DNA of 64,000 bases. Origin: Vibrio pomeroyi (GTDB taxonomy: Bacteria; Pseudomonadota; Gammaproteobacteria; Enterobacterales; Vibrionaceae). The stretch is from assembly GCF_024347595.1 (NCBI RefSeq), contig NZ_AP025506.1, positions 992,001 to 1,056,000 on the forward strand. The letters are read 5' to 3'. The position numbers were made by a program, and so were the translations under genes. Every line of letters starts with the position of its first letter. Position 1 is the stretch's first letter. The notes beneath the pieces are model-generated. The model had not been told where the DNA came from and made no database searches. It saw only the letters and a list, made by a program, of their open reading frames with translations. Below, piece after piece: positions 1-64,000 of the stretch.

Positions 1-645
1 GTAAAGTACTTTGTCGTAGATTTCGTCAGCGAAGATGATTAGGCCATGTTCACGTGCAATCTCTACAACTTGCAGTAGGAAGTCACGGCTGTAAACCGCA
101 CCTGTTGGGTTGTTCGGGTTGATAAGAACTATGCCGCGAGTCTTTGGAGAGATCTTCGCGCGCATGTCATCAAGGTCTGGGTACCAATCGGCATCTTCAT
201 CACACATGTAGTGAACCGGAGTGCCCCCAGAAAGTGCCACTGAAGCTGTCCATAGTGGGTAGTCTGGAGCGGGAACTAAGATTTCATCACCATTATCCAG
301 TAGCGCCTGCATAGACATAACGATAAGCTCAGACGCACCGTTACCGATGTAAACGTCTTCTACGTCAAGGTTACGTAGGCCTTTTTTCTGGTAGTGTTGA
401 ACAACCGCTTTACGGGCTGAGTAGATACCTTTTGAGTCGCAATAACCTTGAGATGTCGGTAGGTTACGGATTACGTCAACAAGGATTTCATCAGGGGCGT
501 CAAAACCAAATGGGGCGGGGTTACCAATATTAAGCTTTAGTATTTTATGCCCTTCTTCTTCCATGCGCTTAGCATGTTTGAGTACAGGCCCCCTGATTTC
601 GTAGCATACGCTGTTGAGTTTTGACGACATCCCGATATTTTGCAT
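1..645 (-). CDS. alaA: Alanine (glutamate-pyruvate) aminotransferase AlaA, partial
   Basis: This is the N-terminal half of a PLP-dependent class I/II aminotransferase; the C-terminal part runs off the left edge. Reading the minus strand gives MQNIGMSSKLNSVCYEIRGP at the start, then the family signatures LNIGNPAPFGFDAPDE and LINPNNPTGAVYSRDF and a DEIYDKVLY segment, close to E. coli AlaA. The PLP lysine lies outside the window. AlaA makes alanine from pyruvate and glutamate in the cytoplasm. The ATG at 645 is chosen because an AGGA Shine-Dalgarno sits 8 bases upstream; an internal ATG at 630 is possible. The gene is divergent from menF across about 280 bases with no other gene. Confidence 0.9.
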   Translation of the reverse strand, partial: MQNIGMSSKLNSVCYEIRGPVLKHAKRMEEEGHKILKLNIGNPAPFGFDAPDEILVDVIRNLPTSQGYCDSKGIYSARKAVVQHYQKKGLRNLDVEDVYIGNGASELIVMSMQALLDNGDEILVPAPDYPLWTASVALSGGTPVHYMCDEDADWYPDLDDMRAKISPKTRGIVLINPNNPTGAVYSRDFLLQVVEIAREHGLIIFADEIYDKVLY

Positions 646-926
646 TGCCGATTTCCTGAAATTAATTTAAATACTTTATTAAAGTACCGCAAAATGGCGT
701 TTGATAGAATAAAAATCTGATGAATGTCGCATTTCAGTGTCACGTTTGGTCTTTTTGTTGTCACTGTTTTCTAAATTTTAATTAATCGCTTTCTTGGTTA
801 TTGGCTAAGATGAATAAAGGGGTAGGATCGCTTAAAATCACAGGAATGTTGAAAAGATACAGTACATTCTTGATCTAAGTGGGTGCTCTCCTTAAAGTAT
901 CAAACTAATATAATAATAATTTAGAT

Positions 927-2249
927 GTGAACGAGGTCGATTTGTCACATTTCCAGCAAACTATCTCCGCTTTGATTGAGCGAGTACAAAATGCCCAAGC
1001 AAGCGAAGTTCGTTGTGTTGAAGTTCTAACGCAAAAACCATCGTTTGCATTTATTGAATGGCTTCATGCTCAACCGCTCTTTCCTAAGTTCTACTGGCAG
1101 TCACGCGACACTCGTGAAGAGGTTGTTGCGCTCGGGCAGTTACATACATTTTCAGATCCAGCACCCGCATATGCGATTTTAGGTGAAGACCAACGCATCT
1201 GGGGTGGACGTTCATTTGACGGGCACACCGCAAAGAATCGTCGCTGCATGGAATCGTTTTTCTTCCTTCCTCAGGTTGAACTAATCCGCTTTGACAATAC
1301 TTGGTCGCTGGCCGTTAATTTGTCTCCTGATCGCGTTGCTTCTATTAATGCCTTAAATAAGCTTTCTGTTGAAGCGGCGATATTAGCGCCGTTATCTGCC
1401 CATATAGAAGAAATAAACCACGTTCCAGAAAGAGAACAGTGGGGCGGTTTGGTTGAGAAAGTTCTAAAAGGTATTAGCGACAAAGAATACAAGAAAGTCG
1501 TTTTAGCGCGTAAAACCACGCTCCAGCTTGATGCGCCTATTTGTGCAGCTCAACTCTTAAAAGCGAGCTATCTGCAAAACCACCACAGCTTCCATTTCAT
1601 GTTGGTGTTGGATTCTAAACACAGCTTTATTGGCTCGACGCCAGAGCGCTTATATAGCCGTCATGGCACTGAGCTCGACACCGAAGCACTTGCGGGTACC
1701 ATCGGTCGCGGAGAAAACGCTACCGAAGACATGGAGCTAGCGAACTGGCTTTCACAAGACACTAAAAACCTCAATGAGAATCAATATGTGGTTGACGACA
1801 TCATTGAGCGTCTGACTCCTCATTCCCAATCGGTACACGTAGAGAAAGAAGCGCGTCTAGTGCGTCTGCGTAAGGTGCAGCATCTCAAGCGTAATATTCA
1901 CGCACAGCTTAATAACGGTGTTAACGGTGTCCAGTTGCTTGCTGCTTTGCAACCAACCGCAGCCGTTGCCGGCTTACCACGTAAAGAAGCAATGGACTTC
2001 ATTCTGGAACACGAACCGTTTGCGAGAGGGTGGTATGCAGGTTCAGTAGGATATATTAGCCATCAACGTGCGGAGTTCTGTGTGGCAATTCGAAGTGCAT
2101 TGGTTGTAAACGATCAAGTACAACTGTTTGCGGGCGCGGGGATCGTGCCAGGATCGGTTGCCGAACATGAGTGGCAAGAATTGAACAAAAAAATGTCGAC
2201 CCTATTGAGCCTAATTTCAGATCACCCACCATTGGGTGTGGCATCATGA
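927..2249 (+). CDS. menF: Isochorismate synthase MenF
   Basis: The product converts chorismate to isochorismate, the first step of menaquinone synthesis. About 440 residues carry the chorismate-binding fold: KVVLARKTT, a GSTPERLY segment, the EALAGTIGRG segment and the C-terminal FCVAIRSALV and FAGAGIVPGS motifs. It heads menF-menD-menH-menB-menC-menE and its stop overlaps the menD start (ATGA). The start is uncertain: GTG at 927 has no clear ribosome site, whereas TTG at 942 has GAGG five bases upstream and would shorten the protein by five residues. The siderophore isochorismate synthases share the fold, but the men neighbours settle the call. Confidence 0.95.
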   Translation: MNEVDLSHFQQTISALIERVQNAQASEVRCVEVLTQKPSFAFIEWLHAQPLFPKFYWQSRDTREEVVALGQLHTFSDPAPAYAILGEDQRIWGGRSFDGHTAKNRRCMESFFFLPQVELIRFDNTWSLAVNLSPDRVASINALNKLSVEAAILAPLSAHIEEINHVPEREQWGGLVEKVLKGISDKEYKKVVLARKTTLQLDAPICAAQLLKASYLQNHHSFHFMLVLDSKHSFIGSTPERLYSRHGTELDTEALAGTIGRGENATEDMELANWLSQDTKNLNENQYVVDDIIERLTPHSQSVHVEKEARLVRLRKVQHLKRNIHAQLNNGVNGVQLLAALQPTAAVAGLPRKEAMDFILEHEPFARGWYAGSVGYISHQRAEFCVAIRSALVVNDQVQLFAGAGIVPGSVAEHEWQELNKKMSTLLSLISDHPPLGVAS

Positions 2250-3970
2250 ATCACGACCAAGCTGTATTAAACAGAGTTTGGTGTAACACATTACTTGAAG
2301 AGCTTGCACGCAGCGGTGTTGAACATGTTTGTATCGCACCGGGCTCTCGCTCAACACCATTAACACTCGAAGCCGAAGCTAACTCTAAGCTCACTTTACA
2401 CACACACTTTGATGAGCGTGGTCTTGGGTTTCTAGCTTTAGGTTTAGCGAAGGCGAGCAACAAGCCAGTTGCAGTGATTGTGACCTCAGGAACTGCGGTG
2501 GCTAACCTTCTGCCTGCGACCGCTGAGTCTGGATTAACAAGAGAGAAGCTGATCTTGTTGACCTCAGATCGACCTATCGATTTAGTCGACTGTGGTGCTA
2601 ACCAAGCGATTCAGCAGCAGGGTATCTTTTCTTCCCATGTTGAAACGGCGCTCAACCTCCCAAGCCCAACCACACAAGTTTCATTGAACTGGCTTTTGAC
2701 ATCAGTTGATAACGCACTCGCGAAACAACGCAGTGTTGGCGGAGCCATTCACATCAACTGTCCGTTCCCAGAGCCACTTTATTCAGCCAACAGCGCTGAG
2801 ATATATGCGGATTACACCAAGAGTGTGGCAGGGTGGAGAGACTCAGCAAGCCTTTATTCCAATACTTATTTAGCTAATCATTTGAATGTGCAACCGGTTG
2901 TGCCGAGTGATTATGTCGCACGAAAAGGTGCGGTGGTTATTGGCTCTATCGATAACGAAGCCGCAACCAAAGCCAAGCAGTTTGCTTCTGCTCTGGGCTG
3001 GCCTATCTTTTGTGACCCTCAATCGGGTGTAAACAGTGATTGGCAACACTATGATTTATGGATGCAAAGTGACGTAGCCAAAGCGCAGCTTAGCCAGTGT
3101 GATTTTATTCTTCAGTTTGGCGAGCGTATCGTTTCTAAGCGTCTTAACCAATGGATAAAGGCGCAAGCCGCTCTGTTTCACTCATTGCAATACGTTGTGG
3201 TTTCACCAGATTCTCACCGTATTAATCAAGACCATCTGCCTCAAACTCATATCGTTGCAAACATCGAACAATGGCTATCAGAGCAGCATTTACCAAGCTT
3301 GTTGGGTGAACATTCTGATTGGGCGACGCCTTTAGTGGAAGTAGCGAATACGGTTCAGCAGTTAGCGTTGGCGCAAATCTCTAATAACGACCAACTGACA
3401 GAGTTGAGCGTGGCCGTTGACTTGTCGTCTAGACTTAAGGGCAGAGAGCTGTTTGTGGGAAATAGCTTGATGGTAAGGCTGGTGGATATGTTGTCATCAA
3501 TATCTACGACTCAAGTTTACAGCAACCGTGGTGCATCGGGCATTGATGGCTTGGTTGCGACGGCTGCGGGCGTGATAAAAGCCAACCAAAACCCTTTGAT
3601 GATGCTGATTGGCGACACCTCTTTGTTGTATGACCTCAATTCACTGGCGTTGCTCACTCATAACACAACGCCAATGGTTATTGTGGTCACCAATAACGAT
3701 GGCGGGGCAATCTTTGATTTGTTGCCAGTTCCTGAGCAACAAAAACAATCTCTATATCAGATGCCTCACGGTTTCAATTTTGAACATGCTGCTGCGCAAT
3801 TCCAGCTTGGTTATGCAGCGCCAGAAACCTTGAATTGCTATCAAACGCTTATCGAACAACATTTCGAACAAGGTCAGGGTACCTTGCTCGTAGAAGTTAA
3901 GACGCCTCCCGAACAAGCGTCTACTTTGCTGAAGCAATTCAGCTCAATGCTCACTGAGGCATTAGCCTAA
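2246..3970 (+). CDS. menD: SEPHCHC synthase MenD
   Basis: MenD is a thiamine-diphosphate enzyme joining 2-oxoglutarate and isochorismate to give 2-succinyl-5-enolpyruvyl-6-hydroxy-3-cyclohexene-1-carboxylate. The 574-residue product starts MNHDQAVLNRVWC. The CIAPGSRSTPLTL and HTHFDERGLGFLALG segments form the N-terminal domain, and the cofactor-binding GDTSLLYDLNSLALL and NNDGGAIFDLLP segments are in the C-terminal domain. The ATG at 2246 shares four bases with the menF stop, indicating translational coupling. An in-frame start 75 bases further upstream would lie inside menF and is not needed. MenH begins 9 bases after the stop. Confidence 0.95.
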   Translation: MNHDQAVLNRVWCNTLLEELARSGVEHVCIAPGSRSTPLTLEAEANSKLTLHTHFDERGLGFLALGLAKASNKPVAVIVTSGTAVANLLPATAESGLTREKLILLTSDRPIDLVDCGANQAIQQQGIFSSHVETALNLPSPTTQVSLNWLLTSVDNALAKQRSVGGAIHINCPFPEPLYSANSAEIYADYTKSVAGWRDSASLYSNTYLANHLNVQPVVPSDYVARKGAVVIGSIDNEAATKAKQFASALGWPIFCDPQSGVNSDWQHYDLWMQSDVAKAQLSQCDFILQFGERIVSKRLNQWIKAQAALFHSLQYVVVSPDSHRINQDHLPQTHIVANIEQWLSEQHLPSLLGEHSDWATPLVEVANTVQQLALAQISNNDQLTELSVAVDLSSRLKGRELFVGNSLMVRLVDMLSSISTTQVYSNRGASGIDGLVATAAGVIKANQNPLMMLIGDTSLLYDLNSLALLTHNTTPMVIVVTNNDGGAIFDLLPVPEQQKQSLYQMPHGFNFEHAAAQFQLGYAAPETLNCYQTLIEQHFEQGQGTLLVEVKTPPEQASTLLKQFSSMLTEALA

Positions 3971-3979
3971 GGACTTTAC

Positions 3980-4780
3980 ATGCTTTACTCCAATTATTAC
4001 CCAGCAGTACAAGAATCTTCTGACAAACCTTTGCTTGTTTTTTTACATGGTTTACTCGGAAGCGGGGATGATTGGAGTGCATGTCACCCCTTCCTCGAGG
4101 ATTTTCCTCGTCTTTGCATAGATTTGCCCGGACACGGACAAAGCCGCTTTATCGACCCTGTAGGCTTTGATCATTGCTGTACCAAAATAGTTCAGTGCAT
4201 CACTTATCAACTGGCAGCGAATGATCTTCCTGCCGATTATCCTATCGTAGTGATTGGCTATTCGATGGGCGGAAGGCTTGCCATGTATGGGGTAACAAGC
4301 CCTTGCTTCGAAACTCTTAACCTAGAGAAAGTCATCATCGAAGGTGGCAACTTTGGCTTGGAGTGTGATGAAGAAAGAGCACAAAGGTTAGTACATGATA
4401 CGCAATGGGCCGTTCGCTTCGCGCAGCAGTCGATTGAAGATGTTTTAGACGATTGGTATCAACAAAGCGTCTTTTCTTCACTAAATCATGAGCAAAGACA
4501 AACTTTGGTCATAAAGCGTAGTGGTAACCTTGGAGTATCCGTAGCAAATATGTTGTTATCTACTTCGTTAGCTAAGCAACCGGATTTACGTGCCACATTG
4601 AAATCTCATGAGCATCAATTGCATTATGTGTGTGGTGAAAAAGATCGTAAATTCATGGAGCTAGCTGAGAATAGTGGCTTTGAATATAGTCAGGTTGATT
4701 ACGCTGGTCATAATGTTCATTTCGAGCAACCAGAGTTGTTTTCAAATCTGATTATTCAATGTATCGCCAGTCGTCGCTAA
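3980..4780 (+). CDS. menH: SHCHC synthase MenH (alpha/beta hydrolase)
   Basis: MenH removes pyruvate from the MenD product to give 2-succinyl-6-hydroxy-2,4-cyclohexadiene-1-carboxylate. It is an alpha/beta hydrolase of 266 residues: the oxyanion segment FLHGLLGSGDDW, the DLPGHGQSR strand-loop, the nucleophile elbow VIGYSMGGRLA with its serine, and the catalytic histidine in YAGHNVHFEQPE. An AAGGA ribosome site precedes the ATG. It is the third gene of the block and lies close behind menD; menB follows after about 100 bases. Confidence 0.92.
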   Translation: MLYSNYYPAVQESSDKPLLVFLHGLLGSGDDWSACHPFLEDFPRLCIDLPGHGQSRFIDPVGFDHCCTKIVQCITYQLAANDLPADYPIVVIGYSMGGRLAMYGVTSPCFETLNLEKVIIEGGNFGLECDEERAQRLVHDTQWAVRFAQQSIEDVLDDWYQQSVFSSLNHEQRQTLVIKRSGNLGVSVANMLLSTSLAKQPDLRATLKSHEHQLHYVCGEKDRKFMELAENSGFEYSQVDYAGHNVHFEQPELFSNLIIQCIASRR

Positions 4781-4882
4781 ACTGACTGAGCGGTTCTCTC
4801 GTATCAAGCACTATCAAAAGCAGAGCAACACCGTCACGACTATTCGTTAGTCGTGGTCTCTAATAGAACAATGGGAATCACC

Positions 4883-5749
4883 ATGGCTAAAACAGTAGGC
4901 ATCACCGAAGAAGAACTTTACGCAGCCGTTAACTGGCGCGATGAAAGCAGTCAATTTGAAGATATTCAGTACCACAAGTCTGACGACGGTATTGCGAAAA
5001 TCACGATTGCTCGTCCTCAATTACACAATGCGTTCCGTCCACAAACCGTAAAAGAGATGATCAATGCATTGGCTGATGCTCGTTATGACGAGAAAGTTGG
5101 CGTAATCATTTTGACGGGTCTTGGTGAAAAGGCGTTCTGTTCTGGTGGTGACCAAAGTATCCGTGGTGACTACGGCGGCTACCAAGATGATTCAGGTACA
5201 CACCACTTGAACGTGCTGGATTTCCAACGTCAAATTCGTACTTGTCCAAAACCAGTTATCGCAGCGGTATCTGGCTGGGCTGTAGGTGGTGGTCATGTTC
5301 TTCATATGATGGCAGACCTTACTATTGCCGCTGAAAACGCACAATTCGGTCAGACTGGTCCTAAAGTAGGGTCGTTCGACGGCGGTTGGGGTGCTTCTTA
5401 CATGGCTCGTATTGTTGGTCAGAAGAAAGCGCGTGAAATCTGGTTCTTATGTCGTTTCTACGATGCTCATGAAGCATTGGACATGGGCCTTGTAAACACG
5501 GTTGTTCCTGTCGCTGACCTAGAAAAAGAAACCGTTCGTTGGTGTCGTGAAGTACTTCAACATAGCCCAATGGCTCTACGTTGCTTGAAAGCCGCTCTTA
5601 ATGCTGACTGTGATGGTCAAGCGGGTCTGCAAGAGCTAGCAGGTAACGCAACTATGATGTTTTACATGACAGAGGAAGGCCAAGAAGGCCGCAATGCGTT
5701 TAACGAGAAACGTCGACCTGATTTCGACAAATTCCCGCGTAACCCATAG
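4883..5749 (+). CDS. menB: 1,4-dihydroxy-2-naphthoyl-CoA synthase MenB
   Basis: MenB closes the second ring of the naphthoquinol head group from O-succinylbenzoyl-CoA. The 288-residue crotonase-fold protein is very close to E. coli MenB throughout: [16 protein letters not shown] (oxyanion and bicarbonate region), [31 protein letters not shown] and [19 protein letters not shown]. The start [16 protein letters not shown] at 4883 is preferred, because a further upstream start would add ten residues without family support. A hairpin follows the stop and separates it from menC. Confidence 0.95.
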
Positions 5750-5767
5750 CTTTACCCTCTTCAAAAT

Positions 5768-5798
5768 GAGTCGCTAAATAGCGGCTCGTTTTGTTTTG
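5768..5798 (+). terminator. Hairpin with T-rich tail between menB and menC
   Basis: GAGTCGCT at 5768-5775 pairs with AGCGGCTC at 5780-5787 (one wobble or mismatch) around a four-base loop, and is followed by GTTTTGTTTTG. It could attenuate transcription after menB, so menC-menE may be partly uncoupled from menFDHB. Prediction from the sequence only. Confidence 0.6.
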
Positions 5799-5824
5799 AT
5801 GTTCCCGTTTTTTAGGAAACCATT

Positions 5825-6832
5825 ATGAATTCAATGAATTCCCAGCGTCACGCTAAACTGTATCGTTATCAATTACCTATGGATAGCGGTGTGGTGCTGC
5901 GTAACAATAAGCTGAACGAGCGCGTTGGTTACATCATCCAGCTTGAGTGTGATGGTAAAACTGGTTTTGGTGAAGTTGCGCCTCTGCCGGGCTTTAGCCA
6001 AGAAGATGCTGAGCAAGCCGGTATTCAGTTGCAAAACGAGCTAGAGCTTTGGAGTCACAATAAGCCTCACACCTCATTCGATGAGTTATATCCGTCAGTT
6101 GCGTTTGGCTTTTCGATGGCATTGATGGAGCTTAAAGGCGAACTCAACGCGGAAGGTAACTATCAAGCTGCACCTTTATGTACCGGTGACCCTGATGAAC
6201 TTATTCCTGTGCTTAATGAGATGGAAGGTGAGAAGGTCGCTAAGGTAAAAGTTGGTCTTTATGAAGCGATCCGTGATGGCATGCTGGTGAGCTTATTCCT
6301 TGAATCGATTCCTGATTTAACGTTAAGACTTGATGCTAACCGCGTGTGGAAACCTGAAAAAGCGAAGCAGTTCATCAAGTACATCTCGCCATCTCTGCGT
6401 CAGCGTATTAGCTTTATTGAAGAGCCTTGCCAAAAGCCAGAAGACAGCTTGGCATTTGCCATCGACCACGGCGTTGCAATTGCGTGGGATGAAACCTTGC
6501 AAGAAGCGGTAAGAAGCCCTGAGTTTGATCTCAGCGATCTGACTGGTGTTAAAGCGGTCGTGATTAAACCAACCTTGATTGGCTCGGTAGAGCGTTGTGT
6601 GGCAATCATTGAGCGTGCACAACAACTTGGGATTAAACCAGTATTAAGCTCAAGCATTGAGTCGAGCCTTGGCTTAACTCAGATTGCACGATTAGCACAG
6701 CAATACTTACCTAATGAAGTGCCGGGGCTTGATACAATTGGCTTGTATCAACAACAGCTAGAAGTGTCATGGCCGGGTTGCCAACTTCCCGTTGCGACTC
6801 TTGAGCAGCAGCAACTGATTTGGTCTTCTTAG
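5825..6832 (+). CDS. menC: o-Succinylbenzoate synthase MenC
   Basis: MenC dehydrates the MenH product to o-succinylbenzoate. It is an enolase-superfamily enzyme of 335 residues. The catalytic frame is visible: KVKVGLY (general base lysine region), LRLDANRVW (metal aspartate), FIEEPC (metal glutamate), IAWDET (metal aspartate) and VVIKPTLIGS (second lysine). AGGAAACCATT provides a ribosome site before the ATG at 5825. MenE follows after 51 bases. Confidence 0.93.
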   Translation: MNSMNSQRHAKLYRYQLPMDSGVVLRNNKLNERVGYIIQLECDGKTGFGEVAPLPGFSQEDAEQAGIQLQNELELWSHNKPHTSFDELYPSVAFGFSMALMELKGELNAEGNYQAAPLCTGDPDELIPVLNEMEGEKVAKVKVGLYEAIRDGMLVSLFLESIPDLTLRLDANRVWKPEKAKQFIKYISPSLRQRISFIEEPCQKPEDSLAFAIDHGVAIAWDETLQEAVRSPEFDLSDLTGVKAVVIKPTLIGSVERCVAIIERAQQLGIKPVLSSSIESSLGLTQIARLAQQYLPNEVPGLDTIGLYQQQLEVSWPGCQLPVATLEQQQLIWSS

Positions 6833-6883
6833 GCTTATTGTTCGGTTGGCTTAGTCAGTTTCAATCTATAACTTGGTTATCTT

Positions 6884-8314
6884 ATGATGCGCCCACAATC
6901 TAATCATCACCCGCTCTGGGTACAGTGGGCGCAGCAGAACCCACATCAAACAGCGTTAGTGACTCCCAACTGGACTTATACTTGGCTGCAAGTTTCAGCA
7001 TTAGTGAGTAGTTACCAACAACAGTTATCCGAACAAGGTCTCTCTGAAGGCGATGTGTTGTCCATTGTTGGTAAGAACCAAGCTGAAGTGATCCCCGTTT
7101 ATCTTGCGGCGCTTAATTTGGGTGTGCTTTGTGCGTTCACTATGCCTCAGCCTGTAGCTCGATTAATGCAAAAGCTTGAATCGCTGTATAGTCCATCGGA
7201 TAGACGTTATCTATGGTTGTTAGAGGGCGGTAGTTTAAATCAATCAGACGTTGCTGAACCAAACACTCAGTTACTTACCTTACCTTGTTTGAATGAACTG
7301 GATGTCGATGAACAGCTAGTCGCTCCTTTAGATTCTTCTAGTTTTAATCCTCACAATCTCGCAAGCATCGTATTTACTTCCGGCTCTACTGGAAACCCAA
7401 AATCAGTGGCTCATACATTTGAGCAACACCTTTGCTCTGCCGTTGGATTATTGGATGTATTCCAATTTCAAGGTAACGATACTTGGTTACTTAGCTTGCC
7501 TATGTACCATGTGTCAGGATTGGCGATTGTCCATCGTTGGTTAGCTGCTGGTGGCTGTATTAAAATAGGCTCTGGTAAGCTTGAATCAGACATTGAAGGT
7601 TGCAGTCATGCCTCGTTAGTCGCTACTCAGCTGCACAGATTATTAAAGGGTAAGCAAGCACTTACTTTGACCCATGTGTTGTTGGGTGGAAGCCATATTC
7701 CAGAAGCGCTTGGTCTTGAAGCTCAGCAAATGGGAATTGAGACTTGGCTTGGCTACGGTATGACAGAAGCAGCCTCAACGGTGACTGCAAAACCTGTTGA
7801 GGCAAGCAGCACTGCTGGTGTCGTGCTTAATCATCGTCAATTAAAAATTGAAAACCAACGTATCTATATTGGAGGTGACACCCTCGCTTCCGGTTACTAC
7901 TATCAAGGCCAATTAACGCCATTGGTGGACGAGCACGGTTGGTTTGATAGCAAAGATCTTGGCTTGTGGGTTGGTGAGCAAGTGTCGATTATTGGCAGAG
8001 CCGACAATCAGTTTATTTCTGGAGGTGAGAACATTCACTGTGAAGAAATTGAGCGTGCCCTCAATCAGCTGCCCGAAGTTAAGCAAGCCTTTATCGTACC
8101 CGTTGAAGACAGTGAATTTGGTTTTAGGCCAGTTGCCATTGTGGATTGTGATGAAGTGCCAAACAAAGAATGGTTCGCAGAACAGCTACAAGGAAGCCTA
8201 GAGCGTTTTAAGTTTCCAATTGAATACTACCGCATGCCAGAGCAAGAACAACAGGGTATCAAGGTATCGAGAGCGGGATTAGCTCTGTGGTTACAAGAGG
8301 TTCGCTCCAAATAA
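6884..8314 (+). CDS. menE: o-Succinylbenzoate-CoA ligase MenE
   Basis: MenE activates o-succinylbenzoate with ATP and CoA for MenB. The 476-residue adenylate-forming enzyme shows the P-loop IVFTSGSTGNPKSV, the WLGYGMTEAAST motif, the GWFDSKDLG segment and the hinge IGRADNQFISGGENIHCEEIE. It is the last gene of the menaquinone block. The order menF-D-H-B-C-E matches the enterobacterial operon. Two perfect hairpins follow the stop. Confidence 0.93.
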   Translation: MMRPQSNHHPLWVQWAQQNPHQTALVTPNWTYTWLQVSALVSSYQQQLSEQGLSEGDVLSIVGKNQAEVIPVYLAALNLGVLCAFTMPQPVARLMQKLESLYSPSDRRYLWLLEGGSLNQSDVAEPNTQLLTLPCLNELDVDEQLVAPLDSSSFNPHNLASIVFTSGSTGNPKSVAHTFEQHLCSAVGLLDVFQFQGNDTWLLSLPMYHVSGLAIVHRWLAAGGCIKIGSGKLESDIEGCSHASLVATQLHRLLKGKQALTLTHVLLGGSHIPEALGLEAQQMGIETWLGYGMTEAASTVTAKPVEASSTAGVVLNHRQLKIENQRIYIGGDTLASGYYYQGQLTPLVDEHGWFDSKDLGLWVGEQVSIIGRADNQFISGGENIHCEEIERALNQLPEVKQAFIVPVEDSEFGFRPVAIVDCDEVPNKEWFAEQLQGSLERFKFPIEYYRMPEQEQQGIKVSRAGLALWLQEVRSK

Positions 8315-8317
8315 AAC

Positions 8318-8387
8318 GAAGCGCAATACACGGTGACTAGTCGTAATTGCGCTTCAGGGGGTTGTGATGGTGGTGAAGCCATCACAA
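8318..8387. repeat. Two perfect intergenic inverted repeats between menE and nagE
   Basis: GAAGCGCAAT (8318-8327) pairs exactly with ATTGCGCTTC (8346-8355), and TTGTGATGG (8362-8370) pairs exactly with CCATCACAA (8379-8387). They lie between two convergent genes and could stop transcription from both sides or stabilise 3' ends. Neither has a good T-run, so a classic terminator is not assured. Confidence 0.55.
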
Positions 8388-8424
8388 ATTCTTACTGTTC
8401 TATTTTGTCATCAAAGGTGCCGTG

Positions 8425-9888
8425 TTAAGCGAGAGCCTTCTTCATTTGTTCTGCGACTTTATCCACTTTTCCTAGGCCAATGATAACTTGTAGTCCACCT
8501 TTACCTACTGGAACCACGCCGGCAGCACCTAGCTTTTTCAGTTTGTCACTGTCAGCGATAGATGAGTCTTTTACCGTTAGACGTAGGCGAGTAATGCAGT
8601 TGTCGACTTCAAGGATATTGTCAGCACCGCCAATCGCTTCAATGTAGTTGTTGGTTAGGTTAATCAGAGCTTCAGGAGATGCAGTCTCGCCTTCTGCTTC
8701 CATCTCTTCACCACGACCTGGAGTACGTAGGTTGAACTTGATGATAGCGAAGCGGAAGATGCCGTAGTAAAGCGCGAAGAACACCACACCTTGTACCAAT
8801 AGCATGTACCAGTTTACCGCGAGTGGGTTTTGGCTAGACAATACTAAGTCAACAAAACCTGCTGAGAATCCGAAGCCTGCCATCCACTCCATACTTGCCG
8901 CGATGTAAAGTGATAGACCCGTTAACACAGCGTGCAGTAGGAACAGTACCGGAGCAAGGAACATAAAGCTGAACTCTAGCGGCTCTGTGATACCAGTGAA
9001 GAATGAAGCCATTGCCGCTGCAAGCATGATTGCGAATACTTGGTTTTTGTTTTTCGCATCAGAGCAGTGGTACATAGCCAATGCTGCCGCTGGTAAGCCG
9101 AACATCATGATTGGGAAGAAGCCCGCTTGATACATGCCTGTTTTACCAGGAATACCAGTACCGTTAGCAATAGATTGAGCACCACCTAGGAAGTTTGGAA
9201 TGTCGTTGATGCCGACAACGTCGAACCAGAACACAGGGTAAAGCGCGTGGTGCATACCTACGGATAGGAACAAGCGGTTGAAGAAACCAAACAGACCTGC
9301 ACCAACAGCACCCATACTCTCTAGCTTGATACCCAGAACGATAAGCGCATCGTAAACAGCAGGCCAGATGTAAAGAAGAGCAAATGAAAGCGCCATGCCT
9401 GCAATCGACGTCAGGATAGGCACTAAGCGCTTGCCACTAAAGAATGCGAGAGCTTGAGGCAGCTCAACGGTCGAGTAGCGATTGTAGATTTCAGCCGAGA
9501 TGATACCAACAATGATACCCACAAATTGGTTGCTGATTTTGTCAAAAGCGGCGGGTACTTGATTTAACTCGACATCGATTAGCTGAGCCACAGAGCCCGG
9601 TGCAAGTAGTGTGGTCACAACAAGGAACATCACAAAACCAGATAGCGCAGCAGAACCGTTCTTGTCTCGGCTCAAGCCAAATGCGACACCTACTGCGAAT
9701 AGAACCGCCATGTTGTCGATGATCGCACCACCAGATTTGATCAAGAATGCGGCTAGGATATTTTCTGAACCCCACCCAACAGGATCCAACCAGTAGCCTA
9801 TCCCCATAAGGATTGCCGCAGCTGGCAGTGTGGCGACTGGAACCATCAATGCCTTACCTACTTTTTGCATATACCCGAGTATATTCAT
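8425..9888 (-). CDS. nagE: PTS permease IIBC, N-acetylglucosamine type
   Basis: This is an inner-membrane phosphotransferase permease with the IIC domain at residues 1-370 and a IIB domain at the C-terminus (487 residues). The IIC part shows GMHHALYPVFWFD and the FFTGITEPLEFSFMF loop; the IIB phosphorylation cysteine is C431 in DNCITRLRL. No IIA domain is fused, so it would use a separate IIA protein, unlike the longer E. coli NagE. The sequence resembles vibrio N-acetylglucosamine transporters, relevant to chitin breakdown, but glucose-family specificity cannot be settled by eye. A LysR gene diverges from it across 170 bases of AT-rich DNA. Confidence 0.8.
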   Translation of the reverse strand: MNILGYMQKVGKALMVPVATLPAAAILMGIGYWLDPVGWGSENILAAFLIKSGGAIIDNMAVLFAVGVAFGLSRDKNGSAALSGFVMFLVVTTLLAPGSVAQLIDVELNQVPAAFDKISNQFVGIIVGIISAEIYNRYSTVELPQALAFFSGKRLVPILTSIAGMALSFALLYIWPAVYDALIVLGIKLESMGAVGAGLFGFFNRLFLSVGMHHALYPVFWFDVVGINDIPNFLGGAQSIANGTGIPGKTGMYQAGFFPIMMFGLPAAALAMYHCSDAKNKNQVFAIMLAAAMASFFTGITEPLEFSFMFLAPVLFLLHAVLTGLSLYIAASMEWMAGFGFSAGFVDLVLSSQNPLAVNWYMLLVQGVVFFALYYGIFRFAIIKFNLRTPGRGEEMEAEGETASPEALINLTNNYIEAIGGADNILEVDNCITRLRLTVKDSSIADSDKLKKLGAAGVVPVGKGGLQVIIGLGKVDKVAEQMKKALA

Positions 9889-10058
9889 ACGTGCCCCTAA
9901 ATTTTTAAATTAATTTTTTTAATGTTCCCGCACATCAAGACTTGGAACCAAATATTGATCAATGCAGTATTTTAAGTAACAGCGGCTATTAGAAACTTAT
10001 TTCTTAATGCAAACAAACGAAACGGGTAGTAGTATGAATTAAAATTTTTAATGCATGA

Positions 10059-10943
10059 ATGCTTATGGCCAACCATCAGTCTTTACTTAGAAATCTTCAT
10101 ACCTTCAATGTCGCCGCAGAGAAAATGAGCTTCACGCTGGCTGCGAAAAAGCTCCATCTGACGCAAGGGGCGGTGAGTCATCGAATCAAGGTGTTAGAAG
10201 GTGAGCTTGGGTTTAACTTGTTTGTTCGAGGCACTCGCAAACTGGAGTTAACGGAAGAAGGTCAGCGCTTCCAAAGAACCTTGTCTAAGTCGTTGAGCTC
10301 GATTTTTGGTGAGATTGAAGACATTACCAACACCGATCTCTATGGGCAGATCAATATCGGCACTAGTCCAGCATTTGCCAATAGTTGGTTACTACCAAGG
10401 CTCGCTGATTTTAAGCAGAGATATCCTAAATTTAACCTCAATATCTTCTCGCAAGAGGAGCAGGACTTTCATCAGAATCACCTTGATGTTGCTATCTATT
10501 ACGGCGCGGAAGACCTCAAAGACATGCACCGACAACGCCTGTTTGGTGAAAAGTACATTCCGGTCTGTACGCCGAGTTATGCCGCGGAACACAAGATCTT
10601 TGATGATGGTTTGGATTCGCTCCATAGGATTAACTTCATTCATGCATTAGGTTCCGACGTGTGGCAACGTTGGATTAAGCACAATAATTTGGATGTGAAC
10701 CTGTTCGAACAGTTTTACTGTGTGAGCCATCGAGATATGGGTGTGAAGAGCGCTCTGTACAACATCGGTGTCGCGATGGGACGCTATCACTTTGTTAAAC
10801 AATACATAGAGACAGGCGAGCTGATCACGCCTTATCCGAGCATGGAGACAGACAAAGGGTATGACTTAATTTGTCCGCTAGGCACTGAAAAGCGACCTAA
10901 AGTCAGAACCTTTATTAAGTGGTTAGAGGGGCAGTTGAACTAG
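10059..10943 (+). CDS. LysR-family regulator, GcvA/DsdC-like
   Basis: The 294-residue protein has an N-terminal winged helix-turn-helix (residues 12-65: AAEKMSFTLAAKKLHLTQGA, then SHRIKVLEGELGFNLF) and a periplasmic-binding-like effector domain from about residue 90 (INIGTSPAFANSWLLPRL). The subgroup looks like GcvA/DsdC. It diverges from the PTS permease gene, so it may control it, which is inference from position. The effector is unknown. Confidence 0.85.
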   Translation: MLMANHQSLLRNLHTFNVAAEKMSFTLAAKKLHLTQGAVSHRIKVLEGELGFNLFVRGTRKLELTEEGQRFQRTLSKSLSSIFGEIEDITNTDLYGQINIGTSPAFANSWLLPRLADFKQRYPKFNLNIFSQEEQDFHQNHLDVAIYYGAEDLKDMHRQRLFGEKYIPVCTPSYAAEHKIFDDGLDSLHRINFIHALGSDVWQRWIKHNNLDVNLFEQFYCVSHRDMGVKSALYNIGVAMGRYHFVKQYIETGELITPYPSMETDKGYDLICPLGTEKRPKVRTFIKWLEGQLN

Positions 10944-11049
10944 GTTAGTTAATTTAGCAATTAGATAGTTCAAAACAGAATTTATTATCTTTATAACCAT
11001 CCATCATAATAAGCCATATAAATAACGGATTATAGAATAAGGTCTTATT

Positions 11050-11214
11050 ATGAAAATTGCGCTCATCATTGCGGTATTACTGCAGATAGGCCAAGCGATA
11101 ACATCGTCAGGGCTGACACGCTCGTTAGCTGAGCTCACCGCGTTTGTATTAGTTGTGGTATTAGTTTTGATGAAAAGAGAGAGTAAGAAGAGTGATAAGC
11201 CCCTGTTTGATTAG
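11050..11214 (+). CDS. Small two-helix membrane protein (54 aa)
   Basis: A short frame starting MKIALIIAVLLQIGQAI reads through to KKSDKPLFD. It contains two hydrophobic helices (about residues 2-18 and 29-41) and a basic, polar C-terminal tail, and is preceded by AAGG nine bases before the ATG. A good bidirectional terminator follows 30 bases after the stop. No family is recognised. The gene lies alone between the LysR gene and the YeiH-type exporter; membrane topology is all that can be said. Confidence 0.55.
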   Translation: MKIALIIAVLLQIGQAITSSGLTRSLAELTAFVLVVVLVLMKRESKKSDKPLFD

Positions 11215-11243
11215 TAGTTTGGTCAATATAGATGACAAACGAT

Positions 11244-11280
11244 AAAGGCAAAGCCCATACGAGCTTTGCCTTTTTGTTTT
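11244..11280. terminator. Bidirectional rho-independent terminator
   Basis: AAAGGCAAAGC (11244-11254) pairs perfectly with GCTTTGCCTTT (11263-11273), with a T-run to 11275 on the plus strand and an A-run on the other side. It serves the small membrane gene on the plus strand and the exporter gene on the minus strand. Confidence 0.85.
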
Positions 11281-11320
11281 GTTGTTCGTTATTTTTACGA
11301 GCGGCTAAGTTTTAGGTAGA

Positions 11321-12241
11321 TTAAGCGAGAGTTAACCAAGCTAACGAACCTGTAGAAATCATCACCCACATCGAAATACCAAACATCAATGGCTTTGGCC
11401 CAGCTGCTTTCAGTTTCTCTACTGAGATGCCGCAGCCAATCAAGAACAGACACACAACCAACGCACGCTTAGACACATCAAAGATCCCCTGATACACCAT
11501 CTCAAACTGTGGCAATAAGTCACTAACAGCGATAGCCGCACAATAGAAGAAAATGAAGTAGGGAACAGTAATCTTCTTTTGATCGCTCTTGAAGATCATT
11601 GCGCTGACCAAAGCAATTGGGATGATCCAAAGTGCACGCGCTAGCTTAAGTGTTGTCGCGGTAGTCAGTGCTTCCTCACCATAAGCTGATGCTGCACCCA
11701 CAACCGAAGAGGTATCATGAATCGCGATTGCTGCCCAAGTACCGAACGTCTGTTGGCTTAATTCAAGCGCATGGCCAATCATTGGAAATAGAAACAGCGC
11801 CACTGAGTTCAGCACGAAGACGGTAGCCAACGCCAAGCCAATCTGCTCATCTTCTGCTTTGATGGCTGGCGCTACTGCTGCGATAGCGCTACCACCACAA
11901 ATAGCGGTGCCAGAAGAGATAAGATAGCCCGTGGTGCGATCTAGTCCCATGCGTTTCGCTAAGAACCAACCGATAACTAGCGTGCCGATGATGGTAGTGA
12001 TAATCAAACCGATACCGTCACCTGTTACTGCTAGCGCTTTCTCGAATTGAATACCAAAACCTAAGCCGACAATCGAGTAGGCCAGAAGCTTTTTAGTCAG
12101 TTTGCCAACTTCTACATTCTCAGGCACTAAGCCTAAGCTCGCAAGAAGAAAGCCGATAACCAGTGCTGTAGGGGAGCTTACCCATGGGGTTAAGCAAAAT
12201 AGAGCAGCAAGATAAAACGGAATGGACTTATTCATTTTCAT
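11321..12241 (-). CDS. YeiH-family putative sulfate exporter (UPF0324)
   Basis: The 306-residue polytopic inner-membrane protein has about nine hydrophobic helices. Family hallmarks are [12 protein letters not shown], the [20 protein letters not shown] loop and [20 protein letters not shown]. The family (YeiH/YadS, UPF0324) is annotated as putative sulfate exporters; the substrate has little experimental support. The start may be ATG at 12241 or the second ATG at 12235. It stands alone, with 157 bases of apparently gene-free sequence upstream. Confidence 0.85.
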
Positions 12242-12398
12242 TATATTGTTTTTGTCATTTCTGGTTATGGCAGCATAGCGAAGACTATACGCTTAACTTA
12301 ATGATAAGTAAGTCTAAATGAATTGAACAAACGTTAAGAAAAACTGAACGCTTGTTCATGGCTATGAATTTGGCGTAATAAAGCGTGAGTTCATCGAG

Positions 12399-14273
12399 TT
12401 ATCGTAGCGATCCACGGAGCTCAGCAACCGATTGACGAAGTGTCTCGCACGTCGCTTCCTTCGGTGAGATGGGCTTGCCAGCTTCAATCTCTAACTTAGT
12501 CCAGAAACGGCTTGGTAGCCCTTTGCATGCTCGCCCTTTGAAGCGGCTAAAGTAACTGCCCCAAAGGCCTTTGAGTGCCATTGGAATCACTGGGACAGGA
12601 GAGCGTCTAATAATCAGCTCCATGCCACGCATGAACTCTGCTACTTCACCATCAGAGGTGAGTTTACCTTCAGGGAAGATACACACGATGTGACCTTCAT
12701 GAAGCGCTTGTTCCACTTCTTTGAAAGCGTTACGAATAGAGCCGCGATTGGTCGCGGAGATTGGAATAACCCCAGCTCTTTTCAAGAAGCGTCGAATCGG
12801 CGGTAACTTGGTGTAATCCTCTTCCATCACAAAGCGAATCAAACGTGGACAAACCGCACTCAGCAGCAGTGCATCCATATAACTCACATGATTGCAGACG
12901 ATTAGTGCGCCGCCTTTCTCGGGCAAGTGATGTAGGTTCTTATGCTTTACACGATACATGGTGTGAGTCACCACCCAAGTGAAAAAGCGGAACGCATAGA
13001 TAGGCACCTGATAAAACAGGTACAGCATCACCAAAGTGTTACCTGCCGCCAGCAACACAAACAGCTGTGGAATGGAAAGATCAAGCACACTCAGGCAAAC
13101 GATGCCGAGTACAGCACTTCCCACCATGAACAGTGAGTTGTAAATATTGAGACCGGCAATCACTTGCGCTCGCTCATCTGGCTTTGCTCGTAACTGCATC
13201 AAGGAGTACAGAGGGACAATAAAGATACCGCCAGATATCCCAAGCAGTAACAAGTAAGCAAACAGTGGCCAAAGTTCGGAGTGGGTGACGAATTGGTGGA
13301 ATGAGCCGAAATCAGGCAACGACTCAGGAATCGATATCGCCATCAATAGGCCAAATACTGAAATCCCCAAGCTGCCCATTGGCACGATGCCGATTTCAAT
13401 TCGGTGATTGGATAACTTGTCACACGCTAAAGAACCGATGGCAATGCCTACCGAGAAAAGTGCCAATAAAAAGGCGACCGAACTTTCAGTGCCATTTAGG
13501 TGCAGCTTAGTGAAATTTGGGAATTGAGTGAGATAAGCCGCGCCAAGGAACCAGAACCAGCTGATAGACATCAGCGCTTGGAAGGTTGGGCGGTCTTTTT
13601 TGGCAATCGCAAGTGTTGCTCGGGTCAGCTTTACTGGCTGCCACTTCACTTTCAAATCAGGGGCGTTACTTGGCGCTTCAGGAATAAAGCAGCTTGATAC
13701 GTAACCAAGAACGGCGAATGACACGATGCACACCGCAGCAATAAGCTTAGCGCCTTCTTCTGAAGCAATAATGCCAGCACCAAGAGTACCAATCAGAATC
13801 GCTAGGAATGTACCTGTCTCAACCAGAGCATTGCCAGAAACGAGCTCTTTTGTCTTTAGTTGCTGTGGAAGTAGGGCGTATTTTACTGGGCCAAAGAAGG
13901 CACTTTGTGTCCCCATCAGAAACAGCAGTAGTAGCAATATTCCGTAGCTTTCATAGATAAATCCGATCGCACCCAGTGACATAATCACCACTTCCAGGAG
14001 CTTAACTTTTCGGATAAACCAAGATTTTTCGTATTTATCAGCCAGTACACCGGCTAATGCAGAAAATAGGAAGAAGGGCAGAATAAACAGGCCTGCAGCC
14101 AAGTTTATGAATAAATTACTGGAGATAGGCAGCGTGTCTACGCTGGCGAAAGCAACAAACAGTAACAGAACATTTTTGAATATGTTGTCATTAAAGGCTC
14201 CCAGAAATTGGGTGATAAAGTAGGGTAGGAACCTTTTTTGCGTTAACAGCGAAGATTGGCTGCTGTTGTTCAT
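12399..14273 (-). CDS. MFS lysophospholipid transporter fused to PlsC acyltransferase
   Basis: The 624-residue protein joins a major-facilitator domain (residues 1-410, LplT-like: FLGAFNDNIFKNVLLL and ALAGVLADKYEKS) to a PlsC-type acyltransferase (about 430-600). Motif I is NHVSYMD (H-x4-D) and motif III is FPEGKL. In enterobacteria LplT flips lysophospholipids inward and Aas re-acylates them; the ligase domain of Aas is absent here. A role in lysophospholipid salvage is inference. It lies 17 bases behind a TetR gene on the same strand, so the pair is probably one operon. GGAAAGAG provides the ribosome site. Confidence 0.85.
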   Translation of the reverse strand: MNNSSQSSLLTQKRFLPYFITQFLGAFNDNIFKNVLLLFVAFASVDTLPISSNLFINLAAGLFILPFFLFSALAGVLADKYEKSWFIRKVKLLEVVIMSLGAIGFIYESYGILLLLLFLMGTQSAFFGPVKYALLPQQLKTKELVSGNALVETGTFLAILIGTLGAGIIASEEGAKLIAAVCIVSFAVLGYVSSCFIPEAPSNAPDLKVKWQPVKLTRATLAIAKKDRPTFQALMSISWFWFLGAAYLTQFPNFTKLHLNGTESSVAFLLALFSVGIAIGSLACDKLSNHRIEIGIVPMGSLGISVFGLLMAISIPESLPDFGSFHQFVTHSELWPLFAYLLLLGISGGIFIVPLYSLMQLRAKPDERAQVIAGLNIYNSLFMVGSAVLGIVCLSVLDLSIPQLFVLLAAGNTLVMLYLFYQVPIYAFRFFTWVVTHTMYRVKHKNLHHLPEKGGALIVCNHVSYMDALLLSAVCPRLIRFVMEEDYTKLPPIRRFLKRAGVIPISATNRGSIRNAFKEVEQALHEGHIVCIFPEGKLTSDGEVAEFMRGMELIIRRSPVPVIPMALKGLWGSYFSRFKGRACKGLPSRFWTKLEIEAGKPISPKEATCETLRQSVAELRGSLR

Positions 14274-14290
14274 TCTCTTTCCTTGGATGC

Positions 14291-14881
14291 TTACCAGTTG
14301 GTTAGGTAGTTTGAGACTAGGTTATTGATCAGTTCTTTACCATCGATAGGCTCAGAAGCAAAAAACTTATCATCAACGCTAAGTAGAGTAATTCCATGTA
14401 CTCCAGACCATAATACACGGCTGGCTTTAACGACTTCACTTTCTGTATGTTCAGGAGCAATCGCGACTAGAAGCTGCTCAAGCATACCGGTCATTTTATC
14501 GATACGGTTCGATTGCCATTCAGGAAGGTTTTCACCGTTCATGTTGTGCTCGAAAATAAGCTGCCAACGGTGAGGGTGTTTTTGTGCGAAGTCATGGTAG
14601 CAGTAAGCAAGGTTGAATAGAGCTTGCTGAGGATTGCTCGATTGTTCAACTGCGGCCGCTGATTCAGACGCCAGTTCATCTAATGTTTGAGCAACAACGT
14701 GCAAAAGCAGTAGGTTGTAGTTGCCGAATACATTCACCAATGTACTAGGAACGTAACCAATCATATTGGCAATTTTACGTAGACTTAACTCGTGATAAGA
14801 GTGCTGGTCTAAAAAGTCTGTCACTGTCTTTAAAGTCAGCTGAACTAATTGTTCTCGAGTGTGATCGTTTCTGCGTGCCAT
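14291..14881 (-). CDS. TetR/AcrR-family regulator
   Basis: The 196-residue protein has an N-terminal helix-turn-helix (HSYHELSLRKIANMIGYVPS, about residues 27-47) and a helical ligand domain with a TetR_C-type region (LASESAAAVEQSS... FAQKHPHRWQLIFEH). It is the first gene of a two-gene operon with the LplT-PlsC fusion, which it most likely represses; its ligand may be lipid-like. That is inference from position. Confidence 0.85.
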   Translation of the reverse strand: MARRNDHTREQLVQLTLKTVTDFLDQHSYHELSLRKIANMIGYVPSTLVNVFGNYNLLLLHVVAQTLDELASESAAAVEQSSNPQQALFNLAYCYHDFAQKHPHRWQLIFEHNMNGENLPEWQSNRIDKMTGMLEQLLVAIAPEHTESEVVKASRVLWSGVHGITLLSVDDKFFASEPIDGKELINNLVSNYLTNW

Positions 14882-15078
14882 GATTAGTTTCTAGTAAATG
14901 AACATCGTTCAATATTTTAATGCCCTCCCCGATAGCCGTCAATCCTTCCGCTAATTAAGTAACCAATTAATAGCCGCAATATTATGATACATGTGTAAAC
15001 ACCGTGAATATTTCATTGTTCTTTGTTAACGAGTATGATTAAGGTGTCGAAAGATAAAGAAACCTATAAAGGATAATA

Positions 15079-15990
15079 ATGAAACGATTTTTCTCACTAG
15101 TCGCGATCCTGTTGGTAACAGTCGCGGTGACGCCAATCGCGGAAGCGAAAAAGTTTGGTGGTGGTAAGTCATTTGGCAAAAGCTTTAAAACGGCTCCAGC
15201 ACCAAAACAACAAAATACGAATTCGATCCGTCAAGATCAAACGGGTAAGAACACAGCTGCGAACTCTAGCAAGAAAGGCCTTATGGGCGGTCTGCTAGGT
15301 GGTCTACTTGCTGGTGGTCTATTAGCGGCGTTCTTTGGTGGCGCATTTGAAGGTATCCAGTTCATGGATATTCTGATTATGGGTCTGATCGCTTTCCTAG
15401 CGTTTAAATTCCTACGCGGAATGCTGGGTGCTAAGCAGGGCTCTATGAATCAGCAGAATGCACGTGGTCAACAGCCAGCATTCGGCGGCATGGGTCAGAA
15501 CAAGTTTGAACAACCAAAGCAGCAACAGCCAAATGTTCATAACTTCGAGCAAGCACAACCTCAATCACAAGGTACTGCTGGTGGTTTCGGTTTTGGTGCG
15601 CAAAGCGATGTTCCACATAACTACCCACCGGGCTTTGATCAAGCGGCCTTCATCAATGGCTCTCGTGAGCACTACCGTACACTGCAAGGTGCATGGAACC
15701 ACAACGAGCTAAACACGATTGAAGAGTACGTGTCTCCAAGCCTGTTTGAAGACCTAAAAGCTGAGCGTAACAAGCTAGATGGTGATCAGCACACAGACGT
15801 AATGTACGTTGATGCTGAAATCGTTCGTGCTGACCACGATGGTAGCAAAGCACAACTAAGCTTACAGTTTAGTGGTCGTTACCGTGATACAGCGGATGGC
15901 ATCGAAGAAGATATCACCGATATCTGGCACTTAGAGCGCGATCTAACTACTGACAATGCGCCTTGGCTAATTGTTGGTATTCAAGGTTAA
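15079..15990 (+). CDS. Tim44-like domain protein, exported or membrane-anchored
   Basis: The 303-residue product has an N-terminal signal (MKRFFSLVAILLVTVAVTP, cleavage near AEAKK) and a basic Gly/Lys/Phe stretch. A glycine-rich hydrophobic segment (about 75-95), a second helix (LIMGLIAFLAFKFLRG), a long Gln/Asn/Gly-rich linker and a C-terminal Tim44-like domain (FINGSREHYRTLQGAWNHNE onward) follow. The arrangement is that of bacterial Tim44-domain proteins of unknown function. It is monocistronic, with ribosome site AAAGGA and a strong terminator after it. Confidence 0.85.
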   Translation: MKRFFSLVAILLVTVAVTPIAEAKKFGGGKSFGKSFKTAPAPKQQNTNSIRQDQTGKNTAANSSKKGLMGGLLGGLLAGGLLAAFFGGAFEGIQFMDILIMGLIAFLAFKFLRGMLGAKQGSMNQQNARGQQPAFGGMGQNKFEQPKQQQPNVHNFEQAQPQSQGTAGGFGFGAQSDVPHNYPPGFDQAAFINGSREHYRTLQGAWNHNELNTIEEYVSPSLFEDLKAERNKLDGDQHTDVMYVDAEIVRADHDGSKAQLSLQFSGRYRDTADGIEEDITDIWHLERDLTTDNAPWLIVGIQG

Positions 15991-16040
15991 TCTCGATAGT
16001 TAACTAAAAATGAGTTAACGAGACATTACTTTGATTATTG

Positions 16041-16077
16041 AAAGCCCCTACGGAGAAATCTGTAGGGGCTTTTTTGT
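16041..16077 (+). terminator. Rho-independent terminator after the Tim44-domain gene
   Basis: AAGCCCCTAC pairs with GTAGGGGCTT across a GGAGAAATCT loop, followed by six T residues. This strong terminator lies about 50 bases after the stop at 15990. Confidence 0.9.
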
Positions 16078-16326
16078 GTCTGGTTGTTTGGAACTGTAAA
16101 TTTTAAGAAGGGCGCTTGTCTTCGGGTTATAGAAAATGTAGTTCTTTAGATATTTGCGTTGGTAGAAAACGGTATCATCACGACAATTATTTAGAGTGAT
16201 ACTTTGTGCTAACGGTGAGTTAGGCTGAACGCTATTTAGATATTCAATTTGGGTATCTAGCCAAGATAGAGGTGTTAATCGTGACGACTGAGTTTTTCGA
16301 GCCGATACTAGAACCTGAAATACCAC
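16048..16326 (-). CDS. Doubtful hypothetical ORF (92 aa) with a possible membrane anchor
   Basis: The frame reads RLTPLSWLDTQIEYLNSVQP and onward with balanced amino-acid use. In-frame codons upstream of the GTG start extend a hydrophobic helix (LFVVSAVVVFQVLVSA) but offer no start codon. Its 3' end runs into the terminator at 16041, and its 5' end overlaps a plus-strand small gene by 46 bases. It may be a decayed membrane-anchored protein or chance. No family is recognised. Confidence 0.3.
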   Translation of the reverse strand: MVFQVLVSARKTQSSRLTPLSWLDTQIEYLNSVQPNSPLAQSITLNNCRDDTVFYQRKYLKNYIFYNPKTSALLKIYSSKQPDTKKPLQISP

Positions 16327-16439
16327 TACAGCAGAAACAACAAATAGCGGATAAGTGTGAGGAGCATGTGTCTACAAACTGCTTAGGCTGCGCTGCTTAC
16401 TTGGTATGTGAACGCCACATGGAAGTCTGGAGAGACTGA
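16281..16439 (+). CDS. Small cysteine-rich protein (52 aa)
   Basis: From GTG at 16281 the frame reads MTTEFFEPILEPEIPLQQKQ, then QIADKCEEHVSTNCLGCAAY and LVCERHMEVWRD. An AGAGG ribosome site sits eight bases before the GTG. Four cysteines (C-x7-C-x2-C-x6-C) and an acidic, proline-containing N-terminus suggest a small soluble, possibly metal-binding protein; that function is inference. It overlaps the 5' end of the minus-strand ORF, and of the two this has the better start signal. Confidence 0.5.
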   Translation: MTTEFFEPILEPEIPLQQKQQIADKCEEHVSTNCLGCAAYLVCERHMEVWRD

Positions 16440-16574
16440 GCGCTCAGTGATCTTCAAGAGATTCAATCTTGTTGTGAGATCTACGGATAGAAGTTTGAAG
16501 TGTTGAACTTAGACAGAAGCGGTTTAAATTTAGCTTTGATAAGGCAGGGCTTACCAATAAAGCGTTCAGAAACG

Positions 16575-16606
16575 AAAAAAGCCAACTCAATGAGTTGGCT
16601 TTTCGA
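16575..16606 (-). terminator. Terminator of the tRNA-Tyr operon
   Basis: On the minus strand AAAAGCCAACTCA is followed by TGAGTTGGCTTTTTTCG, a near-perfect hairpin with a T-run, 21 bases beyond the last tRNA of the array. It ends the leftward tRNA transcript. Confidence 0.85.
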
Positions 16607-16626
16607 TTTTCCAATTAAGGAGAGTA

Positions 16627-16711
<85 letters not shown>

Positions 16712-16813
16712 AGGGTGTGTCTTACTTTTCACAAAGTAAGCCTAAATTGATGTTTTCCCATAAGCCCATCAACTAGGTTGTTCTCTTAACTCTTGAAAGA
16801 GGTAAGAAGAATA

Positions 16814-16898
<85 letters not shown>

Positions 16899-17000
16899 AG
16901 GGTGTGTCTTACTTTTCACAAAGTAAGCCTAAATTGATGTTTTCCCATAAGCCCATCAATCAGGTTGTTCTCTTAACTCTCGAAAGAGGTAAGAAGAATA

Positions 17001-17085
<85 letters not shown>

Positions 17086-17187
17086 AGGGTGTGTCTTACT
17101 TTTCACAAAGTAAGCCTAAACTGATGTTTTCCCATAAGCCCATCAATCAGGTTGTTCTCTTAACTCTCGAAAGAGGTAAGAAGAATA

Positions 17188-17272
<85 letters not shown>

Positions 17273-17374
17273 AGGGTGTGTCTTACTTTTCACAAAGTAA
17301 GCCTAAATTGATGTTTTCCCATAAGCCCATCAATCAGGTTGTTCTCTTAACTCTCGAAAGAGGTAAGAAGAATA

Positions 17375-17459
<85 letters not shown>

Positions 17460-17561
17460 AGGGTGTGTCTTACTTTTCACAAAGTAAGCCTAAATTGATG
17501 TTTTCCCATAAGCCCATCAATCAGGTTGTTCTCTTAACTCTTAAAAGAGGTAAGAAGAATA

Positions 17562-17646
<85 letters not shown>

Positions 17647-17749
17647 AGGGTGTGTCTTACTCTTCACAAAGTAAGCCTAAATTGATGTTTTCCCATAAGC
17701 CCATCAATCAGATTGCTCTCTTAACTCTCGAAAGAGGTAAGAAGAAATA

Positions 17750-17834
<85 letters not shown>

Positions 17835-17910
17835 AGGGTGTTTTTTCCTAACTCATAATGGATAGGCTAAAGAGATGTTTTTCCCAACGCATCTCTCAAG
17901 TGCGGAGCGC

Positions 17911-17938
17911 ATCATAGCAAACACGTTAAACGTGTAAA
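17911..17938 (-). promoter_or_regulatory. Strong sigma70 promoter of the tRNA-Tyr array
   Basis: On the minus strand TTTACA and TATGAT are separated by 16 bases and followed by a G+C-rich discriminator (GCGCTCCGC). That discriminator is the pattern of stringently controlled stable-RNA promoters. It lies about 75 bases before the first tRNA. Confidence 0.8.
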
Positions 17939-18200
17939 GGGTTTTTCTTATGGTTTTGTGTTAAATGCTGCCTTTTTGGGCAAAGATGGCGAAAAGTACG
18001 CATATTGCTCGTGAAGTGAACATCTGTACTAAGGTTTACGTACTGAGGGGTAACACCTTGAGGTAATTGGCTTTCTGTATTGTGTTCAATGTGTCTAAAG
18101 CGTGATGAAACGTAAATGGAATTTAATCTAGATTTACACTTCTTGACGTTACAGTATTCATTAGTTGATAGAATACGGTTAATTTCATTTATAGATAATA
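17939..18200. other. Gene-free stretch between the tRNA promoter and a repeat element
   Basis: No frame here has a ribosome site or family resemblance. A 93-residue minus-strand frame overlaps the tRNA promoter and is dismissed. Confidence 0.5.
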
Positions 18201-18362
18201 ATACCAATCGTAGTAAATCTAGGTGTCATCCTAGCTTGTTAAAATGCTCGATAACGGCGTTAGAATTTTTGATTGTAGAATAACTACTTATCGAAAATCC
18301 TGTCTTGTTCTCAAGCCTTTTTCCTACGCTATTTCTGACCACTTGCTCACTGTGATTGGTAT
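18201..18362. repeat. Possible miniature inverted-repeat element
   Basis: ATACCAATC (18201-18209) and GATTGGTAT (18354-18362) are perfect 9-base inverted ends of a 162-base segment with no coding frame. Short elements with such ends are common between genes in vibrios and shewanellae (recalled, not checked). It ends 23 bases before the ATG of the RND adaptor gene, so it could affect that promoter. No second copy was seen in this window. Confidence 0.45.
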
Positions 18363-18385
18363 AACCTTACTTGCAGACCATTATT

Positions 18386-19462
18386 ATGAAGCATAAATCT
18401 GTTATAACCCTGCTTAGCTTGTCTATCCTTATGGCGTCTCCAGCCGCACTTGCTAAACGTATGGGCCCTAGCACTGTCACTGTTGTTACTGAGCAGGTTG
18501 ATATTCACCAAGTTAGCCAATCTCTTTCTTTAGTCGGTAAGTTAGAAGCCGAACAATCTGTAATGATCACTTCTGAAGTGGCTGGCCGAGTCGACTCTAT
18601 CAAGATCAAAGCGAACCAAGATGTCACTAAAGGGCAGATGTTGGTTCAGCTAGACGACGACAAAGCGAAAGCAGCCGTTGCAGAAGCTCAAGCGTATTTA
18701 AAAGATGAGCAACGTAAGCTAGCGGAATTTCAACGCCTAGTGAAACGTAACGCGATCACTCAAACGGAAATCGATGCACAGAAAACCAATGTTGAGATTG
18801 CGAACGCTCGTTTAGCAGCAGCAAATGCCAACCTAAAAGATCTTCACATCAGCGCGCCTTTCTCTGGCACGGTCGGTTTTATCGACTTTAGCCGAGGCAA
18901 AATGGTGACATCAGGCACTGAACTGGTGACTCTAGATGATCTGTCTGTGATGCAGTTAGACCTGCAGATCCCAGAACGCTACCTTTCAATGCTATCAAAA
19001 GGCATGAAAGTCACCGCTCGCACTAGCGCGTGGGGTGATACTCAATTTACCGGTACAGTGGTTGGCATTGATTCTCGTATCAATGCTGAAACTCTGAACC
19101 TGCGAGTTCGAATTCACTTCGACAACAATAACGATTACCTAAAGCCGGGCATGTTAGTGTCGGCTGATATGGACTTCCCGCCGGTTGAAGCGCCGATCAT
19201 CCCTGTACAAGCGTTGGAATACTCAGGTACTAAACGCTTTGTTTACGTGATTGGTGAAGATGATAAAGCGACTCGTACCGAAGTTTTCCTTGGCGCACGT
19301 ATCGATAACGAAGTTGTGATCGAAAAGGGCATCGAGATTGGCCAGAAAATCGTTGTTCAAGGCATTGTGAATATGCGTGACGGTGTGTTGGTTCAAGAGC
19401 TCGCTGTTAATCGCCCTGCGGATGCTTCAAGTGATAAAAAAGCACAAGAAGGCGCTAACTAA
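18386..19462 (+). CDS. RND efflux periplasmic adaptor (membrane fusion protein)
   Basis: The 358-residue adaptor links an inner-membrane RND pump to an outer-membrane channel. It has a signal peptide (MKHKSVITLLSLSILMASPA, cleavage after ALA), a biotinyl-lipoyl half motif (VMITSEVAGRVDSIKIKANQ), a helical hairpin (about 95-150), a beta-barrel (LHISAPFSGTVGFIDFSRGK onward) and a membrane-proximal domain. The ATG at 18386 is chosen over a TTG five codons upstream because it gives the clean signal peptide. Its stop shares a base with the start of the pump gene. Confidence 0.92.
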   Translation: MKHKSVITLLSLSILMASPAALAKRMGPSTVTVVTEQVDIHQVSQSLSLVGKLEAEQSVMITSEVAGRVDSIKIKANQDVTKGQMLVQLDDDKAKAAVAEAQAYLKDEQRKLAEFQRLVKRNAITQTEIDAQKTNVEIANARLAAANANLKDLHISAPFSGTVGFIDFSRGKMVTSGTELVTLDDLSVMQLDLQIPERYLSMLSKGMKVTARTSAWGDTQFTGTVVGIDSRINAETLNLRVRIHFDNNNDYLKPGMLVSADMDFPPVEAPIIPVQALEYSGTKRFVYVIGEDDKATRTEVFLGARIDNEVVIEKGIEIGQKIVVQGIVNMRDGVLVQELAVNRPADASSDKKAQEGAN

Positions 19463-22400
19463 TGTTGTTATCTGATGTTTCTGTAAAGAGACCAGTAGCG
19501 GCTGTCGTATTGAGCCTGCTATTGGTTGTGTTTGGTATTGTCTCTTTCAATAAGCTCGCCGTGCGTGAGATGCCTGATATTGAAAGCCCAGTGGTTTCGA
19601 TCAGTACTCGTTACGAGGGTGCATCGGCCACCATCATTGAAAGCCAAATAACCTCCAATCTTGAAGACCAGTTATCCGGTATCAGTGGTATCGATGAGAT
19701 CGAGTCCACGACGCGTAACGGTATGTCGCGTATCACGATTACTTTCGAATTGGGTTACGACCTTAATACGGGTGTCAGTGATGTTCGTGATGCGGTAGCT
19801 CGTGCGCAACGTTCTTTGCCAGATGAAGCCGACGATCCGATTGTTTATAAGAACAACGGTAGCGGCGAAGCATCGGTTTACATCAACCTAAGTTCAACCG
19901 AGATGGACCGAACGCAGTTAACCGACTACACAGAACGTGTGTTGATTGACCGTTTCAGTCTGATCTCTGGCGTGAGCTCGGTGGATATCTCGGGTGGTTT
20001 GTACAAAGTAATGTACGTGAAGCTGAAACCTGCTCTGATGGCTGGCCGCGGTGTAACAGCGTCTGACATTACTGCAGCGCTGAACAGTGAGAATATTGAA
20101 AGCCCGGGTGGTGAAGTACGTAACGATGCGATAGTGATGTCGGTCCGTACTGCGCGTTCTTATACTGAAGCAAAAGACTTCGAATACCTCGTTGTAAAAC
20201 GTGCTTCTGATAACACGCCTATTTACTTGAAAGACGTAGCAGATGTTTACATCGGTGCAGAGAACGAAAACTCGACCTTTAAGAGTGACGGCGTTGTTAA
20301 CGTAAGTATGGGTATTGTGCCTCAATCAGATGCAAACCCACTTGAGGTGGCAGACTTAGTCCATAAAGAAGTTGAAGCGATTCAAAAATTCCTGCCTGAC
20401 GGTACGCGTTTGGCTGTCGATTATGACTCAACGGTCTTTATCGATCGTTCTATCTCAGAGGTATACAGCACACTCTTTATTACGGGTGGCTTGGTTATCC
20501 TTGTGCTCTACGTCTTTATTGGTCAAGCACGTGCAACATTGATCCCAGCGGTGACGGTTCCTGTATCTCTGATCTCGTCGTTTATCGCGGCGTACTACTT
20601 CGGTTTCTCTATCAACCTGATTACCTTGATGGCACTTATCCTGTCTATCGGTCTGGTTGTAGATGACGCCATCGTGGTAGTAGAGAATATTTTCCACCAC
20701 ATTGAACGTGGCGAATCACCACTACTTGCCGCTTATAAAGGTACCCGTGAAGTAGGCTTTGCGGTAATCGCAACGACGCTTGTATTGGTAATGGTATTCC
20801 TACCAATCTCGTTCATGGATGGCATGGTAGGCCTCCTGTTTACTGAGTTCTCAGTATTGCTGGCGATGTCGGTGATCTTCTCGTCTGTCGTGGCATTAAC
20901 GTTAACGCCAGTTCTGGGCAGTAAGATCCTAAAAGCGAATGTGAAACCTAACCGCTTCAACTTATTCATTGAGCGCGTGTTCGGCAAGCTTGAAAAAGGT
21001 TACAGAGCGGTATTGCGCCGTGCTCTAAACTGGCGTTGGGCAGCTCCAATCATCATTATTGCGTGTATGGGCGGTAGTTATGGTTTGATGCAACAAGTGC
21101 CTTCGCAACTTACTCCGCAAGAAGACCGTGGTGTTATCTTTGCGTTCGTACGTGGTGCAGATGCAACCAGTTATAACCGTATGTCTGCCAACATGGACAT
21201 CGTTGAAGAGCGCCTAATGCCGTTGCTTGGTCAAGGTTTCTTGAAATCATTCAGCATTCAATCACCAGCGTTTGGTGGTAATGCGGGTGATCAAACAGGC
21301 TTCGTTATCATGATTCTAGAAGATTGGGACGAGCGTGATGTGACCGCGCAAGAAGCCTTGAATGAAGTTCGTAAATCGTTGAATGGCATCCCTGATGTAC
21401 GTGTATTCCCGTTCATGCCGGGCTTCAAAGGTGGTTCAAGTGAGCCCGTTCAATTCGTACTGGGCGGTTCTGATTACACCGAACTTCAGAAGTGGGGCGA
21501 ACTGTTAAAGCAAGCCGCTGAAGATTCACCAATGATGGAAGGCGCGGACATCGATTACTCTGAGAAAACACCAGAGCTATTGGTAACCGTAGATAAGCAG
21601 CGTGCCGCAGAGTTAGGTGTGAGCGTTTCTGATATTTCAGATACCTTAGAAATCATGCTTGGCGGTCGCAGTGAAACCACCTTTGTTGACCGTGGTGAAG
21701 AGTACGATGTTTACCTGCGTGGTGATGAAAACAGCTTCAACAACGCCAACGATTTAAGCCAAATCTACATGCGAACTCAGTCTGGCGAATTAGTCACGCT
21801 TGATACGCTGACACACATTGAAGAAGTGGCATCATCGATTCGTTTGTCGCACTACAACAAGCAGAAGTCGGTGACCATCAAAGCGAACTTAATGGAAGGT
21901 TACACGCTGGGCGATGCGCTAGATTTCCTTGATGAGCAAGCGATTGAACAGCTGCCGGGTGATATCTCAGTAAGCTACTCAGGTGAGTCTAAAGACTTCA
22001 AAGAGAACCAATCGAGCATTTTAGTGGTATTTGCGTTAGCGATGTTGGTGGCGTACTTGGTACTTGCGGCGCAGTTTGAGAGCTTCATTAACCCGCTGGT
22101 GGTGATGTTCACCGTACCTATGGGTATCTTTGGTGGCTTCTTAGGCTTGGTGCTGATGAGTCAAGGCCTCAACGTGTACAGCCAGATCGGTATGATCATG
22201 TTGATCGGTATGGTAACCAAAAACGGTATCTTGATCGTAGAGTTTGCTAACCAACTTCGTGACCGTGGTATCGAGTTTGAAAAGGCAATCATTGATGCTT
22301 CGGCTCGACGTTTACGTCCAATCATGATGACAGCATTTACTACGCTAGCAGGCGCAATTCCATTGATTACCTCAACGGGTGCAGGCTATGAAAGCCGAGT

Positions 22401-22575
22401 GGCTGTGGGTACGGTTATCTTCTTCGGTATGGGCTTTGCGACTTTGGTTACTCTGTTCGTAATCCCTGCGATGTATCGATTGATTTCTGGTACGACACGT
22501 TCTCCGGGTCACGTAGAAGCGCTTCTAAACAAAGAGCTAAGCCATGACAACGTGGGCAGAACCAGCCACGGTTAA
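19462..22575 (+). CDS. RND multidrug efflux permease (HAE1 family)
   Basis: This inner-membrane proton-driven pump of 1037 residues has the standard 12-helix plan with two large periplasmic loops. It starts MLLSDVSVKRPVAAVVLSLL. Visible hallmarks are LSIGLVVDDAIVVVENIFHH in TM4 (proton-relay aspartates), the PAVTVPVSLISSF segment and the C-terminal GMVTKNGILIVEFANQLRD. The start codon overlaps the adaptor stop (TAATG), so the two are translationally coupled. No outer-membrane channel gene is adjacent, so a TolC-like protein encoded elsewhere is expected. Substrate cannot be told. Confidence 0.93.
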   Translation: MLLSDVSVKRPVAAVVLSLLLVVFGIVSFNKLAVREMPDIESPVVSISTRYEGASATIIESQITSNLEDQLSGISGIDEIESTTRNGMSRITITFELGYDLNTGVSDVRDAVARAQRSLPDEADDPIVYKNNGSGEASVYINLSSTEMDRTQLTDYTERVLIDRFSLISGVSSVDISGGLYKVMYVKLKPALMAGRGVTASDITAALNSENIESPGGEVRNDAIVMSVRTARSYTEAKDFEYLVVKRASDNTPIYLKDVADVYIGAENENSTFKSDGVVNVSMGIVPQSDANPLEVADLVHKEVEAIQKFLPDGTRLAVDYDSTVFIDRSISEVYSTLFITGGLVILVLYVFIGQARATLIPAVTVPVSLISSFIAAYYFGFSINLITLMALILSIGLVVDDAIVVVENIFHHIERGESPLLAAYKGTREVGFAVIATTLVLVMVFLPISFMDGMVGLLFTEFSVLLAMSVIFSSVVALTLTPVLGSKILKANVKPNRFNLFIERVFGKLEKGYRAVLRRALNWRWAAPIIIIACMGGSYGLMQQVPSQLTPQEDRGVIFAFVRGADATSYNRMSANMDIVEERLMPLLGQGFLKSFSIQSPAFGGNAGDQTGFVIMILEDWDERDVTAQEALNEVRKSLNGIPDVRVFPFMPGFKGGSSEPVQFVLGGSDYTELQKWGELLKQAAEDSPMMEGADIDYSEKTPELLVTVDKQRAAELGVSVSDISDTLEIMLGGRSETTFVDRGEEYDVYLRGDENSFNNANDLSQIYMRTQSGELVTLDTLTHIEEVASSIRLSHYNKQKSVTIKANLMEGYTLGDALDFLDEQAIEQLPGDISVSYSGESKDFKENQSSILVVFALAMLVAYLVLAAQFESFINPLVVMFTVPMGIFGGFLGLVLMSQGLNVYSQIGMIMLIGMVTKNGILIVEFANQLRDRGIEFEKAIIDASARRLRPIMMTAFTTLAGAIPLITSTGAGYESRVAVGTVIFFGMGFATLVTLFVIPAMYRLISGTTRSPGHVEALLNKELSHDNVGRTSHG

Positions 22576-22618
22576 TCTGAGTGCTTAATCACGTCGATTA
22601 GTAGCAACGCTAATCAAT

Positions 22619-22655
22619 AAAGCCCGATAACCTGTTAGTTGTCGGGCTTTTTGTT
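22619..22655 (+). terminator. Terminator after the RND operon
   Basis: AAAGCCCGATAAC pairs with GTTGTCGGGCTTT (one mismatch), followed by TTTG, about 45 bases after the permease stop. Confidence 0.85.
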
Positions 22656-22745
22656 TGCTAAATATTGATGATTGAAAGTAGGAATGCGTTCAATCGAAAA
22701 TAAAACTTCGCTCAGGATACGAATTCTTATTTGGTGTTCAATTTC

Positions 22746-22966
22746 TTAACTCTTTTTCGCTTGGCGAGCTTCAAACGCGGCCAATTGTTCAGGCGTCGCT
22801 TTCGGTTGATGGTTAACTTTCCATTCATCGTAAGTCATGCCATAAACACGTTCACGTGCATCGTCTAAATCTAAATCGACTCCCATCAATTCAGCTTCTG
22901 CTGCATACCATTTGCTAAAGCAATTTCGGCAAAAGCCAGCCAAGATCATTAGGTCGATGTTTTGCA
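22746..22966 (-). pseudogene. DUF1244 gene, C-terminal remnant
   Basis: The minus-strand frame reads NIDLMILAGFCRNCFSKWYA, then AEAELMGVDLDLDDARERVYGM to the end AAFEARQAKKS. It matches the last two thirds of the DUF1244 protein encoded whole at 30680-31009. Homology stops upstream at about 22964-22966, where island sequence starts with an in-frame stop codon close by. The missing N-terminal third lies 25.7 kb away at 48664-48772 on the same strand. A short product could start at the ATG at 22949, but it would lack the N-terminus. The gene was cut by the island. Confidence 0.9.
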
Positions 22967-23009
22967 GTCTTAATAGTTACAATCAACTAATCAAACCCTC
23001 AAAAAGTTG
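22967..23009. repeat. Left imperfect terminal inverted repeat of the island
   Basis: Reading inward it begins GTCTTAATAGTTA and continues with AACTAATCAAAC and later AAGTTG. The right end read inward (48663 to 48627) has GTCTAAATAGTTA, AACTAATCAAAC and AAGTTG in the same order, with a few small gaps. These are probably recombinase arm or core sites. Confidence 0.75.
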
Positions 23010-23016
23010 CTAGAAA

Positions 23017-23062
23017 ACTAGTATTTAAAGCTGCAAGGATTTCTTTTTGGACTAGTATTTAA
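23017..23062. repeat. Two direct copies of ACTAGTATTTAA before the recombinase gene
   Basis: ACTAGTATTTAA occurs at 23017-23028 and 23051-23062, 34 bases apart, just inside the left end and upstream of the first recombinase gene. The copies could be binding sites for the trio proteins or an operator on the recombinase promoter. Function is inference. Confidence 0.5.
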
Positions 23063-23093
23063 TATATAAAAAACAATTAAACTACCAATAGAA

Positions 23094-24533
23094 ATGACAA
23101 AAAATGAGTCCATAGTCTTAGTTGCAAAAATTTCAATACGGATGACTGTTCGTGATGCGAATGTGTTTGCCCTCCCTTTGATCTTTGTAAATGAAAATCT
23201 GCTTGTTTCCTATGCCCAATATGCATACGAAAAGAGAAACAAGTCATCTTCTTGGCATCAGAAAAGTGCTAGCTCGGTAGCGTTGTTCATTAGATATTTA
23301 ATAAATCGTCGCAAAGATTTTTCTGATCCTGTTTCTTGCTTCAAATCGTTCATTGATGATCTTGAGTTCGGTACGATCGACCCAACAACCTCAGAAGACC
23401 CAAGCAATCTATTCTGGGCGCCAAAATCTTTAAAAAATCTAAATAAAACAATAAATTATATTACTCAATTTAACGAATACAATTACAAAAGAGCAAAGGA
23501 ACTGGCAGTCGAAAAGCAAGTACCACTTAAAGCTATACTCTTAAATAAAAAACGAACTGCTAGTCTCTATGAGAAACATGTAAACCTTGCAGCCTGGCAC
23601 CATAAACACTCAAACTCATTTCTGGCTCACACAAAAACGTTAGATAAAGACCAAATCAACGCTGCGTATAACATTAAGTCCCAGTATCGAATGCAAAAGC
23701 AAACCAAACTTTACACCTTTGATAGAGAGCGAATATTCGACCTGCTATATGCTTTCGGTACACGAGTAAAAGTCGGTAGTTTTATACAGACACACAACCT
23801 GCGTGACATACTCATTACTATACTCATGCATTTTGGAGGATTACGCGTATCTGAACCGTTTCACCTTTTTGTTGAAGATATAATGGAGAATCCAAACCAC
23901 TCGGGTGAAGCGCTAGTAAAGCTATATCATCCAGATAGTCGCAGGGAAAAATTAGCAAAGATGGGATTAAGGCCAAGGACAGATAAGCATAATCCACATT
24001 CATACTACTCAGGCTGGAAAAGCCAATACATCAATGAAGTAACGACTGTTAAATGGTTTCCTGTTGAGGCGGGAAAATGGTTTTGGGAGCTTTGGGTTCT
24101 TTATATGACGCAACAGCGGGTCGAGTCATCTCAAGACCGAATTCATCCATTTGCATTTACAAGCAGAAACGGGGACCCTGCCTCTTACGGTAGTTTTCTA
24201 CAGGCACACAAACGCGCAGTAGAACGAATAGGGCTTATTGTAGCCAAAGAGAATGGCACCACCCCCCACTCACACCGCCATAGATATGGTTCTGACGTTT
24301 GGGAAGTGACAAAAGATCCCGTCATATTACAAAAAGTACTACGACATTCGAGCCCATTATCGCAATACGTCTATATACACCCATCCGATGAAACAATCAG
24401 GTCAGAGTTACATAATGGCTTTGCCGCATTGAAAGAGATTGCAAACGAACGTAATGCACTCGAACTACTTTCTGATTCAATAAAAGATACCAGTACGGAA
24501 ACCTTCTCTCGATTATCTGAATACTTAAGTTAG
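23094..24533 (+). CDS. gmtY: GMT tyrosine recombinase GmtY
   Basis: The 479-residue tyrosine recombinase has a complete catalytic set: R251 in FGGLRVSEPF, H394-x2-R397 in HSHRHRYGSD, H418 in LRHSSPLSQ and the nucleophile candidate Y427. The N-terminal half is the arm/core-binding region. It is the first gene inside the left end, 5 bases before the giant integrase gene, with which it forms one operon. The name follows the three-gene arrangement rather than a database match. It presumably performs strand exchange at the DUF1244 target together with its neighbours. Confidence 0.85.
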   Translation: MTKNESIVLVAKISIRMTVRDANVFALPLIFVNENLLVSYAQYAYEKRNKSSSWHQKSASSVALFIRYLINRRKDFSDPVSCFKSFIDDLEFGTIDPTTSEDPSNLFWAPKSLKNLNKTINYITQFNEYNYKRAKELAVEKQVPLKAILLNKKRTASLYEKHVNLAAWHHKHSNSFLAHTKTLDKDQINAAYNIKSQYRMQKQTKLYTFDRERIFDLLYAFGTRVKVGSFIQTHNLRDILITILMHFGGLRVSEPFHLFVEDIMENPNHSGEALVKLYHPDSRREKLAKMGLRPRTDKHNPHSYYSGWKSQYINEVTTVKWFPVEAGKWFWELWVLYMTQQRVESSQDRIHPFAFTSRNGDPASYGSFLQAHKRAVERIGLIVAKENGTTPHSHRHRYGSDVWEVTKDPVILQKVLRHSSPLSQYVYIHPSDETIRSELHNGFAALKEIANERNALELLSDSIKDTSTETFSRLSEYLS

Positions 24534-24538
24534 TTATT

Positions 24539-27500
24539 ATGAAGAAACATAAACTGTATACACTGTTAGAGATAAAATTATATATAACACAAGCTCTTGA
24601 ACAAGAAGGCACCAAACCTGAATCGATTGATTCTATGCCCCGTAAATATCAAACACTGCGCAAAAATGATTCTCGTATGCCTGCAAGACCAAATGCCCAT
24701 TACTCAAAAAACGGTTGGATCAGTTATCGTGATCTATTTGGTCTATCAGAAACAAAGTTCTATCCAATAGAAGAGTTGAGATCCGTGATCAAAGAAGCTC
24801 TGGAACAAGAGAACACCGAGCCAAATTCAATTGTACATTTACAAAATAAGTATCGTGCTTTGAGAGAAAAAGACGCTCGTATGCCTTCAACTCCACGTAC
24901 CTATTATGCTTTAAAAGGGTGGAAAAGTTATCGTAACTTATTTGGTCTACCGGACATAAATTTATACTCGCTCACAGAGCTGAAATCGGCGATCGCACAA
25001 GCCCTGAATCAAGAAGGCATCGATTCTAATTCAATTGGCCAAATACAAAATAAGTACCACGCCTTACGAAAAAATGATGTTTATATGCCTTCGAACCCAG
25101 ACAAGTATTACGCTAAAGAAGGGTGGAAAGGATATCGCGACCTATTTGGTCTACCGGACGCAGAACTCTACTCATTTGAAGAACTGAGGTCTGTGATTAG
25201 ACAAACGTTAAAACAAGAAGGTACCGAGCCAGATACAATTAGTAACCTCAATACCAAGTATGACACCTTACGTAAAACAAATACTCGTATACCTTCGACT
25301 CCCCACAAGTATTACGTTCACAAAGGTTGGAAAAGTTATCGCGACCTCTTTGGTCTACCGAGCATAGATTTTTACTCACTAGAAGAACTTAAATCCGCGA
25401 TAAGACAAACTCTGACACAAGAAGGCATTACGCCTGAATCAATTCGTGGATTAACAAACAAATACCAAATTCTGCGTCGAAATAACTCTCGTATGCCTGC
25501 AGTTCCGTATAGCTATTACTCGAAAAAGGGATGGAAAAGTCTTCCTGACCTCTTTGGTCTACCGGATATAGAGTTCTACCCATTCGAAGAGCTAAAGTCC
25601 ACGATTAAACAAATACTAAAACGAGAAGGTACCGAACCTGAATCAATTATCAGTACATGTCATAAATATCGCGCTCTGAGTGTAAAAGACGTTCGTATGC
25701 CTGCACATCCAAATATCTATTACGAAAAAAAGGGATGGAAAAGCTTTCCTGACCTGTTTGGGCTACCGGACGCAGAGTTTTACCAAATGAAAGTTCTAAA
25801 ATCTATTATAAGACAGACTCTTGAACAAGAAGGCACTAAACCAGAGTCGATAAGTAATTTGTACAGAAAATATCTTGTCCTACGTGAAAATGATGATCGT
25901 ATGCCCTCACACCCAAGTGAATATTACCCTAAAACAGAATGGAAAGGTTATCGGGATCTGTTTGGCCTACCAAACATAAAGTACTACTCACTTAAAGAGC
26001 TTAAATCAACAATCAAATACAGATTAAACCAAGAAGATACTGGGCTTGAATCCATTAGTGCTTTAACAGAAAAATATTCTGCCCTACGTAAAAATGATGC
26101 TCGTATGCCTTCAACTCCAGGAACCTATTACGCAAGTAAGGGATGGAAAGGCCTTTATAATTTGTTTGATCTACCTGAAAAAGATTTCTACTTATTCGAA
26201 GAGCTTCAATCTACGATTAAGCAAATGCTGAAACAAGAAAACTCTGAACCTATCTCTCTTGGACGACTACAAAAGAAGTATCACGCCTTGCGAGAAAAAG
26301 ATGTTCGCATGCCTTCAACCCCACATACCTATTACGCAAAAAAGGGGTGGACAAATTTCCGTGACCTCTTTGGTTTTGAGTACTATCCATTTGAAGAGCT
26401 TAAATTCGTAATCAAACAAAAACTAAAACAAAAAAAAGTCGAACCTGAGTCAATTAATTCTTTGAGAAATGAATATATTATCCTGCGTAAACAAGATGTC
26501 CGTATGCCCTCAACTCCACAGACCTATTACGCAGATAAAGGCTGGAAAAATTATCGTAACCTGTTTGGTTTGAGCGAATCAAGATGGTACAGCTACCATG
26601 AAGCCCAGAATGCAATTCAAGCCTATTTAAAAAAGAATGAAAACATAAACCTTAATAAAATCACTCTAACTCATCTTGTTGACCTAATAGCTGAAAACGA
26701 TCCTAAAATGCCAGATAGCCCTAATGTCGTTTATAGGGAACACTGGCTAGGATTCGAGTACTTCTGCCAACGAAAAAGCTTCTATAACTTCTTAGAAGCT
26801 CGGCAAATAGCAAAATGCAAAGGCTATACTGAAAACGAAGCGACTACGCTATCTTATGCTCGCCTACGTATCGAAGACTCAATGTTTCCTCAGTACCCTG
26901 AAAAAGCTTATTTGAGTCAGTGGCGCACTCTACAGCATTTTTTTGGTGTCAATGACGGACGTTATAACACTCTCAGTGATGCACAACGCTCAGCAGTAAA
27001 AATAGCTAACCAATTAGGAATTAAAATCACTAGTCGAACTTACCCTGAGATTGCAAAATTAGACGCGAGGTTACCTCCATCTATTGATCGGTATAAACCA
27101 TATCAAGATGAATGGAAAGGATGGAAAGAGTTTTCTGGAACCATGAAGTACGATATAGACAAAGCTCGTGCGGTTGCCGTAGAGAATAAATGGTTCAGGT
27201 ACAAAGAATATGAAAAAAACTATCGTAACGATGTTAAATTACCTGCTGAACCAGTCAAATATTATGGCCTAAGCAGCTATGAAGAGTTCGTTGAGTTTAG
27301 TTACTGGGACATCAAACATGTCAAAAAGTACTGTGAAGACAACAAAATATCTTCCATCCGAGAATACATTATACATGCAAAAAAAAATGTCTACTTGAAA
27401 GTTAGGTACCAAGCAATTGAGGGATTTACCAAAGCTAGTGAATTTCTATATAAAGCAAATCTATTTGATAACATTGAATACTTAGGATTTAAACAATGGG

Positions 27501-29914
27501 CAAAAATAGCGCGACAATTTCTAAGTAGCAATGCCAAACGTGGTTTTCAAACAAAAAGTAAACACATAAATCAATTTCTAATACATCTGATATCTAAAAA
27601 TGCACTGCCTAGTAAACCGTTCAAATTATTTATAGCAGGCAACTATATCGAACCGATAGAACCGCTGATAAAGCGATCACATAACGGAAAATACCTAGAG
27701 TCCACAATCATTGAGTTTGTAAAATTCGTGATGGAAGATTGCTGTTACGACCGCGACGAGGATACTGGTGAACTAATTTCCATTAACCCAGACTTTCACT
27801 TTCGCCATCCTTACCAAAACGTAAATGTAGAGCTCGAATCAAAAGGTAGACCGAACCAAACGATTAAACCACCTCTAGATTTTGTCTATATAGATACCGC
27901 AAAACAATTCATCATTCCTGATTTTGTTCATGATGATAAAGGCAATAAGCGACCTTGTACTTCCTTTTCGGACCTCATTAATGCACACAAACTATTCGAA
28001 TCAGATTGGTTTGAAGTAGATAAAAATACATATAAGCGTGCAATAAACGACCCTAGTTGTGCCACTAAAACTCAAGTAATCACAAAAAAAGTTGAGTTAA
28101 AAGAAGCAACACAAAAAGTTTATAAAATTTGGTCACCTGTTAGAGCTATCGCTATGTATCTATTGTTTTCATTACCACTCCGAGGCATCCAGGTTTGCTA
28201 TCTTGATAGTGGTGAAGCAGATAGTGACAAACTGATTGAGCAAGAAGATGGAAGTCTTGCATGGGTGCCGAATGACAACCTCCTTGCTGGACAACTTAAT
28301 AACAAAGGTTTCTTACACCGAGAAATTGGTGATGAAGTTGGAATGAACGTATCGACAAATAAAACCAGCACAAAAGAAGGAGGGTACACAGTACCGTGGA
28401 TGCCACTAGATGTAGCGAAGTGGGTAATTCGTCTTCGAGACTGGCAGTCAACATATAACCCTCTTAATGCACCTACATCTTGGAGTGACATCGCCACGCC
28501 TACTGAAATGCACCAAAAAGTACTAAAAAAACGTGGCGGTCAGTGTTTCTTGTTCAGAGACCCACGTGATTCTCTGAAAAGAAAAACTAACCCACCAGGC
28601 AGTCAACCATTTCTTCCTAATTCAGCATACCGCGCATTTGAGAAGTTACTATATTTAATCCAAAACGATGACATACCGCTGGCACAAATACGAACAGGCA
28701 GGAATGGAAGTCGTGATAGTGATTTCCAATCAAATTATTCACCACACTCCCTACGCGTTAGCCATGTTTCAGCCCTTTTATTTGAAGGAGATGGACTCGA
28801 CCCTGTTATTGTTCAAAAGCTCGTTGGCCACGCCAATTTAGTTATGACAATATACTACGGAGTTATAAATAGCGAGCAAATGCGTGATAAGTTAACAAGT
28901 CAATACAAAGAAATAGCTGCGAATAAACAAAAGCAATATCAAGCATCTCTACTATCACGGAACCTAGAAGAAGCCAAAGGCGAGCTTATTTATCTTAGTA
29001 ATGGCGCTGGTCAGGTAGCTTGGGAAAACTCAGCAATGCGCTTTAAAGACAGCGGAATCTGCCCAGTCGCAAATGGTCGTTGCGATGAAGGTGGGCTGCC
29101 AATCAATCCCAACGCAAAAACATTGATCTATGCTAGAGCGAAGTCCTGCTACCAATGTCGTTTTTTTGTTACAGGACCTGCTTTTCTCGGAGGACTAGTT
29201 GCCAAATTCAATGAGGTTAATGTTGCTAGAAAACGCGCGAATAGTCGTATTGAATCGCTAGAAGGTAAAAAGAAAAAAATACGATTGAAAAAGAAACAGA
29301 CCGAAGATCAACAACTGCCGACGGATAATATTAAACTTCAATTAGAACAAATCAATACATCCATAGATGCTGAACAAGTAAAGTTCTATGATATTTCAAC
29401 AGATCAAGCGGCAATTTTCGGTAAGGTTCTGAAATGCATCAGGAAGATAAATGACGCAAGCTATGAAAAAAATGATACGCAAGGCGTTGCGCTAATTCTA
29501 AACAGGACCAAGGCTGAGGTTGGTGTGTCATTAAATGAGTCAAGCGACTTCAGGATATTGGCAGAGGTGTGTGAAGATGCACAAATTTATGACAGTATCG
29601 ATGATAGTGAAGCGGTAAACCTACGTGCAAAATATCTTGATTCCATGCTTACAAACAACGGCTTTGACGCAATGTTTTTTCAACTTGATGAAGAACAATC
29701 AAGGTTCATCGGAAATCAAATGCAAAAACTATTGCTAAATCGACTAAAAGGTTGGAAGAGCGTAGAAAAACTAATCTATGGTGATATGCAACTGTTAGAC
29801 TTAATGACTGACAATGATGGCAATTTTCAAATACTCAAAGAGGAAATGTCGCTGATCATTAATGGCTCTAACATTGAGACCTATCCTATGAGCGTGCAAA
29901 AAGTCGAGAGTTAA
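24539..29914 (+). CDS. gmtZ: Giant repeat-bearing integrase GmtZ (1791 aa)
   Basis: Residues about 5-685 are ten 68-residue repeats (core: EELKS.I.Q.L.QEG, then LR..D.RMPS.P..YY..KGW, then YRDLFGLP), resembling the phage-integrase repeat unit. Four more degenerate copies follow to about residue 930. The C-terminal part holds a tyrosine-recombinase domain with R1215 (LPLRGIQ), H1403-x2-R1406 (PHSLRVSHVS), H1431 (VGHANLVM) and Y1439/Y1440. A cysteine cluster (GICPVANGRC and SCYQCRF) and a lysine-rich coiled coil come next. The usual phage integrase is about 400 residues, so this is exceptional. The repeats may read a long DNA site; that is inference. It lies between gmtY and gmtX with gaps of 5 and 2 bases. 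Confidence 0.85.
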   Translation: MKKHKLYTLLEIKLYITQALEQEGTKPESIDSMPRKYQTLRKNDSRMPARPNAHYSKNGWISYRDLFGLSETKFYPIEELRSVIKEALEQENTEPNSIVHLQNKYRALREKDARMPSTPRTYYALKGWKSYRNLFGLPDINLYSLTELKSAIAQALNQEGIDSNSIGQIQNKYHALRKNDVYMPSNPDKYYAKEGWKGYRDLFGLPDAELYSFEELRSVIRQTLKQEGTEPDTISNLNTKYDTLRKTNTRIPSTPHKYYVHKGWKSYRDLFGLPSIDFYSLEELKSAIRQTLTQEGITPESIRGLTNKYQILRRNNSRMPAVPYSYYSKKGWKSLPDLFGLPDIEFYPFEELKSTIKQILKREGTEPESIISTCHKYRALSVKDVRMPAHPNIYYEKKGWKSFPDLFGLPDAEFYQMKVLKSIIRQTLEQEGTKPESISNLYRKYLVLRENDDRMPSHPSEYYPKTEWKGYRDLFGLPNIKYYSLKELKSTIKYRLNQEDTGLESISALTEKYSALRKNDARMPSTPGTYYASKGWKGLYNLFDLPEKDFYLFEELQSTIKQMLKQENSEPISLGRLQKKYHALREKDVRMPSTPHTYYAKKGWTNFRDLFGFEYYPFEELKFVIKQKLKQKKVEPESINSLRNEYIILRKQDVRMPSTPQTYYADKGWKNYRNLFGLSESRWYSYHEAQNAIQAYLKKNENINLNKITLTHLVDLIAENDPKMPDSPNVVYREHWLGFEYFCQRKSFYNFLEARQIAKCKGYTENEATTLSYARLRIEDSMFPQYPEKAYLSQWRTLQHFFGVNDGRYNTLSDAQRSAVKIANQLGIKITSRTYPEIAKLDARLPPSIDRYKPYQDEWKGWKEFSGTMKYDIDKARAVAVENKWFRYKEYEKNYRNDVKLPAEPVKYYGLSSYEEFVEFSYWDIKHVKKYCEDNKISSIREYIIHAKKNVYLKVRYQAIEGFTKASEFLYKANLFDNIEYLGFKQWAKIARQFLSSNAKRGFQTKSKHINQFLIHLISKNALPSKPFKLFIAGNYIEPIEPLIKRSHNGKYLESTIIEFVKFVMEDCCYDRDEDTGELISINPDFHFRHPYQNVNVELESKGRPNQTIKPPLDFVYIDTAKQFIIPDFVHDDKGNKRPCTSFSDLINAHKLFESDWFEVDKNTYKRAINDPSCATKTQVITKKVELKEATQKVYKIWSPVRAIAMYLLFSLPLRGIQVCYLDSGEADSDKLIEQEDGSLAWVPNDNLLAGQLNNKGFLHREIGDEVGMNVSTNKTSTKEGGYTVPWMPLDVAKWVIRLRDWQSTYNPLNAPTSWSDIATPTEMHQKVLKKRGGQCFLFRDPRDSLKRKTNPPGSQPFLPNSAYRAFEKLLYLIQNDDIPLAQIRTGRNGSRDSDFQSNYSPHSLRVSHVSALLFEGDGLDPVIVQKLVGHANLVMTIYYGVINSEQMRDKLTSQYKEIAANKQKQYQASLLSRNLEEAKGELIYLSNGAGQVAWENSAMRFKDSGICPVANGRCDEGGLPINPNAKTLIYARAKSCYQCRFFVTGPAFLGGLVAKFNEVNVARKRANSRIESLEGKKKKIRLKKKQTEDQQLPTDNIKLQLEQINTSIDAEQVKFYDISTDQAAIFGKVLKCIRKINDASYEKNDTQGVALILNRTKAEVGVSLNESSDFRILAEVCEDAQIYDSIDDSEAVNLRAKYLDSMLTNNGFDAMFFQLDEEQSRFIGNQMQKLLLNRLKGWKSVEKLIYGDMQLLDLMTDNDGNFQILKEEMSLIINGSNIETYPMSVQKVES

Positions 29915-29916
29915 TA

Positions 29917-30591
29917 ATGAGTAGTGAAAGCATAGAAGTTAAAGATGAAAAGTTGTGTAGAGAGATTGACGCTATATATCAATCCTTGCGGACTGAATGT
30001 AAAACGGCACGCTCTAAAAACAGCATAGATATTATAAACAAAACATGTTCCGAAATAGCGCAGGGTTCGAGGGATTTTAGTACTTCCGTAGTAGGTAATT
30101 TAGCAAAATCTAAAGGAGGACCAAGCGCACAATCAATCAGTAACAAAAACGGTCAACGATATCGAGATTTGATAAATGCATATCAACGAGCCTACCCGCT
30201 ACCCATAAAGCTGAAAACATCTACATCTAGAAATTGGATTGACCAGATACAACAACCGGGCATCAAAGGTAACGTTCTGATCATGCAGTCCGAGTTGAAA
30301 AAATTAAGGGACGAAAACAAAGTACTGCGCAACCTTCTTGCTAACAAAAATGACCTAGTAGTTACCCTAACTCAATCACGAATTCAATCTTATAATACGA
30401 GTTCTCACTTAACCGAAACTGACTTTGATTCACTTAAATCTGCAATTGATCCAGAAAGACTAAAAACGTTTGGTCTAAAGTTGGGGGAAGGCGGTAGCAT
30501 TGAGAATGCCAACGGTGCTGAGGTCTTTGAAATAGGATTCGCAGATGCAATCGGTAAAATAATCACTATAGATACTATAAAAGATGGATGA
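29917..30591 (+). CDS. gmtX: GMT accessory protein GmtX
   Basis: The 224-residue protein starts two bases after gmtZ. The first 110 residues are basic and probably DNA-binding (FSTSVVGNLAKSKGGPSAQS, NGQRYRDLINAYQRAY). A leucine-rich coiled coil follows (MQSELKKLRDENKVLRNLLA, about residues 124-143). In plan it resembles TnpC-type helpers of multi-recombinase transposons. It is the third member of the trio, and a helper role in recombination is inferred from that. Confidence 0.75.
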   Translation: MSSESIEVKDEKLCREIDAIYQSLRTECKTARSKNSIDIINKTCSEIAQGSRDFSTSVVGNLAKSKGGPSAQSISNKNGQRYRDLINAYQRAYPLPIKLKTSTSRNWIDQIQQPGIKGNVLIMQSELKKLRDENKVLRNLLANKNDLVVTLTQSRIQSYNTSSHLTETDFDSLKSAIDPERLKTFGLKLGEGGSIENANGAEVFEIGFADAIGKIITIDTIKDG

Positions 30592-30679
30592 AACAGCTCT
30601 ATCAATTTAGCATTTGATTAAGTAGCATTGCGTCATAAACCATAACATCTAAAAGCAAAGTTTAAAAAAGGAAAACATT

Positions 30680-31009
30680 GTGGCTCAATTTAAATACAAG
30701 CAGTTGTCTCAAGATCAACAAGATAAACTAGATGCTGCGGCATTTCGTCGCCTATTAGCACATTTAGACGGTCACAAAGAAGTTGCCAATATAGACCTGA
30801 TGATCTTAGCTGGCTTCTGCCGTAATTGTTTCAGTAAATGGTATGCAGAAGAAGCAGAACAACAAGGTGTAGACATAAACTTAGATGATGCACGAGAGCG
30901 CGTTTATGGCATGACTTATAACGAGTGGAAAGCAAATCACCAACCTAAGGCGACGCCGGAGCAATTGGCAGCATTCGAAGCTCGCCAGATTAAAAACGAG
31001 TCTAAGTAA
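30680..31009 (+). CDS. Intact DUF1244 protein carried by the island (replacement of the split gene)
   Basis: The 109-residue protein begins from GTG with MAQFKYKQLSQDQQDKLDAA and ends EQLAAFEARQIKNESK. It is the full-length counterpart of the chromosomal gene the island has split. It is on the opposite strand from the remnants and diverged from them (AQFKYKQLSQDQQ here against AEFKYKQLTQEEQ in the remnant). An AAGGAAAAC ribosome site precedes the GTG. The role of DUF1244 is unknown. Its place directly after the recombinase trio suggests it is fixed equipment that makes insertion harmless to the host. At the split point its codons differ from the chromosomal copy without changing the protein. 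Confidence 0.9.
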   Translation: MAQFKYKQLSQDQQDKLDAAAFRRLLAHLDGHKEVANIDLMILAGFCRNCFSKWYAEEAEQQGVDINLDDARERVYGMTYNEWKANHQPKATPEQLAAFEARQIKNESK

Positions 31010-31015
31010 TTGAGC

Positions 31016-32042
31016 TGTGTGATTCATAGAGATGGTTTCACTTTTCTTAGCTGAAGGTCGAGCTTGTAATTCTGCTCTTGAAACCTCTCTTTCTTGGTCT
31101 GGTAGTTCTGAGATACCTCTTCAGACAAAGGGGTTTGATCAGATATCTCAGTAATCCTGTCTATCGGAGTTAGCCCATTTAACGAGCTGTGGGGCCGCTC
31201 CCAGTTGTAGTAGTGTTGCCATTCAGCTAGCAGCAGATCCAGTTCTTCCAACCCTACAGAGACATCTATGGTCGGATAGAACTCACTTTTATCTGTTTTC
31301 TGCGACCGTTCCACTTTACCATTCAAGTGAGGTGAGCCAGGCTTATTTGGGCGAAACTTGATCCCATAAATCATGAGTTGTTTCTGGACTTTCTCAGCAA
31401 AGAATTCACGCCCTCTGTCCGTCTGAATACGCTGGATAGGAAATGGCATCTCTTCCACGACACAATCGATAAAGTCGACTGTATTTGCTGCTGTGCGCCG
31501 AGAGTAGCACCTTAGAACCCGATAGCGAGAGCAGTCATCAATAGCTGTATACTGGTAAATTCCAGACGCTATTTTACAGGTGTCCATCTGGACTCTATCA
31601 CCAGGAATTGGGTGCTCATATCTTTGGAAATCTTTTTTGCGTCGGTAAGTTACGATGGGTTTGACTGATGCTTCGGATAAAACTTTATGGAGTGTCGCTG
31701 TGCTTAGGTGTATTTGGTGAAGTCGGATTAATTCCGTTTGTAAACGCCGCGCCCCTAAATTGCGTTTCTCACGCATCGTAAGGATCAATGCTCTTAGCTC
31801 ATCATTGAGTTTGGTATCTGGAGATGAATGAGGGCGTCTGCTCTGGCTTTCCAGACCAGCGATTCCATACTGCTTATATCGTTTAGCCCACTTACGTAAT
31901 GTTGGTCTGGAAATACCACAGCGTCGACATACAAGGCCTGCATCACCACATTCCTCATACATTTTTACCCACCGTAGTCTTTGTTGGATTTCTCTGTCCA
32001 TAGACACCCAGTATAGTTGAAAGGATGTCTATGAATCACACA
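31016..32042 (-). mobile_element. IS481-family insertion sequence
   Basis: The element is 1027 bases with perfect 15-base terminal inverted repeats (TGTGTGATTCATAGA at both ends, read inward) enclosing one transposase gene. No target-site duplication is obvious, as the flanks read TTGAGC and CATTAT. It starts six bases after the stop of the replacement DUF1244 gene. Confidence 0.85.
31024..32007 (-). CDS. IS481-family transposase
   Basis: The 327-residue transposase has an N-terminal helix-turn-helix (EECGDAGLVCRRCGISRPTL) and an integrase-type DDE core. The core has QMDTCK and IDDCSRYRVL (first Asp region), IQTDRGREFF (second Asp) and the E in NGKVERSQKTDKSEFY, followed by the NWERPHSSLNG motif typical of IS481. 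Full length and uninterrupted, so the element is probably active. Confidence 0.9.
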   Translation of the reverse strand: MSMDREIQQRLRWVKMYEECGDAGLVCRRCGISRPTLRKWAKRYKQYGIAGLESQSRRPHSSPDTKLNDELRALILTMREKRNLGARRLQTELIRLHQIHLSTATLHKVLSEASVKPIVTYRRKKDFQRYEHPIPGDRVQMDTCKIASGIYQYTAIDDCSRYRVLRCYSRRTAANTVDFIDCVVEEMPFPIQRIQTDRGREFFAEKVQKQLMIYGIKFRPNKPGSPHLNGKVERSQKTDKSEFYPTIDVSVGLEELDLLLAEWQHYYNWERPHSSLNGLTPIDRITEISDQTPLSEEVSQNYQTKKERFQEQNYKLDLQLRKVKPSL

Positions 32043-32044
32043 CA

Positions 32045-32746
32045 TTATTCAATTTTTGTAAGCGTTCCCTGTACCGCTCTGAGTTGAATTAGGCGCAAAA
32101 ACTTCTCCCATGAATCACTCATAGATAGCAGTTCTTCTATGTCGACTCTTTCGATGGTTTTCCCTGTTAATGACTTAAGTGCGCTTAAGCAAGCTGACAA
32201 AACCTCATCACTGGTGATGTCTGGTAACGTGACTTTCTCAACACCCTTCAACCTATCGAGAAACTTAGTTCCTTCATTTGTCAGAAGTAACGGTTTTATT
32301 TGGGCTCTTTTAGCAGTGTAGTCCAACCAGAACGTCAGATAATCAGGAACAGAACCATTCAAACGAAAGCAGAGTAAAACTTCTTCATCTAATAATGAGA
32401 GGAGGTTACCACAGTCATAAAGCCCAATATCAATCTTTCCATGGTTCTTTTGCTGATTTAAAAAAAGTTCTCGACGAGACTCTTTTTGAGTATGTATGTA
32501 CTTTAAAGTTGTTGCTTTATCTTTTAAAGCGTAGCGATAAATCGTATCAATGCACTGGCCAATATTCGAACCATCTAGCTCTATGGATAGGCATGTTATC
32601 CCTAATTGCTCTTCCAATAACAATTCAAAATCTGGGTAAAACGTACCGTTCCAATCACTCACCTGGCAATGCAAGGGAGTATATGACTTTTGATTAGCCC
32701 AGAAATGTAGTGGTTGAATGACAGTTGAGGGGATCCAGAAAATCAT
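32045..32746 (-). CDS. Unknown protein (233 aa) next to the IS
   Basis: No family is recognised. The protein starts MIFWIPSTVIQPLHFWANQK, is soluble, has no signal or membrane helices, and contains a region rich in charged helices (KDKATTLKYIHTQKESRREL). The stop codon lies three bases from the IS end, so a longer original C-terminus cannot be excluded. It stands between the IS and the first leader/95-residue unit; a defence or immunity role is possible from the setting but has no direct support. Confidence 0.6.
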   Translation of the reverse strand: MIFWIPSTVIQPLHFWANQKSYTPLHCQVSDWNGTFYPDFELLLEEQLGITCLSIELDGSNIGQCIDTIYRYALKDKATTLKYIHTQKESRRELFLNQQKNHGKIDIGLYDCGNLLSLLDEEVLLCFRLNGSVPDYLTFWLDYTAKRAQIKPLLLTNEGTKFLDRLKGVEKVTLPDITSDEVLSACLSALKSLTGKTIERVDIEELLSMSDSWEKFLRLIQLRAVQGTLTKIE

Positions 32747-32749
32747 TGT

Positions 32750-33230
32750 TTATCCTTTTAGTAGCCAACCAGAACAAGAAGTTATGGTAGCAAAGCAAGC
32801 TCTCCTAACTTAATGTACCTTAGAGCTCCATTCTTTTATATGCCTGTCTCTTAGTCCGCTGGGGCACCTTTTAACCACACCTGAGGTCATCTTAACATCC
32901 CATCAAGTAAGTGATTATTATTTTATTAATAACGGCGCCCTCTTTATTCATGCTATTCCTGAACCATTTGTTAAATGACGTCTAACTAAAAAAACTCTTT
33001 GGGAGGGATACAATTCCAATTATCATTTTTGGGTACAAGCTTAAATCTAGACAAATTTGTTATCAGTTTTAGATAGGGAGTCTTGCTCGTATCGTAACTT
33101 TGGGACAAATGACAAGCATCAGCCTCGAGGTGTTTTAAAAAATATGTTTTGGTTGATAAGCTCTGACTCCGATTTCAGGCTCTAACGCTAATTTGCTAGA
33201 CTAAGTAAGACTGTACATAAAGGTGGATGA
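32750..33230. other. Gene-free cargo DNA upstream of the first nonapeptide leader
   Basis: About 480 bases with no convincing frame. The right part must hold the promoter of the leader/95-residue unit. An ACTAAG half-site occurs at about 33200, the same half-site as in the two operators at 43326 and 43360, but without a full palindrome. Confidence 0.4.
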
Positions 33231-33260
33231 ATGAACTACTTTGCGGAGGACCCCTTCTAG
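33231..33260 (+). CDS. Nonapeptide leader MNYFAEDPF, copy 1
   Basis: ATG to TAG encodes nine residues, behind a GGTGGA ribosome site. A second copy at 45356-45385 encodes the same nine residues, and the only two base differences within the frame are synonymous third positions (AAC/AAT, GCG/GCA). It is followed by an ATG-TAA minimal frame and then GGAGGGCAA before the next gene. A regulatory leader peptide for the 95-residue gene is the natural reading, but a small toxin or peptide product is possible. Confidence 0.6.
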   Translation: MNYFAEDPF

Positions 33261-33282
33261 GTAATGTAAGCCTGGAGGGCAA

Positions 33283-33570
33283 ATGAAAAAACTAAAGCAA
33301 CAGTACCGAAGCCATATCAAATCTAATGGCCGTATTATATGGGATGTGTATCCTTGTATTCGCAGTGGGACTCATAAGCACTTTTCAACTAAGCAGGAAA
33401 AGAGTTACTTTTTCCTTCATGAAGTTGAGTATCGTGAGTACCCAATCAAACTGCGAGCGGCTAGAGGGAAAATACTGGCCAATCCTTGGGATGATTATCC
33501 TACATACGTATATGACGTTGCTAAGTGCTGGAAGCATAATTCGAAAAGACGTCACCAGTACTACAAATAA
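33283..33570 (+). CDS. Unknown basic protein (95 aa), copy 1, with leader
   Basis: It starts MKKLKQQYRSHIKSNGR and contains RSGTHKHFSTKQEKSYFFLH and LANPWDDYPTYVY. About 66 of 95 residues match the paralogue at 45408. It is strongly basic and Tyr/Lys-rich with no signal or membrane helix, so nucleic-acid binding is plausible but unproven. A GGAGG ribosome site is four bases from the ATG, and a terminator follows. No family is recognised. Confidence 0.8.
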   Translation: MKKLKQQYRSHIKSNGRIIWDVYPCIRSGTHKHFSTKQEKSYFFLHEVEYREYPIKLRAARGKILANPWDDYPTYVYDVAKCWKHNSKRRHQYYK

Positions 33571-33578
33571 CTATTATT

Positions 33579-33606
33579 AAGCCTCGCGAATGCGAGGCTT
33601 ATTTCT
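33579..33606 (+). terminator. Terminator after 95-aa gene copy 1
   Basis: AAGCCTCGC pairs with GCGAGGCTT around a GAAT loop and is followed by ATTTCT. It shows that the leader and 95-residue gene form a stand-alone transcription unit. Confidence 0.8.
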
Positions 33607-33797
33607 ATCCTTCGATATAATTATTTTAATTAGTCTGAACGTAATCTGTTAGTTTCGTTTACTCGATGTGACCATCTCTGACAGGTTGTGCTAAATCAGT
33701 TCTGCCCCAAAGTGTGTTACAAAAACTTTGGGGCTTCAGTTGCTACGAAGGCATTATCCATAGGTAAAGAGGCCCTCGATAAGCCTCAAGCAGATGG

Positions 33798-36434
33798 CTA
33801 AAGCGGTAAGTCAAATACAAATTGTGCGCTGACAATTTGTACATCGTCAGAAACATTTTCCCACAGCAAGTCGATTTTCCCGTAGTCATTTCGGTTAAGG
33901 TTAATACCTATCCCGTAATTGAAATGAGTATTTTCATCTACATCGACAAGCTCTGATGCACCATCAATACTCGGCTCTATATAGCTAATCCCAAGCACTA
34001 CGAAAGGGGCAAAGTTTTCTCCCCAAAGCTGGTTAATACGGTATTTTGCATTCACTCTAAACAAGTGATACTGAACATCAGTATTGGGGTAGCCGACAGC
34101 GTCTGATTCTAGTGTTGCCTCATTTAACCAGTTATAGCTAACATAGGTAGACAAGCTGGAATCGAATTGGTAGCCAAAGCCGATACCAAAAGCAGGCTGG
34201 TACTTATCATCTTGTTTCCATTGTGTATCGCCTAAATCAGGAGATAAGTAAGACATTCCTAAATCGGCGTTAACGAAAAACCCCTTATCCTCATTACTAT
34301 TGTCATTAGACGATGCATTGGCGGATAACGCAACTGACGATAATGCTACTGCTAGTAGACCGCTTCTAATTGAAGTTAGACGTCTATAGATGAGCAATAG
34401 CAAAACCATCAAGCCGGAATATCCTACTGAACCACCTACGACAGCTTTTCCTGAACTGGCTTCCTCAGTTATCAGAGGTTCACCCGCCTTGACTTGCAAA
34501 GTCACTCTTTGAGGAAAACTGTGTGCGAGGTTTAGATCGACTGCGTCATAATAAAACTCGTCAATACCTACAAAGTTAGCATCTGGTGTATAAGTGAAAC
34601 TTCCATCAGAGTTAAGTAGAAGCCGTCCGTTAGAAACATCACTGTAAAGCCTTGATGTTAGTCCCTGATAGAATGGCTCTGAACTATTTTGATCGTCTCT
34701 GTCATTGGCAAGAACTCCTGGTCCACTAATGGTTAACACTTCTGTTGTATGAAGGCTGTACGTATCTTGTAGAGTCGTTGGTCGGGTGTTGGCTGGAATG
34801 GAAATCCAGTTAGTTGATTGTATATCAATGTTTACTGTTGCCGTTTTTCCTCCTAGTTCATACTCGAAGGAATCATGACCATAATAACCATCGTTGGGTG
34901 TATATAAGAATGCGCCATCTGCCTCGAGCGTTAGAGTGCCGTGCAGAACATCTTTAGTTAGAGTGGCATCTAAACCTCCGGGCGTGGTGTCGTTGGCTAG
35001 AACGCCATCTGCGCTATTTGTGAGAATAGCGACACCCTCTTCGGTGGTATAAGTGTCGTTATGAGGATAAAGCGATTCGTGCTTTTCATAGGCACCAATA
35101 TCAATGGCCCCACCTTGTGGACGAACTTCCTTAAGGTAGTCGCTAGTGATTGAAGTTCCATCCGCATAGTTCGCGGCTGCATTGTCACCCATATCAACAA
35201 GCGGCGCCGATAGCTCATTTGGAACAAAGCAGCGATTACGATTAAAGCAGCCAAGTGGATTTAAGTTCAAAGCAGTATCAGCAACACCATTAATAGAAAG
35301 GTAGTTGCTTTTATTTACAGCCCTTGGGTATGTTGCCGTATCGTCCCAATCTGATGGAGAGATCAATGGCAATGTATTTTTTTCTGGATCCGTAGAAAAA
35401 ATCAAATTATTGCTTGCGATAAGTTGTGCCGAGCCCAAAAGATCAATATGTGTCGCATTGAAAACACTGGGAAAGCCGCCTGAAGTTTGTGGTGTAAAGT
35501 ACAAAGTGCTATTAGTCAATGTCAGATCGCCATCATCGACTCGTAAGCTGCGAGTAGCAACAGAGCTTCTGCCATCGAAAAGTGAGTTTGCTATTTCAAC
35601 ATCCGCTTGTTTAAAATGTAAACCAGCAGCCGAAAATCCTGAAAAATATGAATCTTTTAACGTCGCCTTGCTTTGCTCTTCTGATATATGGAAAAGGATG
35701 CGAGATGAGGTTACCCCTTGCACACCAGTAAAGTTATCTGCTATGGCCGTGTTAGAAATAGTGAGGTTAGTATTACTAGTTAGAATTATCTCTTTACCGT
35801 CATTAACGCGATTTTCAAAAATCAAACTGTCATTAATGGTAAGGCTACCCACTGTTGATCCCGATGTATCTGTTGTGCCTTGTAAAATTAAATTATAAGC
35901 GCTTGAATGTGCGACGTTATTAAACAATGCGACATTGTTCAGAGTAACGTTCGCATCATCAGCATTGAGCACACTGCCTGTATGAGTCACTGCAATATTT
36001 TCAATCGTGACATCAATAATTCGTCCTGCAACATTATTCCGATTCACTCTGAACAGTAATGCAGAGGGTTTGAGTATGGTTACACCAGAACTAAATGGGT
36101 AACCTGTATTGAGAAGGCCATCGGTTGTTATCCACCTTTGCTTGTCATCTATGACTGTTCTTTCGCTACCGAGCCCACGAATTATTACATCATCTTCAAT
36201 AAGAATCGGGTTAAAAGAGACACCATTACCTGCGAGACCAGGGTATATCGGGTCGTTACTGCCAAAACCCGCACGAATTTCAACAATGTCTGGTCCTGGG
36301 TTTTGATTCGCTTGTTCAATCGCCCATCGCAAGGTCCCACTTCCTGAAGCGGCATTACTAGTCACTTGAAAGGTATCTGAATAAACGGAGTTTGAAGCAA
36401 GTAAGGTTGCTATTAAAGCTAGTAATTTTTTCAT
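33798..36434 (-). CDS. Exported beta-helix protein with internal sorting-type segment and C-terminal beta-barrel
   Basis: The 878-residue protein has a signal peptide MKKLLALIATLLASNSVYS and a right-handed beta-helix-like region (about 40-440). Two cadherin/VCBS-like modules follow (LANDTTPGGLDATLTKDVLH and LANDRDDQNSSEP types). At about 660-690 it has a GKAVVGGSVGYSGLMVLLLL stretch ending in YRRL, resembling a GlyGly-CTERM sorting tail. Then comes a second signal-like stretch (SGLLAVALSSVALSANA) and an outer-membrane beta-barrel-like domain ending FVFDLPL. It therefore looks like two exported proteins joined in frame. The start at 36434 is chosen for the signal peptide; 28 extra upstream codons are poor. 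A surface or adhesin role is inference. Confidence 0.75.
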   Translation of the reverse strand: MKKLLALIATLLASNSVYSDTFQVTSNAASGSGTLRWAIEQANQNPGPDIVEIRAGFGSNDPIYPGLAGNGVSFNPILIEDDVIIRGLGSERTVIDDKQRWITTDGLLNTGYPFSSGVTILKPSALLFRVNRNNVAGRIIDVTIENIAVTHTGSVLNADDANVTLNNVALFNNVAHSSAYNLILQGTTDTSGSTVGSLTINDSLIFENRVNDGKEIILTSNTNLTISNTAIADNFTGVQGVTSSRILFHISEEQSKATLKDSYFSGFSAAGLHFKQADVEIANSLFDGRSSVATRSLRVDDGDLTLTNSTLYFTPQTSGGFPSVFNATHIDLLGSAQLIASNNLIFSTDPEKNTLPLISPSDWDDTATYPRAVNKSNYLSINGVADTALNLNPLGCFNRNRCFVPNELSAPLVDMGDNAAANYADGTSITSDYLKEVRPQGGAIDIGAYEKHESLYPHNDTYTTEEGVAILTNSADGVLANDTTPGGLDATLTKDVLHGTLTLEADGAFLYTPNDGYYGHDSFEYELGGKTATVNIDIQSTNWISIPANTRPTTLQDTYSLHTTEVLTISGPGVLANDRDDQNSSEPFYQGLTSRLYSDVSNGRLLLNSDGSFTYTPDANFVGIDEFYYDAVDLNLAHSFPQRVTLQVKAGEPLITEEASSGKAVVGGSVGYSGLMVLLLLIYRRLTSIRSGLLAVALSSVALSANASSNDNSNEDKGFFVNADLGMSYLSPDLGDTQWKQDDKYQPAFGIGFGYQFDSSLSTYVSYNWLNEATLESDAVGYPNTDVQYHLFRVNAKYRINQLWGENFAPFVVLGISYIEPSIDGASELVDVDENTHFNYGIGINLNRNDYGKIDLLWENVSDDVQIVSAQFVFDLPL

Positions 36435-36666
36435 ACGACTCTCATCCTTGAGTGAATAGTTTACACATACACCCAAATGTAACAGAAGTGTCTGAAATGT
36501 AAATAATAACCACGCCACCCTATCAAGTTGATAACCTAATTCAGCATTGATAGGGAGTTAGTTTTATAGGGAAAAAAACATACATTTATCCTCCAAAGTA
36601 GTTAGAATTGAATTGATATCCATCACCAAAGATCTAAACAGCTGTTGTTCAGTCTAAAGGAAAATA

Positions 36667-37155
36667 ATGGAAAAAATCATCGAGCAAGAGCAAGCAATAG
36701 AACGGCGTAAAGAAGCTAAGTACAGAGAGTCTAGAGCTTTGCTTGGCTCTTTGTTGAACAATGACAAGTATTCTGCGAGGGCTCATTTGCAAATCGCATG
36801 GTCGTATGACAATGAGGGTAAAGAGAAAGAGGCAATCACTCATTATTTGTTGTCGCTCTCGGGTGTTCTCTCTTTGACGGAAAGGTTTGATGCCTTGTTC
36901 GGTCTGGCGAGTACTTACCAAAGCCTTGGTATGTACGCAGAGGCACTAAACTATTTTGAACAAACTCTTAAAGATTATCCTAGCTCTGTTGCGGTTCAAC
37001 CTTTTTATGCAATGTGCCTTTACAACTTAGGGCGTCATAAAGAAGCGACTTCATTACTGCTCGAGCTTTTAGTATCAACCACGAACAGCGAAGCAATTAA
37101 AGCCTATCAGAGAGCGATTTCTTTATATGCACAAGATTTAGATAAAACCTGGTAA
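36667..37155 (+). CDS. Tetratricopeptide-repeat protein (162 aa)
   Basis: The protein has three to four TPR-like helix pairs (ARAHLQIAWSYDNEGKEKEA, FDALFGLASTYQSLGMYAEA, VQPFYAMCLYNLGRHKEATS). It is cytoplasmic, with a charged N-terminal helix. TPR proteins mediate protein contacts; the partner is unknown. An AAAGGAAAAT ribosome site precedes it. It is divergent from the beta-helix gene and is followed by one copy of the TCTAA/CTTTTGTCC repeat. Confidence 0.75.
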   Translation: MEKIIEQEQAIERRKEAKYRESRALLGSLLNNDKYSARAHLQIAWSYDNEGKEKEAITHYLLSLSGVLSLTERFDALFGLASTYQSLGMYAEALNYFEQTLKDYPSSVAVQPFYAMCLYNLGRHKEATSLLLELLVSTTNSEAIKAYQRAISLYAQDLDKTW

Positions 37156-37210
37156 AGGGATAGGTCCGAAACAATCATCCCGTATTTATAGATTGTTTTT
37201 GAACATCACA

Positions 37211-37242
37211 TCTAACAAGCTTTTGTCCATAAGCTAGCTAGG
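37211..37242 (+). repeat. Cargo-boundary motif, copy 1
   Basis: The sequence TCTAA-N4-CTTTTGTCC-A-N-AAGCT followed by a TAGG-like end occurs here, 55 bases after the TPR gene. It recurs at 40786-40819 and 48320-48351 with the same spacing. It forms a partial hairpin (GCTTTTG/CATAAGC). Confidence 0.5.
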
Positions 37243-37639
37243 GTTTGCCTCAAAATGAGTTGTAAGGCTCCCACCCTAATCGGATAAATATTCCCATTTA
37301 CTCAATCATTCTTATATGATGTTCGTAAGTGGTTGCTTCCTACGATGGTTTTGTATTGTCCATCAATTGGAAGCACCCCGTATCGGAATTGATACTTTAG
37401 GTTCTTCATTGCTATTTTCATTCGAATTGACTGCATTTCCCACTTTATTCTCAAGATTATTTATCTCATAAATTTCGTAATTCTACACGAGCAATTTAGG
37501 TACTGCACTAAAGGCGCTTCTAGCTCATTAATTAAATGTTTTTTAAGCAAAAACGCCAAAATTGAAGAGAGACACTACCGATTCAATTAAATACAACTAT
37601 TCTCATTATAACTCTAAAGTAAATAGGCCTTAACAGTAG
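37243..37639. other. Gene-free DNA before the HD-GYP gene
   Basis: About 400 bases without a supportable frame. It must include the promoter of the HD-GYP gene; no operator was recognised. Confidence 0.4.
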
Positions 37640-40498
37640 ATGAATAAAGCACCTAGAACATTCCCTATTCATATCCACATCGCCACTGTCATTATTGTGC
37701 TTGTTGTTATGGTCTCTGGTGTTCAAATTTGGCTTACCAATAAAGGATTAACAGACGTAATCTTTGAAACTAATAGGAATGTATTTCAAAGGATCGCGGC
37801 TCAAACGCGCAGTCAAATGAATGCACACTATGGCGCTGCTTTTACCGCAATTGGTACTTTTTCAAAGGGAAAAATTGTTCAAGCTGAAACGATAGAAAAA
37901 AGAAATGATTTTCTGCCAGAACTTACTCACCTGCTTACCGAATACACACATGTCACGTCGTACGCTATTTATTACCCTAATGAAGATGTTTTTTCCGTGA
38001 CGAGGATAAACGACCTTGAGATGAGGGAGCGTATGGGGCTACAAAAAGATACTATTTTTGTGGCCACTCATCGAAGCTCAAACTTCGTTAGTATTAAAGG
38101 TTTGAATTCATCGTTAGTTTTCACCGAAAACATTGATACATCACACTCCTTGGAGTTTGATAAACAGCACCAATTTTACAACGCAGTGCAAGACAAAAAT
38201 ATAATTTCAGAACCAAGCCTACTCAGAGGCGTTAATGAGCCGGGGATAACTATTTATCGAGCAAGTAATAACGGAGCGGTTGTTGCCGCTGAAGTATTAT
38301 TGGCTGGGTTGCGGGATTCGTTAACCGATACGTTAGCCAATGAATCCTCGATACGAGTGCTTTATGACGATTCAAAAACCGTTCTTGCATATAGCGAAAC
38401 TTCTCGTTCTGAACCCTCATCGCATATGTCATTATCAAGCTTTGAGAAGCTAGATAACCCTTTAGTGCAATTCGCTATTGAGCAATATCACCGTGATGGC
38501 AAGTTAGGGATCTTTGAGTTTGAAAAAGAACGTTGGTTTGGTGAGATAATCACGCTAAAACCACTAAAAAGTAACCATGTCCATTTGTTAATGGCAGCAA
38601 AAGCTTCAGAATTATTTGACCAAGGTGGATTAATCAAACGCCAGACACTCTTTGGCTCGTTGTTGATTTTTGCTTTGATGTTGCCTGTCATCTACTTAGT
38701 TTCCCGTTCAATTTCTAAACCTATAAAAATGGCGACACAAAAAGCGAAAGAGATTCAGGGTTTTAATTTTTCTACTCCTATTAACTCCCAGAGTTACATA
38801 AAAGAAATCCAAGATCTCAACAACGCTCAAATCGCCACTCAAAACACAATTAGCCGATTCATTTCTTTAACGAATAACATTGCCCACGAAGAAAACCTAG
38901 AGGCACTGCTAGAACTCGTCTGTCGCGATACCATTAGTGCAGCAGAAGCCAATGGTGTGTTTCTCTATTTGTTAGACGCAGAGAACAAGTGCTTAGTACC
39001 CAAATACGTTTGGTGGGAAGGCGCAACAAAAGCCGATATAAATCGAGTATTAAATTCTAAGGTTCCCACCGCTGAGTCGGGCCAATTTATTCGGCAGATA
39101 TTCATTGAAAAGAAATACCATATATTCCAAGCAAGCGAACTCCCGAACTTAGAGGTTGATTGGAAGGATAACCAAACTAGTCAGGTGGTGATTATACCTT
39201 TGAAAGATCGCGAAGGGGTTGTGATTGGGTCTTTTGGTGTATTGTATGATGGCGGTAAAGCCCAAGCTCAGTATGAGCGATTTGCTGATTATTTAGATTC
39301 GTTATTAGGCTTTTCATCCGTTGCAATAGAAACGAACACCATGATGGCTGCTCAGCAAGCTCTTCTTGACTCATTCATCAAAGTTATTGCAGGGTCGTTA
39401 GATAAAAAATCGCCTTATACAGGTAACCATTGCCAACGTGTTCCAATATTAACCGAGTGGTTAACTCTCGCAGCTCAAGAATCTACATTACCGTCGTTTG
39501 AGCATTTTTCTCTTAACTCAAAAGAGTGGCAAGAGTTGAAAATGGCGAGTTGGCTGCATGATTGTGGAAAAATCACTACTCCCGAATATGTGGTCGACAA
39601 AGCAACAAAGCTAGAAACAATTTATAACCGAATCCACGAGGTCAGAATGCGCTTCGAGGTTCTCAAGCGCGATGAAGAAATTACGAGCTTGAAGTCTTTG
39701 GTCCAAGCGTATCCAGTTGGATGGCGAGATCAACTAATGGAAAAATGTGAACAGTTGAATCAAGATTTTGAGTTTGTGGCTCAGCTTAATTTGGGATCAG
39801 AGTTTGTCACACAAACTGACCTTGATAGATTAAATGAAATTGCATCACGAACGTGGACTCGAACCTTAAGTAAACAACTAGGTATCTCTTCAGAGGAAAT
39901 GAATCAGTACACGGAAAAAGATGAATACCCAACTGAAGAAAAATTGCTTAGCGACCGGCCCGAACATCTTATTGATTGGAATCACACAGACAAATTTGAT
40001 GATAGATTCACAATGAAGCCGACTCAATATCAGGCAAACAAGGGAGAAGTCCACAACTTAGGTATACAGCGTGGCACATTGACAGAGGAAGAACGGTTTA
40101 TAATCAACGATCACATTGTTCAAACCATCCATATTTTGGAGTCACTGCCGTTCCCACGACATATGCGAAACGTAGCAAAAATTGCGGGAGGCCATCATGA
40201 AAAAATGAATGGTGAAGGTTACCCAATGGGTTTAACGGGAGCAGAGATGTCTCTTACCACAAAAGTCATGGCCATCGCCGATATCTTTGAAGCATTGACC
40301 AGTTCCGATCGGCCTTATAAGAAAGCAAAAACGTTATCGGAGTCGATTAAGATAATGAGTTTTATGGTTAAAGATCAACATATTGACCCAGATCTGTTCG
40401 CTTTATTTTTAAGTTCAGGGGTTTATAAACGCTTTGCCAATGACTATTTACAGCCTGAGCAAATTGATGAAGTAAATATTAGTGATTATATAACGTGA
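37640..40498 (+). CDS. Membrane HD-GYP protein with periplasmic sensor, HAMP and GAF domains
   Basis: The 952-residue protein has a transmembrane helix (about 10-30), a periplasmic Cache-type sensor (about 35-330) and a second helix (about 338-358). A HAMP linker, a GAF domain (about 415-570) and an HD-GYP domain follow. The metal-site residues are present: H640-D641 (WLHDCGK) and H852-H853 with GEGYP (GGHHEKMNGEGYP). HD-GYP proteins hydrolyse cyclic di-GMP. About 210 residues separate the HD and HHE motifs, far more than usual, so an extra domain is inserted within the catalytic fold. It stands alone in the cargo, and its link to defence or biofilm control is open. Confidence 0.85.
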   Translation: MNKAPRTFPIHIHIATVIIVLVVMVSGVQIWLTNKGLTDVIFETNRNVFQRIAAQTRSQMNAHYGAAFTAIGTFSKGKIVQAETIEKRNDFLPELTHLLTEYTHVTSYAIYYPNEDVFSVTRINDLEMRERMGLQKDTIFVATHRSSNFVSIKGLNSSLVFTENIDTSHSLEFDKQHQFYNAVQDKNIISEPSLLRGVNEPGITIYRASNNGAVVAAEVLLAGLRDSLTDTLANESSIRVLYDDSKTVLAYSETSRSEPSSHMSLSSFEKLDNPLVQFAIEQYHRDGKLGIFEFEKERWFGEIITLKPLKSNHVHLLMAAKASELFDQGGLIKRQTLFGSLLIFALMLPVIYLVSRSISKPIKMATQKAKEIQGFNFSTPINSQSYIKEIQDLNNAQIATQNTISRFISLTNNIAHEENLEALLELVCRDTISAAEANGVFLYLLDAENKCLVPKYVWWEGATKADINRVLNSKVPTAESGQFIRQIFIEKKYHIFQASELPNLEVDWKDNQTSQVVIIPLKDREGVVIGSFGVLYDGGKAQAQYERFADYLDSLLGFSSVAIETNTMMAAQQALLDSFIKVIAGSLDKKSPYTGNHCQRVPILTEWLTLAAQESTLPSFEHFSLNSKEWQELKMASWLHDCGKITTPEYVVDKATKLETIYNRIHEVRMRFEVLKRDEEITSLKSLVQAYPVGWRDQLMEKCEQLNQDFEFVAQLNLGSEFVTQTDLDRLNEIASRTWTRTLSKQLGISSEEMNQYTEKDEYPTEEKLLSDRPEHLIDWNHTDKFDDRFTMKPTQYQANKGEVHNLGIQRGTLTEEERFIINDHIVQTIHILESLPFPRHMRNVAKIAGGHHEKMNGEGYPMGLTGAEMSLTTKVMAIADIFEALTSSDRPYKKAKTLSESIKIMSFMVKDQHIDPDLFALFLSSGVYKRFANDYLQPEQIDEVNISDYIT

Positions 40499-41122
40499 TA
40501 TCGACGTTGTGAGCCTGTTCTCTTATTACGATATCAGGCTAGTTAGAATTTGTGATACTTTGCTGAGTGCCAGTTATTCTTTAAGGGGTTCTTCAACGAG
40601 TATATGCGTTGAGATAGCAGCGACCATATTATAGGTTCTGATTTTGAGCACCTAAAAGTACGTTTACAGGAAATCACCTAATCCATTAAGTGCTAATTCT
40701 GATCTGCTCCAATCAGACTGGACACTTCACTAAGCGACTTTCCCATACCTGACGTTATCTGTATTTCCTTAATTTACGTAATTGCTCTAAGTAACTTTTG
40801 TCCAGAGGCTTGATAGACCTGAAGTTTTACTCATGGCACTTTTCTAAAAAGTGCCAGCTAGCTCAGTTCTGCCCCTTTTTGCATTAGACCTATTACTCAT
40901 ACATATCCTGTTAATGTGCGTTTGACCTACCAAAACTTATCCGAATGCAGCACATTTATAAATTATGCTTCACAGTGTGGTCTAACCTATCAACATAGCC
41001 ACTAACCTATTGATTATAAATTGAAGTTCCCGAAGAAAGGTTGCATTATATGTACATAAAATACGAAGTATAGTCGTACAGATAGCGTTATGTGCCAGAG
41101 CGAGTTAGGAGTCATGTCTTAC
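40499..41122. other. Gene-free DNA between the HD-GYP and HNH genes
   Basis: No convincing gene. It contains the second cargo-boundary motif (40786-40819), an imperfect TGGCACTTTTCTAAAAAGTG hairpin near 40832 and a TCAGTTCTGCCCC tract also found at about 33698. A TATGTACATA palindrome lies at 41049-41058, about 65 bases before the HNH gene and a possible operator. Confidence 0.4.
40786..40819 (+). repeat. Cargo-boundary motif, copy 2
   Basis: TCTAA-GTAA-CTTTTGTCC-A-G-AGGCTTGATAG, matching the other two copies base for base at the fixed positions with few exceptions. It is 287 bases after the HD-GYP stop. Confidence 0.5.
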
Positions 41123-41890
41123 ATGAGTATTCAGTTAAAGTTGGTTCAACTTCGAAAGAAAATCAGAGCAAATAAAAAGAAAGTAACTAGCGCAATCATT
41201 GACGATCACTCAGCAGAAATGTGCATAATTTGTGGTTCTCAAGATCAATTGACTAGAGAGCATGTGATACCTCAATGGGTCTATAATCGTTGTACGAAAC
41301 GAACATTCGAAACAACAACTAACGGTATTTCTCAGACTTACAATAAAACCACACTACCTGCATGCAAAGATTGTAACTCGAATCTCCTTGGTTATTTGGA
41401 GAGACATTTGAAGCATGAATTTGAAAAAGTCGATGTTAGTCACCAAGAGTTCTCACAAGAGACCTTAGAGTTAATCATCCTATGGTTAGAAACTCTAGAA
41501 TACAAATTTCAAGTACTCGACCTTCGCAGAAATTTAAATAAGGTAAAAGGTGCAGAGTACATTCCTTTTATTGGCAAAATGCCTATTGCTATGTTCCAAG
41601 GCTCTATGGATACGAGTCCTGCAAAGGTGTTCTCAAATTTTCGTTCGGCATTGCAAGTATTGAGTGTGAAATCAAAGGCTGATAAGCTTAATTCCCTTTG
41701 TATTATCCATACTACAAACAAAGACTTTCATTTCTTTCATTCTACAAATAATTTTATATTCATAGAGTTAGCTGAGTTTGGGGTCGCGTTTTTCTATTTC
41801 TATAAACAAACGTTTGATGACCATAGTGCCGCCATAAAGTCTGCTATGGAAATAGTCCAAGATCACTATGCAGGAACAGGCACACAATAA
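41123..41890 (+). CDS. HNH-type endonuclease (255 aa)
   Basis: The zinc-finger HNH core is clear: C34-x2-C37, then REH with H47 (TREHVIPQWV), then C81-x2-C84-N85 (PACKDCNSN). The rest of the protein has no recognised family. AGGAG at 41107 supports the ATG at 41123, although starts at 41114 and 41090 are in frame. The next gene, a HEPN-like protein, begins 28 bases after the stop, so the two form a likely pair. HNH plus HEPN suggests a DNA- or RNA-cutting defence unit; this is inference. Confidence 0.75.
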   Translation: MSIQLKLVQLRKKIRANKKKVTSAIIDDHSAEMCIICGSQDQLTREHVIPQWVYNRCTKRTFETTTNGISQTYNKTTLPACKDCNSNLLGYLERHLKHEFEKVDVSHQEFSQETLELIILWLETLEYKFQVLDLRRNLNKVKGAEYIPFIGKMPIAMFQGSMDTSPAKVFSNFRSALQVLSVKSKADKLNSLCIIHTTNKDFHFFHSTNNFIFIELAEFGVAFFYFYKQTFDDHSAAIKSAMEIVQDHYAGTGTQ

Positions 41891-41918
41891 AATCTTAAGT
41901 TTATCTGGAGTTCAGCAT

Positions 41919-42536
41919 ATGAAGATAAAAACAGGTACAGAGGCGGATTACCACCAGTGTATCGCAATTAAACATGAATACTTCAAGTGTCGCGATGCTT
42001 TTGAACAATTTCGGCAATCCGCCGAACATTTAATTCTGTCCGGTCATGATAAGTACAAATCTTATCGAACATACAATTCATATTCATATTTTATACATCA
42101 CCTGTACGAGTTTCTCATTGCTTGCCACGCAAGAGACTTTGAAAATAAAAATATAACCGACAAAAAAGGTCCTCAGAAAAATCATTTCATAGACTCACTA
42201 ATTGAAGAGGATGCTTATCGTGCGGTAAATGCAAGAATTGACCGTATTAGTCGTGGACAGGCTCCAAGTTATGAAAATGACATATCGCACTATGAAAAAC
42301 TTCTACCTATACCAGAATCATTTGCAAAGGACTTTAGGGTTTATCGTAACAAGGTTGCTGGTCATGCGTCTTATGAGCGTACTAAAGACCTCAACTTAAC
42401 CGATTTCTATCTAAAGTATCACTTTTACTTGTACCTATTGTTTGTAGATGTAGGTGAGTTTTGGGGAAGACAGGGAAGCGATTTTCCAGAATTCGAGGAT
42501 GTGACAAATTTTATGAAAGCCATGGCGCGTGAATAA
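41919..42536 (+). CDS. HEPN-like putative ribonuclease (205 aa)
   Basis: The all-helical protein has an R-N-x4-H motif at R143-N144...H149 (YRNKVAGHAS), the signature of HEPN ribonucleases, after long helices such as YSYFIHHLYEFLIACHARDF. It recalls AbiU2-type HEPN proteins, but no named family is certain. A GGAG ribosome site is eight bases before the ATG at 41919, which is preferred to an in-frame start overlapping the HNH gene. It is the second gene of the HNH-HEPN pair. Confidence 0.65.
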   Translation: MKIKTGTEADYHQCIAIKHEYFKCRDAFEQFRQSAEHLILSGHDKYKSYRTYNSYSYFIHHLYEFLIACHARDFENKNITDKKGPQKNHFIDSLIEEDAYRAVNARIDRISRGQAPSYENDISHYEKLLPIPESFAKDFRVYRNKVAGHASYERTKDLNLTDFYLKYHFYLYLLFVDVGEFWGRQGSDFPEFEDVTNFMKAMARE

Positions 42537-42981
42537 ACTTAATCCCGAGTGTTGAACAAGTCTGATTCTTCTATATGTAAATTATGCGATCATATTTAGT
42601 GGTAACTTCGCCTTAGTTATATTCTTAAGGCATTAGACTGTGTAAGTGATTAGCCCGGTTCTGGGTAGGTCGAAAAACGAGTAAAACTTCATTTGCCATA
42701 CTTGAAGTTATTCATGGGTTGCTAATATTCGATTTTCCGAAACTGATTTATGTCCAGAAACTGCATAGATACGAACCTCATAGACAATTTGGATAGCATA
42801 AGACGCTATCACTACGTTATTACTTAAAATCAGGCTGGAATCACTTACCTCACATAACCTACCTGTTAAGTTCTTAATAAGCATACCTAAACCCAGAGCT
42901 TTGTTCATAACTTTTGAATTTGCCGTTACTTCACTCTCCCGCCATAAGCAACATCAGTATTACTTAAAGTAAACTCTCTTA
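42537..42981. other. Gene-free DNA between HEPN gene and XRE regulator
   Basis: A 66-residue minus-strand frame (42708-42908) has no ribosome site and no family resemblance, so it is not called. Nothing else is seen. Confidence 0.4.
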
Positions 42982-43296
42982 TTATAAGTCTTTCTTCTGG
43001 CTCAGTGCTGCAATAAGTTTCTTTCTTTCGCTCTCTGTCATTTCATAGATCATGCACGCCAGTTCAGCAGAGCTTTCATCTTCACAGAAGAAATAATTGA
43101 GCGGCACACCAAGCTCATCGGCGATTAGCTTTAAGGTTTGAACATCTGGGGCGTGCTTGCCTTTCTCGTATTGATTCATTCGAGGGCTTGCTGAACTTGC
43201 ATCCATACCTATGCTTTCTCCCAGGGATTTTTGAGAGAGCTTTGCTTTTTTTCGAGCTTGTTTGAGTCGCTCTGGGATTGGGTTTTTAAATGACAC
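42982..43296 (-). CDS. XRE-family repressor (104 aa)
   Basis: It has a helix-turn-helix of the Cro/C1 type over residues about 8-65 (RLKQARKKAKLSQKSLGESI, NQYEKGKHAPDVQTLKLIAD), followed by a short helical tail with ESERKKLIAAL. It diverges from the winged-helix/helicase operon. Two identical-type palindromes lie between the two genes, so it very probably represses both directions. Confidence 0.9.
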   Translation of the reverse strand: MSFKNPIPERLKQARKKAKLSQKSLGESIGMDASSASPRMNQYEKGKHAPDVQTLKLIADELGVPLNYFFCEDESSAELACMIYEMTESERKKLIAALSQKKDL

Positions 43297-43325
43297 TTAG
43301 ATTTCATTTCTCTGATCTCAAGTTA

Positions 43326-43342
43326 ACTAAGATTTTCTTAGT
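43326..43342. promoter_or_regulatory. Operator palindrome 1 (ACTAAG-N5-CTTAGT)
   Basis: This is a perfect palindrome with arms ACTAAG and CTTAGT (extended: AACTAAGA/TCTTAGTT). It lies 30 bases upstream of the XRE start. It is the likely repressor site; centre-to-centre spacing to the second copy is 34 bases. Confidence 0.75.
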
Positions 43343-43359
43343 TTTATGGATTTCTGTAT

Positions 43360-43376
43360 ACTAAGCAATCCTTAGT
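43360..43376. promoter_or_regulatory. Operator palindrome 2 (ACTAAG-N5-CTTAGT)
   Basis: It has the same arms and spacer length as operator 1 with a different spacer (CAATC). It lies 24 bases before the ATG at 43400, where binding would block the helicase-operon promoter. Confidence 0.75.
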
Positions 43377-43399
43377 TTTTGGTTGGTGTAATTTTGGAA

Positions 43400-43930
43400 A
43401 TGAAACGGGCTCGAAGAATTAGTGCTGTCATGCACAAGTTATTGATAGAAAATGGGTTAGATGGATTCACCGTGCTAGAAGCGAGAGATTTGTGGCTATC
43501 CCTTGATAATGTGGACTCCAATTCTGCCGAAGCTCACAAAAAGGTGTACCGAGCAATTTTTCACTTTGAAAAGAAAAGTTGGTTGCGAAGTGAGGGCTCA
43601 GGCCGGAAAAAACGCTACTTTCAAACGCAACAATTTAAAGAGTTACATAACAATGTAACAACGAATAACCAAGCGGATATGAAGCCTAAAGTACCCATTC
43701 AAAACTATTCCATTTTAAGCAATGAACGTAACGAATATAAGGGCGAATTGGAAATAATACTTGGGGAGATTGACGAGTATCAGTCGATCGTATCTCGATT
43801 TCCTGAGCTAGAGAATAAACTGGCCCCTTTGCATCAAGAGGCTAAAGAGCGCGCCGCTTTATTGCTCGGAAAAGTGAACGTTTTAACAAAGGTTCTTAAT
43901 ACTCTCTATGAAGGAAATGAACAGTGTTAA
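43400..43930 (+). CDS. Winged-helix and coiled-coil protein preceding a helicase (176 aa)
   Basis: Residues about 1-80 look like a winged helix-turn-helix (VMHKLLIENGLDGFTVLEAR, HKKVYRAIFHFEKKSWLRSE). A linker and a long coiled coil follow (YKGELEIILGEIDEYQSIVS to LLLGKVNVLTKVL). The helicase start overlaps its stop, so the two are translationally coupled and probably act together. A TTG at 43379 would add seven residues but has no ribosome site. No named family. Confidence 0.7.
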   Translation: MKRARRISAVMHKLLIENGLDGFTVLEARDLWLSLDNVDSNSAEAHKKVYRAIFHFEKKSWLRSEGSGRKKRYFQTQQFKELHNNVTTNNQADMKPKVPIQNYSILSNERNEYKGELEIILGEIDEYQSIVSRFPELENKLAPLHQEAKERAALLLGKVNVLTKVLNTLYEGNEQC

Positions 43931-45303
43931 GGAAGTGGCAAAGTGAATGCTCTGACAGAGCGTTGAAAAAATATCAATCCAACTGCTCCCATTTCTTTTG
44001 CCAAGCTACACCTGGAGCAGGTAAGACAGTGCTTGCCGCTAATATTGCGTCAAGGTTGTTACAAAGTGACATGGTAGACCTTGTATTGTGCTTCTCACCA
44101 TCGTTGACGGTTTCTGATGGTATAAAAAGAACCTTTTCGTCGAGACTTAAGTGTACGTTTAATGGTGGCATGGGATCTGTCGGGCAATCTTTAACATACC
44201 AATCTATCCAATTCCTCAATGACGAATTTTGGCAAACATTGCGGAATCACAGGGTCTTTGTTGTCTTTGATGAAATACACCATTGCTCTGGCTCTGAGGT
44301 TGAAAATGCGAACATTTGGGGGCAGCAAGTTCTCACTAAGATTCAAGGGCTTGCTACTTTTACCCTCGCACTTTCAGGTACACCGTGGCGTTCAGACTCT
44401 TTACCCATTGTGATGGGTGAGTACAGCGACCCAGACGGGCAGCTTCTTGTCGATTACCAATACACTCTTAAACAAGCTATAGCTGATGGTGTTTGTAGAA
44501 CGCCCAAAATCGTCTTGGTTGATAATGAACACTTGTCTGTTAGTAGTAGAGAAAAAGTCGAATCCTTTTCATCAATATTAGAGATGCTTAAACAGACAAA
44601 AGCATCCTACCAGAGTGTTATTCACAACCAAGAGGCGATGGAATATCTACTCGGTTTAGGATGTGAGCAGCTAGAAAAAGCACGTCTCAGATCACCCAAT
44701 GCCGGTGGGCTGATTGTTGCAGCTTCGGTTCAACATGCGCAAACAATCAAAGAGATACTATCTCAAAAGTTTGGGCAAACCGTTTCTATCGTCACTTATC
44801 GACATGAAGAGCCGCTAGCAGAAATAGAGCGTTATCGACAAAGCGACGCACAATGGATTGTTAGTGTAGGTATGATCAGTGAGGGTACTGATATTCCGCG
44901 CCTTCAAGTATGTTGCCATATGAGTTCAGTCAAAACTGAATTGTATTTCAGGCAGGTGCTCGGACGAATACTTCGTGTGAATAATACAATAAACCAACAA
45001 GCGTGGTTATTCACTTTTGCAGAGCAAAGCCTGATTGAGTTTTCTGAAAGGATTGAACAGGATATTCCTGAGTCTCGTCTCTATGTAAGTATGGGGAAAC
45101 CTATCGAAACAGAGTTCTCTGGTCGACGAAATAGCTTAAGTGTCGCGCCTCCGCTTGAGCCCCAAAACAGCGCGAGAACAACAGTATCTTGGGAAAGCAG
45201 TACAGAAAGTTCAAATAGTCTCTATGGAGCATTAGGAATGTTTGATGAGCTTCGACTTGGGGCATTTAAGCAGAGAGTGATCTCGGCTTTCTCTTCCATG
45301 TAA
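43924..45303 (+). CDS. SF2 DEAD/DEAH-type helicase (459 aa)
   Basis: The helicase motifs are complete: Walker A TPGAGKT (K34), DEIH in VVFDEIHHCSG (about residue 115), SGTPWR (motif III) and RQVLGRILR (motif VI, about residue 345). The C-terminal 80 residues are low in motifs. It is compact like type III restriction/RecQ-related SF2 helicases but has no nuclease domain. It starts at GTG 43924, behind AAGGAAA, overlapping the previous gene by seven bases. With the XRE repressor and coiled-coil partner it makes a regulated module, and the second leader/95-residue unit follows 52 bases later. Confidence 0.85.
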   Translation: MLRKWQSECSDRALKKYQSNCSHFFCQATPGAGKTVLAANIASRLLQSDMVDLVLCFSPSLTVSDGIKRTFSSRLKCTFNGGMGSVGQSLTYQSIQFLNDEFWQTLRNHRVFVVFDEIHHCSGSEVENANIWGQQVLTKIQGLATFTLALSGTPWRSDSLPIVMGEYSDPDGQLLVDYQYTLKQAIADGVCRTPKIVLVDNEHLSVSSREKVESFSSILEMLKQTKASYQSVIHNQEAMEYLLGLGCEQLEKARLRSPNAGGLIVAASVQHAQTIKEILSQKFGQTVSIVTYRHEEPLAEIERYRQSDAQWIVSVGMISEGTDIPRLQVCCHMSSVKTELYFRQVLGRILRVNNTINQQAWLFTFAEQSLIEFSERIEQDIPESRLYVSMGKPIETEFSGRRNSLSVAPPLEPQNSARTTVSWESSTESSNSLYGALGMFDELRLGAFKQRVISAFSSM

Positions 45304-45355
45304 TTGAAGAAACCATAGGCTACATTTTCACTAAAGGCACATTGGGGAGGCCAGA

Positions 45356-45385
45356 ATGAATTACTTTGCAGAGGACCCCTTCTAG
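45356..45385 (+). CDS. Nonapeptide leader MNYFAEDPF, copy 2
   Basis: The same nine residues as copy 1, behind GGGGAGG. Identity of the DNA extends from the ATG through the TAG, the ATG-TAA minimal frame and the GGAGGGCAAATG of the next gene, while the sequence upstream of the leader is unrelated. That pattern marks this stretch as a conserved functional unit. Confidence 0.6.
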   Translation: MNYFAEDPF

Positions 45386-45407
45386 GTAATGTAAACCTGG
45401 AGGGCAA

Positions 45408-45695
45408 ATGAAACAGCTAAAACAGCAGTACCGAGAGCGCATTAAATACCAGCGCCAACACCTTTTGGATCTTTATCCGAGCGTTCGTAGTGGAACCCAC
45501 AAGCACTTTTCTACCAAGCAGGAAAAGAGCTATTACTTTCTTCACAAGATTGAGTGCAGAGAGTACCCAGTTAAGCTGCGCGCCACGCGAGGAAGAGCAT
45601 TAGCTAACCCATGGGACGACTACCCGTCTTATGTGTATGGCCTAGCAAAAAGTTGGAAGTATAACTCGAAGCGCCAAAACCAATACTACCGATAA
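45408..45695 (+). CDS. Unknown basic protein (95 aa), copy 2, with leader
   Basis: It starts MKQLKQQYRERIKYQRQH and shares RSGTHKHFSTKQEKSY, the REYP.KLRA.RG block and LANPWDDYP with copy 1 (about 69 percent identity by hand count). It follows the helicase module and has its own terminator, so it may be a separate unit. Function unknown. Confidence 0.8.
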   Translation: MKQLKQQYRERIKYQRQHLLDLYPSVRSGTHKHFSTKQEKSYYFLHKIECREYPVKLRATRGRALANPWDDYPSYVYGLAKSWKYNSKRQNQYYR

Positions 45696-45701
45696 CCCAT
45701 C

Positions 45702-45731
45702 AAAGCTCTCAATTCTGGAGAGCTTTTTTAT
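45702..45731 (+). terminator. Terminator after 95-aa gene copy 2
   Basis: AAAGCTCTC pairs with GAGAGCTTT around AATTCTG, followed by a T-run. Confidence 0.85.
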
Positions 45732-46565
45732 GCGATGTGCTCTCTCAACTCGAAGCCTAATTATTAGTAATACCATAGTGTTATTAGGTTTAAGTTATTG
45801 ACTTTAATTACTAATCCTTTGTAGTTTACGCGGGTGCTTCTTAAGTGATTACCCACATCGCAAGTTGCGATGCGCAGGTTGCGATGTGAAGTTAAAACCA
45901 CCTGAAATATTGCTTTCTGTAAGAAGGGGGATACGTGCTTCTGATTAACACACTATAGGGGCAGACTATTGTGTTGACTGCGCGAAGCGACACACTTTTG
46001 CCCCTAAACGTTTAGAGCATAAGAAACTATCAATAGATTAATTTGTGTGTAAGCCTGTTGCACCAGTTTTTTTAGTCCCAGATACGACAAAGCCACAGGC
46101 AATGCCTATGGCTTTGTAAACAGCTACAGAATGTTTGTCATTCAAAACGAAGAGGGAACACATTCTGTGTGCAGCGTCGGGTGTTTTATCACCAAAGTAT
46201 ATGGAAGGGAAAGCACCTAGACTTATCATATGTCCTCGGTGGTCTGCTTTGCAATTAAGCCAAGTTCAATTCGATACAATTACTTCTGGCCAGACAGTAA
46301 ATAGTACATCCAAGAAAAAGCAGGGATACCCGAGGCTCTCAACGTTAGTTTAAAGCTAAGAACTGTATGTGGCAAGCTTGCTTCTGCCCCGAAGCTCTTC
46401 AGCAACGACCCTCGCGTTGATTTAAGTGTTCCACTTTTGCAATACTTGAACTTATGGAAAAAATGAAGCAATAACAGTTCCTTTCTACTCTATTTATAAC
46501 TACCTATTTTTTTCAAACTAATGAGAGAGTACACTATTTCAATAGAAAAATGGGAGAGTAAAAGA
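45732..46565. other. Cargo DNA with possible gene remnants before the ApeA-like gene
   Basis: No intact gene is supported over about 800 bases. A minus-strand frame at 46038-46229 contains LFVLNDKHSVAVYKAIG, faintly like the C-terminal motif of a GNAT acetyltransferase, and may be a relic. The region also holds tandem TTGCGATG-type repeats near 45870 and a GGGGCAGA tract at 45959. The ApeA promoter must lie at its right end. Confidence 0.35.
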
Positions 46566-48269
46566 ATGTTAAAAAGGGATCTAAATTTCTTCGAAAGTTA
46601 CGAATTTACGGTAAAGTTCAACTTTGATGATACTGATTTTACTGGCGTTCTTTCTATTAATCAGGCAGGTATCCCACAGCTTAAAATACACACAGAAAAT
46701 CACAGCTTGCAGTTCGAAGAACGCAGAATAATTCAATATCCAATCACTTGTCATGAAATTGGTTCGAATAAGACATTTACTCTACATCAATCAGAACTTC
46801 AAAGAGGTGGGGTCATTATATGTGGATTTGTCACTACTGGATCTTTAATTACGAATGACATTAATCTGATAGAAGTACACCTGACAGGTATATCTACTTG
46901 GTTTGAAAGGTTACGAAGCTCAGAGATAACAGAAACGGAGTTCAAGCGATGTACTTCTATAGACAAATTCTTAGTTAACTTTAACTATAATAAAAATGAC
47001 TACTCGATAGAAAATCATCGTTACGTATCATCAACTGCGATCACATCAACCGATCATCACATAAGAATACAAGATTGTTTTATCGTTAAAAAGAAAAATG
47101 GCGGATTTACACTAAATGAAGCAAAAAGTATTGCTTTGGAGATAAGAAGCCTATTTTCACTTCTATTGGGGTATTCCCTCTCTATCAAAAACCTTTACTT
47201 GGTTCCTTCAGGGAAGCGACATGATTATCAATCCGTTACTTTCCCAAGTGTAGCCTATGAAGAGAAACCGTTTGATCATTACCACCAAGCGCTTTGCCAC
47301 GTTAATAATTTGTTCAACTGGGATCTTTGGGAACCCATCATAAAAAACTACTTCAGTGTTAAATCGTTCCGTACGATTTGGAACCGCTTAGTTGCCCCTT
47401 TAGCTCGTTCTAGTTCTGGAATTTGGGAATATGAGATTCTATCTGTCGTTGTAACACTCGAAATGTACTGTGAACAAGAGTCAAAGGGCAATGGACATAA
47501 ATTAAACAAAGAAAAATATAATGAGTTAACGTCACAGCTTAACAAAACGCTAGAAGCATTTATTGATGATAATGTTCTTTCATCTGAGGACCGATTGGTT
47601 CTAGAAGGGTTTTCGAGTGCTCTCGCTAACCTAAGAAATACATCCCACCCGACTCTTCAGCATAAATATGACTTCTTGATGAGCAAAACAAGCAATGAAA
47701 TTAAAGAAGCTATTTCCTTCAGTGACTATGATTTTAATGTACTAAAGAGACTTAGAAATAGTGTAGCGCACGGGCTAAATTACAAGACGATGATAGAAGG
47801 AGAAATAACTAAAGAAGTTCAAATAAAGGATCGCCTTTTAACATTGTTAATATATTTTGTTTTTCAGGAGCTTGGTTTTAATGACACCCAAATAGCGAGA
47901 AATCTAAGCCACACCCATAACTCATTCATACTCAACGCAGGTGGTAATGAAAGAGCTAGAGATAAACTAGCTGGTACTGCGCGTTTCATTACATTGCAGG
48001 AAGAAATCGATCTTAAGGACTTTGCATCTTTTGATCATATCGTTGTTGATTACGAATCTAGTACTGAGCAATTCACATTGAATAAAGACCTGTCCCATGA
48101 AACAAAACATCACTGGCTTGGTAGCGGTATATCTGATGTTCGAGACTTTGTTAGAGACAAGCTTCCCAAAGATAGTAATTCTGAATTGGAGTACGTTAAC
48201 AAGTTATACATTTCCAATGTTACAAATGAAAAATGCTACTACGGGGCGATTGTGTTAACTCATAGGTGA
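46566..48269 (+). CDS. ApeA-like HEPN anti-phage protein (567 aa)
   Basis: The N-terminal half is beta-rich, like the ApeA N-terminal domain (LNFFESYEFTVKFNFDDTDF). The C-terminal half is helical with an R-N-x3-H motif at R397-N398...H402 (RLRNSVAHGLNY), the HEPN ribonuclease signature. ApeA proteins give abortive-type phage defence, presumably by RNA cleavage. GGGAGAG seven bases before the ATG at 46566 supports this start over one 15 codons upstream that lacks a ribosome site. It is the last cargo gene, about 360 bases from the right island end. Confidence 0.7.
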   Translation: MLKRDLNFFESYEFTVKFNFDDTDFTGVLSINQAGIPQLKIHTENHSLQFEERRIIQYPITCHEIGSNKTFTLHQSELQRGGVIICGFVTTGSLITNDINLIEVHLTGISTWFERLRSSEITETEFKRCTSIDKFLVNFNYNKNDYSIENHRYVSSTAITSTDHHIRIQDCFIVKKKNGGFTLNEAKSIALEIRSLFSLLLGYSLSIKNLYLVPSGKRHDYQSVTFPSVAYEEKPFDHYHQALCHVNNLFNWDLWEPIIKNYFSVKSFRTIWNRLVAPLARSSSGIWEYEILSVVVTLEMYCEQESKGNGHKLNKEKYNELTSQLNKTLEAFIDDNVLSSEDRLVLEGFSSALANLRNTSHPTLQHKYDFLMSKTSNEIKEAISFSDYDFNVLKRLRNSVAHGLNYKTMIEGEITKEVQIKDRLLTLLIYFVFQELGFNDTQIARNLSHTHNSFILNAGGNERARDKLAGTARFITLQEEIDLKDFASFDHIVVDYESSTEQFTLNKDLSHETKHHWLGSGISDVRDFVRDKLPKDSNSELEYVNKLYISNVTNEKCYYGAIVLTHR

Positions 48270-48319
48270 AGTTTCAAGATACTTTTTCTAATTTATCAGA
48301 AACGGTTTGGGTTTATACC

Positions 48320-48351
48320 TCTAAATCGCTTTTGTCCAAAAGCTTCATAGG
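48320..48351 (+). repeat. Cargo-boundary motif, copy 3
   Basis: TCTAA-ATCG-CTTTTGTCC-A-A-AAGCTTCATAGG, 50 bases after the ApeA-like gene. The core GCTTTTG-TC-CAAAAGC is a perfect palindrome in this copy. Confidence 0.5.
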
Positions 48352-48626
48352 TCGAATTTTCCCAGTTGTGATCAAGACAAAGAACAGATGTCGAGAGGTG
48401 TATAAATTTCGTTAGGTAATACATCGGTAGCTGTAGAAGCACTTAGGTAGCGGAAAGGTTAGTGTATCGTTATATGGCTTGTAGATATGACTATTAGTAC
48501 TCGCATAGAAGCGAAAGTATCGAGTGTTCATTTGTAAACACATACACAGAGGACTTTGATTATAAACAATCAAACTCAATCAAAAAAAAGAACACTTAAA
48601 AAGCTAAAATTCAATAACTTAAAATT

Positions 48627-48663
48627 CAACTTGATAGTTTGATTAGTTCTTAACTATTTAGAC
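48627..48663. repeat. Right imperfect terminal inverted repeat of the island
   Basis: Read inward (reverse complement) it begins GTCTAAATAGTTA, then AACTAATCAAAC and AAGTTG, mirroring the left end. DUF1244 coding sequence starts immediately outside. Confidence 0.75.
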
Positions 48664-48772
48664 CAGCCACGTCTTTATTGTTGTCTAGATGAGATAATAG
48701 GCGACGAAATGAAGCGGCATCTAGCTTGTCTTGTTCTTCTTGAGTTAGTTGCTTGTATTTGAATTCAGCCAA
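48650..48772 (-). pseudogene. DUF1244 gene, N-terminal remnant
   Basis: From a TTG at 48772 the frame reads MAEFKYKQLTQEEQDKLDAA, then SFRRLLSHLDNNKDVA, after which it enters island sequence (GLNS) and stops. It aligns with the first 36 residues of the intact copy at 30680. Together with the fragment at 22746-22966 it rebuilds one DUF1244 gene of about 109 codons. It keeps its original promoter and GGAAAGAG ribosome site. Confidence 0.9.
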
Positions 48773-48912
48773 AACTCTTTCCTTTTCAAGTTAATGATTA
48801 TCCTTAATTAGAGTCTACACGGCTGCGAGATTGACGCCAATACTCATTCACTCTGGTTTGAGTATGTACCCCTCATATTTCTAGGTCCTCGTAGGATAAT
48901 AAAATTACAACT

Positions 48913-48926
48913 AGACCGGTCGGTCT
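48913..48926. promoter_or_regulatory. NemR-like TetR operator 1
   Basis: AGACCG-GT-CGGTCT is a perfect palindrome. It sits between a TTACAA -35-like and a TATTGT -10-like sequence spaced 17 bases apart, ahead of the membrane gene at 49008. The core matches the known NemR-type box (TAGACC...GGTCT). Confidence 0.65.
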
Positions 48927-49007
48927 GTATTGTGTATTATTCATTCAACACTTCAAATTAGACAATCAGATCATTGAAGCAGTAAACCGGAGAGAGGAGA
49001 TCAAAGC

Positions 49008-49502
49008 ATGACATTAGCATTTGAAACATACTTGGCTATTGGTTTATCGATGGCGTTGTTAAGCCTTTGGAAAACCTATTCAGGGCCTGCTATTGCCGCG
49101 TTTCTATCTTACTCCTACCCAGAAATGCTGTTGTTTAATTTAATCCCAGCGATGATTGCTGCGTATGCAGGTTGGAAAATTGCTCCCGTCTATTCAACTT
49201 TATTTAAGAAACAAAAAGGCGCTGTCTTTAAACCTAAGCTCAGGAAATTCATGAAAAAATGGAATCAATATGGTCAACTTTCAATGGCTATTTTGGCTCC
49301 TGTTTTAGTCGGAATTCCGAGTTATACCTTTGTTTCGAAAAGATTGAATCAAAGTGGCGTGAAAACATTTGGCATGCTTACATTGTCTATTTTAGGCTGG
49401 AGTAGCTTGGCTTATAGCTGTTTTGCATTCCTAGATGTTGGTCAGTATGTGGCGATAGAGAACATTATTCCCGAGTCTGTTCTTGAGAATATTCAGCAAT
49501 AA
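49008..49502 (+). CDS. Small multi-span membrane protein (164 aa)
   Basis: It has four to five hydrophobic helices, with an amphipathic basic segment (FKKQKGAVFKPKLRKFMKKW) in the middle. It begins MTLAFETYLAIGLSMALLSL. It may belong to the small exporter/DedA-like membrane proteins, but no family is assured. A GAGAGGAG ribosome site precedes it. Expression is probably controlled by the TetR operator 82 bases upstream. Confidence 0.7.
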   Translation: MTLAFETYLAIGLSMALLSLWKTYSGPAIAAFLSYSYPEMLLFNLIPAMIAAYAGWKIAPVYSTLFKKQKGAVFKPKLRKFMKKWNQYGQLSMAILAPVLVGIPSYTFVSKRLNQSGVKTFGMLTLSILGWSSLAYSCFAFLDVGQYVAIENIIPESVLENIQQ

Positions 49503-49878
49503 ATAGATCAATTTATACAACTTGCAGTGAGCAAAACGCAGTCTAACTCCTAACACGTAAAGTGTTCATGTTGTTTCGTTGCCATTGGCGATTTGAAAGC
49601 TATTATCCCCCTAGATATCCTCATTGAGCTCTCGCTCGGTTTTAAGTACCAAACATTTCAACGGCTCATTTAATGACCAAGTCATCTATATCTATACTGA
49701 TACTTAAATCGGCTCTTACCGGTTCTTGTAGTATCAGTAATGATCTCCCCAAAACTTGTCGAGCGTTCGCATTTTAACCCCTCACTAATCAGATCTATAT
49801 TCCATATCCCAATGCGTTTCAGCTTCGAATATGTAAACCGATCAGTCTAATTCTGACAAAGTTGACAATATTCTGACT
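49503..49878. other. Gene-free DNA with a long hairpin
   Basis: No gene is seen. TACTGATACT (49695-49704) pairs perfectly with AGTATCAGTA (49730-49739) around a 25-base loop that itself holds CGG/CCG. It could act as a 3' end structure. Confidence 0.5.
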
Positions 49879-49892
49879 AGACCGGTCGGTTT
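49879..49892. promoter_or_regulatory. NemR-like TetR operator 2
   Basis: AGACCG-GT-CGGTTT; with flanks (CTAG.. and ..TGT) it matches operator 1 at 17 of 18 positions. It lies 58 bases before the NAD(P)-binding protein gene. The same regulator should control both genes. Confidence 0.65.
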
Positions 49893-49950
49893 GTTGCGTT
49901 TATTATATATACAACGTCGAGACGACATAACTTTAAACGGTGAATTCCAT

Positions 49951-50616
49951 ATGAATAGATCAATCATTATTGCTGGTTCGAGTGGCTTAGTTGGACGAGA
50001 AACGCTGAGTACTTTATTAGGCAGTCAGAATATCAGTACTGTTTACGCACTGTCTCGACGTGAACTCAATACGCAACATCAGAAATTGAAGCAGATAATT
50101 GACAGTAATCTAAGTGTTCCTGCAATCCATTTAGATTCAGATCTTCCGGACGTTGGGATTATCGCTTTAGGTAGCACGATTAAAAAATCGGGTACCAAAG
50201 ATAAACTTCGCGCAATTGATGTTGACCTAGTCGTGTCGACTGCAGCAAACATGAAAGATCTTGGAGTAAAACACCTGATCGTCGTGTCATGTCTTGGAGC
50301 TGATAGTAAAGCTCGCTCACATTACCTTCGCTGCAAAGGGGAGATGGAAAATGACGTTGAATTACTTGATTTTGAGAAAACGACTTTCCTACATCCGGGC
50401 CCGTTGGCGGGGGATCGACAGGAGAAGAGAACTGATGAAAAGTTACTTCAAGGTGCTCTTAAGGTACTTAAGCCGATGATGATCGGCAGAATGAAAAAAT
50501 ATCGACCAATTCAAGCATCGAATATTGCAAACAGCATTTTGGTTCATTTGACATTTCCGAGCTCAAGAAAGGTGGAGAGATTAGATTCTCTCGACATGAT
50601 GAAGCTAGCGTCTTAG
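49951..50616 (+). CDS. NAD(P)-binding Rossmann-fold (SDR-like) protein (221 aa)
   Basis: It has an N-terminal dinucleotide-binding loop GSSGLVGRETL, then a SRREL basic patch and an ALGSTIKKSGTKDKLRAIDVD segment of the HTATIP2/epimerase-like group (IVVSCLGADSKARSHYLRCK). It is cytoplasmic and its substrate is unknown. The start MNRSIIIAGSSG at 49951 is chosen because upstream codons overlap the TetR operator. It leads a run of envelope genes. Confidence 0.8.
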   Translation: MNRSIIIAGSSGLVGRETLSTLLGSQNISTVYALSRRELNTQHQKLKQIIDSNLSVPAIHLDSDLPDVGIIALGSTIKKSGTKDKLRAIDVDLVVSTAANMKDLGVKHLIVVSCLGADSKARSHYLRCKGEMENDVELLDFEKTTFLHPGPLAGDRQEKRTDEKLLQGALKVLKPMMIGRMKKYRPIQASNIANSILVHLTFPSSRKVERLDSLDMMKLAS

Positions 50617-50677
50617 CCCCATCTCGGCATGAGCGAGTACCTGCGATGTTTAAACCTGAATGTAGGAAGAGATACCA

Positions 50678-51184
50678 ATGAGATACAAAGTAACATTTTT
50701 GTTGATGACTCTTGTGATGGCCGGGGAAGCGTTCAGTCATGAGCTAAAAGCCGAGTCTTCGCATGCGCAATTTGATTCGTGGGTATACGATGATTATCGA
50801 ATGGTCGCAGAAAATACTCGCACATTATGGTTTGTCGACTATTACGATATTAGACACTTGAAAAGCAAAGAAGGTGATAGCGCACTTCTATTGACGTTTA
50901 CGCCTGAGAAGTTAACACAAGGAAAAGTCACAACAGCCACGATTGAGGCGCTGGAAGAGTCAAACCCAGGCATCAATATGAAAGACTCAAATATTCAAAA
51001 ACTAATGGATAGCCTATCCATGCCGCTGATTAAAGGCGATGTGATTGCCATTATCTACAGAGGGGAAACGATGCAGATTCAATATAACAATGACGTTGTG
51101 TATCAGGCTAAAGCATCTTCAAAACAGAGTGTTGCTTTAAGGAATATCTGGCTAGGCGAGACCCCTGTTGATGATTTGCTATAA
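50678..51184 (+). CDS. Exported chalcone-isomerase-like protein (168 aa)
   Basis: It has a signal peptide (MRYKVTFLLMTLVMAGEAFS) and a chalcone-isomerase-like domain ending in the typical VALRNIWLGETPVDDLL. Bacterial members are periplasmic and of unclear function, possibly lipid-related. An AGGAAGAG ribosome site precedes it; it follows the SDR gene by 61 bases. Confidence 0.75.
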   Translation: MRYKVTFLLMTLVMAGEAFSHELKAESSHAQFDSWVYDDYRMVAENTRTLWFVDYYDIRHLKSKEGDSALLLTFTPEKLTQGKVTTATIEALEESNPGINMKDSNIQKLMDSLSMPLIKGDVIAIIYRGETMQIQYNNDVVYQAKASSKQSVALRNIWLGETPVDDLL

Positions 51185-51212
51185 CAGCCAACTAAAGTGG
51201 GGCAAGTTCCTC

Positions 51213-51761
51213 ATGATAATGGTGTTAACTTTGCCATCGTTCGTTGCTATGAGTGGAGAAAATATGATGACGAGAATTGAGAAAGCTGAGTACAGAGAGT
51301 TTGCGAAGGGACTTAAGTATGAGTTGGTATTTCGAAACTTAGGTAAACAGGTATTTTCTGAACTCAAACATAACCCGCCAGGCAGTATGACAGCAAACAG
51401 CTTGGACTTGCTCAGTAAAATGGAGCAACACAATACCATTGTGATGAACCCTGTCCGCAAACAACATGGCGTTGATAGCACTATTCATTGTAAAGATAAG
51501 TTTTTTGCTAAAACAGTGACGTTGTCTTTGAAAGTGATGCCATATTTAGGGGCGAGATATTTAGAGGGCAGCGCAGAGCGATTTGTTCATCAGCTCAAGG
51601 ATATTCAAGCATCCAGCCCAGTCGGTTATGAAAAAGAAATGACTTATATGGTTGAGCATGAAAAAGCGCTGTATGGGTACTTAGTCCATTTGAATGATGG
51701 TGACCTAAAGCGCGCCCACTCGGTCCTTGAAGACTTTGTTTCCGAACATAATATTCAATAG
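51213..51761 (+). CDS. Unknown exported protein (182 aa)
   Basis: From ATG 51213 the product has a hydrophobic N-terminus (MIMVLTLPSFVAMSG), then a soluble helical region (YREFAKGLKYELVFRNLGKQ and RKQHGVDSTIHCKDKFFAKT). A start at 51168 overlaps the previous gene and would place a polar leader before the signal, so it is less likely. No family is recognised. It is part of the same run of envelope genes. Confidence 0.6.
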   Translation: MIMVLTLPSFVAMSGENMMTRIEKAEYREFAKGLKYELVFRNLGKQVFSELKHNPPGSMTANSLDLLSKMEQHNTIVMNPVRKQHGVDSTIHCKDKFFAKTVTLSLKVMPYLGARYLEGSAERFVHQLKDIQASSPVGYEKEMTYMVEHEKALYGYLVHLNDGDLKRAHSVLEDFVSEHNIQ

Positions 51762-51814
51762 ATTTGATTGTTTCGTTTGCCTTCAATCATTTTCAAACTC
51801 TAGAGAGGTTATCT

Positions 51815-52681
51815 ATGAAAAAACTGTCTTTAATTGCTTTGTTTGTTCTGCCCATTCTAGGTTGCGAAACGACCGTTGATCAGAACGCTCATCAATCTCA
51901 ACTAAATGCCGTTGATGATAGTGTGCTCATTGTTGATCGAAACGCTGAAGATAACGGGTTAGATAAAGTGTTAACTATCGACCATTCTCGATTAGCAGAA
52001 CAGGCAAGTGAATATTTAGCACCAAGTCGAGTGGACTTTTATACCGACGACCAGCTGAATATTCAGTTGCTCAAAGACAGTTTACAAGTAGGGCTCGATT
52101 TACCATTTCGTGTTTTGAATTATGTTGAAAATGGCGAGCAAAAAGTAATTTATACCGATGCTCAGTTTATTCAAAAGCGACACGGAATAATGGATAACGA
52201 AGCCCTTGAGCAGTACGCAGAAAAAACGGCATCGCTAACTAATGGGCTAGATAACATTGCACCAGTTCAGAGCGAAGGCTTAACAAAGAACTACGGCATT
52301 GAAACATTAGTATCAGAGTATGATTTTGAAACGACACTGAACAATATTAAACGAGATGTTCTTGCTCAAGGTGACACGGTTTGGTTTATGAACTGGGATT
52401 TTAAGGCTAGAGCAGAAGCGATTGGTGAGTCACTACCTAATGCGACCCTGCTCGTTTTTGGTGGGCCAGCGCCAGGTGCAAAAGCAATGACCGATTTCCC
52501 AAGTATTGGATTGGATGCTTTTGGCCAAAAAGTATTAGTGACTGAAGAAAACGGTCAAGTGACGGTTGCTTACAATAATATTGTCGACATGTCTGAACTC
52601 CATTATCAGGACAATGCAATTTCTCATAAGGTCATCAACTTTCGATTGGGTAAAACTCTCGGCGGTGCGGTAGAAAAATAA
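51815..52681 (+). CDS. Lipoprotein with two DUF302 domains (288 aa)
   Basis: It has a lipoprotein signal (MKKLSLIALFVLPILGC; lipobox ILGC) and two DUF302-type domains. The first (about 75-160) contains LPFRVLNYVENGEQKVIYTD. The second (about 190-280) contains PNATLLVFGGPAPGAKAM and FPSIGLDAFGQKVLV. DUF302 proteins bind small ligands or metals by structure, but function is unknown. GAGAGGT provides the ribosome site; an earlier in-frame ATG is dismissed for lacking a signal. Confidence 0.8.
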   Translation: MKKLSLIALFVLPILGCETTVDQNAHQSQLNAVDDSVLIVDRNAEDNGLDKVLTIDHSRLAEQASEYLAPSRVDFYTDDQLNIQLLKDSLQVGLDLPFRVLNYVENGEQKVIYTDAQFIQKRHGIMDNEALEQYAEKTASLTNGLDNIAPVQSEGLTKNYGIETLVSEYDFETTLNNIKRDVLAQGDTVWFMNWDFKARAEAIGESLPNATLLVFGGPAPGAKAMTDFPSIGLDAFGQKVLVTEENGQVTVAYNNIVDMSELHYQDNAISHKVINFRLGKTLGGAVEK

Positions 52682-52853
52682 TCTATCGCCTTACGATTTA
52701 TATCGATAATTAACATCTAATTAATTCACATTAATAAAAATCCATGTTTTTAAAATTATGGCGTGGCTTTTTATTACCTAAAAACAACGGCTAATTTAAT
52801 AGCCTAATTTTAACGCTGCCATTTTGGCATTGAAATTTAACCATTGGAATATC

Positions 52854-53555
52854 ATGAAAACACAATTTTTAACATTATCTTCTTTATTTGTTATTTCTTT
52901 TTCTAGTGTAGTATCTGCAAACGATACAACGAATGCAGAAAATGTAGAACAAGAGGTACAAGCTGAAAATAATTATCACAATCAAGATATCAGAAATGTT
53001 CAGAGTAGTATTAAAGCTGGATACGATACACAAGAGTTTGATCGATATGACGTGAATATAATAGGCGTTGAAGCTACCTACGGTATTAATGATAAAGCTA
53101 GCATCGGTTTAAGCTACGATACTCTTGATATTGACTTTGGTAATGATAAATTAAATGACCATTATGATAGAGAAGATGTCATTACACTATCTGGCCAATA
53201 CAATATTTCAAATAACATTGTTATTGATGGTGAGTGGAATATCTCTGGAGACTACGACAATCTTACCGTCGGTGGTAACTACGTCGCTGATGCTGGCTTT
53301 GGTGCATGGAACGTGGGCGCCAACTATTCAACGGGTGATGTGAGCGACGGTTTTGACCTAGAAGCGGGCGTTTTGGTGCCATTTGGTAACATGTATTACC
53401 GCGGTGATTTTACTTACTTCTTGGATTCTGATGTCGACACTGTGTTTGAAAATGCTCTGGGTTGGACTAACGGCAATGTTGATGTGAATGCATCCGTAAC
53501 TATGTATGAATTTGACGATACCTCTGTTGGTATCGAATTCGGTTACTATTTCTAA
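52854..53555 (+). CDS. Outer-membrane beta-barrel protein (233 aa)
   Basis: It has a signal peptide (MKTQFLTLSSLFVISFSSVV, cut after VSA), an Asn/Glu-rich linker and about ten alternating amphipathic strands ending in VGIEFGYYF, with a terminal aromatic residue as needed for barrel assembly. Small porin-like or adhesion-type barrel; substrate unknown. Confidence 0.75.
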   Translation: MKTQFLTLSSLFVISFSSVVSANDTTNAENVEQEVQAENNYHNQDIRNVQSSIKAGYDTQEFDRYDVNIIGVEATYGINDKASIGLSYDTLDIDFGNDKLNDHYDREDVITLSGQYNISNNIVIDGEWNISGDYDNLTVGGNYVADAGFGAWNVGANYSTGDVSDGFDLEAGVLVPFGNMYYRGDFTYFLDSDVDTVFENALGWTNGNVDVNASVTMYEFDDTSVGIEFGYYF

Positions 53556-53571
53556 GTTGTAGGTAGATGAA

Positions 53572-54120
53572 ATGAAAATCTTCAGTAAAAAGAGCTCAAT
53601 CAAGCTTGCGGGTATCCTGTTACTTGTCCCAATTCTTAGCGGTTGTGTCGGTAGCAATTTCACGACTAAAAAGTTAATGGAATTCAACATAAAGGTTGTT
53701 GATAACCGCTATGCACGTGGCGGTGTTAACTTCTTATTGGTACCCGTTTATGGCTTTACAACATTGGCAGATTACTTCGTTGTTAACTCAATCGAGTTCT
53801 GGACGGGGTCAAACCCTTTCGACGGCACTCCGCATATCTTTGATAGTAAAGTCGAGACAATGATTGATATTAATGGAGATCTTGATCCTTCACTGCGTGA
53901 TGCACCGATTGATCCTCTGACGTACCACAACATTGAAGACAGCCACATAAGAACCATTGACGAAAATACTATTGAGATGGAAGTGACTTATGTTGACGGC
54001 ACTTCTTCAACGGTAACCGGCGTGAAGGAAGGTGCAAACGTTAAGTACTTTGTTGATGGTGAGTTTGTCTCTGAAACCTCTGTAGAGGCGTTATCAGAAG
54101 CATTTGAAGTGAGCTCATAA
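53572..54120 (+). CDS. DUF3332 lipoprotein (182 aa)
   Basis: It has a lipoprotein signal ending LLLVPILSGC and the DUF3332 core (NFTTKKLMEFNIKVVDNRYA, VNFLLVPVYGFTTLADYFVV, NSIEFWTGSNPF). Common in vibrios; function unknown. It follows the barrel gene by 16 bases, so the two are probably cotranscribed. Confidence 0.8.
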   Translation: MKIFSKKSSIKLAGILLLVPILSGCVGSNFTTKKLMEFNIKVVDNRYARGGVNFLLVPVYGFTTLADYFVVNSIEFWTGSNPFDGTPHIFDSKVETMIDINGDLDPSLRDAPIDPLTYHNIEDSHIRTIDENTIEMEVTYVDGTSSTVTGVKEGANVKYFVDGEFVSETSVEALSEAFEVSS

Positions 54121-54203
54121 TCATCCATTGTTAAAGTGAACTTTATTGTTCGCCTATTATTTCTAATATTTACGATTAATAATCAAACTTTCAGGATATT
54201 AAT

Positions 54204-54476
54204 ATGAATCAATTTGGCGTGACGGGTTTTATTGTGAAAAGTAGCCTGACTAAAAAGAATATTCAACCTGTCGATGATATTTCTTATCCGGGGTGTAGCT
54301 TTTTAGTGCAAACAGATAACTTTCTAGTGTCATGTTGTTCATTAGATAAATATATTGATAATGCGTTTGAAACTCTGTTTAACACAAAAGGTAAAATTAA
54401 ACTGGAAGGGTTTTTGTTTGTAGATACTTATAGTGATAATGCATCTTTGTCTGTAGTGACAAAAATAACACAGTAA
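54204..54476 (+). CDS. Unknown small protein (90 aa)
   Basis: It starts MNQFGVTGFIVKSSLTKKNI behind CAGGATATTA and includes a YPGCSFLVQTDNFLVSCCSL segment with three cysteines. No signal or membrane helix. No family recognised. It is the last gene before a bidirectional terminator. Confidence 0.6.
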   Translation: MNQFGVTGFIVKSSLTKKNIQPVDDISYPGCSFLVQTDNFLVSCCSLDKYIDNAFETLFNTKGKIKLEGFLFVDTYSDNASLSVVTKITQ

Positions 54477-54516
54477 TAGCGATTAATAAGTTTCTTAATA
54501 GGGGCTTGTTATAAAG

Positions 54517-54548
54517 AAAAAGGACGAAGTTAACTTCGTCCTTTTTGT
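54517..54548. terminator. Bidirectional terminator
   Basis: AAAAAGGACGAAGTT (54517-54531) is the exact complement of AACTTCGTCCTTTTT (54532-54546). It serves the small gene on the plus strand and cdsH on the minus strand. Confidence 0.9.
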
Positions 54549-54574
54549 TATTGTAAACTTGTTAGTTAATGAAC

Positions 54575-55642
54575 TTAAGCCAGTTCACCCGTTTGAGAGA
54601 AAGCTTCCAACTTCGCTGCGTAAGGTTGTAGGTCACCAATGTTGTTGTTCACCCACTCGTCATTGAAGTAAGTGTCTAGGTAACGCTCGCCGCTATCACA
54701 AAGCAAAGTCACGATAGAGCCTTTCTCACCGCGTGCTTTCATCTCGCTTGCCAGTTGAAGCACACCGTACATGTTGGTACCTGTAGATGCGCCAACCTTG
54801 CGACCAAGAATGTCTGACAACCAATGTGTCGTAGCGATGCTTGCTGCGTCTGGAATCTTACGCATTTCGTCAACCACACCTGGAATGAAGCTTGGTTCTG
54901 CTCGTGGACGACCGATGCCTTCAATCTTGCTGAATGTGTTGCCTTTCACATTCGTATTGCCCGTTTTGAAGTACTCATGGAATACTGAATTCTCAGGGTC
55001 GACAACACAAAGCTTAGTCTCATGTTGTTGGTAACGAATGAAACGGCCGATTGTTGCAGAAGTACCACCTGTACCCGGGCTCATGACTACCCAAGTTGGA
55101 ACCGGGTGATCTTCCATCTGCATTTGATTGAAAATCGAGTTCGCGATGTTGTTGTTACCACGCCAGTCGGTTGCACGTTCGGCGTAAGTAAATTGGTCCA
55201 TGTAGTGGCCATTAAGTTCCGTCGCTAAGCGGCGAGACTCGTCGTAAATTTCATCTGAACGGTCAACAAGGTGTGCTTGGCCGCCGTAGAATTCAATCTG
55301 TTCAATCTTTTTCTTCGCTGTGCATTTTGGCATTACCGCAATAAACGGAAGACCAAGTAGGCGAGCAAAGTACGCTTCAGACACAGCCGTGCTACCAGAT
55401 GACGATTCAATGATCGTCGTTTCTGGGCCAACCCAACCGTTACAGATAGCGTATAAGAACAGAGAACGCGCTAAACGGTGCTTCAAAGAGCCTGTTGGGT
55501 GTGTGCTTTCATCTTTAAGGTAGATATCAATGCCTTCGATGCTTGGAAGGTCTAGCTTGATAAGGTGCGTATCCGCTGAGCGTTGGTAGTCGGCTTCAAT
55601 TTTACGAATCGCATTGTTAATCCATTGATGGTCAGTGCACAT
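54575..55642 (-). CDS. cdsH: L-cysteine desulfhydrase CdsH-like PLP enzyme
   Basis: CdsH degrades cysteine to pyruvate, ammonia and sulfide. The 355-residue fold-type II PLP enzyme has its Schiff-base lysine K54 in [12 protein letters not shown], the substrate loop [17 protein letters not shown] and the phosphate-binding [13 protein letters not shown]. It resembles Salmonella CdsH over its length. The divergent Lrp-type gene matches the cdsH/ybaO (decR) arrangement of enterobacteria, which supports the call. Cysteine synthases share the fold, but the neighbourhood and the [14 protein letters not shown]-terminus favour the desulfhydrase. Confidence 0.85.
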
Positions 55643-55771
55643 AAGCGTTCTCCTGATCTTGTGTAGGAATTCTTTGTAATTGGTATGGTTATAATTTAGC
55701 TAGAACTGGAGAGAAAAACTTTGCCATATTTGCTTTATTTTGACTAAAATGTAGAAAATTATTCTATTTAA

Positions 55772-56245
55772 ATGCGATTTGGTGAAAGTGTGATAGATGC
55801 CGTAGATAAAAAAATATTAGGGTTGTTACAGGAAGACAGCACGCTGTCACTGAACGATATTTCTGAAGCCGTTAACCTCACAACAACGCCCTGCTGGAAG
55901 CGACTCAAGCGTCTTGAAGAGAACGGCATCATCGAAAAAAGGGTGGCGTTGCTCAATCCTGAGAAGTTAGATCTTTCTTTTACCGCGTTCGTATTGGTGA
56001 AAACCAGCGACCATTCTCATGAGTGGTATGGGCGCTTTGTGAATACTGTGTCGGACTTTCCAGAAGTGATGGAGTTCTATCGCATGGCCGGTGAGTATGA
56101 TTATATGATGAAGGTGCAGGTTAAAGACATGAAGTGCTTTGATGACTTCTATAAGCGTTTGGTTAACAGCATTGATGGGATTTCTAATGTGACTTCAACG
56201 TTTGCTATGGAACCATTGAAGTACACAACAGCACTGCCACTATAG
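55772..56245 (+). CDS. decR: Lrp/AsnC regulator DecR (YbaO)-like
   Basis: It has an N-terminal helix-turn-helix ([39 protein letters not shown]) and a C-terminal RAM/effector domain ([23 protein letters not shown] and [19 protein letters not shown]). E. coli DecR activates cysteine detoxification. It diverges from cdsH across about 130 bases, so it probably controls cdsH in response to cysteine. The start could also be GTG at 55790, which gives the shorter N-terminus seen in E. coli. Confidence 0.88.
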
Positions 56246-56316
56246 TTAGCCTTAGCACCACGCTACATCTTGTCTCAGTTTAGACATCGCCTCTGCGATA
56301 AAGAAAAGGATTATTC

Positions 56317-56982
56317 ATGTTTGCAAAAGTCTCTACCGCTATCCAATTGGTGTTAGCTGTCTCCATTTTTTATTTGGGCTACACCATCTACTCGTTCACC
56401 AATAAAGTCGGTGAAATCGTCGATACTTACCCGCAGGTTATCGAGGATTTATCAGGCCTCACCAAAGGGTTAAAAGTCGAAGAGATGTTAGCGTTTGCTG
56501 AGCATGTCAGTGAATTGGCTCCTCAGGTGTTAGACACGGTTGATGAAGTGAGAAAGACCATTGACCAAGTTAACCAAACCGTTTCGTCTGTTGATGGCAA
56601 AATCCCCGCGATTTTGGATGAAGTGAAAAACGTTCGCACCGAAGTTGAGCAGGTAAGAACCGAAGTTATCCCACCAACACTGACTGAGTTGAAACGCTAC
56701 CGTGTCGATGTGATGCCACCAATGCTTGCGGAAAGTAAATCTTACCGCGAACAAACGATCCCAGTTGTTGTGGCTGAATCTGAAATGCTGAGAGCCGAAG
56801 TGCCGGGTATCTTGGATCAAGCAAACCTACTGGCCGATAAGAGTAAAGCACTCGCTCAGGGCGCTGCCGAAGGTGCTGTGAAAGGGGTGGTGTTGTCACC
56901 ATTCAACCTGCTTAGAGATGCGGGAGACGGCATTAAAACGCGAGTACAAAGTGAATTCGAGCCGACGCTAGAAACTGAATAG
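56317..56982 (+). CDS. Membrane-anchored coiled-coil protein (221 aa)
   Basis: It has an N-terminal transmembrane helix (IQLVLAVSIFYLGYTIYSF) followed by a long helical region with heptad-like repeats. Examples are VLDTVDEVRKTIDQVNQTVS and VPPTLTELKRYRVDVMPP-type short repeats (EVIPPTLTELKRYR, DVMPPMLAESKSYR, QTIPVVVAESEMLR). No family is recognised; a periplasmic scaffold role is possible. A hairpin terminator follows. Confidence 0.7.
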   Translation: MFAKVSTAIQLVLAVSIFYLGYTIYSFTNKVGEIVDTYPQVIEDLSGLTKGLKVEEMLAFAEHVSELAPQVLDTVDEVRKTIDQVNQTVSSVDGKIPAILDEVKNVRTEVEQVRTEVIPPTLTELKRYRVDVMPPMLAESKSYREQTIPVVVAESEMLRAEVPGILDQANLLADKSKALAQGAAEGAVKGVVLSPFNLLRDAGDGIKTRVQSEFEPTLETE

Positions 56983-57029
56983 AATTATTGATTCTTGAAC
57001 AACGACTCTTCGTTGATGTCATGAAAAGA

Positions 57030-57060
57030 AAGGGGCTAGGTATCATACCTAGCCCCTTGT
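57030..57060. terminator. Terminator between convergent genes
   Basis: AAGGGGCTAGGTAT is followed after one base by its exact complement ATACCTAGCCCCTT, then GTTATTTG. It ends the coiled-coil gene and could also serve tesB. Confidence 0.85.
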
Positions 57061-57103
57061 TATTTGGTGTGCGTGTGTTGTGTTTGTAAAAAACGCCTAC
57101 TCA

Positions 57104-57964
57104 TTACTTAGTAAAGCGCATCACACCTTCTTGAACGGCGGTCGCTACTAGCTCACCTTTCTGGTTATAGATCTCGCCGCGCACTAGACCACGAGTATTA
57201 GCCGCTGTCGGGCTTTCAATCGCGTAAAGTAACCACTCATCCATCTTGAATGGGCGGTGGAACCAGATTGAGTGGTCAATCGTCGCGACTTGGAAGTTTG
57301 GTGTCATGATAGACACTTCATGAGGGTGAAGCGCTGTCACCAAGAACCCCCAATCCGATGCGTAAGCAAGCAGGTATTGGTGAATAAGTTGGTTATCTGG
57401 CAGCGCACCATTCGCTCTCACCCAAAGGTACTGCTTTGCTTCGGTCTTTTTAGGCTTCAGTGGGTTAACAACAGTAACAGGGCGCATCTCAATCGGCTTT
57501 TCGCCACAGAAAGTCTTACGTAGCTTCTCTGGTAAGAACTCCGCAATGTGGCTTGCTAGCTCAGTTTCAGAGGCAAAGTTCTCTGGCCCAGGGATGTTTG
57601 GCATTTCATTCTGGTGCTCAAAACCTGGTGCATCACCATGGTAAGAAGCCGTGAGATAGAAAATAGGGCGGCCATTTTGAATCGCTTTAACACGGCGTGT
57701 GCTGAAGCTGCGTCCATCTCTTAGGTTCTCAACATCGTAAATAATTGGCTTTTCAGGATCGCCGGGAAACAGAAAATAACTGTGGAACGAGTGAACACTA
57801 CGGTCATCTTGAACAGTATAACGAGCAGCAGAAAGCGCTTGTCCCAATACCTGACCGCCGTAAACTTGTGGCAGACCAAGGTTCTCACTTTGCCCACGGA
57901 ATAAACCTTCTTCCAGTTTCTCTAGCTGAAGTAAACTTAGTAATTCTTGTAAAGGTTGACTCAT
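57104..57964 (-). CDS. tesB: Acyl-CoA thioesterase II TesB
   Basis: TesB hydrolyses medium- and long-chain acyl-CoAs. The 286-residue double hot-dog protein follows E. coli Tes[41 protein letters not shown], and [20 protein letters not shown] with the catalytic Asp. The start at 57964 is chosen because GAGGA is nine bases upstream; an ATG at 57973 is only one base from that site. It heads the tesB-ybaY-atl cluster, the same set of genes as in E. coli. Confidence 0.93.
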
Positions 57965-58132
57965 CGCCAGCATTCCTCTTCGTAAAATGGATGTCAGATT
58001 ATGGTGTTAATCATTAAGATTAGTCAGATATCTGTCAATAAATCATAGGGTTTCAAGACAGAATATGAAAGCTCTCTTATAATTGGTGGGTAGATTTGCC
58101 GAGTCCGGCAAACATGTTGAGAGAAATTGAAT

Positions 58133-58573
58133 ATGAAAAAGGCTCTAATTCTTATTACGTCTTTAGTATCGTTTGGCCTACTTGTTGGCTGCCAAGCAAC
58201 ATCAGAAACGAACGCTTCTCAGGAAGTGGCTGCAGAGAACACTCAAGTGATTTCAGGAACAGTAAGCTATCGCGAAAGAATTGCATTGCCAGAGAATGCA
58301 GTGGTTACCGTTACGCTAGAAGATATTTCACTGGCTGACGCACCATCGACAGTTATCGCAACTCAAGAATTCACCACTGACGGTAAGCAAGTACCGTTCG
58401 CATTCGAACTGAGTTACGACAACAACAAAATTCAACCTAACCACCGTTACAACATGCGCGCATCGATTCATGTTGACGGCAAACTGCGCTTCACAACTGA
58501 CACGATTAAGTCAGTGATTACAGACGTAGAAAACACGCAACAAGCAGACCTACGCTTGGTTGGTGTTCGTTAA
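58133..58573 (+). CDS. ybaY: YbaY-family lipoprotein (146 aa)
   Basis: It has a lipoprotein signal (MKKALILITSLVSFGLLVGC) and a YbaY beta-sandwich domain (ISGTVSYRERIALPENAVVT, FAFELSYDNNKIQPNHRYNM). It is an envelope lipoprotein of unclear role. The ATG at 58133 is used; an in-frame TTG two codons earlier lacks support. It diverges from tesB as in E. coli. Confidence 0.88.
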   Translation: MKKALILITSLVSFGLLVGCQATSETNASQEVAAENTQVISGTVSYRERIALPENAVVTVTLEDISLADAPSTVIATQEFTTDGKQVPFAFELSYDNNKIQPNHRYNMRASIHVDGKLRFTTDTIKSVITDVENTQQADLRLVGVR

Positions 58574-58650
58574 TTAGAAATGGATGCCACAGTTAAGGCA
58601 TCTTAATTAGCTAATTCGTCTTTTAGCTAACTCGGTGATTAGTGGCAGCT

Positions 58651-58953
58651 CTAGGGCTGCCATTTGTATATTCTGAGCTTGACCTTTCCTACGTCACTCA
58701 CTTCAATCCCTTCTGCAACCAGATGTTTCTTCTGGCGATCAAACGAATCACCCTTCAAAGAGATCTCGCCTTTACTGTTGATCACACGATACCAAGGCAG
58801 TTTGCTTCCTTCTGGTAAATTCCCCAGCGCTTTTCCTACATGCCGCGCATAGCCCGGAAATCCTGAAAAACGTGCTATGTCTCCATAAGTTGTTACTTTC
58901 CCATATGGAATTTGGTGAATCACAGCAAAGATTTGGCTCAAAAATTGGTCCAT
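58651..58953 (-). CDS. atl: Alkyltransferase-like DNA-binding protein Atl (YbaZ)
   Basis: It has an MGMT-type DNA-binding fold of 100 residues in which the catalytic cysteine motif PCHR is replaced by PWYRVIN. It binds alkylated guanine and recruits nucleotide-excision repair rather than reversing the damage. IPYGKVTTYGDIARFSGFPG is the recognition-helix region. The start at 58953 is chosen by an AGGA site and the family length; an upstream in-frame start adds 24 unrelated residues. Confidence 0.9.
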   Translation of the reverse strand: MDQFLSQIFAVIHQIPYGKVTTYGDIARFSGFPGYARHVGKALGNLPEGSKLPWYRVINSKGEISLKGDSFDRQKKHLVAEGIEVSDVGKVKLRIYKWQP

Positions 58954-59004
58954 ACTAAATGTTCCTAGTTCATTAATACCACGGATCGGTAGAAGGAGAG
59001 AGCT

Positions 59005-59748
59005 ATGGTTTTTTCGACATTTCAATTTCTAATTACGACATTATTAGCCGTTGTTTGCGCTAGAGCAATCAGTTTGAGTGAAGGGGACATCCCAGTGCTT
59101 GCTATGGTCATTCCTGCATTATGGATTCTGCCGCAGGGTGGTATCGCAGGTTTAGCTTTGCTTGCTGCTATGACGACTTACGGTTTAACCCTTCCTTTAC
59201 AGCCAATCACGCTTTCAGTCAGTGCATGGGTGCTATTCCCACTGCTTATGGTTGTGTTCTCAAGACGCAGCAGTTTGTCCGTCGTGATTATTTCAGGTTT
59301 GATTGTCACCACCTTACAGGTTGGGATTATGGTCACGCAATCGGCAGGAAAGCTTGATGGCGCACCTTGGATAACCACACTGCAGACGTTGTCTATCATC
59401 GTGATTTGGTGGGCTGCGAATCATCTGAAACCCGCGAGTCGACACAGCTGGTGGTCATTGGGCTTGATATTGCCATTATGGATAGCTGACTTACCTTATG
59501 CAGCTTTAGTGGCCTTGTGTGTCACGGGTATCATGGCATCGATGGAAACACTCAATCGATTGAAAACTTTCCGTTGGAACAAACTCCTGTGTTGGACATT
59601 GCCCACGGTTGGTTTTGCTGCTTTGGTGATAACGCCAAGCATTGAAGTACCAAGCCCTGTGTTTGTGGTGTGGTTGTGTTTGTTGGGTACCGCATGGATG
59701 ACAGACTACATCATTCGAACGGAAGAGAACGAAGATACCGATCTCTAG
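59005..59748 (+). CDS. Unknown multi-span membrane protein (247 aa)
   Basis: About eight hydrophobic helices span the protein (MVFSTFQFLITTLLAVVCAR, GIAGLALLAAMTTYGLTLPL, ending VFVVWLCLLGTAWMTDYIIR) with an acidic C-terminal tail. AGGAGAGAG precedes the ATG. No family recognised. It is divergent from atl and upstream of the 4.5S RNA gene. Confidence 0.75.
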   Translation: MVFSTFQFLITTLLAVVCARAISLSEGDIPVLAMVIPALWILPQGGIAGLALLAAMTTYGLTLPLQPITLSVSAWVLFPLLMVVFSRRSSLSVVIISGLIVTTLQVGIMVTQSAGKLDGAPWITTLQTLSIIVIWWAANHLKPASRHSWWSLGLILPLWIADLPYAALVALCVTGIMASMETLNRLKTFRWNKLLCWTLPTVGFAALVITPSIEVPSPVFVVWLCLLGTAWMTDYIIRTEENEDTDL

Positions 59749-59989
59749 TTGTGATTCGGTAATGGTTCGTTTTTCCTGAACAGAGCTAAGCACTGGCAGT
59801 TTGAATGAATGTGTTGCGAAACAAAGACAAAGGTGATGCTTTATCCGACAGTTTTACAGTGTGTTGGGTAAAGGGTAATCACTTGAACCACATTTGTTTA
59901 AAAAGAGTCGCTTTGTGCTTGCAATGGTTGCTGCGATGCTTAATAATCCAATCACTCTTTGAGGCAAGCCTCTTAGAAAAAGAATCTAT

Positions 59990-60096
59990 GGAGGCTCTGG
60001 TCCTCCCGCAACACTAACTTGTGAACTCGGTCAGGCCTGGAAGGGAGCAGCCGCAGCAGGCGACGTGTGTGCCGGGATGTGGCTGGGGCTTCCACC
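59990..60096 (+). ncRNA. ffs: 4.5S RNA, signal recognition particle RNA
   Basis: The sequence has the SRP small-domain core GGTCAGGCCTGGAAGGGAGC and GCAGCCGCAGCAGG, then GTGTGCCGGGATG, closed by a stem between GGAGGC (5') and GCTTCC (3'). It pairs with Ffh to target membrane proteins. A promoter with TAATAA as -10 near 59940 would leave a short 5' leader for RNase P, as in E. coli. A terminator follows directly. Confidence 0.93.
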
Positions 60097-60102
60097 CATA
60101 TG

Positions 60103-60131
60103 AAAAGCCGCTCTTAATGAGCGGCTTTTTG
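60103..60131 (+). terminator. Terminator of ffs
   Basis: AAAAGCCGCTC pairs with GAGCGGCTTTTT around a TTAAT loop with a T-run. Confidence 0.9.
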
Positions 60132-60302
60132 CTATCTGCAGTTTGTACAATACTTAGATGTGTTTACATATCTTAGACGAACGATGACAATTCCCAATTT
60201 TTAAAACTCTCTCTAAGCTAGTAAACAATCACAACAGAATATAATTCTAGAAAGCAATTTGTTACCTCTCAAATGAAAGGTAATTATTCTTTACTAGCTC
60301 GA

Positions 60303-60935
60303 CTATAGGTTGGAACCGTGATTTGTGACAGCGAGTACAACCGCTGCGATTAACAGCGCTGAGCCACTGATTTTATTCAGGTACGTTGGGCGATCTTGCA
60401 TAACCCCAAGAAGCTTCTTGGCAGATATGGCGTAAATCATAACCCACGTAAAATCCAACACTGCCATTGTGGGGCACATCACCAACATTTGTGATAACAA
60501 GGGTTTGGTTGGAACAATGAACTGGGGGAAGAATGCGGTGAAAAACACAATCGCTTTGGGGTTGCCAGCTGCAACGAAGAACCCACTTAAATAGAGTCTG
60601 TGGCCTGAAATTACAGTGGGTGAATTGTTGACTATCTGTGCTTCATACTCAGGTTTATCAAACAACATCTTGATACCCATATACAGCAATGTTGTGACCC
60701 CAAGCCACTTGATAACGGCGAACGCTAGTTCAGACGCTGACATTATGACGCCAAGTCCAATTGCAACAATGATCATCTGTATGAAGTTTGCTGAGATATC
60801 ACCTAGTGCCGTAAAAATAGCTTTATTAACGCCATATTTCATTGAATGAATGACTCCCAACAAAATGCTGGGACCTGGCGTCATGGTTAAGATAAGTGAA
60901 GCGAGGCAGAAGGTTAGCCATGTTTCTATAGTCAT
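60303..60935 (-). CDS. LysE/RhtB-family amino-acid exporter
   Basis: The 210-residue inner-membrane protein has six helices and the family start MTIETWLTFCLASLILTMTP, followed by GPSILLGVIHSMKYGVNKAI and an AAGNPKAIVFFTAFFPQF motif. It exports amino acids or related compounds. The divergent LysR gene 90 bases away probably controls it, as for lysE/argP-type pairs. Confidence 0.88.
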   Translation of the reverse strand: MTIETWLTFCLASLILTMTPGPSILLGVIHSMKYGVNKAIFTALGDISANFIQMIIVAIGLGVIMSASELAFAVIKWLGVTTLLYMGIKMLFDKPEYEAQIVNNSPTVISGHRLYLSGFFVAAGNPKAIVFFTAFFPQFIVPTKPLLSQMLVMCPTMAVLDFTWVMIYAISAKKLLGVMQDRPTYLNKISGSALLIAAVVLAVTNHGSNL

Positions 60936-61025
60936 TTGTTTTCTCCGGGTGACTAGTCTCTATTTTTCGGAAAAAGTAGTCTGCTAGCATAGAGATAGAT
61001 ATCAAAATAACTTGAGGTTATATAA

Positions 61026-61943
61026 ATGGTTGAAGACTTGGAGAGCATTCCATCATTAGTTCCTAAATTACTTCTACAGCTAATAGCGCTCGGAAGTATC
61101 ACTGATGCCGCTCAGGTATTAGGAGTCAGTCAACCCGCTGCGAGCAAAGCACTTCGACGTGCTGAAGATGTGTTAGGTTTCGCTTTAATTCGAAGAGACA
61201 GTCGTCCGTTACTGTTAACTGAGGAAGGAAGGCTAATTGCTGAGTTCGCTAAACAGCAAGAATTGCAGGGAGAAGTGCTATTAAGACAGCTTCGACTTAT
61301 TCAAAAAGATGGTGCTGGACAGGTGAAAGTGGCTTCTTTTGGCGCATCCGCTTCCACGCATATTTTACCTAACCTAATTCATGCGATCAGCCAACACTTA
61401 CCTCAAATTAAAATTGAAATAAGCGAGTTTACAGACGAAGAAGCATTACTGGCATTGCGAGAGGGGCGCGTAGATTTTGCAATCGCAGTTGATAAAGAGT
61501 ATTTGGATCTAGATATCATCCCAGTTTTTACTGACCGTATGGTGGCTTTAGTTCATGAAGATGACCCTTTATCCCAGTTACCAGTTTTGTCAGCTGTGGA
61601 TATCGAAGACCGAGATTTTATATTGAGTAAAGGGGGCAGCGAGGCGCTCATTAGAGAATGGTTTAAGCTATCAAAATCTCGCCTTAAGGAAAAACACACC
61701 ATTGTTCAATTGACCTCGATACTTGCTTTGATTAGAGCGGGCTTAGGTGTTTCTATTGTTGCAGAGCTTGCCGTTCCAGAATCTCATCCCAGCGTAAATG
61801 TTATTCCTCTTGCGCCGGAGTACCCTCGTAATATTTGTGTAGCGAAAAGAAGTGGTTGTTTTTCTTCGAATGCAGCAAGGTTAACTTGGGAGTTTTTGAG
61901 TAAAAATAGGTCACACAGTTACCTAAGCAAACGAGGTAATTAA
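61026..61943 (+). CDS. LysR-family regulator next to the LysE exporter
   Basis: The 305-residue protein has a winged helix at residues about 15-70 (GSITDAAQVLGVSQPAASKA, LRRAEDVLGFALIRRDSRPL). An effector domain follows (VKVASFGASASTHILPNLIH, LIRAGLGVSIVAELAVPESH). The spacing to the divergent exporter gene is typical of a regulator and its target, but the effector is unknown. Confidence 0.88.
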   Translation: MVEDLESIPSLVPKLLLQLIALGSITDAAQVLGVSQPAASKALRRAEDVLGFALIRRDSRPLLLTEEGRLIAEFAKQQELQGEVLLRQLRLIQKDGAGQVKVASFGASASTHILPNLIHAISQHLPQIKIEISEFTDEEALLALREGRVDFAIAVDKEYLDLDIIPVFTDRMVALVHEDDPLSQLPVLSAVDIEDRDFILSKGGSEALIREWFKLSKSRLKEKHTIVQLTSILALIRAGLGVSIVAELAVPESHPSVNVIPLAPEYPRNICVAKRSGCFSSNAARLTWEFLSKNRSHSYLSKRGN

Positions 61944-61976
61944 GTGCGAAGAGACGTTCAGTTCTAATTTCCTAAT

Positions 61977-62318
61977 TTAATTCGCAGGCAGCACAACCGC
62001 AGACGCTTCTTCCTCTGAATCTTCCTTGTCTTCGACTTGCTCAGCTACCCAATCAATTGTCTTTGTTAGATATAGCTTGTTGGTTTCGGTATCACACCAA
62101 CTCTTTGATAATCCTCTTCGATTAAACTCACTGCCAATCGCTGCCAATGTTTGATTGCTTGAGCGCCCGTAATACAAGGTGTCGCATAGTTGCAGGTTCG
62201 ACATCGATTGTGGGTATGTATTAACCGACGAGGAGTTCATGCTTAGTGCTTTGGATTGATTGTGCGTGCAGCCTGTAAGGCTCAAGAAAAAGATCAATGC
62301 TAAGGCTTTCTTCATCAT
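61977..62318 (-). CDS. Small lipoprotein (113 aa)
   Basis: It has a lipoprotein signal (MMKKALALIFFLSLTGC) and a mature domain (CDTLYYGRSSNQTLAAIGSE, FNRRGLSKSWCDTETNK) with an acidic tail. No named family is certain. The start may be either of two adjacent ATGs. It converges on the LysR gene. Confidence 0.7.
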   Translation of the reverse strand: MMKKALALIFFLSLTGCTHNQSKALSMNSSSVNTYPQSMSNLQLCDTLYYGRSSNQTLAAIGSEFNRRGLSKSWCDTETNKLYLTKTIDWVAEQVEDKEDSEEEASAVVLPAN

Positions 62319-62562
62319 ATCTCTGAACAGTTACCAATAGTTGGCGGGAATTATGAGCATGATTAAGTCACTGATTTGTCAATTCTTCGCCAACTGCTTA
62401 AAGAGCACGATCTTGCTCGCAATTAGAACGCGTTATTGAGCCGTTTAATTCTTCGGTCAAAAAGTGCATCAACCGCCAAAAGCGCAATTTTGTACAAAAG
62501 CTGACAGAGCCTATAGAGTAGACTGATAAGTCGCTCGATAATTAACAGGCTTGGGAATTGTT

Positions 62563-63396
62563 ATGGAGAACAAGAAACGCTCTAAAGAAAAGGCCGAATA
62601 TAAGATCACAGAAGAACTCGGTGGCCTTGAAATCCTGAATGCTGAATACGAAAAGCAGAACTTCTCTCGCCACAGCCACGAGGGCTACACACTTGGTGTT
62701 ATTGAGCAGGGTGCTCAACGTTTTTATCGTACGGGCGGGCATCATATCGCACCACAAGATGCCATCATTCTGGTCAATGCCGACGAAGTTCACAGTGGAC
62801 ACTCTGCCACTGAAGGTGGTTGGGCGTATCGCGCAATGTATCCACTTCCAGAACAACTCGCCAAAATCACTCAAGAGCTTAATTTACCCAATTACGGCGC
62901 GCCTTATTTCCCAAGAGCGGTGGTTGAAGATCCTGAGCTCGCTAATCAGTTGAGGTTGGTGTTCAACGCGATTGATGAATCGGATAATCGCCTGTTACGC
63001 GAAACCTTGATGTACGGAATGTTGGTTAAGCTGATTAGCCGACATGGGAAATCGAGCCTTAAACCCCAATTAGATGGCAAAACTCAGCGTCAGCTTGTTC
63101 TGGTGAAAGAGTTTTTAGATGATTTTCCGCAGGCCGATGTCTCCCTAGAGGAACTCTCTAAGCTGGCTGCTTTAAGCCCGTTTCATTTAGTGCGCTCTTT
63201 CCAAAAAGAGTTTGGTCTTCCGCCGCACGCATATCAGATCCAATCTCGGTTGAGGCTTTCTCGCAAGTTATTGAAGCAAGGGCATACGATTTCAGATACC
63301 GCGCAAGAGTGTGGCTTTCATGATCAAAGCCATTTTCATCGACACTTTAAAAAAGCCAACGGCTACACGCCGGGGCAATACATTAAAATGCTCTAA
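62563..63396 (+). CDS. AraC-family regulator of an AzlC-type exporter
   Basis: The 277-residue protein has an N-terminal cupin effector domain (FSRHSHEGYTLGVIEQGAQR) and a C-terminal AraC helix-turn-helix pair. The pair reads SLEELSKLAALSPFHLVRSF and TISDTAQECGFHDQSHFHRH, then FKKANGYTPGQY. The ATG at 62563 follows GGGA at six bases; an in-frame TTG four codons upstream is weaker. It precedes azlC on the same strand, which it likely controls. Confidence 0.88.
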   Translation: MENKKRSKEKAEYKITEELGGLEILNAEYEKQNFSRHSHEGYTLGVIEQGAQRFYRTGGHHIAPQDAIILVNADEVHSGHSATEGGWAYRAMYPLPEQLAKITQELNLPNYGAPYFPRAVVEDPELANQLRLVFNAIDESDNRLLRETLMYGMLVKLISRHGKSSLKPQLDGKTQRQLVLVKEFLDDFPQADVSLEELSKLAALSPFHLVRSFQKEFGLPPHAYQIQSRLRLSRKLLKQGHTISDTAQECGFHDQSHFHRHFKKANGYTPGQYIKML

Positions 63397-63500
63397 ATTG
63401 GACTCGTTAGTTCGGTCGCGAAATCGAGCAAGTTTGTACAATCGAACCCACTCAGGTGTTTTTACATTGAATAACCAATGTGAAGAGAGAAAAGAATCAT

Positions 63501-64000
63501 ATGGATAATCAAAAGATGGATAGGCGCACTCAGTTATGGAAGGGCGTTTTAGCTGGAATGCCGCTGAGTATCGCCGTGATCCCGTGGGGAATTCTCGCGG
63601 GCTCATACGCGATAGACGCTGGATTGAATCAACTGCAAGCACAAGCGATGTCAGCGATTCTGTTCGCAGGCTCGGCGCAACTGGTCGCAGCGGGTATGTT
63701 CAAAGCGGGTATTGGCCTTGGCACTATGTTGCTGACCACGCTGTTCATCACCTCAAGGCACTTTTTATACAGTGTATCGATGCGCGACAAAATCAGTCAT
63801 CTTCCGGCTCGCTGGCGTCTATTACTCGGTTTTTGGCTCACTGACGAACTGTTTGCGATATGCAGTGGGCAATCTCAACAAGAGTTTAATCGTTGGTACG
63901 CGGCGGGTGTAGGAGGCGGTTTTTATCTGGTTTGGAATATCGCGAGCTTCGTTGGCATTGTCGCAGGAAGCCAAATCCCGTCACTCAATGAAATCGGTCT
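63501..64000 (+). CDS. azlC: AzlC-family branched-chain amino-acid exporter subunit, partial
   Basis: The N-terminal 166 residues of an AzlC protein reach the right edge. The family start is LWKGVLAGMPLSIAVIPWGI, followed by SAILFAGSAQLVAAGMFKAG and FITSRHFLYSVSMRDKISHL. AzlC pairs with AzlD to export branched-chain amino acids or analogues; azlD should lie just beyond the window. GAGAGAAAAG precedes the ATG. Confidence 0.88.
   Translation, partial: MDNQKMDRRTQLWKGVLAGMPLSIAVIPWGILAGSYAIDAGLNQLQAQAMSAILFAGSAQLVAAGMFKAGIGLGTMLLTTLFITSRHFLYSVSMRDKISHLPARWRLLLGFWLTDELFAICSGQSQQEFNRWYAAGVGGGFYLVWNIASFVGIVAGSQIPSLNEIG

Follow-up and report, generated by a model that had tools for sequence, protein, structure and literature searches.

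How can a site-specific island land in the middle of a conserved gene? The question is raised by the window, a 64,000-nt stretch of the 5.66 Mb genome of Vibrio pomeroyi (G000:C1:992001-1056000), in which an island of 25,697 bp (22967-48663) sits inside the chromosomal DUF1244 gene and holds a DUF1244 gene of its own. The answer developed here is that the island brings the gene along. Very probably, this is a Gamma-Mobile-Trio (GMT) island whose specific insertion site is the middle of a conserved host gene and which supplies a complete foreign copy, so that the host keeps the function. The split gene and the carried copy are read directly from the DNA (Table 1). The conservation of such copies, their recurrence in other islands, and a fossil island suggest an expressed copy that makes up for the broken gene.

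The original prediction placed DUF1244 fragments on the minus strand outside both ends of an island of about 25.7 kb and a complete DUF1244 gene on the plus strand within it; the coordinates and Pfam matches agree, and the element can now be given to the nucleotide. DUF1244 is uninterrupted, contiguous across the junction, in the four nearest relatives: G071 (L256), whose intact gene shares 99% protein identity with the window fragments, and then G017 (L259), G199 (L257), and G218 (L258). All four lack a counterpart of this discrete island at the same site. Their DNA matches the flanks at 87-97%; in the alignments the two pieces come within about 3 nt of each other where they join, at the spacer. 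The idea that the chromosomal DUF1244 of the window is itself element-derived was also considered, as it differs from the gene of many relatives, but the closer relatives show it to be native.

The chromosomal gene is split near codon 36, where all four empty sites read GACGTGCAAAACAT. The left junction is AACTATTAAGAC-TGCAAA-ACATC and the right junction is GACG-TGGCTG-GTCTAAATAGTT, the ends of the element being GTCTWAATAGTT in inverted orientation. A 6-nt spacer has been exchanged at the junctions, TGCAAA on the left for TGGCTG on the right, and the TGGCTG footprint was presumably carried over from the previous site of the island. A GCT that had been taken for the native chromosomal codon in fact lies within this footprint; the four nearest relatives have CAA (Gln).

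Table 1. Features of the DUF1244 island in window coordinates, followed by two further GMT sites in genome coordinates
Feature	Position	Strand	Remarks
Chromosomal DUF1244, C-terminal fragment, left flank	22746-22960	-	sequence match
Host 6-nt spacer, left junction	22961-22966		TGCAAA in gene orientation, identical in four empty sites
Left element end GTCTTAATAGTT	22967-22978	+	imperfect inverted repeat runs on to ~23002
gmtY, tyrosine recombinase	23094-24533	+	NF040693, 361.9 bits (cut-off 340)
gmtZ, large integrase	24539-29914	+	PF13009; NF047926, 548 bits (cut-off 600), aligned 14-783 of 784
gmtX	29917-30591	+	NF040692, 147.1 bits (cut-off 40)
Putative replacement gene, complete DUF1244, 109 aa	30680-31009	+	Pfam PF06844, E 3.9e-35
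Insertion sequence	31016-32042	-	directly after internal DUF1244; rve transposase 31024-32007
Cargo region	32045-48269		several ORFs beyond insertion sequence
Right element end GTCTAAATAGTT, read inward	48652-48663	-	
6-nt footprint, right junction	48664-48669		TGGCTG in gene orientation, absent from four empty sites
Chromosomal DUF1244, N-terminal fragment, right flank	48670-48772	-	
Second GMT island of the same genome (G000:C1), greB C-fragment	131109-131450		
Second GMT island, full greB	137752-138222		
Second GMT island, greB N-fragment	145305-145451		
G003 broken MarC-family gene, N-part	3556361-3556621	+	
G003 broken MarC-family gene, C-part	3575222-3575560	+	

The recombinase trio that had been noticed is gmtY, gmtZ, and gmtX of the GMT, as identified by NCBIfam models. 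The three genes are consecutive on one strand. GmtY and GmtX pass the cut-offs of their models, and the name of GmtZ is slightly less secure because its score of 548 bits falls under the cut-off of 600. GmtY and GmtZ both show the HxxR, H, and Y motifs, the pattern of tyrosine recombinases, and the N-terminal part of gmtZ contains an array of about ten repeats with 204-nt spacing (INT_rpt). Viral contigs, when scanned, yielded 12 relatives, ten of which are weak, and with GmtZ they yielded none. The insertion sequence that follows the internal DUF1244 has 25-nt inverted repeats that are 88% complementary. Cargo proteins include a cadherin-like/Big_9 protein together with an OMP beta-barrel, TPR and HD-domain proteins, an HTH plus helicase module, and an ApeA-like HEPN protein, among others.

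Within the cargo, 42982-45303 holds a three-gene module encoding an HTH regulator, a protein of about 180-190 residues, and a DEAD-type helicase. The same module is found at G003:C1:3557507-3559740 and at L248:6280-8558. It lies close to GMT genes or copies, in two islands of Vibrio and on one Pseudomonas plasmid, and is possibly a defence system. Two related cassettes for a 95-aa protein (33229-33571 and 45354-45696) are 12 kb apart in the island, and their leaders are 86% identical over 94 nt.

The internal DUF1244 lies 88 nt past the end of gmtX, antiparallel to the broken chromosomal gene, and retains the whole Pfam domain. With the fragments it forms inverted repeats, one of 209 nt and one of 121 nt, each matching at 78% and far above chance. 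No consensus promoter was found at 30400-31100, around the gene. The original prediction saw the internal gene as a recoded version of the host gene, a view that has to be given up: the copy belongs to another DUF1244 lineage, and in the tree it is sister to the copy of G126 with a support of 89.

G126 carries the fossil of such an island. Only one DUF1244 is matched in its genome, and that gene has an N-terminus of the element type. Ahead of it are a decayed end of gmtX (a weak model match, E 3.6e-4) and a short minus-strand remnant of a DUF1244 tail (45 nt at 80%); together the gmtX end and DUF1244 are 78% identical to the window at the DNA level over 635 nt. The neighbouring transporter may be on the side expected after an inversion between the copy and the broken gene. 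No gmtY or gmtZ was found in this 16-kb stretch (L069). Since G126 keeps the element-type copy beside a gmtX stub, a replacement can outlive its island. When the trio with an adjacent DUF1244 was sought in other genomes, the fossil was found, but the only intact island was that of the window; the DUF1244 type thus rests on one intact island and one fossil. A search of plasmids for DUF1244 returned 20 records, none covering 80% of the query. In 45 of the 227 genomes of the genus DUF1244 has no match, so the gene is dispensable in some. A double DUF1244 match in G140 was dismissed as a split gene: its pieces abut on one strand, the mark of a frameshift rather than an insertion.

Other GMT loci were collected with the GmtX model, which at genus level matches 31 of 227 genomes (giving 37 further loci), at class level 4 of 369 (3 loci), and at order level 18 of 394 (13 new loci). 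The window's genome is included in each of these genome counts, and G707, with a weak GmtX match, was left out. Further loci came from the best 80 of 231 matches in a scan with a GmtY alignment. Eight loci without a usable gmtY and seven without downstream ORFs were dropped. G007 has five gmtX copies of equal score, none of them more than about 5 kb from a contig end, which are either real repeats or an effect of assembly. For each locus it was asked whether an ORF within 8 kb after gmtX matches the DNA just outside gmtY, and 32 of 119 testable loci were positive. The figure of 119 counts loci rather than genomes because L148 (a repeat of L061) and several G007 copies remain in it. Removal of four duplicates from genomes already counted (L154, L160, L171, and L121) leaves 28 distinct islands: that of the window and 27 at greB, one of the latter in the window's own genome. 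In a control that paired loci of different target groups, only 3 of 226 pairs matched, and two of these three involved a single flank, L125; as this flank does not match greB, those two matches are other shared genes. An earlier shuffled control (36 of 351) had been confounded by pairs of greB with greB and was replaced by the cross-target control.

The second target was identified as greB from its sequence, with TIGR01461 and Pfam in agreement; a guess of coaD, made from length and position, proved wrong once the sequence showed GreB. In E. coli, greB is not essential. The broken greB is antiparallel and lies beyond gmtY. In 26 of the 27 islands the start of the copy falls in the interval from 4 nt ahead of the gmtX end to 22 nt past it; in L131 it lies 435 nt past that end. 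Nine greB islands have a 4-nt overlap of the copy with gmtX, which suggests that the two may be translationally coupled. The window's own genome has its second GMT island, outside the window, in greB (G000:C1:131109-145451; L054, L210).

Fourteen greB-site genomes, the window's own among them, were selected for showing the pattern. Every one (14 of 14) has a greB that passes the family cut-off, together with two fragments, a C-terminal one spanning about residues 43-156 and an N-terminal one spanning about residues 1-47. All three pieces were also present in eight of eight further genomes, six of which had been chosen because they failed the first test. Loci that apparently lacked a greB copy (L126, L128, and L159) or a left fragment (L136, L161, and L164) belong to genomes that have all the pieces; in these eight genomes the full greB is not always beside gmtX, and in some the pieces are on different contigs. 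Altogether 22 of 22 greB-site genomes hold both fragments and a further greB, which is full-length in 21 and truncated in one (G203, in which the internal gene is C-terminally truncated after about residue 133 and encodes 139 aa). As background, among 46 relatives, greB fragments are listed only for two that have such an island. The opposite orientation of the copy, which had been offered as grounds against a simple duplication of the target, holds for the window and for 19 of the 22 genomes (14 of 14 and 5 of 8). It is not universal: in G954, G955, and G956 the greB copy is parallel to the fragments, and it is not beside the gmt genes that were found.

In greB the crossover separates the GAY codon of SENAD-Y from its TAY codon. 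At the left junction the gene runs directly into TAYCAR or variants of it. Right ends could be located in 11 of 14 cases (L204-L217), with six variable nucleotides in ten and seven in L054. These bases are all different and none is TAYCAR, which suggests that the last donor site was not greB. Two plasmids, Halomonas pTHAF12_b and P. aeruginosa pAFM-PA19-3158, carry a GMT with greB directly after gmtX. Each has a single greB match in its record and no greB fragment; therefore, donor sites other than greB are plausible.

The internal greB copies are conserved, with a median dN/dS of 0.021 over 29 pairs (pairs at least 75% identical, dS below 2), and their GreB is 45 to 98% identical to the product of the broken gene. 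In 22 of 23 cases the internal copy is closer to another internal copy than to the gene of its own host, the exception being L087, whose copy is closer to its host's greB than to other copies; L057, L084, L127, and L135 were left out of this count, and L084, a fragment without a junction, was also left out of the site comparisons. In a tree of the C-terminal greB part resolution is poor, with 48 of the 76 inner branches left open, and for this reason statements about families rest on the identities and on the GmtY tree.

In the GmtY tree (FastTree), the greB elements make up what is essentially a single clade, in which 36 of the 38 rows are labelled greB. The window groups with two other Vibrio loci with a support of 86, to be read with caution as the window is on a long branch. 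At one of these two loci, G003, where gmtZ is in two pieces, the GMT splits a MarC-family gene (Pfam PF01914). A full MarC homologue of 200 aa (Pfam MarC, 161.6 bits) lies on the minus strand adjoining the N-part, at the far end of the island, and is 52-53% identical to the two broken parts. At the other locus, L061 of V. anguillarum, a similar broken gene is found past gmtY, and the contig ends after gmtX.

At a further group of loci the N-terminal stretch of a gene that we take from its sequence to be radical-SAM-like runs into the element; this 39-aa stretch has no match in Pfam. When it was used as a query in 11 genomes (L089, L101, and L138 of the 14 loci were left out), no clear replacement was seen, although a very divergent copy could escape such a search; the stretch was found once in ten of the genomes, and G962 has a second match of 40% identity in a 660-aa frame. 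From this, replacement is a trait of some GMT lineages and is seen for greB, DUF1244, and the MarC-family gene. At five loci (L133, L134, L140, L147, and L157) the GMT group is near the 3' end of a glmS-like gene (SIS domain), the site that Tn7 uses.

Is the carried copy protected from its own island? The original prediction held that codon changes at the split point would block self-insertion. In DUF1244 the crossover codon is wholly different (internal GCC, Ala; native CAA), and the six codons around the crossover rank 15 of 102 six-codon windows in divergence, which is ordinary. Among about 110 columns of greB, those of the two codons just past the crossover take ranks 1 and 2 for excess divergence when unweighted, which weakens to ranks 7 and 1 of 109 when the internal copies are weighted by their 10 clusters. 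Of 26 greB pairs, 23 differ in protein at the two codons and all differ in DNA within 12 nt, but own-host pairs (23 and 14 of 26) are no more divergent than shuffled ones (means of 22.5 and 15.4), and the shuffling shows no host-specific matching. Uninterrupted greB genes of relatives (L218-L246; 25 read) have QY in 15 cases, TF in 9, and KE in 1 at the target codons. The TF and KE types resemble island copies, and some broken greB genes also carry element-type residues; such codons in native greB may reflect past allele replacement or the source of the copies. That divergence at the crossover lowers self-insertion is therefore only suggestive.

Other readings of the internal gene have to be weighed against replacement. 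It is highly improbable that DUF1244 is chance cargo whose match to the target is a coincidence: a single intact island of this type and the absence of DUF1244 from part of the genus would leave room for it, but in 27 greB islands the broken gene has its match beside gmtX, a MarC-family gene has a replacement as well, the cross-target control gives almost no such matches, and in the fossil a gmtX stub stands beside a DUF1244 of the same lineage. Nor does a host-side event, a local duplication or conversion of the target that would make the internal copy host-derived, carry any real credence. The same gene at the same locus is what such an event would give, and the L087 copy is indeed nearer to its own host's gene; yet the window copy is sister to that of the fossil while the host fragments are nearly identical to their own clade, and all the other greB copies compared are nearer to another island's copy.

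A third reading is that the copy serves the element, as a variant allele, an altered GreB for example, that gives the island an advantage or renders the host dependent on it. The wide range of differences between internal and host GreB, the fossil copy that outlived its island, and the plasmids with a greB copy and no broken greB would all fit. However, strong conservation marks the copies as normal GreB and DUF1244, as plain replacement would have it, and excision would restore the native gene, so that dependence would not be absolute; we consider this reading unlikely. Replacement of the target by the island-borne copy is, in turn, strongly supported by the contiguous gene in relatives, the recurrence with greB and the MarC-family gene, and the fossil.

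In the proposed sequence of events, a GMT island would enter its specific site midway along a conserved host gene, with recombination swapping the 6-nt spacer and, in the window, splitting the chromosomal DUF1244 near codon 36. The complete foreign copy, placed next after gmtX and antiparallel, would keep the host function. Two weaker steps may be added: homologous recombination between an antiparallel copy and a fragment would invert rather than delete the recombinase operon, and divergence between copy and target at the crossover might reduce self-insertion. The gene that such an island carries would predict its target, and the islands would be a natural counterpart to engineered rescue drives. 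They also suggest a possible route by which mobile elements replace core-gene alleles. More tentatively, one might imagine a natural insert-and-rescue class that has captured at least three whole target genes, averts self-destruction by mostly antiparallel placement and by divergence at the crossover, and through decay in place, as in G126, drives turnover of greB and DUF1244 alleles across the Gammaproteobacteria; taken as a whole, this is a speculative proposal.

Several known systems invite comparison. Islands in tRNA genes, and SXT in prfC, repair the end of the gene that they enter. They resemble the window's island in that insertion is harmless to the target, but they restore a 3' or 5' end, whereas this island supplies an entire separate gene. 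Synthetic Cleave-and-Rescue gene drives combine a selfish insert with a rescue copy that differs from the target; the window's island is natural and recombinase-based, and the insertion resistance of its copy is only suggestive. A 6-nt footprint or 6-nt staggered cut, in the passages available, is described for SE, Tn554, and GInt (PMC10214605, PMC5385486), and a 6-nt spacer is likewise exchanged at the window junctions. In the passages on SE and Tn554 no replacement gene is described, and neither "replace" nor "target gene" occurs in the main text of that paper (PMC10214605). GInt, according to the passages available, has an operon (ginABCD) of three tyrosine recombinases and the accessory gene ginD, high site specificity, and a 6-nt staggered exchange (Bardaji et al. 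2017, PMC5385486); it thus shares with the window's island multiple tyrosine recombinases with an accessory gene, site specificity, and the 6-nt exchange. By the same description, GInt inserts between genes or at gene ends, with a partial change of the target and an outward promoter, and those passages mention no whole replacement gene; it is set apart here by this description, and the window proteins are named by GMT models. Target replacement by GMT islands was not reported in the literature searched, the founding 2024 GMT paper being outside its reach, and its novelty is provisional. As known through passages that cite them, GMT islands share with the window's island the gmtY-gmtZ-gmtX module and a varied cargo, and are reported in Vibrio (Mahata et al. 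2024); the island of the window differs from what those passages describe in that it sits in the middle of a gene and carries a full replacement of its target.
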